A stretch of DNA of 64,000 bases from Ascidia mentula (lineage: Eukaryota > Chordata > Ascidiacea > Phlebobranchia > Ascidiidae): NCBI GenBank assembly GCA_947561715.1, contig OX387199.1, positions 12,343,001-12,407,000 on the forward strand. Reading direction: 5' to 3'. Below are positions 1 through 64,000 of this stretch, piece after piece (within the stretch, counting starts at the first letter, position 1; every line of letters starts with the position of its first letter). The translations under genes and the position numbers were made by a program. The notes beneath the pieces were generated by a model. It was not told where the DNA came from, searched no databases, and saw only the letters and a list, made by a program, of their open reading frames with translations.

Positions 1-3000
1 GTGGAAAACGCTGATACTCCAGTATTGCGTTTGCGGTTGCACAACGTATGTTACTATGCGATTTCAGCACTTGTCCATTTTGCAGTATATGACTTTTCGA
101 TAAAAAATATTTTTTTTCAGTACAAGCCTTATTATACAGTGGAAAACGCTGATACTCCAGTACTGAGTTTGCGGTTGCACAACGTATGTAACTATGCGAT
201 TTCAGCACTTGTCCATTTTGCAGTATATGACTTTTCGATAAAAAATATTTTTTTTCAGTACAAGCTTTATTATACAGTGGAAAACGCTGATACTCCAGTA
301 CTGAGTTTGCGGTTGCACAAAGTATGTAACCATGCGATTTCAGCACTTGTCCATTTTGCAGTATATGACTCTTCGATAAAAAATATTTTTTTTCAGTACA
401 AGCTTTATTATACAGTGGAAAACGCTGATACTCCAGTATTGCGTTTGCGGTTGCACAACGTATGTAACTATGCGATTTCAGCACTTGTCCATTTTGCAGT
501 ATATGACTTTTCGATAAAAAATATTTTTTTTCAGTACAAGCCTTATTATACAGTGGAAAACGCTGATACTCCAGTACTGAGTTTGCGGTTGCACAAAGTA
601 TGTAACCATGCGATTTCAGCACTTGTCCATTTTGCAGTATATGACTTTTCGATAAAAAATATTTTTTTTCAGTACAAGCTTTATTATACAGTGGAAAACG
701 CTGATACTCCAGTATTGCGTTTGCGGTTGCACAACGTATGTAACTATGCGATTTCAGCACTTGTCCATTTTGCAGTATATGACTTTTCGATAAAAAATAT
801 TTTTTTTCAGTACAAGCTTTATTATACAGTGGAAAACGCTGATACTCCAGTACTGAGTTTGCGGTTGCACAAAGTATGTAACCATGCGATTTCAGCACTT
901 GTCCATTTTGCAGTATATGACTTTTCGATAAAAAATATTTTTTTTCAGTACAAGCTTTATTATACAGTGGAAAACGCTGATACTCCAGTACTGAGTTTGC
1001 GGTTGCACAACGTATGTAACCATGCGATTTCAGCACTTGTCCATTTTGCAGTATACGACTTTTCGGTAAAAAATATTTTTTTTCCGTACAAGCTTTATTA
1101 TACAGTGGAAAACGCTGATACTCCAGTTTTGCGTTTGCGGTTGCACAACGTATGTAACTATGCGCTTTCAGCACTTGTCCATTTTGCAGTATATGACTTT
1201 TCGATAAAAAATATTTTTTTTCAGTACAAGCTTTATTATACAGTGGAAAACGCTGATATTCCAGTACTGAGTTTGCGGTTGCACAACGTATGTAACTATG
1301 CGCTTTCAGCACTTGTCCATTTTGCAGTATATGACTTTTCGATAAAAAATATTTTTTTTCAGTACAAGCTTTATTATACAGTGGAAAACGCCGATACCCC
1401 AGTACTGAGTTTGCGGTTGCACAACGTATGTAACCATGCGATTTCAGCACTTGTCCATTTTGCAGTACACGACTATTCGGCAAAAATATTTTTTTTCAGT
1501 ACAAGCTTTGTTATACAGTGGAAAACGCTGATACTCCAGTTTTGCGTTTGCGGTTGCACAACGTATGTAACTATGCGCTTTCAGCACTTGTCCATTTTGC
1601 AGTATATGACTTTTCGATAAAAAATATTTTTTTTCAGTACAAGCTTTATTATACATTGGAAAACGCTGATACTCCAGTACTGAGTTTGCGGTTGCACAAC
1701 GTATGTAACCATGCGATTTCAGCACTTGTCCATTTTGCAGTATACGACTTTTCGGTAAAAAATATTTTTTTTCAGTACAAGCTTTATTATACAGTGGAAA
1801 ACGCTGATACTCCAGTACTGAGTTTGCGGTTGCACAACGTATGTAACTGTGCGCTTTCAGCACTTGTCCATTTTGCAGTATATGACTTTTCGATAAAAAA
1901 TATTTTTTTTCAGTACAAGCTTTATTATACAGTGGAAAACGCTGATACTCCAGTTTTGCGTTTGCGGTTGCACAACGTATGTAACTATGCGCTTTCAGCA
2001 CTTGTCCATTTTGCAGTATATGACTTTTCGATAAAAATTTTTTTTTTTCTGTACAAGCTTTATTATACCGTGGAAAACGCTGATACTCCAGTACTGAGTT
2101 TGCGGTTGCACAACGTATGTAACCATGCGATTTCAGCACTTGTCCATTTTGCAGTATATGACTTTTCGATAAAAAATATTTTTTTTCAGTACAAGCTTTA
2201 TTATACAGTGGAAAACGCTGATACTCCAGTACTGAGTTTGCGGTTGCACAAAGTATGTAACTATGCGCTTTCAGCACTTGTCCATTTTGCAGTATATGAC
2301 TTTTCGATAAAAAATATTTTTTTTCAGTACAAGCTTTATTATACCGTGGAAAACGCTGATACTCCAGTACTGAGTTTGCGGTTGCACAACGTATTTAACT
2401 ATGCGATTTCAGCACTTGTCCATTTTGCAGTATATGACTTTTCGATAAAAAATATTTTTTTTCAGTACAAGCTTTATTATACAGTGGAAAACGCTGATAC
2501 TCCAGTATTGCCTTTGCGGTTGCACAACGTATGTAACTATGCGATTTCAGCACTTGTCCATTTTGCAGTATATGACTTTTCGATAAAAAATATTTTTTTT
2601 CAGTACAAGCTTTATTATACAGTGGAAAACGCTGATACTCCAGTATTGCGTTTGCGGTTGCACAACGTATGTAACTATGCGCTTTCAGCACTTGTCCATT
2701 TTGCAGTATATGACTTTTCGATAAAAAATATTTTTTTTCAGTACAAGCTTTATTATACAGTGGACAACGCTGATACTCCAGTATTGCGTTTGCGGTTGCA
2801 CAACGTATGTAACTATGCGCTTTCAGCACTTGTCCATTTTGCAGTATATGACTTTTCGATAAAAAATATTTTTTTTCAGTACAAGCTTTATTATACAGTG
2901 GAAAACGCTGATACTCCAGTACTGAGTTTGCGGTTGCACAACGTATGTAACTATGCGCTTTCAGCACTTGTCCATTTTGCAGTATATGAATTTTCGATAA

Positions 3001-4120
3001 AAAATATTTTTTTTCAGTACAAGCTTTATTATGCAGTGGAAAACGCTGATACTCCAGTACTGAGTTTGCGGTTGCACAACGTATGTAACTATGCGATTTC
3101 AGCACTTGTCCATTTTGCAGTATACGACTTTTCGATAAAAAACATTTTTTTTCAGTACAAGCTTTATTATACATTGGAAAACGCTGATACTCCAGTTTTG
3201 CGTTTGCGGTTGCACAACGTATGTAACTATGCGCTTTCAGCACTTGTCCATTTTGCAGTATATGACTTTTCGATAAAAATTTTTTTTTTCAGTACAAGCT
3301 TTATTATACAGTGGAAAACGCTGATACTCCAGTACTGAGTTTGCGGTTGCACAACGTATGTAACCATGCGATTTCAGCACTTGTCCATTTTGCAGTATAT
3401 GACTTTTCGATAAAAAATATTTTTTTTCAGTACAAGCTTTATTATACAGTGGAAAACGCTGATACTCCAGTACTGAGTTTGCGGTTGCACAACGTATGTA
3501 ACCATGCGATTTCAGCACTTGTCCATTTTGCAGTATACGACTATTCGGTAAAAAATATTTTTTTTCAGTACAAGCTTTATTATACAGTGGAAAACGCTGA
3601 TACTCCAGTTTTGCGTTTGCGGTTGCACAACGTATGTAACTATGCGCTTTCAGCACTTGTCCATTTTGCAGTATATGACTTTTCGATAAAAAATATTTTT
3701 TTTCAGTACAAGCTTTATTATACAGTGGAAAACGCTGATACTCCAGTACTGAGTTTGCGGTTGCACAACGTATGTAACCATGCGATTTCAGCACTTGTCC
3801 ATTTTGCAGTATACGACTTTTCGGTAAAAAATATTTTTTTTCAGTACAAGCTTTATTATACAGTGGAAAACGCTGATACTCCAGTACTGAGTTTGCGGTT
3901 GCACAACGTATGTAACTGTGCGCTTTCAGCACTTGTCCATTTTGCAGTATATGACTTTTCGATAAAAAATATTTTTTTTCAGTACAAGCTTTATTATACA
4001 GTGGAAAACGCTGATACTCCAGTTTTGCGTTTGCGGTTGCACAACGTATGTAACTATGCGCTTTCAGCACTTGTCCATTTTGCAGTATATGACTTTTCGA
4101 TAAAAATTTTTTTTTTTCTG

Positions 4121-7100
4121 TACAAGCTTTATTATACCGTGGAAAACGCTGATACTCCAGTACTGAGTTTGCGGTTGCACAACGTATGTAACCATGCGAT
4201 TTCAGCACTTGTCCATTTTGCAGTATATGACTTTTCGATAAAAAATATTTTTTTTCAGTACAAGCTTTATTATACAGTGGAAAACGCTGATACTCCAGTA
4301 CTGAGTTTGCGGTTGCACAACGTATGTAACCATGCGATTTCAGCACTTGTCCATTTTGCAGTATACGACTATTCGGTAAAAAATATTTTTTTTCAGTACA
4401 AGCTTTGTTATACAGTGGAAAACGCTGATACTCCAGTTTTGCGTTTGCGGTTGCACAACGTATGTAACTATGCGCTTTCAGCACTTGTCCATTTTGCAGT
4501 ATATGACTTTTCGATAAAAAATATTTTTTTTCAGTACAAGCTTTATTATACAGTGGAAAACGCTGATACTCCAGTACTGAGTTTGCGGTTGCACAACGTA
4601 TGTAACTATGCGCTTTCAGCACTTGTCCATTTTGCAGTATATGACTTTTCGATAAAAAATATTTTTTTTCAGTACAAGCTTTATTATACAGTGGAAAACG
4701 CTGATACTCCAGTACTGAGTTTGCGGTTGCACAAAGTATGTAACCATGCGATTTCAGCACTTGTCCATTTTGCAGTATATGACTTTTCGATAAAAAATAT
4801 TTTTTTTCAGTACAAGCTTTATTATACAGTGGAAAACGCTGATACTCCAGTATTGCGTTTGCGGTTGCACAACGTATGTAACTATGCGATTTCAGCACTT
4901 GTCCATTTTGCAGTATATGACTTTTCGATAAAAAATATTTTTTTTCAGTACAAGCTTTATTATACAGTGGAAAACGCTGATACTCCAGTATTGCGTTTGC
5001 GGTTGCACAACGTATGTAACTATGCGATTTCAGCACTTGTCCATTTTGCAGTATATGACTTTTCGATAAAAAATATTTTTTTTCAGTACAAGCTTTATTA
5101 TACAGTGGAAAACGCTGATACTCCAGTACTGAGTTTGCGGTTGCACAAAGTATGTAACCATGCGATTTCAGCACTTGTCCATTTTGCAGTATATGACTCT
5201 TCGATAAAAAATATTTTTTTTCAGTACAAGCTTTATTATACAGTGGAAAACGCTGATACTCCAGTACTGAGTTTGCGGTTGCACAAAGTATGTAACCATG
5301 CGATTTCAGCACTTGTCCATTTTGCAGTATATGACTCTTCGATAAAAAATATTTTTTTTCAGTGCAAGCTTTATTATACAGTGGAAAACGCTGATACTCC
5401 AGTATTGCGTTTGCGGTTGCACAACGTATGTTACTATGCGATTTCAGCACTTGTCCATTTTGCAGTATATGACTTTTCGATAAAAAATATTTTTTTTCAG
5501 TACAAGCCTTATTATACAGTGGAAAACGCTGATACTCCAGTACTGAGTTTGCGGTTGCACAACGTATGTAACTATGCGATTTCAGCACTTGTCCATTTTG
5601 CAGTATATGACTTTTCGATAAAAAATATTTTTTTTCAGTACAAGCTTTATTATACAGTGGAAAACGCTGATACTCCAGTACTGAGTTTGCGGTTGCACAA
5701 AGTATGTAACCATGCGATTTCAGCACTTGTCCATTTTGCAGTATATGACTCTTCGATAAAAAATATTTTTTTTCAGTACAAGCTTTATTATACAGTGGAA
5801 AACGCTGATACTCCAGTATTGCGTTTGCGGTTGCACAACGTATGTAACTATGCGATTTCAGCACTTGTCCATTTTGCAGTATATGACTTTTCGATAAAAA
5901 ATATTTTTTTTCAGTACAAGCCTTATTATACAGTGGAAAACGCTGATACTCCAGTACTGAGTTTGCGGTTGCACAAAGTATGTAACCATGCGATTTCAGC
6001 ACTTGTCCATTTTGCAGTATATGACATTTCGATAAAAAATATTTTTTTTCAGTACAAGCTTTATTATACAGTGGAAAACGCTGATACTCCAGTATTGCGT
6101 TTGCGGTTGCACAACGTATGTAACTATGCGATTTCAGCACTTGTCCATTTTGCAGTATATGACTTTTCGATAAAAAATATTTTTTTTCAGTACAAGCTTT
6201 ATTATACAGTGGAAAACGCTGATACTCCAGTACTGAGTTTGCGGTTGCACAAAGTATGTAACCATGCGATTTCAGCACTTGTCCATTTTGCAGTATATGA
6301 CTTTTCGATAAAAAATATTTTTTTTCAGTACAAGCTTTATTATACAGTGGAAAACGCTGATACTCCAGTACTGAGTTTGCGGTTGCACAACGTATGTAAC
6401 CATGCGATTTCAGCACTTGTCCATTTTGCAGTATACGACTTTTCGGTAAAAAATATTTTTTTTCCGTACAAGCTTTATTATACAGTGGAAAACGCTGATA
6501 CTCCAGTTTTGCGTTTGCGGTTGCACAACGTATGTAACTATGCGCTTTCAGCACTTGTCCATTTTGCAGTATATGACTTTTCGATAAAAATTTTTTTTTT
6601 TCTGTACAAGCTTTATTATACCGTGGAAAACGCTGATACTCCAGTACTGAGTTTGCGGTTGCACAACGTATGTAACCATGCGATTTCAGCACTTGTCCAT
6701 TTTGCAGTATATGACTTTTCGATAAAAAATATTTTTTTTCAGTACAAGCTTTATTATACAGTGGAAAACGCTGATACTCCAGTACTGAGTTTGCGGTTGC
6801 ACAACGTATGTAACCATGCGATTTCAGCACTTGTCCATTTTGCAGTATACGACTATTCGGTAAAAAATATTTTTTTTCAGTACAAGCTTTGTTATACAGT
6901 GGAAAACGCTGATACTCCAGTTTTGCGTTTGCGGTTGCACAACGTATGTAACTATGCGCTTTCAGCACTTGTCCATTTTGCAGTATATGACTTTTCGATA
7001 AAAAATATTTTTTTTCAGTACAAGCTTTATTATACAGTGGAAAACGCTGATACTCCAGTACTGAGTTTGCGGTTGCACAACGTATGTAACTATGCGCTTT

Positions 7101-9010
7101 CAGCACTTGTCCATTTTGCAGTATATGACTTTTCGATAAAAAATATTTTTTTTCAGTACAAGCTTTATTATACAGTGGAAAACGCTGATACTCCAGTACT
7201 GAGTTTGCGGTTGCACAAAGTATGTAACCATGCGATTTCAGCACTTGTCCATTTTGCAGTATATGACTTTTCGATAAAAAATATTTTTTTTCAGTACAAG
7301 CTTTATTATACAGTGGAAAACGCTGATACTCCAGTATTGCGTTTGCGGTTGCACAACGTATGTAACTATGCGATTTCAGCACTTGTCCATTTTGCAGTAT
7401 ATGACTTTTCGATAAAAAATATTTTTTTTCAGTACAAGCTTTATTATACAGTGGAAAACGCTGATACTCCAGTATTGCGTTTGCGGTTGCACAACGTATG
7501 TAACTATGCGATTTCAGCACTTGTCCATTTTGCAGTATATGACTTTTCGATAAAAAATATTTTTTTTCAGTACAAGCTTTATTATACAGTGGAAAACGCT
7601 GATACTCCAGTACTGAGTTTGCGGTTGCACAAAGTATGTAACCATGCGATTTCAGCACTTGTCCATTTTGCAGTATATGACTCTTCGATAAAAAATATTT
7701 TTTTTCAGTACAAGCTTTATTATACAGTGGAAAACGCTGATACTCCAGTACTGAGTTTGCGGTTGCACAAAGTATGTAACCATGCGATTTCAGCACTTGT
7801 CCATTTTGCAGTATATGACTCTTCGATAAAAAATATTTTTTTTCAGTGCAAGCTTTATTATACAGTGGAAAACGCTGATACTCCAGTATTGCGTTTGCGG
7901 TTGCACAACGTATGTTACTATGCGATTTCAGCACTTGTCCATTTTGCAGTATATGACTTTTCGATAAAAAATATTTTTTTTCAGTACAAGCCTTATTATA
8001 CAGTGGAAAACGCTGATACTCCAGTACTGAGTTTGCGGTTGCACAACGTATGTAACTATGCGATTTCAGCACTTGTCCATTTTGCAGTATATGACTTTTC
8101 GATAAAAAATATTTTTTTTCAGTACAAGCTTTATTATACAGTGGAAAACGCTGATACTCCAGTACTGAGTTTGCGGTTGCACAAAGTATGTAACCATGCG
8201 ATTTCAGCACTTGTCCATTTTGCAGTATATGACTCTTCGATAAAAAATATTTTTTTTCAGTACAAGCTTTATTATACAGTGGAAAACGCTGATACTCCAG
8301 TATTGCGTTTGCGGTTGCACAACGTATGTAACTATGCGATTTCAGCACTTGTCCATTTTGCAGTATATGACTTTTCGATAAAAAATATTTTTTTTCAGTA
8401 CAAGCCTTATTATACAGTGGAAAACGCTGATACTCCAGTACTGAGTTTGCGGTTGCACAAAGTATGTAACCATGCGATTTCAGCACTTGTCCATTTTGCA
8501 GTATATGACATTTCGATAAAAAATATTTTTTTTCAGTACAAGCTTTATTATACAGTGGAAAACGCTGATACTCCAGTATTGCGTTTGCGGTTGCACAACG
8601 TATGTAACTATGCGATTTCAGCACTTGTCCATTTTGCAGTATATGACTTTTCGATAAAAAATATTTTTTTTCAGTACAAGCTTTATTATACAGTGGAAAA
8701 CGCTGATACTCCAGTACTGAGTTTGCGGTTGCACAAAGTATGTAACCATGCGATTTCAGCACTTGTCCATTTTGCAGTATATGACTTTTCGATAAAAAAT
8801 ATTTTTTTTCAGTACAAGCTTTATTATACAGTGGAAAACGCTGATACTCCAGTACTGAGTTTGCGGTTGCACAACGTATGTAACCATGCGATTTCAGCAC
8901 TTGTCCATTTTGCAGTATACGACTTTTCGGTAAAAAATATTTTTTTTCCGTACAAGCTTTATTATACAGTGGAAAACGCTGATACTCCAGTTTTGCGTTT
9001 GCGGTTGCAC
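4121..9010. repeat. Tandem duplication of an 18-monomer block (2,484 bp)
   Basis: Rare monomer variants recur exactly 2,484 bp (18 x 138) apart. The poly-T variant ending in tttctgtacaag occurs near 4118 and again at 6602. The cagtgcaagc variant occurs near 5361 and 7845, and the gacatttcgata variant near 6024 and 8508. The order of all other variants between them matches, so about 6,605-9,010 is a near-identical copy of about 4,121-6,604. A third, partial copy is seen at 1-1600, starting with the gtatgttactatg variant also found at 5401 and 7866. This is higher-order structure produced by recent unequal exchange or amplification. Confidence 0.85.
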
Positions 9011-12000
9011 AACGTATGTAACTATGCGCTTTCAGCACTTGTCCATTTTGCAGTATATGACTTTTCGATAAAAAATATTTTTTTTCAGTACAAGCTTTAT
9101 TATACAGTGGAAAACGCTGATATTCCAGTACTGAGTTTGCGGTTGCACAACGTATGTAACTATGCGCTTTCAGCACTTGTCCATTTTGCAGTATATGACT
9201 TTTCGATAAAAAATATTTTTTTTCAGTACAAGCTTTATTATACAGTGGAAAACGCCGATACCCCAGTACTGAGTTTGCGGTTGCACAACGTATGTAACCA
9301 TGCGATTTCAGCACTTGTCCATTTTGCAGTACACGACTATTCGGCAAAAATATTTTTTTTCAGTACAAGCTTTGTTATACAGTGGAAAACGCTGATACTC
9401 CAGTTTTGCGTTTGCGGTTGCACAACGTATGTAACTATGCGCTTTCAGCACTTGTCCATTTTGCAGTATATGACTTTTCGATAAAAAATATTTTTTTTCA
9501 GTACAAGCTTTATTATACATTGGAAAACGCTGATACTCCAGTACTGAGTTTGCGGTTGCACAACGTATGTAACCATGCGATTTCAGCACTTGTCCATTTT
9601 GCAGTATACGACTTTTCGGTAAAAAATATTTTTTTTCAGTACAAGCTTTATTATACAGTGGAAAACGCTGATACTCCAGTACTGAGTTTGCGGTTGCACA
9701 ACGTATGTAACTGTGCGCTTTCAGCACTTGTCCATTTTGCAGTATATGACTTTTCGATAAAAAATATTTTTTTTCAGTACAAGCTTTATTATACAGTGGA
9801 AAACGCTGATACTCCAGTTTTGCGTTTGCGGTTGCACAACGTATGTAACTATGCGCTTTCAGCACTTGTCCATTTTGCAGTATATGACTTTTCGATAAAA
9901 ATTTTTTTTTTTCTGTACAAGCTTTATTATACCGTGGAAAACGCTGATACTCCAGTACTGAGTTTGCGGTTGCACAACGTATGTAACCATGCGATTTCAG
10001 CACTTGTCCATTTTGCAGTATATGACTTTTCGATAAAAAATATTTTTTTTCAGTACAAGCTTTATTATACAGTGGAAAACGCTGATACTCCAGTACTGAG
10101 TTTGCGGTTGCACAAAGTATGTAACTATGCGCTTTCAGCACTTGTCCATTTTGCAGTATATGACTTTTCGATAAAAAATATTTTTTTTCAGTACAAGCTT
10201 TATTATACCGTGGAAAACGCTGATACTCCAGTACTGAGTTTGCGGTTGCACAACGTATGTAACCATGCGATTTCAGCACTTGTCCATTTTGCAGTATACG
10301 ACTATTCGGTAAAAAATATTTTTTTTCAGTACAAGCTTTGTTATACAGTGGAAAACGCTGATACTCCAGTTTTGCGTTTGCGGTTGCACAACGTATGTAA
10401 CTATGCGCTTTCAGCACTTGTCCATTTTGCAGTATATGACTTTTCGATAAAAAATATTTTTTTTCAGTACAAGCTTTATTATACAGTGGAAAACGCTGAT
10501 ACTCCAGTACTGAGTTTGCGGTTGCACAACGTATGTAACTATGCGCTTTCAGCACTTGTCCATTTTGCAGTATATGACTTTTCGATAAAAAATATTTTTT
10601 TTCAGTACAAGCTTTATTATACAGTGGAAAACGCTGATACTCCAGTACTGAGTTTGCGGTTGCACAAAGTATGTAACCATGCGATTTCAGCACTTGTCCA
10701 TTTTGCAGTATATGACTTTTCGATAAAAAATATTTTTTTTCAGTACAAGCTTTATTATACAGTGGAAAACGCTGATACTCCAGTATTGCGTTTGCGGTTG
10801 CACAACGTATGTAACTATGCGATTTCAGCACTTGTCCATTTTGCAGTATATGACTTTTCGATAAAAAATATTTTTTTTCAGTACAAGCTTTATTATACAG
10901 TGGAAAACGCTGATACTCCAGTATTGCGTTTGCGGTTGCACAACGTATGTAACTATGCGATTTCAGCACTTGTCCATTTTGCAGTATATGACTTTTCGAT
11001 AAAAAATATTTTTTTTCAGTACAAGCTTTATTATACAGTGGAAAACGCTGATACTCCAGTACTGAGTTTGCGGTTGCACAAAGTATGTAACCATGCGATT
11101 TCAGCACTTGTCCATTTTGCAGTATATGACTCTTCGATAAAAAATATTTTTTTTCAGTACAAGCTTTATTATACAGTGGAAAACGCTGATACTCCAGTAC
11201 TGAGTTTGCGGTTGCACAAAGTATGTAACCATGCGATTTCAGCACTTGTCCATTTTGCAGTATATGACTCTTCGATAAAAAATATTTTTTTTCAGTACAA
11301 GCTTTATTATACAGTGGAAAACGCTGATACTCCAGTATTGCGTTTGCGGTTGCACAACGTATGTAACTATGCGATTTCAGCACTTGTCCATTTTGCAGTA
11401 TATGACTTTTCGATAAAAAATATTTTTTTTCAGTACAAGCCTTATTATACAGTGGAAAACGCTGATACTCCAGTACTGAGTTTGCGGTTGCACAACGTAT
11501 GTAACTATGCGATTTCAGCACTTGTCCATTTTGCAGTATATGACTTTTCGATAAAAAATATTTTTTTTCAGTACAAGCTTTATTATACAGTGGAAAACGC
11601 TGATACTCCAGTACTGAGTTTGCGGTTGCACAAAGTATGTAACCATGCGATTTCAGCACTTGTCCATTTTGCAGTATATGACTCTTCGATAAAAAATATT
11701 TTTTTTCAGTACAAGCTTTATTATACTGTGGAAAACGCTGATACTCCAGTATTGCGTTTGCGGTTGCACAACGTATGTAACTATGCGATTTCAGCACTTG
11801 TCCATTTTGCAGTATATGACTTTTCGATAAAAAATATTTTTTTTCAGTACAAGCCTTATTATACAGTGGAAAACGCTGATACTCCAGTACTGAGTTTGCG
11901 GTTGCACAAAGTATGTAACCATGCGATTTCAGCACTTGTCCATTTTGCAGTATATGACTTTTCGATAAAAAATATTTTTTTTCAGTACAAGCTTTATTAT

Positions 12001-13711
12001 ACAGTGGAAAACGCTGATACTCCAGTATTGCGTTTGCGGTTGCACAACGTATGTAACTATGCGATTTCAGCACTTGTCCATTTTGCAGTATATGACTTTT
12101 CGATAAAAAATATTTTTTTTCAGTACAAGCTTTATTATACAGTGGAAAACGCTGATACTCCAGTACTGAGTTTGCGGTTGCACAACGTATGTAACCATGC
12201 GATTTCAGCACTTGTCCATTTTGCAGTATACGACTTTTCGGTAAAAAATATTTTTTTTCCGTACAAGCTTTATTATACAGTGGAAAACGCTGATACTCCA
12301 GTTTTGCGTTTGCGGTTGCACAACGTATGTAACTATGCGCTTTCAGCACTTGTCCATTTTGCAGTATATGACTTTTCGATAAAAAATATTTTTTTTCAGT
12401 ACAAGCTTTATTATACAGTGGAAAACGCTGATATTCCAGTACTGAGTTTGCGGTTGCACAACGTATGTAACTATGCGCTTTCAGCACTTGTCCATTTTGC
12501 AGTATATGACTTTTCGATAAAAAATATTTTTTTTCAGTACAAGCTTTATTATACAGTGGAAAACGCCGATACCCCAGTACTGAGTTTGCGGTTGCACAAC
12601 GTATGTAACCATGCGATTTCAGCACTTGTCCATTTTGCAGTACACGACTATTCGGCAAAAATATTTTTTTTCAGTACAAGCTTTGTTATACAGTGGAAAA
12701 CGCTGATACTCCAGTTTTGCGTTTGCGGTTGCACAACGTATGTAACTATGCGCTTTCAGCACTTGTCCATTTTGCAGTATATGACTTTTCGATAAAAAAT
12801 ATTTTTTTTCAGTACAAGCTTTATTATACATTGGAAAACGCTGATACTCCAGTACTGAGTTTGCGGTTGCACAACGTATGTAACCATGCGATTTCAGCAC
12901 TTGTCCATTTTGCAGTAAACGACTTTTCGGTAAAAAATATTTTTTTTCAGTACAAGCTTTATTATACAGTGGAAAACGCTGATACTCCAGTACTGAGTTT
13001 GCGATTGCACAACGTATGTAACTGTGCGCTTTCAGCACTTGTCCATTTTGCAGTATATGACTTTTCGATAAAAAATATTTTTTTTCAGTACAAGCTTTAT
13101 TATACAGTGGAAAACGCTGATACTCCAGTTTTGCGTTTGCGGTTGCACAACGTATGTAACTATGCGCTTTCAGCACTTGTCCATTTTGCAGTATATGACT
13201 TTTCGATAAAAATTTTTTTTTTTCTGTACAAGCTTTATTATACCGTGGAAAACGCTGATACTCCAGTACTGAGTTTGCGGTTGCACAACGTATGTAACCA
13301 TGCGATTTCAGCACTTGTCCATTTTGCAGTATATGACTTTTCGATAAAAAATATTTTTTTTCAGTACAAGCTTTATTATACAGTGGAAAACGCTGATACT
13401 CCAGTACTGAGTTTGCGGTTGCACAACGTATGTAACTATGCGCTTTCAGCACTTGTCCATTTTGCAGTATATGACTTTTCGATAAAAAATATTTTTTTTC
13501 AGTACAAGCTTTATTATACAGTGGAAAACGCTGATACTCCAGTACTGAGTTTGCGGTTGCACAACGTATGTAACTATGCGCTTTCAGCACTTGTCCATTT
13601 TGCAGTATATGACTTTTCGATAAAAAATATTTTTTTTCAGTACAAGCTTTATTATACAGTGGAAAACGCTGATACTCCAGTACTGAGTTTGCGGTTGCAC
13701 AACGTATGTAA

Positions 13712-16700
13712 CTATGCGCTTTCAGCACTTGTCCATTTTGCAGTATATGACTTTTCGACAAAAAATAGTTTTTTTTCTGTACAAGCTTTATTATACAGTG
13801 GAAAAGGCTGATACTCCAGTACTGAGTTTGCGGTTGCACAACGTATGTAACTATGCGATTTCAGCACTTGTCCATCTTGCAGTATATGACTTTTCGATAA
13901 AAAATATTTTTTTTCATTACAAGCTTTATTATACAGTGGAAAACGCTGGTACTCCAGTATTGCTTTTGCGGTTGCACAACGTATGTAACTATGCGATTTC
14001 AGCACTTGTCCATTTTGCAGTATATGACTTTTCGATAAAAAATATTTTTTTTCAGTACAAGCTTTGTTATACAGTGGAAAACGCTGATACTCCAGTTTTG
14101 CGTTTGCGGTTGCACAACGTATGTAACTATGCGCTTTCAGCACTTGTCCATTTTGCAGTATATGACTTTTCGATAAAAAATATTTTTTTTCAGTACAAGC
14201 TTTATTATACAGTGGAAAACGCTGATACTCCAGTACTGAGTTTGCGGTTGCACAACGTATGTAACTATGCGCTTTCAGCACTTGTCCATTTTGCAGTATA
14301 TGACTTTTCGATAAAAAATATTTTTTTTCAGTACAAGCTTTATTATACAGTGGAAAACGCTGATACTCCAGTACTGAGTTTGCGGTTGCACAACGTATGT
14401 AACTATGCGCTTTCAGCACTTGTCCATTTTGCAGTATATGACTTTTCGATAAAAAATATTTTTTTTCAGTACAAGCTTTATTATACAGTGGAAAACGCTG
14501 ATACTCCAGTACTGAGTTTGCGGTTGCACAACGTATGTAACTATGCGCTTTCAGCACTTGTCCATTTTGCAGTATATGACTTTTCGACAAAAAATAGTTT
14601 TTTTTCTGTACAAGCTTTATTATACAGTGGAAAAGGCTGATACTCCAGTACTGAGTTTGCGGTTGCACAACGTATGTAACTATGCGATTTCAGCACTTGT
14701 CCATCTTGCAGTATATGACTTTTCGATAAAAAATATTTTTTTTCATTACAAGCTTTATTATACAGTGGAAAACGCTGGTACTCCAGTATTGCTTTTGCGG
14801 TTGCACAACGTATGTAACTATGCGATTTCAGCACTTGTCCATTTTGCAGTATATGACTTTTCGATAAAAAATATTTTTTTTCAGTACAAGCTTTATTATA
14901 CAGTGGAAAACGCTGATACTCCAGTATTGCGTTTGCGGTTGCACAACGTATGTAACTATGCGATTTCAGCACTTGTCCATTTTGCAGTATATGACTTTTC
15001 GATAAAAAATATTTTTTTTCAGTACAAGCTTTATTATACAGTGGAAAACGCTGATACTCCAGTACTGAGTTTGCGGTTGCACAAAGTATGTAACCATGCG
15101 ATTTCAGCACTTGTCCATTTTGCAGTATATGACTTTTCGATAAAAAATATTTTTTTTCAGTACAAGCTTTATTATACAGTGGAAAACGCTGATACTCCAG
15201 TATTGCGTTTGCGGTTGCACAACGTATGTAACTATGCGATTTCAGCACTTGTCCATTTTGCAGTATATGACTTTTCGATAAAAAATATTTTTTTTCATTA
15301 CAAGCTTTATTATACAGTGGAAAACGCTGGTACTCCAGTATTGCTTTTGCGGTTGCACAACGTATGTAACTATGCGCTTTCAGCACTTGTCCATTTTGCA
15401 GTATATGACTTTTCGATAAAAAATATTTTTTTTCAGTACAAGCTTTATTATACATTGGAAAACGCTGATACTCCAGTACTGAGTTTGCGGTTGCACAACG
15501 TATGTAACCATGCGATTTCAGCACTTGTCCATTTTGCAGTATACCACTTTTCGGTAAAAAATATTTTTTTTCAGTACAAGCTTTATTATACAGTGGAAAA
15601 CGCTGATACTCCAGTACTGAGTTTGCGATTGCACAACGTATGTAACTTTGCGCTTTCAGCACTTGTCCATTTTGCAGTATATGACTTTTCGATAAAAAAT
15701 ATTTTTTTTCAGTACAAGCTTTATTATACAGTGGAAAACGCTGATACTCCAGTTTTGCGTTTGCGGTTGCACAACGTATGTAACTATGCGCTTTCAGCAC
15801 TTGTCCATTTTGCAGTATATGACTTTTCGATAAAAATTTTTTTTTTTCTGTACAAGCTTTATTATACCGTGGAAAACGCTGATACTCCAGTACTGAGTTT
15901 GCGGTTGCACAACGTATGTAACCATGCGATTTCAGCACTTGTCCATTTTGCAGTATATGACTTTTCGATAAAAAATATTTTTTTTCAGTACAAGCTTTAT
16001 TATACAGTGGAAAACGCTGATACTCCAGTACTGAGTTTGCGGTTGCACAACGTATGTAACCATGCGATTTCAGCACTTGTCCATTTTGCAGTATACGACT
16101 ATTCGGTAAAAAATATTTTTTTTCAGTACAAGCTTTGTTATACAGTGGAAAACGCTGATACTCCAGTTTTGCGTTTGCGGTTGCACAACGTATGTAACTA
16201 TGCGCTTTCAGCACTTGTCCATTTTGCAGTATATGACTTTTCGATAAAAAATATTTTTTTTCAGTACAAGCTTTATTATACAGTGGAAAACGCTGATACT
16301 CCAGTACTGAGTTTGCGGTTGCACAACGTATGTAACTATGCGCTTTCAGCACTTGTCCATTTTGCAGTATATGACTTTTCGATAAAAAATATTTTTTTTC
16401 AGTACAAGCTTTATTATACAGTGGAAAACGCTGATACTCCAGTACTGAGTTTGCGGTTGCACAACGTATGTAACTATGCGCTTTCAGCACTTGTCCATTT
16501 TGCAGTATATGACTTTTCGATAAAAAATATTTTTTTTCAGTACAAGCTTTATTATACAGTGGAAAACGCTGATACTCCAGTACTGAGTTTGCGGTTGCAC
16601 AACGTATGTAACTATGCGCTTTCAGCACTTGTCCATTTTGCAGTATATGACTTTTCGATAAAAAATATTTTTTTTCAGTACAAGCTTTATTATACAGTGG

Positions 16701-19700
16701 AAAACGCCGATACCCCAGTACTGAGTTTGCGGTTGCACAACGTATGTAACCATGCGATTTCAGCACTTGTCCATTTTGCAGTACACGACTATTCGGCAAA
16801 AATATTTTTTTTCAGTACAAGCTTTGTTATACAGTGGAAAACGCTGATACTCCAGTTTTGCGTTTGCGGTTGCACAACGTATGTAACTATGCGCTTTCAG
16901 CACTTGTCCATTTTGCAGTATATGACTTTTCGATAAAAAATATTTTTTTTCAGTACAAGCTTTATTATACATTGGAAAACGCTGATACTCCAGTACTGAG
17001 TTTGCGGTTGCACAACGTATGTAACCATGCGATTTCAGCACTTGTCCATTTTGCAGTATACGACTTTTCGGTAAAAAATATTTTTTTTCAGTACAAGCTT
17101 TATTATACAGTGGAAAACGCTGATACTCCAGTACTGAGTTTGCGGTTGCACAACGTATGTAACTGTGCGCTTTCAGCACTTGTCCATTTTGCAGTATATG
17201 ACTTTTCGATAAAAAATATTTTTTTTCAGTACAAGCTTTATTATACAGTGGAAAACGCTGATACTCCAGTTTTGCGTTTGCGGTTGCACAACGTATGTAA
17301 CTATGCGCTTTCAGCACTTGTCCATTTTGCAGTATATGACTTTTCGATAAAAATTTTTTTTTTTCTGTACAAGCTTTATTATACCGTGGAAAACGCTGAT
17401 ACTCCAGTACTGAGTTTGCGGTTGCACAACGTATGTAACCATGCGATTTCAGCACTTGTCCATTTTGCAGTATATGACTTTTCGATAAAAAATATTTTTT
17501 TTCAGTACAAGCTTTATTATACAGTGGAAAACGCTGATACTCCAGTACTGAGTTTGCGGTTGCACAAAGTATGTAACTATGCGCTTTCAGCACTTGTCCA
17601 TTTTGCAGTATATGACTTTTCGATAAAAAATATTTTTTTTCAGTACAAGCTTTATTATACCGTGGAAAACGCTGATACTCCAGTACTGAGTTTGCGGTTG
17701 CACAACGTATGTAACCATGCGATTTCAGCACTTGTCCATTTTGCAGTATACGACTATTCGGTAAAAAATATTTTTTTTCAGTACAAGCTTTGTTATACAG
17801 TGGAAAACGCTGATACTCCAGTTTTGCGTTTGCGGTTGCACAACGTATGTAACTATGCGCTTTCAGCACTTGTCCATTTTGCAGTATATGACTTTTCGAT
17901 AAAAAATATTTTTTTTCAGTACAAGCTTTATTATACAGTGGAAAACGCTGATACTCCAGTACTGAGTTTGCGGTTGCACAACGTATGTAACTATGCGCTT
18001 TCAGCACTTGTCCATTTTGCAGTATATGACTTTTCGATAAAAAATATTTTTTTTCAGTACAAGCTTTATTATACAGTGGAAAACGCTGATACTCCAGTAC
18101 TGAGTTTGCGGTTGCACAAAGTATGTAACCATGCGATTTCAGCACTTGTCCATTTTGCAGTATATGACTTTTCGATAAAAAATATTTTTTTTCAGTACAA
18201 GCTTTATTATACAGTGGAAAACGCTGATACTCCAGTATTGCGTTTGCGGTTGCACAACGTATGTAACTATGCGATTTCAGCACTTGTCCATTTTGCAGTA
18301 TATGACTTTTCGATAAAAAATATTTTTTTTCAGTACAAGCTTTATTATACAGTGGAAAACGCTGATACTCCAGTATTGCGTTTGCGGTTGCACAACGTAT
18401 GTAACTATGCGATTTCAGCACTTGTCCATTTTGCAGTATATGACTTTTCGATAAAAAATATTTTTTTTCAGTACAAGCTTTATTATACAGTGGAAAACGC
18501 TGATACTCCAGTACTGAGTTTGCGGTTGCACAAAGTATGTAACCATGCGATTTCAGCACTTGTCCATTTTGCAGTATATGACTCTTCGATAAAAAATATT
18601 TTTTTTCAGTACAAGCTTTATTATACAGTGGAAAACGCTGATACTCCAGTACTGAGTTTGCGGTTGCACAAAGTATGTAACCATGCGATTTCAGCACTTG
18701 TCCATTTTGCAGTATATGACTCTTCGATAAAAAATATTTTTTTTCAGTACAAGCTTTATTATACAGTGGAAAACGCTGATACTCCAGTATTGCGTTTGCG
18801 GTTGCACAACGTATGTAACTATGCGATTTCAGCACTTGTCCATTTTGCAGTATATGACTTTTCGATAAAAAATATTTTTTTTCAGTACAAGCCTTATTAT
18901 ACAGTGGAAAACGCTGATACTCCAGTACTGAGTTTGCGGTTGCACAACGTATGTAACTATGCGATTTCAGCACTTGTCCATTTTGCAGTATATGACTTTT
19001 CGATAAAAAATATTTTTTTTCAGTACAAGCTTTATTATACAGTGGAAAACGCTGATACTCCAGTACTGAGTTTGCGGTTGCACAAAGTATGTAACCATGC
19101 GATTTCAGCACTTGTCCATTTTGCAGTATATGACTCTTCGATAAAAAATATTTTTTTTCAGTACAAGCTTTATTATACTGTGGAAAACGCTGATACTCCA
19201 GTATTGCGTTTGCGGTTGCACAACGTATGTAACTATGCGATTTCAGCACTTGTCCATTTTGCAGTATATGACTTTTCGATAAAAAATATTTTTTTTCAGT
19301 ACAAGCCTTATTATACAGTGGAAAACGCTGATACTCCAGTACTGAGTTTGCGGTTGCACAAAGTATGTAACCATGCGATTTCAGCACTTGTCCATTTTGC
19401 AGTATATGACTTTTCGATAAAAAATATTTTTTTTCAGTACAAGCTTTATTATACAGTGGAAAACGCTGATACTCCAGTATTGCGTTTGCGGTTGCACAAC
19501 GTATGTAACTATGCGATTTCAGCACTTGTCCATTTTGCAGTATATGACTTTTCGATAAAAAATATTTTTTTTCAGTACAAGCTTTATTATACAGTGGAAA
19601 ACGCTGATACTCCAGTACTGAGTTTGCGGTTGCACAAAGTATGTAACCATGCGATTTCAGCACTTGTCCATTTTGCAGTATATGACTTTTCGATAAAAAA

Positions 19701-22700
19701 TATTTTTTTTCAGTACAAGCTTTATTATACAGTGGAAAACGCTGATACTCCAGTACTGAGTTTGCGGTTGCACAACGTATGTAACCATGCGATTTCAGCA
19801 CTTGTCCATTTTGCAGTATACGACTTTTCGGTAAAAAATATTTTTTTTCCGTACAAGCTTTATTATACAGTGGAAAACGCTGATACTCCAGTTTTGCGTT
19901 TGCGGTTGCACAACGTATGTAACTATGCGCTTTCAGCACTTGTCCATTTTGCAGTATATGACTTTTCGATAAAAAATATTTTTTTTCAGTACAAGCTTTA
20001 TTATACAGTGGAAAACGCTGATATTCCAGTACTGAGTTTGCGGTTGCACAACGTATGTAACTATGCGCTTTCAGCACTTGTCCATTTTGCAGTATATGAC
20101 TTTTCGATAAAAAATATTTTTTTTCAGTACAAGCTTTATTATACAGTGGAAAACGCCGATACCCCAGTACTGAGTTTGCGGTTGCACAACGTATGTAACC
20201 ATGCGATTTCAGCACTTGTCCATTTTGCAGTACACGACTATTCGGCAAAAATATTTTTTTTCAGTACAAGCTTTGTTATACAGTGGAAAACGCTGATACT
20301 CCAGTTTTGCGTTTGCGGTTGCACAACGTATGTAACTATGCGCTTTCAGCACTTGTCCATTTTGCAGTATATGACTTTTCGATAAAAAATATTTTTTTTC
20401 AGTACAAGCTTTATTATACATTGGAAAACGCTGATACTCCAGTACTGAGTTTGCGGTTGCACAACGTATGTAACCATGCGATTTCAGCACTTGTCCATTT
20501 TGCAGTATACGACTTTTCGGTAAAAAATATTTTTTTTCAGTACAAGCTTTATTATACAGTGGAAAACGCTGATACTCCAGTACTGAGTTTGCGATTGCAC
20601 AACGTATGTAACTGTGCGCTTTCAGCACTTGTCCATTTTGCAGTATATGACTTTTCGATAAAAAATATTTTTTTTCAGTACAAGCTTTATTATACAGTGG
20701 AAAACGCTGATACTCCAGTTTTGCGTTTGCGGTTGCACAACGTATGTAACTATGCGCTTTCAGCACTTGTCCATTTTGCAGTATATGACTTTTCGATAAA
20801 AATTTTTTTTTTTCTGTACAAGCTTTATTATACCGTGGAAAACGCTGATACTCCAGTACTGAGTTTGCGGTTGCACAACGTATGTAACCATGCGATTTCA
20901 GCACTTGTCCATTTTGCAGTATATGACTTTTCGATAAAAAATATTTTTTTTCAGTACAAGCTTTATTATACAGTGGAAAACGCTGATACTCCAGTACTGA
21001 GTTTGCGGTTGCACAACGTATGTAACCATGCGATTTCAGCACTTGTCCATTTTGCAGTATACGACTATTCGGTAAAAAATATTTTTTTTCAGTACAAGCT
21101 TTGTTATACAGTGGAAAACGCTGATACTCCAGTTTTGCGTTTGCGGTTGCACAACGTATGTAACTATGCGCTTTCAGCACTTGTCCATTTTGCAGTATAT
21201 GACTTTTCGATAAAAAATATTTTTTTTCAGTACAAGCTTTATTATACAGTGGAAAACGCTGATACTCCAGTACTGAGTTTGCGGTTGCACAACGTATGTA
21301 ACTATGCGCTTTCAGCACTTGTCCATTTTGCAGTATATGACTTTTCGATAAAAAATATTTTTTTTCAGTACAAGCTTTATTATACAGTGGAAAACGCTGA
21401 TACTCCAGTACTGAGTTTGCGGTTGCACAACGTATGTAACTATGCGCTTTCAGCACTTGTCCATTTTGCAGTATATGACTTTTCGATAAAAAATATTTTT
21501 TTTCAGTACAAGCTTTATTATACAGTGGAAAACGCTGATACTCCAGTACTGAGTTTGCGGTTGCACAACGTATGTAACTATGCGCTTTCAGCACTTGTCC
21601 ATTTTGCAGTATATGACTTTTCGACAAAAAATAGTTTTTTTTCTGTACAAGCTTTATTATACAGTGGAAAAGGCTGATACTCCAGTACTGAGTTTGCGGT
21701 TGCACAACGTATGTAACTATGCGATTTCAGCACTTGTCCATCTTGCAGTATATGACTTTTCGATAAAAAATATTTTTTTTCATTACAAGCTTTATTATAC
21801 AGTGGAAAACGCTGGTACTCCAGTATTGCTTTTGCGGTTGCACAACGTATGTAACTATGCGATTTCAGCACTTGTCCATTTTGCAGTATATGACTTTTCG
21901 ATAAAAAATATTTTTTTTCAGTACAAGCTTTATTATACAGTGGAAAACGCTGATACTCCAGTATTGCGTTTGCGGTTGCACAACGTATGTAACTATGCGA
22001 TTTCAGCACTTGTCCATTTTGCAGTATATGACTTTTCGATAAAAAATATTTTTTTTCAGTACAAGCTTTATTATACAGTGGAAAACGCTGATACTCCAGT
22101 ACTGAGTTTGCGGTTGCACAAAGTATGTAACCATGCGATTTCAGCACTTGTCCATTTTGCAGTATATGACTTTTCGATAAAAAATATTTTTTTTCAGTAC
22201 AAGCTTTATTATACAGTGGAAAACGCTGATACTCCAGTATTGCGTTTGCGGTTGCACAACGTATGTAACTATGCGATTTCAGCACTTGTCCATTTTGCAG
22301 TATATGACTTTTCGATAAAAAATATTTTTTTTCATTACAAGCTTTATTATACAGTGGAAAACGCTGGTACTCCAGTATTGCTTTTGCGGTTGCACAACGT
22401 ATGTAACTATGCGCTTTCAGCACTTGTCCATTTTGCAGTATATGACTTTTCGATAAAAAATATTTTTTTTCAGTACAAGCTTTATTATACATTGGAAAAC
22501 GCTGATACTCCAGTACTGAGTTTGCGGTTGCACAACGTATGTAACCATGCGATTTCAGCACTTGTCCATTTTGCAGTATACCACTTTTCGGTAAAAAATA
22601 TTTTTTTTCAGTACAAGCTTTATTATACAGTGGAAAACGCTGATACTCCAGTACTGAGTTTGCGATTGCACAACGTATGTAACTTTGCGCTTTCAGCACT

Positions 22701-25700
22701 TGTCCATTTTGCAGTATATGACTTTTCGATAAAAAATATTTTTTTTCAGTACAAGCTTTATTATACAGTGGAAAACGCTGATACTCCAGTTTTGCGTTTG
22801 CGGTTGCACAACGTATGTAACTATGCGCTTTCAGCACTTGTCCATTTTGCAGTATATGACTTTTCGATAAAAATTTTTTTTTTTCTGTACAAGCTTTATT
22901 ATACCGTGGAAAACGCTGATACTCCAGTACTGAGTTTGCGGTTGCACAACGTATGTAACCATGCGATTTCAGCACTTGTCCATTTTGCAGTATATGACTT
23001 TTCGATAAAAAATATTTTTTTTCAGTACAAGCTTTATTATACAGTGGAAAACGCTGATACTCCAGTACTGAGTTTGCGGTTGCACAACGTATGTAACCAT
23101 GCGATTTCAGCACTTGTCCATTTTGCAGTATACGACTATTCGGTAAAAAATATTTTTTTTCAGTACAAGCTTTGTTATACAGTGGAAAACGCTGATACTC
23201 CAGTTTTGCGTTTGCGGTTGCACAACGTATGTAACTATGCGCTTTCAGCACTTGTCCATTTTGCAGTATATGACTTTTCGATAAAAAATATTTTTTTTCA
23301 GTACAAGCTTTATTATACAGTGGAAAACGCTGATACTCCAGTACTGAGTTTGCGGTTGCACAACGTATGTAACTATGCGCTTTCAGCACTTGTCCATTTT
23401 GCAGTATATGACTTTTCGATAAAAAATATTTTTTTTCAGTACAAGCTTTATTATACAGTGGAAAACGCTGATACTCCAGTACTGAGTTTGCGGTTGCACA
23501 ACGTATGTAACCATGCGATTTCAGCACTTGTCCATTTTGCAGTATACGACTATTCGGTAAAAAATATTTTTTTTCAGTACAAGCTTTGTTATACAGTGGA
23601 AAACGCTGATACTCCAGTTTTGCGTTTGCGGTTGCACAACGTATGTAACTATGCGCTTTCAGCACTTGTCCATTTTGCAGTATATGACTTTTCGATAAAA
23701 AATATTTTTTTTCAGTACAAGCTTTATTATACAGTGGAAAACGCTGATACTCCAGTACTGAGTTTGCGGTTGCACAACGTATGTAACTATGCGATTTCAG
23801 CACTTGTCCATTTTGCAGTATATGACTTTTCGACAAAAAATAGTTTTTTTTCTGTACAAGCTTTATTATACAGTGGAAAAGGCTGATACTCCAGTATTGC
23901 GTTTGCGGTTGCACAACGTATGTAACTATGCGATTTCAGCACTTGTCCATTTTGCAGTATATGACTTTTCGATAAAAAATGTTTTTTTTCAGTACAAGCT
24001 TTATTATACAGTGGAAAACGCTGATACTCCAGTAATGAGTTTGCGGTTGCACAACGTATGTAACTATGCGATTTCAGCACTTGTCCATCTTGCAGTATAT
24101 GACTTTTCGATAAAAAATATTTTTTTTCATTACAAGCTTTATTTTTCAGTGGAAAACGCTGGTACTCCAGTATTGCTTTTGCGGTTGCACAACGTATGTA
24201 ACCATGCGATTTCAGCACTTGTCCATTTTGCAGTATATGACTTTTCGATAAAAAATATTTTTTTTCAGTACAAGCTTTATTATACAGTGGAAAACGCTGA
24301 TACTCCAGTAATGAGTTTGCGGTTGCACAACGTATGTAACTATGCGATTTCAGCACTTGTCCATCTTGCAGTATATGACTTTTCGATAAAAAATATTTTT
24401 TTTCATTACAAGCTTTATTATACAGTGGAAAACGCTGGTACTCCAGTATTGCTTTTGCGGTTGCACAACGTATTTAACTATGCGATTTCAGCACTTGTCC
24501 ATTTTGCAGTATATGACTTTTCGATAAAAAATATTTTTTTTCAGTACAAGCTTTATTATACAGTGGAAAACGCTGATACTCCAGTATTGCCTTTGCGGTT
24601 GCACAACGTATGTAACTATGCGATTTCAGCACTTGTCCATTTTGCAGTATATGACTTTTCGATAAAAAATATTTTTTTTCAGTACAAGCTTTATTATACA
24701 GTGGAAAACGCTGATACTCCAGTACTGAGTTTGCGGTTGCACAAAGTATGTAACCATGCGATTTCAGCACTTGTCCATTTTGCAGTATATGACTTTTCGA
24801 TAAAAAATATTTTTTTTCAGTACAAGCTTTATTATACAGTGGAAAACGCTGATACTCCAGTATTGCGTTTGCGGTTGCACAACGTATGTAACTATGCGAT
24901 TTCAGCACTTGTCCATTTTGCAGTATATGACTTTTCGATAAGAAATATTTTTTTTCAGTACAAGCTTTATTATACAGTGGAAAACGCTGATACTCCAGTA
25001 CTGAGTTTGCGGTTGCACAAAGTATGTAACCATTCGATTTCAGCACTTGTCCATTTTGCAGTATATGACTTTTCGATAAAAAATATTTTTTTTCAGTACA
25101 AGCTTTATTATACAGTGGAAAACGCTGATACTCCAGTATTGCCTTTGCGGTTGCACAACGTATGTAACTATGCGATTTCAGCACTTGTCCATTTTGCAGT
25201 ATATGACTTTTCGATAAAAAATATTTTTTTTCAGTACAAGCTTTATTATACAGTGGAAAACGCTGATACTCCAGTATTGCGTTTGCGGTTGCACAACGTA
25301 TGTAACTATGCGCTTTCAGCACTTGTCCATTTTGCAGTATATGACTTTTCGATAAAAAATATTTTTTTTCAGTACAAGCTTTATTATACAGTGGACAACG
25401 CTGATACTCCAGTATTGCGTTTGCGGTTGCACAACGTATGTAACTATGCGCTTTCAGCACTTGTCCATTTTGCAGTATATGACTTTTCGATAAAAAATAT
25501 TTTTTTTCAGTACAAGCTTTATTATACAGTGGAAAACGCTGATACTCCAGTACTGAGTTTGCGGTTGCACAACGTATGTAACTATGCGCTTTCAGCACTT
25601 GTCCATTTTGCAGTATATGACTTTTCGATAAAAAATATTTTTTTTCAGTACAAGCTTTATTATACAGTGGAAAACGCTGATACTCCAGTACTGAGTTTGC

Positions 25701-25830
25701 GGTTGCACAACGTATGTAACTATGCGATTTCAGCACTTGTCCATTTTGCAGTATATGACTTTTCGACAAAAAATAGTTTTTTTTCTGTACAAGCTTTATT
25801 ATACAGTGGAAAAGGCTGATACTCCAGTAT
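13712..25830. repeat. Satellite sub-array with a recurrent gaaaaggctgat boundary variant
   Basis: A monomer with cgacaaaaaatagttttttttctg followed by gtggaaaaggctgat recurs near 13,760, 14,590, 21,625, 23,835, 25,770 and 57,160. Downstream of it comes a characteristic pair: one monomer with ccatcttgcag and cattacaagc, then one with gctggtactccagtattgctt. In the later copies the first of the pair is preceded by an aatgttttttt and gtaatgagtttg monomer. This ordered trio is the marker used to show that the array is interrupted at 26019. The spacing of the marker varies, so the higher-order repeat is irregular. Confidence 0.7.
16762..20280. repeat. Long-range duplicate of satellite block 9310-12690
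   Basis: The order of monomer variants from the acacgactattcggcaaaaat marker at about 9335 to the next such marker at about 12645 recurs between the same markers at about 16785 and 20236. The initial offset is 7,452 bp (54 x 138). The second copy is one monomer longer (3,449 against 3,311 bp between markers). The marker monomer itself is 137 bp, with one A missing from its A-run, and is what breaks the long reading frames. It is also present at about 1470. Confidence 0.75.
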
Positions 25831-26023
25831 TGCGTTTGCGGTTGCACAACGTATGTAACTATGCGATTTCAGCACTTGTCCATTTTGCAGTATATGACTT
25901 TTCGATAAAAAATGTTTTTTTTCAGTACAAGCTTTATTATACCGTGGAAAACGCTGATACTCCAGTAATGAGTTTGCGGTTGCACAACGTATGTAACTAT
26001 GCGATTTCAGCACTTGTCCTATA

Positions 26024-26035
26024 GCACGGTCCGAC
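26024..26035 (+). other. Candidate left terminus of the 25-kb insert
   Basis: gcacggtccgac lies four bases inside the left junction. It matches the reverse complement of the right edge (gcatggtcagcc) at 9 of 12 positions. A poly-A run and a palindromic aacgaaattttcgtt motif follow directly. The match is short and could be chance. It is listed because it sits at a junction fixed by independent evidence. Confidence 0.3.
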
Positions 26036-27010
26036 ACAAAAAAAAAATTTGAAAACGAAATTTTCGTTTTGAAATTTTGTTTTCAAATTTCCAATTTTTC
26101 GCATGGTGTCGCAAGAGGACTATGTAGATATGCGGTACAATTTGCCTTGATTTGGCGATTGATTCTTAGTTCTTAAACGATCTTATCATAGAAATACTGG
26201 ATTACATCAACTGGCATTACAATCAAACCCAAATTGCGTGATTTAGCTGTAGGTGTAGCAAATGTTCGTCGGACACTTCGATTTAGGAAATATAAATTCT
26301 TGTTAATTGTCGCAATGGTGGACTAAATTAATTGATTTGCAATTTAGCAGACAAATACCACAGTCATGTAGCAGACAATGCCGAAAAACTTCTCTTTATT
26401 TTGACGTATAGCGCGTAATAACCTTGTCTTTTACAGGTGATCGCATGTTAGTATTTACTTTTACATACAAGCGAATTGAAATTTAGCAGATATATACTGC
26501 AGCCACGTCAAGACGATCATTGAAAAACGTAATACGCTACATGTTTTATGTTTTTCTTGCCACACCAAAAAGCATTCATTAATTTGTTTTAGGAAGTAGC
26601 GGGGAATGAGAAAACGCTTGGTAGATGTTCGGTGTTGATTTTATGAAAACTTTTATAATGCACTATCAAAATGCCAAACAATCCTAGGTGAAAACTTTGG
26701 CGGAAACACGACGAACTACAATTTCTTTTGTGAACATCAAACGAAATCATAGTTTCCCTTTTGTAAACCAAATGTCAAGTTTGCAAACAAAATTTCCCTT
26801 TTGAGAACAAAATTTTGAGTTTGTAAATAAAATTTCACTTCTGTAAACAAAATTTTCTATTGCGAAAAAAATTAAAAAAAAAATTTCATATCGGAATAGT
26901 GTTGTTCAACTGATGGATAGACCCGTAAGAGCACTTTCATGAATGTTGCAGGTTTACTACTTCAGTGGATACAAGCTATATCAAATTCGAATCAACTGTT
27001 TTAAAGATAA
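26036..27010. other. AT-rich left flank of the insert, no gene seen
   Basis: Positions 26048-26095 hold A/T-rich inverted-repeat sequence of the gaaaacgaaattttcgtttt type, reminiscent of the 423-bp satellite at the other side of the insert. Positions 26758-26870 hold a degenerate ~27-bp repeat built on ttgtaaacaaaatttc. The rest (26100-26750) shows no ORF above 60 codons, RNA gene or known element. Confidence 0.5.
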
Positions 27011-27990
27011 TCATCGAATATCTTACACATTTTTGTATGCATAGTGCTGAAATTCGCTGGGCTGTTTCATGTTCGTATCCACTATGAATTCTGCAAAGAT
27101 GAATGCTGTATCTATCGTACTTTTAGAGTTGATAAGGGTCAAGGTGTTGAAAACGCGTCAAACCACCGTCATAGAATTTGCGCCCATTTTAAGGCAAATC
27201 ATCGAATATCCTACACATTTTTCGATGTACAGTGCTGAAATTCGCTGTAATGTTTAATGTTGGCATCCTCTAAGACTACTGCAAAGATTAATGTTGTGGC
27301 TTAAGTAGTTTTGGAGTTAATAAGGGTCAAGCTACTTGAAATTCTGGTTAGCGCCTGTTTCAACGATAATCATTCAATATCTAACACATTTTTGTATGCA
27401 TAGTGCTAAAATTCGCTGGGCTGTTTCATGTTGATATCCACTATAAGTACTGCAAACATGAATGCTGTAGCTATCGTACTTTTAGAGTTGATAAGGGTCA
27501 AGATGTTTAAAACGCGTCAAACCACCGTCATAAAATTTGCGCCCGTTTTAAGGCAAATCATCGAATATTCTACACATTTTTCGATGTACAGTGCTGAAAT
27601 TCGCTGTACTGTTTAATGTTGGCATCCTCTAATACTACTGCAAAGATTAATGTTGTGGCTTGAGTAGTTTTGGAGTTAATAAGGGTCAAGCTACTTGAAA
27701 TTCTGATTAGCGCCTGTTTCAACGATAATCATTCAATATCTAACACATTGTTGTATGCATAGGACTGAAGTTCGCTGTGCTGTTTCATGTTGGTATCCAC
27801 TATAAGTACTGCAAAGATTAATGTTGTGGCTTATGTAGTTTTGGAGTTAATAAGGGTCAAGCTACTTGAAATTCTGATTAGCGGCCTGTTTCAACGATAA
27901 TCATTCAATATCTAACACATTGTTGTATGCATAGGACTGAAATTCGTAGTATTTGAGTTGATAATAAGGATCAAGCTGTTTAAAACGTCT
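27011..27990 (+). repeat. ~180-bp tandem repeat, dimeric, about 5.5 copies
   Basis: The anchor aatcatcgaatatc or aatcattcaatatc occurs at 27011, 27197, 27368, 27556, 27727 and 27899, with spacings of 186, 171, 188, 171 and 172 bp. The alternation of long and short units shows a ~358-bp dimer (type A with cgcgtcaaaccaccg, type B with gttgtggctt). Each unit also carries ataagggtcaag and agtgctgaaattcgctg. The 62-64-codon ORFs here are chance frames repeated with the unit. Confidence 0.85.
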
Positions 27991-28079
27991 ATTCGTTTTC
28001 CAATTTAAAGTCAATGTAATTAAAAGCAAACGGTTTCCACAGTCCGATATCAAATGGACAGTAGTATCACGTTGCAAAA

Positions 28080-28545
28080 TTTTATTAAAATTGAAGTTGA
28101 AACAAGCAAATAAACGGCTTGACGCGATTCAAAAAAGTTTGACCCATATTACATTTTAAAGTACGGAAGTTATAATAGTGATTTTTAAACTACACATGCA
28201 AGATACCAATAGCAAACAGCCCTGTGATTCTCAGCCTCATAAACAAAATAGTTTGTGAGTTATTGAATGATTTGCTCCAAAACGTGCGCCGTTCTAGGCG
28301 AATGACGCGTCTTAAAAAAGGTTGACCCTTATTTAATTTAAAAGTGCAAAAGCTACACTAGTCATTTTTGACCTACAGGTACAAGATACCAATAAGAAAA
28401 AGCCCAGCGATTCTCAGACTCATAAACAAAATAGTTTGTGATTTATTGAATGATTTGCTCCAAAACGTGCGCCGTTCTAGGTGATTGACACGTCTCAAAA
28501 AAGGTTGACCCTTATTCAATTCAAAACAAGTAGCAAGACTTTTCG
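28080..28545 (-). repeat. Diverged inverted copies of the ~180-bp repeat
   Basis: Two ~180-bp units with gttgacccttat, aagcccagcgattctcag and gaatgatttgctccaaaacg. Read on the minus strand these correspond to ataagggtcaag, ctgaaattcgctgggct and aaggcaaatcatc of the 27011-27990 array. The two arrays are therefore inverted relatives, with a diverged spacer near 28,000. Confidence 0.65.
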
Positions 28546-28735
28546 AACCTAAGTATTCTCCATGGCGGTAACCTCGTTGGCCAGTGAACCAATCGGAAAC
28601 GACATAAGTTTGCTGAGCAACACACATCACAACTGTCAAAAATCCCCAAAATTATGTAAATATATCAGAACTATTAAGCGTAAAGACTTTATTTGATGGA
28701 AAGTGAATAAAGAAAATTAATGTACAGCATAACAC
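28546..28735. other. Short unique spacer
   Basis: AT-rich sequence between the inverted repeat units and the 70-bp minisatellite. An 88-codon minus-strand frame at 28373-28639 overlaps the repeat and has no recognisable domain, so I do not call it a gene. Confidence 0.5.
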
Positions 28736-30290
28736 TCAGTACTAGCAAAATTATGAAAGCATTTGAAGGACTTTCTATAAAAGTGAACAAAGTCATTTAC
28801 AGCAAACACTTGGTACCAGCAGAAATATTAAAGCATTTGAAGGCAATTTTTCTATAAGTGAACAAAGTCATTTACAGCGTACACTTGGTACCAGCAGAAA
28901 CATTAAAGCATTTGAAGGCAATTTTAAGTGAACAAAGTCATTTACAGCAAACACTTGGTACCAGCAGAAAGATTAAAGCATTTGAAGGCAATTTTAAGTG
29001 AACAAAGTCATTTACAGCAAACACTTGGTACCAGCAGAAATATTAAAGCATTTGAAGGCAATTTTAAGTGAACAAAGTCATTTACAGCAAACACTTGGTA
29101 TCAGCAGAAATATTAAAGCATTTGAAGGCAATTTTAAGTGAACAAAGTCATTTACAGCAAACACTTGGTACCAGCAGAAATATTAAAGCATTTGAAGGCA
29201 ATTTTAAGTGAACAAAGTCATTTACAGCAAACACTTGGTACCAGCAGAAATATTAAAGCATTTGAAGGCAATTTTAAGTGTACAAAGTCATTTACAGCAA
29301 ACACTTGGTACCAGCAGAAATATTAAAGCATTTGAAGGCAATTTTAAGTAAACTAAGTCATTTACAGCAAACACTTGGTACCAGCAGAAATATTAAAGCA
29401 TTTGAAGGCAATTTTTCTATAAGTGAACAAAGTCATTTACAGCATACACTTGGTACTAGCAGAAACATTAAAGCATTTGAAGGCAATTTTAAGTGTACAA
29501 AGTCATTTACAGCAAACACTTGGTACCAGCAGAAATATTAAAGCATTTGAAGGCAATTTTAAGTGAACAAAGTCATTTACAGCAAACACTTGGTACCAGC
29601 AGAAATATTAAAGCATTTGAAGGCAATTTTAAGTGAACAAAGTCATTTACAGCAAACACTTGGTACCAGCAGAAATATTAAAGCATTTGAAGGCAATTTT
29701 AAGTGAACAAAGTCATTTACAGCAAACACTTGGTACCAGCAGAAATATTAAAGCATTTGAAGGCAATTTTAAGTGAACAAAGTCATTTACAGCAAACACT
29801 TGGTACCAGCAGAAATATTAAAGCATTTGAAGGCAATTTTAAGTGAACAAAGTCATTTACAGCAAACACTTGGTACCAGCAGAAATATTAAAGCATTTGA
29901 AGGCAATTTTAAGTGAACAAAGTCATTTACAGCAAACACTTGGTACCAGCAGAAATATTAAAGCATTTGAAGGCAATTTTAAGTGAACAAAGTCATTTAC
30001 AGCAAACACTTGGTACCAGCAGAAATATTAAAGCATTTGAAGGCAATTTTAAGTAAACTAAGTCATTTACAGCAAACACTTGGTACCAGCAGAAATATTA
30101 AAGTATTTGAAGGCAATTTTAAGTAAACTAAGTCATTTACAGCAAACACTTGGTACCAGTAGAAATATTAAAGCATTTGAAGGCAATTTTTCTATAAGTG
30201 AACAAAGTCATTCACAGCGTACACTTGGTACCAGCAGAAATATTAAAGCATTTGAAGGCAATTTTAAGTAAACTAAGTCATTTACAGCAT
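28736..30290 (+). repeat. 70-bp minisatellite, about 22 copies
   Basis: The unit acacttggtaccagcagaaa ... tttacagcaa repeats every 70 bp, clearly from 29091 to 30050. A 76-bp variant with an inserted tctata occurs near 28845, 29410 and 30188. Central copies are almost identical, edge copies more diverged, as expected for unequal exchange. It ends about 90 bp beyond the stop codon of the minus-strand gene and may lie in or just past its 3' untranslated region. The repeating ORFs are a by-product. Confidence 0.93.
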
Positions 30291-30381
30291 AACACTTGAC
30301 AGAAATAATCAGACCATTCACACTCAAAAACGTTAATGTAAACTAACAACATTAATCAAAGGCTGAAATTGCATTTCATTG

Positions 30382-33300
30382 TTAGCTTTTTGGTTTTGAT
30401 GGGGACATATTTGAGGCCTCTGAATCAGAATGTGTGCAGCTTGACCGACCTGTTCACAGAAAAAAAGCTTAAATTATGTACTGTTTCCCAGCATTCAAAA
30501 ACAACTCATGATTCTATTATGCTTAACAAAATTAGAACTGATAATTCATTTTACCTTCATCTTTGGCAATTCTCCCTGCCTTGTAAAACAGTTTGTTTCC
30601 AGGCCAGCGAGCGAAGCACAAATCTTTCACCTTTATTTCTTCAAAGTGTTTTATTTTCTTTCGGCCTTCTGTTTTCAAATCTGTAATCCGGTAGATGTCA
30701 AGGCATTCACCATCATCCAAGAACACTACTCGAATAAACTTGACCTCTACAAAACAAAAAGCCAGACAAAGATAAACACTTTAACAATATTTTAGTAATT
30801 TGTTCGTATTCATTACCTTGCAAATCATCTTGTTGTTGTGATGGTGCTGGTTGAACATCTGTCAAAAACAATTGAAAGGTTAACCACATTTTATTTTGTC
30901 TTTAAACATTTAACTATACAGAGGCAATCAATAGTGCAAACCTTGCAAATCATCTTGTTGTTGTGATGGTGCTGGTTGAACATCTATCAAAAACAATCAA
31001 AAGGTTAACCACATTTTATTTTGTCTTTAAACATTTAACTATACAGAGGCAATCAATAGTGCAAACCTTGCAAATCATCTTGTTGTTGTGATGGTGCTGG
31101 TTGAACATCTGTCAAAAACAATTGAAAGGTTAACCACATTTTATTTTGTCTTTAAACACTTAACTATGCAGAGGCAATCAATAGTGCAAACCTTGCAAAT
31201 CATCTTGTTGTTGTGATGGTGCTGGTTGAACATCTGTCAAAAACAATTGAAAGGTTAACCACATTTTATTTTGTCTTTAAACACTTAACTATGCAGAGGC
31301 AATCAATAGTGCAAACCTTGCAAATCATCTTGTTGTGATGGTGCTGGTTGAACATCTGTCAAAAACAATTGAAAGGTTAACCATATTTTATTTTGTCTTT
31401 AAACATTTAACTATACAGAGGCAATCAATAGTGCAAACCTTGCAAATCATCTTGTTGTTGTGATGGTGCTGGTTGAACATCTGTCAAAAACAATTGAAAG
31501 GTTAACCATATTTTATTTTGTCTTTAAACATTTAACTATACAAAGGCAATCAATAGTGCAAACCTTGCAAATCATCTTGTTGTTGTGATGGTGCTGGTTG
31601 AACATCTGTCAAAAACAAATAAAAAGTTAACCATTCACTGAAGAAATATATTTAATATAATACAAATCACACACAACACTTACCAGATGTAGAGGCACGA
31701 GCCTCCAACAACAGTCGAGCCTTTTCAACCCTTCTGTGTGGGTGTTGTACATTATATACTTGGTCAGCAACAGCAAGTGAATGACCAGAGGCTTTTGCCA
31801 CAGCAATTTGAACCTCTTTTGGCTCATCTGCCATCCATGTGTGTATGAGTTTTCGTACTTCAGTCGCCGTTAAAGATGTGTTTTCAAACACAAAAGGAAT
31901 AACCTTTTTAAAAATTTTTGAAAATTCTGCATTTGTCATTTTAAATGAACCTGTTGCTGCTAAGTTTCTTGCTGACGTTGTTGGAAAAACTGGTGACTGC
32001 CCTGTAGGTTTTATCTTGTGATACATCCAAGCCAATTTACTGGTGGTTTCAATGTCTTGTAATTCAAGTGCATTTAAAACAATGCACGCCGGTTGCTTGT
32101 CCTTCTGGTCCACCACCAGAATTGAGTAATTGCCCTCGTCAGTTTTTTCATAGTCCTGGAGCTCTCTAATGAGGAGACCAATCATTACAGATGGTCTACA
32201 GCCTAGTCTGCATATCACCCTGCAGAAAATATCCCCATACAATAGTTGCAGGTTTTCGTTTCCAACTTGGGATTCAGACATGGCTCTAATTCTTGCAACT
32301 CTCTTGAATTCTTCGCTTTTTTCGTACTGTAGTATGGCATTATATGCATTTGATTTTATGTTGGACAACTTCTTTCTGGATTTTTCTTTAGTGTAAAATT
32401 CTCTTCTCTTTTTCTCTTTGTTTATGCGTGCATGCAGGTCCATTGTTTCCGAATGCACTAAATTTAAACATTTCTCGGAAATCAAATCAAACTGATTGTT
32501 TTTGTAAAATCTAAGGAAATTCAGTAATGTAGACAAATATGCAACTTTCGATGAAACTTGACCTTCACCTTTCAAATGTTGCTCTAAATTTTCAAAAATC
32601 TTTTGGGGGTTTTTAAATACTTCAATAGTTGGTATTAAAGTTCTTATTTGGTTGGCATTTGAGTGGGCCACTGCCTTGTCAACTCTTTTGCGTTTCCCTA
32701 CTCCAAACTTTGATAAGTGCTCCTCATATTTAGTTATTACAGATTGCAAAGAACCAATCTGGGTCTTTGCAACAAGAGTTTGAAATTGCTTGGATTTGGT
32801 GTCGATTGTTTTATGTAAATTTTCATAATGCTTAGATAAATTCTTTACTGCCCTTCCGCAAATGGGACAGAAGTGTCCCTCAAAATTTTGATACTTTCCA
32901 ATTCTGTTTTTCTTCGCCCTACTGGCATACAGGAATTCTGACTTGTCCATGTCTGGATGGTATGTTTTGTAGTGGTATGTGACATTTTTATACAGCTTAT
33001 CACATGCATGGCATTCCCTCAAACCACTTGATGATTCTACAAAGTATATTAAACGTTACTGAAGGCATATCCAAAAATTTTACACGTATTTTACTTTAGT
33101 TTTTAATTGACTAACCTAGAATAAAATTTATGTAACTTATAAAGCATACTTTTTATGTTGCTTTCTGGGTTGAACATTTTTTTTGAGTGTTTGCGGTCTT
33201 TTCTCCTTTTATGGTGATATCGCTCAATTTTTTTTCTGCAAATTAGTGAAGTGGTAAAATCTTTGTTACATAACACAAGACATTAGCAAATTCTAACCTT

Positions 33301-36014
33301 TGGTCTTTTTTTGCTTTCCTGAAAAAAACAAAAACAACAGTATAAAATCTTGTAAACCTATTGATTCATTCAGACACTAATTATTCGCTGTTTCTCTATA
33401 GGAAGCAGGTTGCCAATTGTCTATTATTTAAAAATTTTAACAAACATTAATAGATAAAATATATTGCAAAACAAAAGTGGCATGGTCGGGTATGTAACAC
33501 AATTTTATCATAAGTCTGCTTAAAGTGTAAAAAAATGAAAGGTCAGGTAAAGTAATTTTGAGGTTTCCTCATGTTTGAAACTAATCAAATGATAAACACT
33601 CTAGCTTTTTTTTTATTTAGGATGTGAAGCTTTTCAACCTATTTAGGAGATTTAAAGACGTGTTAAATAGTTTTTAATGGAAACATGCAAACACAGTTGT
33701 TTGTGCAATTGTCACATAACTGGCATTTTACACCATTGCATAAAGTTAGCAAAAATGTTTTTTCAGTTCTCATAAATGAATGAATGCAACTGTATTTTTT
33801 TGTCTAAATCCTTAAACCAAAACCTCTTTTTAAATGTTGACCTAATCAACCTGACACAAAACAGATCAACTTAATAAAAATTTTTTACTGACGCAACTCT
33901 ATTTTGTTATGTAACAGTAATGTCACAATGACTAGTTTTTGAAAAACGTTGAAGATTTTTTTGGACACTTTTTGAAAATATGACATATTGTGCAGCATAG
34001 GACAATAAATTTACCACAAAAAATGGAAGTTTTGTTATAGAGCTTGTGTCCCCAATTAAAAATGGTTAAGTCCCCCCTCCCCCCGACTGATGTGAACAGC
34101 ATGTAAAAAGTAACAAAACACTTACCATTTCAGAAATTGTTGGTATTGTTTATAGTCACTGCTACTGCTGCTGGAGGAACTACTGCTGCTGCTTTCTTCA
34201 GTAGAGTCATCAGATGACGATGATAAACTTGAATAAAAAGAAAATACATGTTTACATCACCCAACGGTTTTCAGAAGTTAAAAGCACTAGTAATCATATA
34301 TTTACCAATATAAGCTATCCTCATCACTGCTGCTATCAGAAAACTGTAGGGTTCTGTTAAAAAATTAAAATTATAAAGTAAACAACCCAATTTTCTTTTA
34401 TTTCTGCAACACCAAGATTGTTAAAGAAGCCAAAAACCATTCTTAGATGAGGGAGTTAAAAACATTTTTTTTAAAGTTTTACCACTGATCAGAAGCCAAG
34501 ACAACTGATAAGAAGCCAATAAACGTTGTATATACCTTTTATGTTTCTTTGAAGCTTTTTCATCCTTCTTATAGTCTCTAAAAATGATAATAAAATAAAT
34601 TACACCACAAGAGTGAAAAATGCAATAAATTACACAGCAAGTAAAATAAAATAAAATAAATTACACAGCAAGAGTGAAAAATGCTATGAAAAAAAGTGCC
34701 CAAAACATAAAATTTTGTGAAAATATGAATGAAAAGGGCTTTAAACAACTTGTGTAAAATGCACATTAAATTCATTATCTAAACCAGGGGTTCTTAAAGT
34801 GGGGAGGGGGGGTGTAGATGCTTGGCAAGGGGGAGCGCAAACATTTTCAAAAATGACCAATCAGCGTTCCATTTGTATTTAGTATTTCCATGCAAAGAAA
34901 CCTTTGTTTAAATGTTTGAAAGATTATGATGTTTGTCCCTCTTTACATCAGTTTTGTTACAATGGTAACTGTGTACCAAAATTGATCATTATATTGTCGA
35001 AAATAGTTTTGCTACCTTTATCTGCGGCAAATATTTAAAGATATCGAAGTTTAGAAAAAAAGAGCAGTGCAGAGTATTTGCAGATTGTTTCGTTTCAAAA
35101 ATGCAGTCACATCCCTCCCATTGACAAACGTTAAAAAAAGCTTGTTTTTGAATTGCGCATTTTTTAAGTTGTCGGACTAAGAGGGGGGCAAGATTTGACT
35201 AGTAAGGGGGCGCGACCAAAATAGTTTAAGAACCACTAATCTAATTACTACTTATAGTTACAGCCGCGGTTACGCTGTGTGAATCTCAAGATGTGCGTTC
35301 TGCGTTGTTACAGCGAACATTTGGGGCAGTGCATAAAAGTGACAAAATAATAATGTTCCGGGCCAGAGAATTTTTTAAATTGGTGTAGAACAAGCTTACA
35401 ACATATAAATCACGTTATCATTGCATTTTTTTAAACACCTATGAAGTATAATCGCAACGCAATGGGTTTGACCGTGATCAAAATGAATAGTTACATAATG
35501 CGTAGATAGCGAGCATTTGGGCGCTGCATACAAGTGTCAATTTAATGATGTTCCGGGTCATAGAATGTTCAAAAAAATGGTGAAGAATAAGCACAGAACA
35601 TGTACATTACATTATTGTTGAGTTTTTTAAACACCTATAAGTGTATCGCAACGAAATGTGTTTGACCGCGGTCACCAATCAACTGCATCGTAAATGCTAC
35701 GACTTACATAAATAACTCGCATTCGTAATAGCTAATTGTTACGTCATGTGTGAAACACAATTATAGAAAAAAGATTTTTCGCACAAAAGACTGTGATCTT
35801 CATAGTATTAAAAATTTTTCATGCGGTCCACACGCTATTGTTGATAAAATTTTTTAAATAAATTCGGTTAACCGAAGCTTCGATACATCACTACCAAAAC
35901 TTAACATCAACTTAAAACACACAAAAGTTAAAATTAAAGAACAAGCATTTTTTCAAAAAAAAAAGTTAATTAAGCTTACTTTGCAAACAACTTTCTCCTT
36001 CTGAAATTGTCCAT
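30382..36014 (-). CDS. Zinc-finger / tyrosine-recombinase (Crypton-like) / Tudor-like protein, 16 exons, 745 aa
   Basis: Exons by GT-AG sites with matching phase: 36014-35980, 34577-34536, 34353-34306, 34227-34126, 33318-33298, 33235-33150, 33036-31684, seven mini-exons 31605-30817, 30746-30555 and 30449-30382. Their sum is 2,238 nt, exactly 746 codons with a TAA stop. Residues 1-111 are basic and Ser-rich (12 consecutive Ser at 54-65), with a likely nuclear signal KRRKDRKHSKK near 92-102. Two zinc fingers lie at 120-138 and 168-186. A tyrosine-recombinase core spans about 392-539. Mini-exon repeats fill 563-659 and a Tudor-like segment 660-723. In known families such recombinases cut and rejoin DNA through a covalent phosphotyrosine. 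Here this could be the mobility enzyme of the surrounding insert, or a domesticated DNA-binding protein acting in the nucleus. The start is the first Met of the phase-consistent first exon. The exon 1 and exon 16 assignments are the least certain. No disruption is seen in the joined frame. Confidence 0.8.
30555..30746 (-). other. Exon 15: Tudor-like segment
   Basis: This 192-nt exon, phase 1 at both ends, encodes residues 660-723. It begins VKFIRVVFLDDGE and contains VKDLCFARWPGNKLFYKAG. The ARWPG-x-x-x-F/Y pattern in a short, beta-rich, charged segment resembles Tudor-like or chromatin-reader domains, but I cannot confirm the fold without a profile search. The acceptor is ttttgtag and the donor GTAAAA. 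If this donor is not used, the frame reads through MNYQF to a stop ending at 30532, an alternative C-terminus. If it is used, exon 16 at 30449-30382 adds a Ser-rich tail ending SPSKPKS. Confidence 0.6.
30817..31605 (-). repeat. Tandem array of seven duplicated mini-exons
   Basis: Seven copies of a ~125-bp unit, each a mini-exon plus an ~83-bp intron: 31605-31564, 31480-31439, 31355-31317, 31233-31192, 31108-31067, 30983-30942 and 30858-30817. Six exons are 42 nt; the third in transcript order is 39 nt, lacking one CAA. All begin and end in phase 1, so each adds DVQPAPSQQQDDLQ (or one Q fewer) without shifting the frame. Acceptors are gacag (gatag in the 30983 copy). The first six have the donor GTTTGC and the last has GTAATG. 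The coding parts look identical by eye. Any number of copies can be included or skipped in frame, so the linker length may vary by splicing or by copy-number change. Confidence 0.88.
31684..33036 (-). other. Exon 7: paired zinc fingers and tyrosine-recombinase core
   Basis: This 1,353-nt exon encodes residues 112-562. The fingers have ligands C120, C123, H133, H138 and C168, C171, H181, H186, both C-x2-C-x9-H-x4-H. The recombinase signature is R392 in GCRPS (box I), K423 or K425 in VDQKDK (candidate beta-hairpin Lys), R506 in TATEVRKL (box II Arg), H530 in ASGHS and Y539 in QVYNV. The R-to-H distance of 24 and H-to-Y distance of 9 match the usual spacing of tyrosine recombinases such as XerD. 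The first box II histidine of HxxR is Thr503 here. The acceptor is tttgtag at its 5' side and the donor GTAAGTG at its 3' side. Family membership is inferred from motif order, not from a database search. Confidence 0.75.
33319..34125 (-). other. Intron 4 of the recombinase gene
   Basis: An 807-bp AT-rich intron between exons 4 and 5, with donor GTAAGT and acceptor ttttttcag. It has no ORF of note or recognisable repeat, apart from a cccccctcccccc stretch near 34073. Exon 5 beyond it is a 21-nt micro-exon (33318-33298) needed to keep the frame. Confidence 0.6.
34785..35238. mobile_element. Non-autonomous hAT element (454 bp)
   Basis: The left end is caggggttcttaaagtgg and the right end, read inverted, is tagtggttcttaaac, a typical hAT terminal repeat (CAGGGGTTC type). 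Flanking octamers are atctaaac (34777-34784) and atctaatt (35239-35246), 6 of 8 identical, as expected for an aged 8-bp target duplication. There is no transposase frame. It lies in intron 1 of the recombinase gene and so entered after that intron existed. Confidence 0.8.
35313..35690. repeat. Two 196-bp direct repeats
   Basis: gcgaacatttggggc at 35313 and gcgagcatttgggcgc at 35509 start two similar units. Both contain atgttccggg, agaa, tttaaacacctat and gtttgaccg in the same order. The copies are clearly diverged. No coding potential is seen. Confidence 0.75.
35861..35893. mobile_element. Solitary hAT-like terminus
   Basis: cggttaaccgaagcttcg followed by atacatcacta is a nested-palindrome sequence resembling the end of a known hAT-type terminal repeat (inverted: tagtgatgtatcgaagcttc). 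I found no matching partner end nearby, so it is either a fragment or a chance resemblance. Confidence 0.35.
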
Positions 36015-36391
36015 TTCGCCCTCCGCTGAACCACGTAACTTTGACAAAGAAAAACTGTGCCGAACAAAGACTTTGAAATCAATGTAGCCGAAAATAATTT
36101 GACATAAAACCTTCTTTCATTTGAGTGAATAACTATTGGTTACAGAATAAAGCGTCAATTTAAAAAAAAAAAAAAATAAATAAACTGTTAAAAGATTTTT
36201 CATTCAAATATCATCAGGGCTCAATCTACCCAGAAATAATAACAATTGCACTACTGCCGCGGCGCTGAATTATTCTTTTTCTGGTACGGCTTATTTGCTT
36301 GACTAACACTGATCTTTGGTGCGGTTTCGAAATGCGCTTCAGCTTTCGTTCTTATGCGTTTTATACAAAAAATTTTCATTTTTTTTAAACA
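36015..36391 (-). promoter_or_regulatory. Upstream region of the recombinase gene
   Basis: About 380 bp between the inferred start codon and the first ~860-bp unit. It holds a poly-A run at 36160-36176 and no ORF. On the minus strand a TATAAAA lies near 36359-36365, roughly 350 bp upstream of the ATG. It could be a TATA box only if the 5' untranslated region is long. There is no other clear promoter signal. Confidence 0.25.
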
Positions 36392-39316
36392 GCTAACAGC
36401 TTTAAATAACTAACACCAACACTGTTACGACGCACTAGTTAAATTCCAACACAGTGGGGCAACGCAAAAACAACTTGCAATGTAGGTCGAGTCGCAGCTG
36501 GGCATCTAAGCCCAGGGACAACCAGACGCCTAATAAACTGCATAAACGATCGAAACCTGCACGGTTGAAGGGACGCCTGTTTACTTGTAATGAAAACAAT
36601 CACAACTTTGCTTTACTTCAAAGTAAACATTAAATTTACGCAGATTTATCGTCGGCTGAGAAAATTGCAAACGTTATTCGAAAAGAAATTATAATTCGAA
36701 ACCAAAATTTGCGTTTCCAACGCCCTGGTTGTTGGGAAACATGATTACTTGTAAATAACTGATGTTCGTGCGATCCATTTTGGAATTGTTTCGAAACACG
36801 CCTTAGTGTTCGTTGTTCTGTTAAATATTATAAAAACAATTACAATTTTACTTTACTTCAAAGTAAATATTCAATTTACGCATAATTAGCGTAAACTTGA
36901 CATTAAAATAAACTGCTTTTCACACAAATAACAACTTTAAACTTTCGAATAGCAACATGCAGTTCGTGGATTGTTATTATTGTAAATCTATGACGTAATT
37001 ATGTAACAATTTTATTGATAAACATAAGTGGTGTGATATTTTAGTAATTTATTGGCGGAACCCAAACCAACTTGCATTTCGTTGTTAAATCAAAACTAAA
37101 TTTGGTTTGCATGCATTTTTCAAACGGGAATTCAAATGAGATCTACGTGCGGAACATTTTGGAACTGTTCGAAACAGGCTTTTATTGTTTTTTTTCTTTT
37201 GTTCACAAAACATGTTCAATATTGCATGACGTTTTTGTAAATTGAAATTGTGGCTAACAGCCTTGTAAAACCATCACCAACACTGTTACGACGCACTAGT
37301 TAATTTCCAACACAGTGGGGCAACGCAAAAATAACTTGCAATGTAGGTCGAGTCGCAGCTGGGCATCTAAAACTTAAGAGAAAAAAGCCCAGGGACAACC
37401 AGACGCCTAATAAACTGCATAAACGATCGAAACCTGCACGCAGGGTTGCCAGGGTGGCGGTATTCCCGCCCAATTGGGCTGGTTTTCAACATCGAGTTGC
37501 GGGTTATTTTTACGAGTTGCGGGTTGCGGTTTATTGGGCGGGTTCGCCAATGACATTTTCAACCCCTATAATCACGCATTCTGGCACTAATGTCTCATAC
37601 CAAGAGTAAACCAATGCGTTCATTTCCCGACAAACGAAACAATCGTACGGCGCAGAGAGTAATAATGCGTTCAGAGAAACACGCAGTGGGTGGGTGCGAC
37701 AGAAACTTGAACCATGCAACTGGAGTCGTTTTTGCAAAGCAGCAATGGTGCTGAGAAAATTTTATTTTTGCAAACAAATTTAAAAAATATAGTAACCAAT
37801 GAACTAAGGATTGCTTGAGAAAACAATGCAGTCAAGAGGTCTTTCGTAGTGGGTAAATTTTTTTGCCATAATGCTTACAGCTTCCACGTTTGATCGCTTT
37901 ACACACGCGTATGACGAAACTACGGAATACAGATGTACGAGATTTTGTAGTTGTAAAAATACATGTTTTAATTGATTGCGTTTTTTAAAGTTGTTAGTTT
38001 TAGTTATATTATGACCCAAATTCATCAAATATTGCAATGTTTTTGCTATGTATTAATGCTCCTTGCAATTAAAGAAAACGTAATAGGTAGCGCCATGGTC
38101 AGAACCAAATGTGAAAAAACGTAACCGCGGTAGGTTAAAGCTACTGAGTGCGACAATTCACTAACAGTTGTCGATTTCAAGCTAAGTCAGAGTAAAATTG
38201 GGCTGGTTTTGGGCTTGTTTCAGAAATTTCTTGTTTGGACGGTTTTTGGGCTAGTTTTGACAAGGCGTTGGGCGGTTTTAGAAAATTTTACCTGGCAACA
38301 CTGCCTGCACGGTTGAAGGGACGCCCGATTACTTGTAATGAAAACAATCACCACTTTGCTTTACTTCAAAGTAAACATTAAATTTACGCAGATTTATCGT
38401 CGGCTGAGAAAATTGCAAACGTTATTCGAAAAGAAATTATAATTCGAAACCAAAATTTGCGTTTCCAACGCCCTGGTTGTTGGGAAACATGATTACTTGT
38501 AAATAACTGATGTTCGTGCGATCCATTTTGGAATTGTTTCGAAACACGCCTTAGTGTTCGTTGTTCTGTTAAATATTATAAAAACAATTACAATTTTACT
38601 TTACTTCAAAGTAAATATTCAATTTACGCATAATTAGCGTAAACTTGACATTAAAATAAACTGCTTTTCACACAAATAACAACTTTAAACTTTCGAATAG
38701 CAACATGCAGTTCGTGGATTGTTATTATTGTAAATCTATGACGTAATTATGTAACAATTTTATTGATAAACATAAGTGGTGTGATATTTTAGTAATTTAT
38801 TGGCGGAACCCAAACCAACTTGCATTTCGTTGTTAAATCAAAACTAAATTTGGTTTGCATGCATTTTTCAAACGGGAATTCAAATGAGATCTACGTGCGG
38901 AACATTTTGGAACTGTTCGAAACAGGCTTTTATTGTTTTTTTTTTTTGTTCACAAAACATGTTCAATATTGCATGACGTTTTTGTAAATTGAAATAGTGG
39001 CTAACAGCCTTGTAAAACCATCACCAACACTGTTACGACGCACTAGTTAATTTCCAACACAGTGGGGCAACGCAAAAATAACTTGCAATGTAGGTCGAGT
39101 CGCAGCTGGGCATCTAATGAGAAAAAAGCCCAGGGACAACCAGACGCCTAATAAACTGCATAAACGATCGAAACCTGCACGGTTGAAGGGACGCGTGACT
39201 ACTTGTAATGAAAACAATCACAACTTTGCTTATCAAAGTAAACATTAAATTTACGCAGATTTTACGTTGGCTGAGAAAATTGCAGACGTTTCTCGAAAAG
39301 AAATTATAATTCGAAG
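36392..39316. repeat. Three tandem ~861-876-bp units, the second split by a hAT element and the third partial
   Basis: gctaacagc followed by accaacactgttacgacgc starts at 36392, 37253 and 39000. The first period is 861 bp; the second is 876 bp once the hAT element and its duplication (871 bp) are removed. Shared landmarks are gtggggcaacgcaaaaa, ggtcgagtcgcagctgggc, ctttacttcaaagtaaa and ggaacccaaaccaactt. A short gap distinguishes the copies (gggcatctaagccc against gggcatctaaaacttaagag). The third copy is cut near 39316, where 423-bp satellite begins. The last ~560 bp of each unit aligns by landmarks with a 423-bp monomer. No coding region is seen. Confidence 0.85.
37441..38303. mobile_element. 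Non-autonomous hAT element (863 bp) with perfect 8-bp target duplication
   Basis: The ends are cagggttgccagg and, inverted, cagtgttgccagg, a classic hAT terminal repeat. The target cctgcacg is duplicated exactly at 37433-37440 and 38304-38311, and the uninterrupted site cctgcacggttgaaggg is present in the flanking units at about 36556 and 39174. Subterminal GC-rich repeats (gagttgcgggtt, twice) lie near the left end. The ORFs of 60-77 codons inside show no transposase motif. It inserted after the ~860-bp unit had been duplicated, since the other units are empty. Confidence 0.92.
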
Positions 39317-41320
39317 TTATAAACCATTTCGTTTTCAAACCTAACACGAAAACAAAATTTCCTTTTGCAAACGTTATTCGAAACGAAATTTTGTTTTCGA
39401 AACCAAAAATTCGTTTCCAATTCCCCTTTGCGGCACACGGTCAGATTCGTATGTGAAACAAGATCTTTCACCATCTTTTGGCGTAAATAGTGCAGGATTC
39501 ACTTTATCACGACGAACAATCACGATTTTCTTTACTTAGATGTAAAACCCGCGAAATTTCGCTTATGTAGTGCGTGGTGATAATGTTATCACTGAAATAA
39601 ACAGTTTTCTACGTAAATAACATCATTACACATTACAGTCGCATAAAACAACTCGAGTATTTCGAAAATGTCACACAATTGTGTCGCAATTTCATTTAAG
39701 TCTAGTAATATTCAACTAATTTCTTAGGGGAACCCAAACCAACTTCTATTTCGTTTTCAAACCTAACACGAAAACGAAATTTCCTTTCGCAAACGTTATT
39801 CGAAACGAAATTTTGTTTTCGAAACCAAAATTTTGGTTTCCAATTCCCCTTTGCGGCACACGGTCAGATTCGTATGTGAAACAAGATCTTTCATCATCTT
39901 TTGGCGTAAATAGTGCAGGATTCACTTTATCACGACCAACAATCACGATTTTGCTTTACTTAGATGTAAAACCCGCGAAGTTTCGCATATTTAGTTTGTG
40001 GTGAGAATGTTATCATTGAAATAAACTGTTTTCTACGTAAATAACATCATTACACTTTACAGTCGCGAAAAACAACTCGAGTATTTCGAAAATGTCACAC
40101 AATTGTGACGCAATTTCATTGAGGGCTTGTAATATTTAACTAATTTCTTCGGGGAACCCAAACAAACTTCTGTTTCGTTTTCAAACCTAACACGAAAACG
40201 AAATTTCCTTTTGCAAAGGTTATTCGAAACGAAATTTTGTTTCAAAAACCAAAATTTCGTTTCCAATTCCCCTTTGCGGCACACGGTCAGATTCGTATGT
40301 GAAACAAGATCTTTCATCATCTTTTGGCGTAAATAGTGCAGGATTCACTTTATCACGATGATCAATCACGATTTTGCTTTACTTAGATGTAAAACCCGCG
40401 AAATTTCGCTAATGTAGTGCGTGGTGATAATGTTATCACTGAAATAAACTGTTTTCTACGTAAATAACATCATTACACATTACAGTCGCATAAAACAACT
40501 CGAATATTTCGAAAATGTCACACAATTGTGACGCAATTTAATTGAGGGCTTGTAATATTTAACTAATTTCATGGGGGAACCCAAACCAACTTCTGTTTCG
40601 TTTTCAAACCTAACACGAAAACGAAATTTCCTTTTGCAAAGGTTATTCGAAACGAAATTTTGTTTCAAAAACCAAAATTTCGTTTCCAATTCCCCTTTGC
40701 GGCACACGGTCAGATTCGTATGTGAAACAAGATCTTTCATCATCTGAAATAAACTGTTTTCTACGTAAATAACATCATTACACATTACAGTCGCATAAAA
40801 CAACTCTAGTATTTCGAAAATGTCACACAATTGTGACGCAATTTCATTGAGGTCTTGTAATATTTAACTAATTTCTTGGAGGAACCCAAACCAACTTCTA
40901 TTTCGTTTTCAAACCTAACACGAAAACGAAATTTCCTTTTGCAAAGGTTTTTCGAAACGAAATTTTGTTTTTAAAACCAAAATTTCGTTTCCAATTCCCC
41001 TTTGCGGCACACGGTCAGATTCGTATGTGAAACAAGATCTTTCATCATCTTTTGGCGTAAATAGTGCAGGATTCACTTTATCACGATGATCAATCACGAT
41101 TTTGCTTTACTTAGATGTAAAACCCGCGAAATTTCGCTTATGTAGTGCGTGGTGATAATGTTATCACTGAAATAAACTGTTTTCTACGTAAATAACATCA
41201 TTACACATTACAGTCGCATAAAACAACTCGAATATTTCGAAAATGTCACACAATTGTGACGCAATTTAATTGAGGGCTTGTAATATTTAACTAATTTCAT
41301 GGGGGAACCCAAACCAACTT

Positions 41321-44300
41321 TTATTTCGTTTTCAAACCTAACACGAAAACGAAATTTCGTTTTGCAAACGTTATTCGAAACGAAATTTTGTTTTCGAAAC
41401 CAAAAATTTCGTTTCCAATTCCCCTTTGCGGCACACGGTCAGATTCGTATGTGAAACAAGATCTTTCATCATCTTTTGGCGTAAATAGTGCAGGATTCAC
41501 TTTATCACGACGAACAATCACAATTTTCTTTACTTAGATGTAAAACCCGCGAAATTTCGCTTATGTAGTGCGTGGTGATAATGTTATCACTGAAATAAAC
41601 TGTTTTCTACGTAAATAACATCATTACACATTACAGTCGCATAAAACAACTCGAGTATTTCGAAAATGTCACACAATTGTGTCGCAATTTCATTGATGGC
41701 TTGTAATATTTAACTAATTTCTTGGGGGAACCCAAACCAACTTCTGTTTCGTTTTCAAACCTAACACGAAAACGAAATTTCCTTTGGCAAAGGTTATTCG
41801 AAACGAAATTTTGTTTTAAAAACCAAAATTTCGTTTCCAATTCCCCTTTGCGGCGCACGGTCAGATTCGTATGTGAAACAAGATCTTTCATCATCTTTTG
41901 GCGTAAATAGTGCAGGATTCACTTTATCACGATGAACAATCACGATTTTGCTTTACTTGGATGTATAACCCGCAAAGTTTCGCTTATTTAGTGTGTGGTG
42001 AGAATGTTATCACTGAAATAAACTGTTTTCTACGTAAATAACATCATTACACATTACAGTCGCATAAAACAACTCGAGTAATTCGAAAATGTCACACAAT
42101 TGTGACGCAGTTTCATTGTGGGCTTGTAATATTTAACTAATTTCTTGGGGGAACCCAAACCAACTTCTGTTTCGTTTTCAAACCTAACACGAAAACGAAA
42201 TTTCCTTTTGCAAAGGTTATTCGAAACGAATTTTTGTTTTAAAAACCAAAATTTCGTTTCCAATTCCCCTTTGCGGCACACGGTCAGATTCGTATGTGAA
42301 ACAAGATCTTTCATCATCTTTTGGCGTAAATAGTGCAGGATTCACTTTATCACGATGAACAATCACGATTTTGCTTTACTTGGATGTAAAACCCGCGAAA
42401 TTTCGCTTATTTAGTGCGTGGTGATAATGTTATCACTGAAATAAACTGTTTTCTACGTAAATAACATCATTACACTTTACAGTCGCGTAAAACAACTCGA
42501 GTATTTCGAAATGGCACGCAATTGTGTCTCAATTTCATTTAAGTTTTGTAATATTAAACTAATTTCTTGGGGGAACCCAAACCAACTTCTATTTCGCTTT
42601 CAAACCTAACACGAAAACGAAATTTCGTTTCGCAAACGTTATTCGAAACGAAATTTTGTTTTTAAAACCAAAATTTCGTTTCCAATTCCCCTTTGCGGCA
42701 CACGGTCAGATTCGTATGTGAAACAAGATCTTTCATCATCTTTTGGCGTAAATAGTGCAGGATTCACTTTATCACGATGATCAATCACGATTTTGCTTTA
42801 CTTAGATGTAAAACCCGCGAAATTTCGCTTATGTAGTGCGTGGTGATAATGTTATCACTGAAATAAACTGTTTTCTACGTAAATAACATCATTACACATT
42901 ACAGTCGCATAAAACAACTCGAATATTTCGAAAATGTCACACAATTGTGACGCAATTTAATTGAGGGCTTGTAATATTTAACTAATTTCATGGGGGAACC
43001 CAAACCAACTTTTATTTCGTTTTCAAACCTAACACGAAAACGAAATTTCGTTTTGCAAACGTTATTCGAAACGAAATTTTGTTTTCGAAACCAAAAATTT
43101 CGTTTCCAATTCCCCTTTGCGGCACACGGTCAGATTCGTATGTGAAACAAGATCTTTCATCATCTTTTGGCGTAAATAGTGCAGGATTCACTTTATCACG
43201 ACGAACAATCACAATTTTCTTTACTTAGATGTAAAACCCGCGAAATTTCGCTTATGTAGTGCGTGGTGATAATGTTATCACTGAAATAAACTGTTTTCTA
43301 CGTAAATAACATCATTACACATTACAGTCGCATAAAACAACTCGAGTATTTCGAAAATGTCACACAATTGTGTCGCAATTTCATTGATGGCTTGTAATAT
43401 TTAACTAATTTCTTGGGGGAACCCAAACCAACTTCTGTTTCGTTTTCAAACCTAACACGAAAACGAAATTTCCTTTGGCAAAGGTTATTCGAAACGAAAT
43501 TTTGTTTTAAAAACCAAAATTTCGTTTCCAATTCCCCTTTGCGGCGCACGGTCAGATTCGTATGTGAAACAAGATCTTTCATCATCTTTTGGCGTAAATA
43601 GTGCAGGATTCACTTTATCACGATGAACAATCACGATTTTGCTTTACTTGGATGTATAACCCGCAAAGTTTCGCTTATTTAGTGTGTGGTGAGAATGTTA
43701 TCACTGAAATAAACTGTTTTCTACGTAAATAACATCATTACACATTACAGTCGCATAAAACAACTCGAGTAATTCGAAAATGTCACACAATTGTGACGCA
43801 GTTTCATTGTGGGCTTGTAATATTTAACTAATTTCTTGGGGGAACCCAAACCAACTTCTGTTTCGTTTTCAAACCTAACACGAAAACGAAATTTCCTTTT
43901 GCAAAGGTTATTCGAAACGAATTTTTGTTTTAAAAACCAAAATTTCGTTTCCAATTCCCCTTTGCGGCACACGGTCAGATTCGTATGTGAAACAAGATCT
44001 TTCATCATCTTTTGGCGTAAATAGTGCAGGATTCACTTTATCACGATGAACAATCACGATTTTGCTTTACTTGGATGTAAAACCCGCGAAATTTCGCTTA
44101 TTTAGTGCGTGGTGATAATGTTATCACTGAAATAAACTGTTTTCTACGTAAATAACATCATTACACTTTACAGTCGCGTAAAACAACTCGAGTATTTCGA
44201 AATGGCACGCAATTGTGTCTCAATTTCATTTAAGTTTTGTAATATTAAACTAATTTCTTGGGGGAACCCAAACCAACTTCTATTTCGCTTTCAAACCTAA

Positions 44301-44702
44301 CACGAAAACGAAATTTCGTTTCGCAAACGTTATTCGAAACGAAATTTTGTTTTTAAAACCAAAATTTCGTTTCCAATTCCCCTTTGCGGCACACGGTCAG
44401 ATTCGTATGTGAAACAAGATCTTTCATCATCTTTTGGCGTAAATAGTGCAGGATTCACTTTATCACGATGATCAATCACGATTTTGCTTTACTTAGATGT
44501 AAAACCCGCGAAATTTCGCTTATGTAGTGCGTGGTGATAATGTTATCACTGAAATAAACTGTTTTCTACGTAAATAACATCATTACACATTACAGTCGCA
44601 TAAAACAACTCGAATATTTCGAAAATGTCAGACAATTGTGACGCAATTTAATTGAGGGCTTGTAATATTTAACTAATTTCATGGGGGAACCCAAACCAAC
44701 TT
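41321..44702. repeat. 1,691-bp four-monomer higher-order unit, two clear copies
   Basis: Monomer variants recur at exactly 1,691 bp: 41321/43012/44703, 41722/43413 and 42145/43836. The next recurrence, at 46920, is 2,217 bp on because of one extra monomer plus a ~103-bp partial; after that, 48188 follows at 1,268 bp, three monomers. Copies look nearly identical by eye, indicating recent amplification of a tetramer. Confidence 0.85.
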
Positions 44703-45499
44703 CTATTTCGTTTTCAAACCTAACACGAAAACGAAATTTCGTTTTGCAAACGTTATTCGAAACGAAATTTTGTTTTCGAAACCAAAAATTTCGTTTCCAA
44801 TTCCCCTTTGCGGCACACGGTCAGATTCGTATGTGAAACAAGATCTTTCACCATCTTTTGGCGTAAATAGTGCAGGATTCACTTTATCACGACGAACAAT
44901 CACAATTTTCTTTACTTAGATGTAAAACCCGCGAAATTTCGCTTATGTAGTGCGTGGTGATAATGTTATCACTGAAATAAACTGTTTTCTACGTAAATAA
45001 CATCATTACACATTACAGTCGCATAAAACAACTCGAGTAATTCGAAAATGTCACACAATTGTGACGCAATTTCATTGTGGGCTTGTAATATTTAACTAAT
45101 TTCTTGGGGGAACCCAAACCAACTTCTGTTTCGTTTTCAAACCTAACACGAAAACGAAATTTCCTTTTGCAAAGGTTATTCGAAACGAATTTTTGTTTTA
45201 AAAACCAAAATTTCGTTTCCAATTCCCCTTTGCGGCACACGGTCAGATTCGTATGTGAAACAAGATCTTTCATCATCTTTTGGCGTAAATAGTGCAGGAT
45301 TCAAATTATCACGATGAACAATCACGATTTTGCTTTACTTGGATGTAAAACCCGCGAAATTTCGCTTATTTAGTGCGTGGTGATAATGTTATCACTGAAA
45401 TAAACTGTTTTCTACGTAAATAACATCATTACACATTACAGTCGCATAAAACAACTCGAGTATTTCGAAAATGTCACACAATTGTGTCGCAATTTCATT

Positions 45500-45620
45500 G
45501 ATGGCTTGTAATATTTAACTAAATAACATCATTACACATTACAGTCGCATAAAACAACTCGAGTAATTCGAAAATGTCACACAATTGTGACGCAATTTCA
45601 TTGAGGGCTTGTAATATTTA
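45500..45620. repeat. Partial monomer junction in the 423-bp array
   Basis: At about 45522 the sequence taatatttaacta runs directly into aataacatcattacac, skipping most of a monomer. A ~103-bp fragment is thereby duplicated and the array register shifts from 423 to 526 bp. The short shared string taa or taaata at the joint suggests a microhomology-driven exchange. Confidence 0.75.
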
Positions 45621-48600
45621 ACTAATTTCTTGGGGGAACCCAAACCAACTTCTGTTTCGTTTTCAAACCTAACACGAAAACGAAATTTCCTTTGGCAAAG
45701 GTTATTCGAAACGAAATTTTGTTTTAAAAACCAAAATTTCGTTTCCAATTCCCCTTTGCGGCACACGGTCAGATTCGTATGTGAAACAAGATCTTTCATC
45801 ATCTTTTGGCGTAAATAGTGCAGGATTCACTTTATCACGATGAACAATCACGATTTTGCTTTACTTGGATGTATAACCCGCAAAGTTTCGCTTATTTAGT
45901 GTGTGGTGAGAATGTTATCACTGAAATAAACTGTTTTCTACGTAAATAACATCATTACACATTACAGTCGCATAAAACAACTCGAGTAATTCGAAAATGT
46001 CACACAATTGTGACGCAGTTTCATTGTGGGCTTGTAATATTTAACTAATTTCTTGGGGGAACCCAAACCAACTTCTGTTTCGTTTTCAAACCTAACACGA
46101 AAACGAAATTTCCTTTTGCAAAGGTTATTCGAAACGAATTTTTGTTTTAAAAACCAAAATTTCGTTTCCAATTCCCCTTTGCGGCACACGGTCAGATTCG
46201 TATGTGAAACAAGATCTTTCATCATCTTTTGGCGTAAATAGTGCAGGATTCACTTTATCACGATGAACAATCACGATTTTGCTTTACTTGGATGTAAAAC
46301 CCGCGAAATTTCGCTTATTTAGTGCGTGGTGATAATGTTATCACTGAAATAAACTGTTTTCTACGTAAATAACATCATTACACTTTACAGTCGCGTAAAA
46401 CAACTCGAGTATTTCGAAATGGCACGCAATTGTGTCTCAATTTCATTTAAGTTTTGTAATATTAAACTAATTTCTTGGGGGAACCCAAACCAACTTCTAT
46501 TTCGCTTTCAAACCTAACACGAAAACGAAATTTCGTTTCGCAAACGTTATTCGAAACGAAATTTTGTTTTTAAAACCAAAATTTCGTTTCCAATTCCCCT
46601 TTGCGGCACACGGTCAGATTCGTATGTGAAACAAGATCTTTCATCATCTTTTGGCGTAAATAGTGCAGGATTCACTTTATCACGATGATCAATCACGATT
46701 TTGCTTTACTTAGATGTAAAACCCGCGAAATTTCGCTTATGTAGTGCGTGGTGATAATGTTATCACTGAAATAAACTGTTTTCTACGTAAATAACATCAT
46801 TACACATTACAGTCGCATAAAACAACTCGAATATTTCGAAAATGTCAGACAATTGTGACGCAATTTAATTGAGGGCTTGTAATATTTAACTAATTTCATG
46901 GGGGAACCCAAACCAACTTCTATTTCGTTTTCAAACCTAACACGAAAACGAAATTTCGTTTTGCAAACGTTATTCGAAACGAAATTTTGTTTTCGAAACC
47001 AAAAATTTCGTTTCCAATTCCCCTTTGCGGCACACGGTCAGATTCGTATGTGAAACAAGATCTTTCACCATCTTTTGGCGTAAATAGTGCAGGATTCACT
47101 TTATCACGACGAACAATCACAATTTTCTTTACTTAGATGTAAAACCCGCGAAATTTCGCTTATGTAGTGCGTGGTGATAATGTTATCACTGAAATAAACT
47201 GTTTTCTACGTAAATAACATCATTACACATTACAGTCGCATAAAACAACTCGAGTAATTCGAAAATGTCACACAATTGTGACGCAATTTCATTGTGGGCT
47301 TGTAATATTTAACTAATTTCTTGGGGGAACCCAAACCAACTTCTGTTTCGTTTTCAAACCTAACACGAAAACGAAATTTCCTTTTGCAAAGGTTATTCGA
47401 AACGAATTTTTGTTTTAAAAACCAAAATTTCGTTTCCAATTCCCCTTTGCGGCACACGGTCAGATTCGTATGTGAAACAAGATCTTTCATCATCTTTTGG
47501 CGTAAATAGTGCAGGATTCACTTTATCACGATGAACAATCACGATTTTGCTTTACTTGGATGTAAAACCCGCGAAATTTCGCTTATTTAGTGCGTGGTGA
47601 TAATGTTATCACTGAAATAAACTGTTTTCTACGTAAATAACATCATTACACTTTACAGTCGCGTAAAACAACTCGAGTATTTCGAAATGGCACGCAATTG
47701 TGTCTCAATTTCATTTAAGTTTTGTAATATTAAACTAATTTCTTGGGGGAACCCAAACCAACTTCTATTTCGCTTTCAAACCCAACACGAAAACGAAATT
47801 TCGTTTCGCAAACGTTATTCGAAACGAAATTTTGTTTTTAAAACCAAAATTTCGTTTCCAATTCCCCTTTGCGGCACACGGTCAGATTCGTATGTGAAAC
47901 AAGATCTTTCATCATCTTTTGGCGTAAATAGTGCAGGATTCACTTTATCACGATGATCAATCACGGTTTTGCTTTACTTAGATGTAAAACCCGCGAAATT
48001 TCGCTTATGTAGTGCGTGGTGATAATGTTATCACTGAAATAAACTGTTTTCTACGTAAATAACATCATTACACATTACAGTCGCATAAAACAACTCGAAT
48101 ATTTCGAAAATGTCACACAATTGTGACGCAATTTAATTGAGGGCTTGTAATATTTAACTAATTTCATGGGGGAACCCAAACCAACTTCTATTTCGTTTTC
48201 AAACCTAACACGAAAACGAAATTTCGTTTTGCAAACGTTATTCGAAACGAAATTTTGTTTTCGAAACCAAAAATTTCGTTTCCAATTCCCCTTTGCGGCA
48301 CACGGTCAGATTCGTATGTGAAACAAGATCTTTCACCATCTTTTGGCGTAAATAGTGCAGGATTCACTTTATCACGACGAACAATCACAATTTTCTTTAC
48401 TTAGATGTAAAACCCGCGAAATTTCGCTTATGTAGTGCGTGGTGATAATGTTATCACTGAAATAAACTGTTTTCTACGTAAATAACATCATTACACATTA
48501 CAGTCGCATAAAACAACTCGAGTATTTCGAAAATGTCACACAATTGTGTCGCAATTTCATTGATGGCTTGTAATATTTAACTAATTTCTTGGGGGAACCC

Positions 48601-50785
48601 AAACCAACTTCTGTTTCGTTTTCAAACCTAACACGAAAACGAAATTTTCTTTTGCAAAGGTTTTTCGAAACGAAATTTTGTTTTAAAAACCAAAATTTCG
48701 TTTCCAATTCCCCTTTGCGGCACACGGTCAGATTCGTATGTGAAACAAGATCTTTCATTATCTTTTGGCGTAAATAGTGCAGGATTCACTTTATCACGAT
48801 GAACAATCACGATTTTGCTTTACTTAGATTTAAAACCCGCGAAGTTTCGCTTATTTAGTGTGTGGTGAGAATGTTATCACTGAAATAAACTGTTTTCTAC
48901 GTAAATAACATCATTACACATTGCAGTCGCATAAAACAACTCGAGTAATTCGAAAATGTCACACAATTGTGACGCAATTTCATTGAGGGCTTGTAATATT
49001 TAACTAATTTCTTGGGGGAACCCAAACCAACTTCTGTTTCGTTTTCAAACCTAACACGAAAACGAAATTTCCTTTGGCAAAGGTTATTCGAAACGAAATT
49101 TTGTTTTAAAAACCAAAATTTCGTTTCCAATTCCCCTTTGCGGCACACGGTCAGATTCGTATGTGAAACAAGATCTTTCATCATCTTTTGGCGTAAATAG
49201 TGCAGGATTCACTTTATCACGATGAACAATCACGATTTTGCTTTACTTAGATTTAAAACCCGCGAAGTTTCGCTTATTTAGTTTGTGGTGAGAATGTTAT
49301 CACTGAAATAAACTGTTTTCTACGTAAATAACATCATTACACATTACAGTCGCATAAAACAACTCGAGTAATTCGAAAATGTCACACAATTGTGACGCAA
49401 TTTCATTGAGGGCTTGTAATATTTAACTAATTTCTTGGGGGAACCCAAACCAACTTCTGTTTCGTTTTCAAACCTAACACGAAAACGAAATTTCCTTTGG
49501 CAAAGGTTATTCGAAACGAAATTTTGTTTTAAAAACCAAAATTTCGTTTCCAATTCCCCTTTGCGGCACACGGTCAGATTCGTATGTGAAACAAGATCTT
49601 TCATCATCTTTTGGCGTAAATAGTGCAGGATTCACTTTATCACGATGAACAATCACGATTTTGCTTTACTTAGATTTAAAACCCGCGAAGTTTCGCTTAT
49701 TTAGTGTGTGGTGAGAATGTTATCACTGAAATAAACTGTTTTCTACGTAAATAACATCATTACACATTACAGTCGCATAAAACAACTCGAGTAATTCGAA
49801 AATGTCACACAATTGTGACGCAATTTCATTGTGGGCTTGTAATATTTAACTAATTTCTTGGGGGAACCCAAACCAACTTCTGTTTCGTTTTCAAACCTAA
49901 CACGAAAACGAAATTTCCTTTTGCAAAGGTTATTCGAAACGAATTTTTGTTTTAAAAACCAAAATTTCGTTTCCAATTCCCCTTTGCGGCACACGGTCAG
50001 ATTCGTATGTGAAACAAGATCTTTCATCATCTTTTGGCGTAAATAGTGCAGGATTCACTTTATCACGATGAACAATCACGATTTTGCTTTACTTGGATGT
50101 AAAACCCGCGAAATTTCGCTTATTTAGTGCGTGGTGATAATGTTATCACTGAAATAAACTGTTTTCTACGTAAATAACATCATTACACTTTACAGTCGCG
50201 TAAAACAACTCGAGTATTTCGAAATGGCACGCAATTGTGTCTCAATTTCATTTAAGTTTTGTAATATTAAACTAATTTCTTGGGGGAACCCAAACCAACT
50301 TCTATTTCGCTTTCAAACCTAACACGAAAACGAAATTTCGTTTCGCAAACGTTATTCGAAACGAAATTTTGTTTTTAAAACCAAAATTTCGTTTCCAATT
50401 CCCCTTTGCGGCACACGGTCAGATTCGTATGTGAAACAGGATCTTTCATCATCTTTTGGCGTAAATAGTGCAGGATTCACTTCATCACCATGAACAATCA
50501 CGATTTTGCTTTACTTGGATGTAAAACCCGCGAAATTTCGATTATTTAGTGCGTGGTGATAATGTTATCACTGAAATCAACTGTTTTCTACGTAAATAAC
50601 ATCATTACACTTTACAGTCGCGTAAAACAACTCGAGTATTTCGAAATGGCACGCAATTGTGTCTCAATTTCATTTAAGTTTTGTAATATTAAACTAATTT
50701 CTTGGGGGAACCCAAACCAACTTCTATTTCGCTTTCAAACCTAACACGAAAACGAAATTTCGTTTCGCAAACGTTAATCGAAACG

Positions 50786-51041
50786 AAAAAAAAACAAAAT
50801 TTTGATTTTAAAATGCAAGTGTGTTTTGATACAAAATTTCCTCCAAACCGACATGTATCGCTCAAGGGCATCATCAAGTGCCCATTAAATTACAATTTTT
50901 TTTTGTTTTTTAGCATTATGTTTTTACCCAAAATTTCGTTTTTGTATATCGTTTCGAAACGAAAAAGTGTCATACGAAACGAAATTTCGTTTTTCAAAAC
51001 GAAAGACAAAACGAAATGAAGAAACTCCATGCATTTAGATA
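50786..51041. other. Right edge of the insert, palindromic A/T-rich, no gene seen
   Basis: The satellite breaks off after gttaatcgaaacg. The following ~255 bp hold a unique stretch (gtgttttgatacaaaatttcc ... caagtgcccatt) and then repeated gaaacgaaatttcgttttt-type palindromes at 50930-51015, similar to the motif at the left edge near 26050. No ORF or RNA gene is recognised. Confidence 0.5.
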
Positions 51042-51053
51042 GGCTGACCATGC
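51042..51053 (-). other. Candidate right terminus of the 25-kb insert
   Basis: ggctgaccatgc abuts the first satellite base at 51054. Inverted, it reads gcatggtcagcc and resembles the left edge gcacggtccgac in 9 of 12 positions. See the left terminus for the caveats. Confidence 0.3.
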
Positions 51054-51399
51054 CCATCTTGCAGTATATGACTTTTCGATAAAAAATATTTTTTTTCATT
51101 ACAAGCTTTATTATACAGTGGAAAACGCTGGTACTCCAGTATTGCTTTTGCGGTTGCACAACGTATGTAACTATGCGATTTCAGCACTTGTCCATTTTGC
51201 AGTATATGACTTTTCGATAAAAAATATTTTTTTTCAGTACAAGCTTTATTATACAGTGGAAAACGCTGATACTCCAGTATTGCGTTTGCGGTTGCACAAC
51301 GTATGTAACTATGCGATTTCAGCACTTGTCCATTTTGCAGTATATGACTTTTCGATAAAAAATATTTTTTTTCAGTACAAGCTTTATTATACAGTGGAA

Positions 51400-54300
51400 A
51401 ACGCTGATACTCCAGTATTGCGTTTGCGGTTGCACAACGTATGTAACTATGCGATTTCAGCACTTGTCCATTTTGCAGTATATGACTTTTCGATAAAAAA
51501 TATTTTTTTTCAGTACAAGCTTTATTATACAGTGGAAAACGCTGATACTCCAGTACTGAGTTTGCGGTTGCACAAAGTATGTAACCATGCGATTTCAGCA
51601 CTTGTCCATTTTGCAGTATATGACTCTTCGATAAAAAATATTTTTTTTCAGTACAAGCTTTATTATACAGTGGAAAACGCTGATACTGCAGTATTGCGTT
51701 TGCGGTTGCACAACGTATGTAACTATGCGATTCCAGCACTTGTCCATTTTGCAGTATATGACTTTTCGATAAAAAATATTTTTTTTTCAGTACAAGCCTT
51801 ATTATACAGTGGAAAACGCTGATACTCCAGTACTGAGTTTGCGGTTGCACAAAGTATGTAACCATGCGATTTCAGCACTTGTCCATTTTGCAGTATATGA
51901 CTTTTCGATAAAAAATATTTTTTTTCAGTACAAGCTTTATTATACAGTGGAAAACGCTGATACTCCAGTATTGCGTTTGCGGTTGCACAACGTATGTAAC
52001 TATGCGATTTCAGCACTTGTCCATTTTGCAGTATATGACTTTTCGATAAAAAATATTTTTTTTCTGTACAAGCTTTATTATACAGTGGAAAACGCTGATA
52101 CTCCAGTACTGAGTTTGCGGTTGCACAAAGTATGTAACCATGCGATTTCAGCACTTGTCCATTTTGCAGTATATGACTTTTCGATAAAAAATATTTTTTT
52201 TCAGTACAAGCTTTATTATACAGTGGAAAACGCTGATACTCCAGTATTGCGTTTGCGGTTGCACAACGTATGTAACTATGCGCTTTCAGCACTTGTCCAT
52301 TTTGCAGTACATGACTTTTCGATAAAAAATATTTTTTTTCAGTACAAGCTTTATTATACAGTGGAAAACGCTGATACTCCAGTATTGCGTTTGCGGTTGC
52401 ACAACGTATGTAACTATGCGCTTTCAGCACTTGTCCATTTTGCAGTATATGACTTTTCGATAAAAAATATTTTTTTTCAGGTCAAGCTTTATTATACAGT
52501 GGAAAACGCTGATACTCCAGTACTGAGTTTGCGGTTGCACAACGTATGTAACCATGCGATTTCAGCAATTGTCCATTTTGCAGTATATGACTTTTCGATA
52601 AAAAATATTTTTTTTCAGTACAAGCTTTATTATACATTGGAAAACGCTGATACTCCAGTACTGAGTTTGCGGTTGCACAACGTATGTAACTATGCGCTTT
52701 CAGCACCTTGTCCATTTTGCAGTATATGACTTTTCGATAAAAAATATTTTTTTTCAGTACAAGCTTTATTATGCAGTGGAAAACGCTGATACTCCAGTAC
52801 TGAGTTTGCGGTTGCACAACGTATGTAACTATGCGCTTTCAGCACTTGTCCATTTTGCAGTATATGACTTTTCGATAAAAAATATTTTTTTTCAGTACAA
52901 GCTTTATTATGCAGTGGAAAACGCTGATACTCCAGTACTGAGTTTGCGGTTGCACAACGTATGTAACTATGCGATTTCAGCACTTGTCCATTTTGCAGTA
53001 TACGACTTTTCGATAAAAAACATTTTTTTTCAGTACAAGCTTTATTATACATTGGAAAACGCTGATACTCCAGTTTTGCGTTTGCGGTTGCACAACGTAT
53101 GTAACTATGCGCTTTCAGCACTTGTCCATTTTGCAGTATATGACTTTTCGATAAAAAATATTTTTTTTCAGTACAAGCTTTATTATACAGTGGAAAACGC
53201 TGATACTCCAGTACTGAGTTTGCGGTTGCACAACGTATGTAACCATGCGATTTCAGCACTTGTCCATTTTTCAGTATATGACTTTTCGATAAAAAATATT
53301 TTTTTTCAGTACAAGCTTTATTATACAGTGGAAAACGCTGATACTCCAGTACTGAGTTTGCGGTTGCACAACGTATGTAACTATGCGATTTCAGCACTTG
53401 TCCATCTTGCAGTATATGACTTTTCGATAAAAAATATTTTTTTTCATTACAAGCTTTATTATACAGTGGAAAACGCTGGTACTCCAGTATTGCTTTTGCG
53501 GTTGCACAACGTATTTAACTATGCGATTTCAGCACTTGTCCATTTTGCAGTATATGACTTTTCGATAAAAAATATTTTTTTTCAGTACAAGCTTTATTAT
53601 ACAGTGGAAAACGCTGATACTCCAGTATTGCGTTTGCGGTTGCACAACGTATGTAACTATGCGATTTCAGCACTTGTCCATTTTGCAGTATATGACTTTT
53701 CGATAAAAAATATTTTTTTTCAGTACAAGCTTTATTATACAGTGGAAAACGCTGATACTCCAGTATTGCGTTTGCGGTTGCACAACGTATGTAACTATGC
53801 GATTTCAGCACTTGTCCATTTTGCAGTATATGACTTTTCGATAAAAAATATTTTTTTTCAGTACAAGCTTTATTATACAGTGGAAAACGCTGATACTCCA
53901 GTATTGCGTTTGCGGTTGCACAACGTATGTAACTATGCGATTTCAGCACTTGTCCATTTTGCAGTATATGACTTTTCGATAAAAAATATTTTTTTTCAGT
54001 ACAAGCTTTATTATACAGTGGAAAACGCTGATACTCCAGTACTGAGTTTGCGGTTGCACAAAGTATGTAACCATGCGATTTCAGCACTTGTCCATTTTGC
54101 AGTATATGACTCTTCGATAAAAAATATTTTTTTTCAGTACAAGCTTTATTATACAGTGGAAAACGCTGATACTGCAGTATTGCGTTTGCGGTTGCACAAC
54201 GTATGTAACTATGCGATTCCAGCACTTGTGCATTTTGCAGTATATGACTTTTCGATAAAAAATATTTTTTTTTCAGTACAAGCCTTATTATACAGTGGAA

Positions 54301-56250
54301 AACGCTGATACTCCAGTACTGAGTTTGCGGTTGCACAAAGTATGTAACCATGCGATTTCAGCACTTGTCCATTTTGCAGTATATGACTTTTCGATAAAAA
54401 ATATTTTTTTTCAGTACAAGCTTTATTATACAGTGGAAAACGCTGATACTCCAGTATTGCGTTTGCGGTTGCACAACGTATGTAACTATGCGATTTCAGC
54501 ACTTGTCCATTTTGCAGTATATGACTTTTCGATAAAAAATATTTTTTTTCAGTACAAGCTTTATTATACAGTGGAAAACGCTGATACTCCAGTACTGAGT
54601 TTGCGGTTGCACAAAGTATGTAACCATGCGATTTCAGCACTTGTCCATTTTGCAGTATATGACTTTTCGATAAAAAATATTTTTTTTCAGTACAAGCTTT
54701 ATTATACAGTGGAAAACGCTGATACTCCAGTATTGCGTTTGCGGTTGCACAACGTATGTAACTATGCGCTTTCAGCACTTGTCCATTTTGCAGTACATGA
54801 CTTTTCGATAAAAAATATTTTTTTTCAGTACAAGCTTTATTATACAGTGGAAAACGCTGATACTCCAGTATTGCGTTTGCGGTTGCACAACGTATGTAAC
54901 TATGCGCTTTCAGCACTTGTCCATTTTGCAGTATATGACTTTTCGATAAAAAATATTTTTTTTCAGGTCAAGCTTTATTATACAGTGGAAAACGCTGATA
55001 CTCCAGTACTGAGTTTGCGGTTGCACAACGTATGTAACCATGCGATTTCAGCAATTGTCCATTTTGCAGTATATGACTTTTCGATAAAAAATATTTTTTT
55101 TCAGTACAAGCTTTATTATACATTGGAAAACGCTGATACTCCAGTACTGAGTTTGCGGTTGCACAACGTATGTAACTATGCGCTTTCAGCACCTTGTCCA
55201 TTTTGCAGTATATGACTTTTCGATAAAAAATATTTTTTTTCAGTACAAGCTTTATTATGCAGTGGAAAACGCTGATACTCCAGTACTGAGTTTGCGGTTG
55301 CACAACGTATGTAACTATGCGCTTTCAGCACTTGTCCATTTTGCAGTATATGACTTTTCGATAAAAAATATTTTTTTTCAGTACAAGCTTTATTATGCAG
55401 TGGAAAACGCTGATACTCCAGTACTGAGTTTGCGGTTGCACAACGTATGTAACTATGCGATTTCAGCACTTGTCCATTTTGCAGTATACGACTTTTCGAT
55501 AAAAAACATTTTTTTTCAGTACAAGCTTTATTATACATTGGAAAACGCTGATACTCCAGTTTTGCGTTTGCGGTTGCACAACGTATGTAACTATGCGCTT
55601 TCAGCACTTGTCCATTTTGCAGTATATGACTTTTCGATAAAAAATATTTTTTTTCAGTACAAGCTTTATTATACAGTGGAAAACGCTGATACTCCAGTAC
55701 TGAGTTTGCGGTTGCACAACGTATGTAACCATGCGATTTCAGCACTTGTCCATTTTTCAGTATATGACTTTTCGATAAAAAATATTTTTTTTCAGTACAA
55801 GCTTTATTATACAGTGGAAAACGCTGATACTCCAGTACTGAGTTTGCGGTTGCACAACGTATGTAACTATGCGATTTCAGCACTTGTCCATCTTGCAGTA
55901 TATGACTTTTCGATAAAAAATATTTTTTTTCATTACAAGCTTTATTATACAGTGGAAAACGCTGGTACTCCAGTATTGCTTTTGCGGTTGCACAACGTAT
56001 TTAACTATGCGATTTCAGCACTTGTCCATTTTGCAGTATATGACTTTTCGATAAAAAATATTTTTTTTCAGTACAAGCTTTATTATACAGTGGAAAACGC
56101 TGATACTCCAGTATTGCGTTTGCGGTTGCACAACGTATGTAACTATGCGATTTCAGCACTTGTCCATTTTGCAGTATATGACTTTTCGATAAAAAATATT
56201 TTTTTTCAGTACAAGCTTTATTATACAGTGGAAAACGCTGATACTCCAGT
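51400..56250. repeat. Tandem duplication of an 18-monomer block (2,486 bp) in the right arm
   Basis: Rare variants recur at 2,486 bp, which is 18 x 138 plus two 1-bp insertions carried in both copies: the 9-T tract near 51780 and 54266, and the agcaccttgtcc variant near 52703 and 55189. Other shared markers are caggtcaagc (52477/54963) and cagcaattgtcc (52564/55050). The two copies differ at only a few sites (for example gtccattt/gtgcattt near 51741/54227 and tttctg/tttcag near 52072/54558), so the duplication is recent. Confidence 0.88.
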
Positions 56251-58599
56251 ATTGCGTTTGCGGTTGCACAACGTATGTAACTATGCGCTTTCAGCACTTG
56301 TCCATTTTGCAGTATATGACTTTTCGATAAAAAATATTTTTTTTCAGTACAAGCTTTATTATACAGTGGACAACGCTGATACTCCAGTATTGCGTTTGCG
56401 GTTGCACAACGTATGTAACTATGCGCTTTCAGCACTAGTCCATTTTGCAGTATATGACTTTTCGATAAAAAATATTTTTTTTCAGTACAAGCTTTATTAT
56501 ACAGTGGAAAACGCTGATACTCCAGTACTGAGTTTGCGGTTGCACAACGTATGTAACTATGCGCTTTCAGCACTTGTCCATTTTGCAGTATATGACTTTT
56601 TGATAAAAAATATTTTTTTTCAGTACAAGCTTTATTATACAGTGGAAAACGCTGATACCCCAGTACTGAGTTTGCGGTTGCACAACGTATGTAACCATGC
56701 GATTTCAGCACTTGTCCATTTTGCAGTATACGACTATTCGGTAAAAAATATTTTTTTTCAGTACAAGCTTTGTTATACAGTGGAAAACGCTGATACTCAA
56801 GTTTTGCGTTTGCGGTTGCACAACGTATGTAACTATGCGCTTTCAGCACTTGTCCATTTTGCAGTATATGACTTTTCGATAAAAAATATTTTTTTTCAGT
56901 ACAAGCTTTATTATACAGTGGAAAACGCTGATACTCCAGTACTGAGTTTGCGGTTGCACAACGTATGTAACTATGCGATTTCAGCACTTGTCCATTTTGC
57001 AGTATACGACTTTTCGGTAAAAAATATTTTATTTCAGTACAAGCTTTATTATACAGTGGAAAACGCTGGTACTCCAGCATTGCTTTTGCGGTTGCACAAC
57101 GTATGTAACTATGCGATTTCAGCACTTGTCCATTTTGCAGTATATGACTTTTCGACAAAAAATAGTTTTTTTTCTGTACAAGCTTTATTATACAGTGGAA
57201 AAGGCTGATACTCCAGTATTGCGTTTGCGGTTGCACAATGTATGTAATTATGCGATTTCAGCACTTGTCCATTTTGCAGTATATGACTTTTCGATAAAAA
57301 ATGTTTTTTTTCAGTACAAGCTTTATTATACAGTGGAAAACGCTGATACTCCAGTAATGAGTTTGCGGTTGCACAACGTATGTAACTATGCGATTTCAGC
57401 ACTTGTCCATCTTGCAGTATATGACTTTTCGATAAAAAATATTTTTTTTCATTACAAGTTTTATTATACAGTGGAAAACGCTGGTACTCCAGTATTGCTT
57501 TTGCGGTTGCACAACGTATGTAACTATGCGATTTCAGCACTTGTCCATTTTGCAGTATATGACTTTTCGATAAAAAATATTTTTTTTCAGTACAAGCTTT
57601 ATTATACAGTGGAAAACGCTGATACTCCAGTATTGCGTTTGCGGTTGCACAACGTATGTAACTATGCGATTTCAGCACTTGTCCATTTTGCAGTATATGA
57701 CTTTTCGATAAAAAATATTTTTTTTCAGTACAAGCTTTATTATACAGTGGAAAACGCTGATACTCCAGTATTGCGTTTGCGGTTGCACAACGTATGTAAC
57801 TATGCGCTTTCAGCACTTGTCCATTTTGCAGTACATGACTTTTCGATAAAAAATGTTTGTTTTCAGTACAAGCTTTATTATACAGTGGAAAACGCTGATA
57901 CTCCAGTATTGCGTTTGCGGTTGCACAACGTATGTAACTATGCGCTTTCAGCACTTGTCCATTTTGCAGTATATGACTTTTCGATAAAAAATATTTTTTT
58001 TCAGTACAAGCTTTATTATACAGTGGAAAACGCTGATACTCCAGTACTGAGTTTGCGGTTGCACAACGTATGTAACCATGCGATTTCAGCACTTGTCCAT
58101 TTTGCAGTATATGACTTTTCGATAAAAAATATTTTTTTTCAGTACAAGCTTTATTATACATTGGAAAACGCTGATACTCCAGTACTGAGTTTGCGGTTGC
58201 ACAACGTATGTAACCATGCGATTTCAGCACTTGTCCATTTTGCAGTATACGACTTTTCGGTAAAAAATATTTTTTTTCAGTACAAGCTTTATTATACAGT
58301 GGAAAACGCTGATACTCCAGTACTGAGTTTGCGGTTGCACAACGTATGTAACTGTGCGCTTTCAGCACTTGTCCATTTTGCAGTATATGACTTTTCGATA
58401 AAAAATATTTTTTTTCAGTACAAGCTTTATTATACAGTGGAAAACGCTGATACTCCAGTACTGAGTTTGCGGTTGCACAACGTATGTAACTATGCGCTTT
58501 CAGCATTTGTCCATTTTGCAGTATATGACTTTTCGACAAAAATTTTTTTTTTTCTGTACAAGCTTTATTATACCGTGGAAAACGCTGATACTCCAGTAC

Positions 58600-61500
58600 T
58601 GAGTTTGCGGTTGCACAACGTATGTAACTATGCGATTTCAGCACTTGTCCATTTTGCAGTATATGAATTTTCGATAAAAAATATTTTTTGTCAGTACAAG
58701 CTTTATTATACAGTGGAAAACGCTGATACTCCAGTACTGAGTTTGCGGTTGCACAACGTATGTAACCATGCGATTTCAGCACTTGTCCATTTTGAAGTAT
58801 ACGACTTTTCGGTAAAAAATATATTTTATTCAGTACAAGCTTTATTATACGGTGGAAAACGCTGATACTCCAGTATTGCGTTTGCGGTTGCACAACGTAT
58901 GTAACTATGCGCTTTCAGCACTTGTCCATTTTGCAGTATATGACTTTTCGATAAAAAATATTTTTTTTCAGTACAAGCTTTATTATACAGTGGAAAACGC
59001 TGATACTCCAGTACTGAGTTTGCGGTTGCACAACGTATGTAACTATGCGCTTTCAGCACTTGTCCATTTTGCAGTATATGACTTTTCGATAAAAAATATT
59101 TTTTTTCAGTACAAGCTTTATTATACAGTGGAAAACGCTGATACTCCAGTACTGAGTTTGCGGTTGCACAACGTATGTAACTATGCGCTTTCAGCACTTG
59201 TCCATTTTGCAGTATATGACTTTTCGATAAAAAATATTTTTTTTCAGTACAAGCTTTATTATACAGTGGAAAACGCTGATACCCCAGTACTGAGTTTGCG
59301 GTTGCACAACGTATGTAACTATGCGATTTCAGCACTTGTCCATCTTGCAGTATATGACTTTTCGATAAAAAATATTTTTTTTCATTACAAGCTTTATTAT
59401 ACAGTGGAAAACGCTGGTACTCCAGTATTGCTTTTGCGGTTGCACAACGTATGTAACTATGCGATTTCAGCACTTGTCCATTTTGCAGTATATGACTTTT
59501 CGATAAAAAATATTTTTTTTCAGTACAAGCTTTATTATACAGTGGAAAACGCTGATACTCCAGTATTGCGTTTGCGGTTGCACAACGTATGTAACTATGC
59601 GCTTTCAGCACTTGTCCATTTTGCAGTATATGACTTTTCGATAAAAAATATTTTTTTTCAGTACAAGCTTTATTATACAGTGGACAACGCTGATACTCCA
59701 GTATTGCGTTTGCGGTTGCACAACGTATGTAACCATGCGATTTCAGCACTTGTCAATTTTGCAGTACACGACTATTCGGTAAAAAATATTTTTTTTCAGT
59801 ACAAGCTTTGTTATACAGTGGAAAACGCTGATACTCCAGTTTTGCGTTTGCGGTTGCACAACGTATGTAACTATGCGCTTTCAGCACTTGTCCATTTTGC
59901 AGTATGTGACTTTTCGATAAAAAATGTTTTTTTTCAGTACAAGCTTTATTATACAGTGGAAAACGCTGATACTCCAGTAATGAGTTTGCGGTTGCACAAC
60001 GTATGTAACTATGCGATTTCAGCACTTGTCCATCTTGCAGTATATGACTTTTCGATAAAAAATATTTTTTTTCATTACAAGCTTTATTATACAGTGGAAA
60101 ACGCTGGTACTCCAGTATTGCTTTTGCGGTTGCACAACGTATGTAACTATGCGATTTCAGCACTTGTCCATTTTGCAGTATATGACTTTTCGATAAAAAA
60201 TATTTTTTTTCAGTACAAGCTTTATTATACAGTGGAAAACGCTGATACTCCAGTATTGCGTTTGCGGTTGCACAACGTATGTAACTATGCGATTTCAGCA
60301 CTTGTCCATTTTGCAGTATATGACTTTTCGATAAAAAATATTTTTTTTCAGTACAAGCTTTATTATACAGTGGAAAACGCTGATACTCCAGTACTGAGTT
60401 TGCGGTTGCACAAAGTATGTAACCATGCGATTTCAGCACTTGTCCATTTTGCAGTATATGACTTTTCGATAAAAAATATTTTTTTTCAGTACAAGCTTTA
60501 TTATACAGTGGAAAACGCTGATACTCCAGTATTGCGTTTGCGGTTGCACAACGTATGTAACTATGCGATTTCAGCACTTGTCCATTTTGCAGTATATGAC
60601 TTTTCGATAAAAAATATTTTTTTTCAGTACAAGCTTTATTATACAGTGGAAAACGCTGATACTCCAGTACTGAGTTTGCGGTTGCACAAAGTATGTAACC
60701 ATGCGATTTCAGCACTTGTCTATTTTGCAGTATATGACTCTTCGATAAAAAATATTTTTTTTCAGTACAAGCTTTATTATACAGTGGAAAATGCTGATAC
60801 TCCAGTATTGCGTTTGCGGTTGCACAACGTATGTAACTATGCGATTCCAGCACATGTCCATTTTGCAGTATATGACTTTTCGATAAAAAATATTTTTTTT
60901 CAGTACAAGCCTTATTATAAAGTGGAAAACGCTGATACTCCAGTACTGAGTTTGCGGTTGCACAAAGTATGTAACCATGCGATTTCAGCACTTGTCCATT
61001 TTGCAGTATATGACTTTTCGATAAAAAATATTTTTTTTCAGTACAAGCTTTATTATACAGTGGAAAACGCTGATACTCCAGTATTGCGTTTGCGGTTGCA
61101 CAACGTATGTTACTATGCGATTTCAGCACTTGTCCATTTTGCAGTATATGACTTTTCGATAAAAAATATTTTTTTTCAGTACAAGCTTTATTATACAGTG
61201 GAAAACGCTGATACTCCAGTACTGAGTTTGCGGTTGCACAAAGTATGTAACCATGCGATTTCAGCACTTGTCCATTTTGCAGTATATGACTTTTCGATAA
61301 AAAATATTTTTTTTCAGTACAAGCTTTATTATACAGTGGAAAACGCTGATACTCCAGTATTGCGTTTGCGGTTGCACAACGTATGTAACTATGCGATTTC
61401 AGCACTTGTCCATTTTGCAGTATATGACTTTTCGATAAAAAATATTTTTTTTCAGTACAAGCTTTATTATACAGTGGAAAACGCTGATACTCCAGTACTG

Positions 61501-63850
61501 AGTTTGCGGTTGCACAAAGTATGTAACCATGCGATTTCAGCACTTGTCCATTTTGCAGTATATGACTTTTCGATAAAAAATATTTTTTTTCAGTACAAGC
61601 TTCATTATACAGTGGAAAACGCTGATACTCCAGTATTGCGTTTGCGGTTGCACAACGTATGTAACTATGCGATTTCAGCACTTGTCCATTTTGCAGTATA
61701 TGACTTTTCGATAAAAAATATTTTTTTTCAGTACAAGCTTTATTATACAGTGGAAAACGCTGATACTCCAGTACTGAGTTTGCGGTTGCACAAAGTATGT
61801 AACCATTCGATTTCAGCACTTGTCCATTTTGCAGTATATGACTTTTCGATAAAAAATATTTTTTTTCAGTACAAGCTTTATTATACAGTGGAAAACGCTG
61901 ATACTCCAGTATTGCGTTTGCGGTTGCACAACGTATGTAACTATGCGCTTTCAGCACTTGTCCATTTTGCAGTACATGACTTTTCGATAAAAAATATTTT
62001 TTTTCAGTACAAGCTTTATTATACAGTGGAAAACGCTGATACTCCAGTATTGCGTTTGCGGTTGCACAACGTATGTAACTATGCGCTTTCAGCACTTGTC
62101 CATTTTGCAGTATATGACTTTTCGATAAAAAATATTTTTTTTCAGGACAAGCTTTATTATACAGTGGAAAACGCTGATACTCCAGTACTGAGTTTGCGGT
62201 TGCACAACGTATGTAACCATGCGATTTCAGCACTTGTCCATTTTGCAGTATATGACTTTTCGATAAAAAATATTTTTTTTCAGTACAAGCTTTATTATAC
62301 ATTGGAAAACGCTGATACTCCAGTACTGAGTTTGCGGTTGCACAACGTATGTAACCATGCGATTTCAGCACTTGTCCATTTTGCAGTATACGACTTTTCG
62401 GTAAAAAATATTTTTTTTCAGTACAAGCTTTATTATACAGTGGAAAACGCTGATATTCCAGTACTGAGTTTGCGGTTGCACAACGTATGTAACTATGCGC
62501 TTTCAGCACTTGTCCATTTTGCAGTATATGACTTTTCGATAAAAAATATTTTTTTTCAGTACAAGCTTTATTATACAGTGGAAAACGCCGATACCCCAGT
62601 ACTGAGTTTGCGGTTGCACAACGTATGTAACTATGCGCTTTCAGCACTTGTCCATTTTGCAGTATATGACTTTTCGATAAAAAATATTTTTTTTCAGTAC
62701 AAGCTTTATTATACAGTGGAAAACGCTGATACTCCAGTACTGAGTTTGCGGTTGCACAACGTATGTAACCATGCGCTTTCAGCACTTGTCCATTTTGCAG
62801 TATATGACTTTTCGATAAAAAATATTTTTTTTCAGTACAAGCTTTATTATACAGTGGAAAACGCCGATACCCCAGTACTGAGTTTGCGGTTGCACAACGT
62901 ATGTAACTATGCGCTTTCAGCACTTGTCCATTTTGCAGTATATGACTTTTCGATAAAAAATATTTTTTTTCAGTACAAGCTTTATTATACAGTGGAAAAC
63001 GCTGATACTCCAGTACTGAGTTTGCGGTTGCACAACGTATGTAACCATGCGATTTCAGCACTTGTCCATTTTTCAGTATATGACTTTTCGATAAAAAATA
63101 TTTTTTTTCAGTACAAGCTTTATTATACAGTGGAAAACGCTGATACTCCAGTAATGAGTTTGCGGTTGCACAACGTATGTAACTATGCGATTTCAGCACT
63201 TGTCCATCTTGCAGTATATGACTTTTCGATAAAAAATATTTTTTTTCATTACAAGCTTTATTATACAGTGGAAAACGCTGGTACTCCAGTATTGCTTTTG
63301 CGGTTGCACAACGTATGTAACTATGCGATTTCAGCACTTGTCCATTTTGCAGTATATGACTTTTCGATAAAAAATATTTTTTTTCAGTACAAGCTTTATT
63401 ATACAGTGGACAACGCTGATACTCCAGTATTGCGTTTGCGGTTGCACAACGTATGTAACCATGCGATTTCAGCACTTGTCAATTTTGCAGTACACGACTA
63501 TTCGGTAAAAAATATTTTTTTTCAGTACAAGCTTTGTTATACAGTGGAAAACGCTGATACTCCAGTTTTGCGTTTGCGGTTGCACAACGTATGTAACTAT
63601 GCGATTTCAGCACTTGTCCATTTTGCAGTATATGAATTTTCGATAAAAAATATTTTTTGTCAGTACAAGCTTTATTATACAGTGGAAAACGCTGATACTC
63701 CAGTACTGAGTTTGCGGTTGCACAACGTATGTAACCATGCGATTTCAGCACTTGTCCATTTTGAAGTATACGACTTTTCGGTAAAAAATATATTTTATTC
63801 AGTACAAGCTTTATTATACGGTGGAAAACGCTGATACTCCAGTATTGCGT
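58600..63850. repeat. Paired satellite block with tatattttattcag variant
   Basis: The run tatgaattttcgata, tattttttgtcag, ttttgaagtatac and tatattttattcag followed by tacggtggaaaac occurs at about 58,660-58,860 and again at about 63,630-63,830, 4,969 bp apart (36 x 138 + 1). It marks another long-range duplication within the right arm. Confidence 0.75.
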
Positions 63851-64000
63851 TTGCGGTTGCACAACGTATGTAACTATGAGCTTTCAGCACTTGTCCATTT
63901 TGCAGTATATGACTTTTCGATAAAAAATATTTTTTTTCAGTACAAGCTTTATTATACAGTGGAAAACGCTGATACTCCAGTACTGAGTTTGCGGTTGCAC

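Follow-up and report, generated by a model that had tools for sequence, protein, structure and literature searches.

The question raised by this locus is how a 25-kb block came to lie inside a satellite array of Ascidia mentula. In the window, i.e., the whole 64,000-nucleotide stretch of DNA that was analyzed, a 138-bp satellite ends at position 26019 and starts again at 51054, with exact boundaries on both sides, and the 25,034 bp between them (26020-51053) represent a single copy of a young transposon family. The host has TTAGGG telomeres at the one readable contig end, which spoke against an initial assumption of an insect host, and the displayed starts of two other contigs consist of N. 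The edges of the block have only CC in common, and the satellite register is restored once the block and one CC are taken out. When the flanks were joined (276 bp per side), they matched the satellite elsewhere in the window with 4/552 mismatches at 57,133 and 6/552 at 23,811. The initial annotation had described the flanks as two halves of a pair that is contiguous elsewhere in the window. Its further argument, that this pairing of variants is unlikely to arise by chance, did not hold on its own, as random juxtapositions of monomers from the same array matched equally well in 51%, 16%, 41%, 80% and 90% of trials with 1, 2, 3, 4 and 5 monomers per side, respectively. By itself, the variant-pair argument is therefore weak, and the proper proof of insertion comes from the comparison of copies and from empty sites.

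Both types of evidence were found in the same genome. About a dozen copies are present, including 12 with paired ends, 20.7-29.2 kb in length and spread over five contigs, and an internally deleted copy of 513 bp carries the same ends. All 13 complete copies have CC at both junctions and nothing longer in common. Inclusion of diverged ends gave CC at 16 of 17 left ends and 18 of 19 right ends; the diverged ends outside the near-full count were those of L036 (flank CG) and L037 (flank CC) on the left and of L023 (CT), L026 (CC) and L039 (two ends, both CC) on the right, and no end was found within 6 edits at L024, L025 and L027. With its two right ends, L039 resembles a duplicated locus. In the search for empty sites, the left flanks of three copies were examined; two of these flanks were unique and one lay in a tandem array. 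Copy C1b is located inside a 4.3-kb tandem array, where its empty site can be read in three adjacent units, two of them free of mismatches over 118 bp and the third with 1, and the joined flanks of copy C52b match exactly over 48 bp in its own 24-bp repeat array; most of the 12 complete copies other than the block have flanks without long tandem repeats. The discrete, base-precise insertion proposed in the initial annotation is thus established by the recurrence of the same ends, invariably bordered by CC at each junction, at 12 further complete sites and by readable empty sites for two other copies, independently of the variant-pair argument. The block is a recently moved copy of a multi-copy mobile family. 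The main recombinase open reading frame (ORF) is uninterrupted in each of the 12 giant copies, i.e., in 12 of the 13 complete copies overall, and 4 of its codons, 3 of them synonymously, vary among seven copies. Here and below, comparisons of the interior cover these seven of the 12 giant copies (all except C1b, C1c, C52d, C2a and C71b). The features of the block are listed in Table 1.

Table 1. Features of the inserted block and its junctions (positions in the window).
Feature	Position	Strand	Evidence or remark
Whole transposon copy	26020..51053	.	Paired ends at 12 loci 20.7-29.2 kb apart, ORF in each
Left-junction CC, the last two bases of the TGTCC target motif	26018..26019	.	Left-flank CC in 15/15 near-full left ends
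Left end TATAGCAC...	26020..26027	.	Same end at 12 other complete sites
Left arm GCACGGTC	26024-26031	.	After TATA, the remainder of the inferred 6-bp spacer
Tandem repeat region near left end	26996..27946	.	TRF; units ~359/171-188 bp
Array of 70-bp units	28723..30298	.	TRF, 22.2 copies
Predicted 16-exon recombinase gene, 745 aa	30382..36014	-	Introns all GT-AG, in phase, stop at end
Array of 125-bp units	30815..31633	-	Each unit with a 39-42-bp in-phase exon (DVQPAPSQQQDDLQ)
Main exon	31684..33036	-	Two C2H2-like fingers (authors' reading) and tyrosine-recombinase-like domain; intact in 12/13 copies
Nested hAT-like element in intron 1	34785..35238	.	Flanking 8-mers agree at 6/8
Nested hAT-like element	37441..38303	.	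8-bp duplication CCTGCACG
Array of 423-bp units with AAACGAAATTTCGTTT-like motifs	39327..50788	.	TRF
Right end, right arm GACCATGC	51046..51053	.	Same end at 12 other complete sites
CC at right junction, satellite start	51054..51055	.	Right-flank CC in 15/15 near-full right ends

The giant size of the element is due to its internal satellite-like arrays. As counted by sequence tags, the seven copies carry 14-27 of the 423-bp units and 15-22 of the 70-bp units, and the number of exon units in the 125-bp array ranges from 6 to 8. The tandem region near the left end is ~75% alignable in some other copies, and the tags of both nested hAT-like elements are present in all seven. Between 39300 and 50790, the motif of the 423-bp array occurs 76 times with at most 3 mismatches, compared to a mean of 0.22 in shuffled sequence. 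Among the matches listed in a search for the 423-bp unit (24 of 31 candidates scored), all lay within copies of the family apart from fragments at C70:5.61 and 5.72 Mb; the unit may also exist as an independent satellite. A search of five loci against Rfam gave no matches.

Among ORFs of at least 80 aa in the block, one is long and recombinase-like and the others are short and mostly derived from the arrays. The protein predicted from the gene containing this ORF likely belongs to the tyrosine-recombinase class, with R276, R390, H414 and Y423 as candidate catalytic residues (numbered on ORF 33022-31667, minus strand). Alignment with eight E. coli tyrosine recombinases by hhalign gave a score of 29.2 and P=0.0041 but a probability of 8%; the second Arg, the His and the Tyr were in register and the box-I Arg was offset. 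None of 400 column shuffles reached this score (best 22.2), and reversed controls scored 10.8 and 10.4. The spacing is 24 for Arg-His and 9 for His-Tyr, compared to 23 and 9 in XerD, FimB and FimE, and the His of the HxxR motif is replaced by Thr in all three sequences that cover the position. Searches of Pfam, NCBIfam and PHROGs profiles and of PDB sequences returned weak hits and no recombinase, the lowest E values being 0.0072 (a PHROG of unknown function, in the finger region), 0.019 (coiled-coil PDB chains) and 0.023 (DUF6884). The C-terminal exon is weakly Tudor-like (E=0.093).

The ends and targets of the copies suggest how the element may move. Joining of the two ends gives inverted arms of 8 bp around a short spacer, GACCATGC-CCTATA-GCACGGTC, in which the two arms agree at all but one of their 8 positions and the CC would provide crossover homology to the target. 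Arms typical of the tyrosine-recombinase class are 11-13 bp, and those found here are thus shorter than usual. Of 15 target sites, 13 fit the motif T[G/A]NCC, as opposed to 13% of the CC sites in the background (P=2.5e-10). Since TGTCC occurs about once per 138-bp monomer, this motif also accounts for the insertion point in the satellite. The downstream side of the target matched the left arm at 15 of 45 positions with 10.5 expected, so that a likeness between them is not clear. Taken as a whole, the block is, with a probability of roughly 85%, a giant tyrosine-recombinase DNA transposon that moved as a circle crossing over at CC. Most likely, its own Crypton-like recombinase, encoded on the minus strand, would join both ends into a circle, whose junction would form the core site of inverted arms and 6-bp spacer. 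This circle would then recombine with a T[G/A]NCC site (TGTCC of the satellite for the present copy) through crossover at the common CC, so that the product would be bordered by CC at either junction, next to TATA of the element at the left one and to bases of the target at the right one. The activity of the recombinase, the existence of a circle and the order in which strands are exchanged are inferences, and the term "excisable unit" used in the initial annotation would fit such a mechanism.

A different reading of the same ends is that the block is a DDE cut-and-paste transposon whose inverted ends are short and imperfect and which duplicates 2 bp of its target, CC; it would be mobilized by another transposase in trans, with the recombinase-like gene as cargo. 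The ends are indeed imperfect 8-bp inverted repeats, a 2-bp duplication would give identical junctions, and the 513-bp copy indicates that the ends suffice in cis. However, the duplicated bases are always CC, which is not palindromic, the motif is found on the left side only, and the recombinase-like ORF is the sole long one that the 12 giant copies have in common. A fixed non-palindromic CC and a one-sided motif would be more in line with site-specific recombination than with the symmetric reaction of a DDE transposase, and we consider the DDE reading unlikely. A Helitron-like or virus-derived element is more improbable still; the large size would be in line with it, and some Helitron relatives contain internal tandem repeats, but Helitrons insert between A and T, which is at odds with CC at both junctions. 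In addition, no Rep/helicase, polymerase or capsid gene was apparent among ORFs of at least 80 aa in the block, where spliced genes were not searched exhaustively, and a search of viral contigs found no relative of the recombinase. Least probable is an assembly artefact or a chance abutment of two satellite arrays on an unrelated segment, for which the proneness of satellite flanks to misassembly and the non-significance of the variant pairing by itself could be cited, but which is contradicted by identical ends and the CC rule at 12 other complete copies and by the empty sites of two of them.

Among known systems, the tyrosine-recombinase transposon proposed here resembles the Cryptons (CryptonA and CryptonI of animals) in that it is a DNA transposon carrying one gene for a tyrosine recombinase and no apparent reverse transcriptase; for the block, no reverse transcriptase, as present in DIRS/Ngaro elements, was found among ORFs of at least 80 aa. 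A 2011 survey describes circle integration as the proposed mechanism of Cryptons, non-autonomous internally deleted derivatives, and 4-6-bp direct repeats in fungal and stramenopile elements, with no terminal repeats reported there for animal ones (PMC3212892). Circle integration and internally deleted derivatives have their counterparts here in the proposed mechanism and in the 513-bp copy. The block differs from Cryptons in its family size range of 20-29 kb, satellite-like arrays, fixed CC and T[G/A]NCC target, and its gene differs in having 16 exons, zinc fingers, an exon array and a Thr that replaces the His of HxxR. Starships of fungi are described as giant elements that depend on a tyrosine recombinase for their movement and have short direct target repeats and sometimes inverted ends; repeats, e.g., 5S rDNA, serve as insertion sites for some of them (PMC12134995). 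The block shares giant size, proposed tyrosine-recombinase movement and short direct repeats at the target with Starships; in contrast, no gene cargo and no second long ORF are apparent in it and tandem repeats form its bulk. Neither the Crypton-type DUF3504 nor the Starship captain DUF3435 appeared in Pfam results up to E=10 for four relatives, a result that assumes both models to be present and is subject to HMMER filters that drop weak matches. Set against Cryptons by description and domain search, membership in this group is not established.

In bacteria, CTnDOT and Tn916-like elements are described as forming circles with inverted ends and a spacer of ~5-7 nt, which can insert at numerous sites on the basis of minimal homology (2 nt in the case of CTnDOT) (PMC5871717). 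The proposed working of the block is similar, with no conjugation genes apparent in it; its junction bases are constant (TATA left, target right), whereas those of the bacterial elements are mixed from earlier flanks. This likeness is one of working rather than of demonstrated sequence relationship. Transposons linked to satellite DNA, such as Tetris, likewise carry or breed tandem repeats; the title of the Tetris paper describes it as a foldback element, and no tyrosine recombinase is named there (PMC4079207). Tentatively, the family could represent a superfamily of its own, distinct from Crypton, Starship and DIRS and composed of giant DNA transposons of eukaryotes that use a tyrosine recombinase, a placement that we regard as possible rather than probable. 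Such a superfamily would be characterized by a zinc-finger recombinase with Thr for the HxxR His, by integration with only CC in common, and by end motifs carried as large satellite-like arrays. The information of one strand would be fixed at both junctions (TATA left, target right), as though a single pair of strands had been exchanged, with replication resolving the product.

To our knowledge, it has so far been difficult to define where animal DNA transposons with a tyrosine recombinase end and what they target. A search of literature titles and abstract openings, exclusive of subscription papers, preprints and Repbase, recognized no giant tyrosine-recombinase DNA transposon outside fungi. 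In the family described here, the ends are exactly defined, the target motif is strong, empty sites can be read and a miniature derivative exists, and a dozen copies are nearly identical and retain an unbroken main exon; the circle model is therefore directly testable. The family is also a case of a young transposon that bears its own end motifs in satellite-like arrays and has itself entered existing tandem arrays.

Sequence comparison within the 196-Mb genome (TTAGGG telomeres at the one readable contig end examined), in which the window spans C52:12343001-12407000, places the block in a transposon family. Querying the genome with the left 301 bp of the block gave 17 matches, 14 at 98-100% over the whole or nearly the whole query, and the right 264 bp gave 27, 13 at 97-100% over the whole query. 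A search for copies with the same ends, suggested by the initial annotation, found 12 giant copies, the block included, in which both ends are paired (20,688 to 29,163 bp, on five contigs), and one internally deleted mini copy. All 12 giant copies have an unbroken main recombinase-like ORF, and a TGA interrupts the frame of the thirteenth gene copy (C1:1589159), which has a right end; no left end was found for it in the genome search with the left 301 bp. Divergence indicates that the copies are young: among seven giant copies compared in full length, the mean was lowest over the left 681 bp (0.04%) and highest over the right 264 bp (0.72%), with 0.13% for the main exon and 0.26-0.28% for intron-rich stretches.

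Contig C69 carries two near-identical left ends (14.30-14.32 Mb) and one right end (14.58 Mb) and gave no match to the recombinase ORF; these ends represent truncated or rearranged copies. A pair of right ends with an identical right flank, about 8.5 kb from each other, suggests duplication of another locus (C73:10014600-10024200), where a search allowing one mismatch found no left end.

Features of the block and selected copies of the family (window positions unless a contig is named)
Feature	Location	Strand	Description
138-bp satellite	1-26019; 51054-64000		flanks the block
Block	26020-51053		
Predicted gene	36014-30382	minus	16-exon model; GT-AG introns throughout, in phase; stop after 745 aa
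Exon array	30815-31633		125-bp units, one short in-phase exon each
Nested hAT-like elements	37441-38303; 34785-35238		tags in 7/7 copies compared
Tandem arrays of the element			70-bp units; repeat region near left end; 11.5-kb array of 423-bp units
Shortest giant copy	C52:22411950-22432637		20,688 bp
Longest giant copy	C2:15981005-16010167		29,163 bp
Mini copy	C2:10986298-10986810		513 bp; both ends; too small to hold the gene

When the block and one CC are removed, the satellite register is continuous and the joined flanks differ from satellite elsewhere in the window at 4 of 552 positions, in keeping with the base-precise insertion into a monomer pair originally proposed. The accompanying argument that a chance juxtaposition is unlikely proved weak, since random monomer pairs matched equally well in 16-51% of trials with one to three monomers per side and in 80-90% with four to five. 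That the block is a discrete insertion is borne out by the pairing of the same ends at 12 loci and by empty sites, also sought at the suggestion of the initial annotation, which were readable in the same genome for two copies, C1b and C52b. The left flank of C1b recurs in a tandem array of approximately 4.3-kb units (about C1:20.98-21.24 Mb; 40 of 181 candidates scored), where three neighbouring units, compared with the joined flanks after one CC had been taken out, showed 0, 0 and 1 mismatches over 118 bp. The joined flanks of C52b (48 bp) match exactly within its own 24-bp repeat array. These empty sites are direct evidence of clean insertion. The 4.3-kb unit also contains an ORF of 87 aa with a zf-His_Me_endon match (E=3e-11), and one transposon copy is inserted within this ORF.

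As first noted for the window, only CC is repeated at the junctions; it is the longest sequence common to left flank end and right flank start in 13/13 complete copies, and is present at all 15 left and all 15 right flanks of near-full ends. Ahead of it, T is found at position -5 in 14/15 targets, G or A at -4 in 14/15 and T at -3 in 10/15. TG or TA precedes NCC in 13/15 targets versus 13% of 2,408 background CC sites drawn from flanks (P=2.5e-10). The right flank beyond CC shows little signal: agreement with the left arm GCA is 15/45, where 10.5 would be expected, and A is missing from one position in 15/15 (P=0.006, uncorrected). This target motif accounts for the insertion point inside the monomer, as TGTCC occurs about once per monomer (189 plus-strand occurrences in 188 monomers of the left satellite stretch). 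Three of 13 insertions lie in tandem arrays, namely the 138-bp satellite, the 24-bp repeat and the 4.3-kb array.

The joined ends read GACCATGC-CCTATA-GCACGGTC, with inverted 8-bp arms (one mismatch) around a 6-bp spacer; according to PMC3212892, the inverted arms typical of tyrosine recombinases measure 11-13 bp and enclose 6-8 bp. The target TGYCC resembles the element right end plus CC (ATGCCC). A crossover between a circle and the target at CC would fit a CC that is fixed and not palindromic, a motif on one side only and the lack of any longer duplication; PMC5871717 describes a homology requirement of 2 nt for CTnDOT. TATA stands at the left junction, save for copy C52d (AATA) and the mini copy (TAAA), and at 0/15 right junctions. 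This differs from what a staggered exchange involving the entire spacer would give; speculatively, it could reflect exchange of a single strand pair or a strong bias in repair.

The predicted protein has a basic, serine-rich N-terminus, followed by what we read as two C2H2-like fingers and by a recombinase-like domain; next come seven tandem 39-42-bp exons, and the C-terminus shows weak Tudor resemblance. Among seven copies compared, the exon array numbers 6-8 units; with an exon in each unit, array length would set how many 14-aa repeats the predicted protein has. The genome also contains diverged recombinase relatives (L062, C70:13872900-13874400; L063; L064) at 35-36% identity, of which one keeps a 451-aa open frame, and TxVRK...GHS...Y is common to the window protein and two of them. 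No profile or sequence in Pfam, NCBIfam, PHROGs or PDB named the recombinase. In hhalign, a three-sequence profile aligned to eight E. coli tyrosine recombinases with a score of 29.2 (P=0.0041; probability only 8%), an alignment in which the second Arg, the His and the Tyr line up; reversed controls scored 10.8 and 10.4, and 0/400 column shuffles reached 29.2 (maximum 22.2). Arg-His and His-Tyr spacings are 24 and 9 residues, compared with 23 and 9 in XerD/FimB/FimE. The first-to-second Arg distance is 111-114 versus 97-99, the box-I Arg is offset in the alignment, and HxxR has Thr in place of His. The gene product is likely, not proven, to be a tyrosine recombinase.

The element probably works like a Crypton-type transposon; no DUF3504 match was seen in Pfam with four relatives (E up to 10), and Crypton membership is not claimed. 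Starship membership fails on DUF3435, with no match in the same search, and on gene cargo, with no other long ORF in the block (ORFs of at least 80 aa).

Outside the 5.6-kb gene and the nested elements, the bulk of the element consists of tandem arrays. Within the 423-bp array there are 76 motifs resembling AAACGAAATTTCGTTT at up to 3 mismatches, against a mean of 0.22 in shuffled sequence; such motifs also occur near the ends of the element, one at the left and three at the right. They may serve as accessory binding sites. For the inner 10-mer CGAAATTTCG, exact copies number 30 in the array and one near the right end, with none near the left end. By one tag, the array has 14-27 units among seven copies; unit number alone is insufficient for length, because C1a, the longest of the seven, has only 17, and matches at 1.75-kb spacing (among the matches listed) suggest another expanded repeat in C1a. 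The shared hAT-like tags imply that the family kept moving after acquiring both nested elements.
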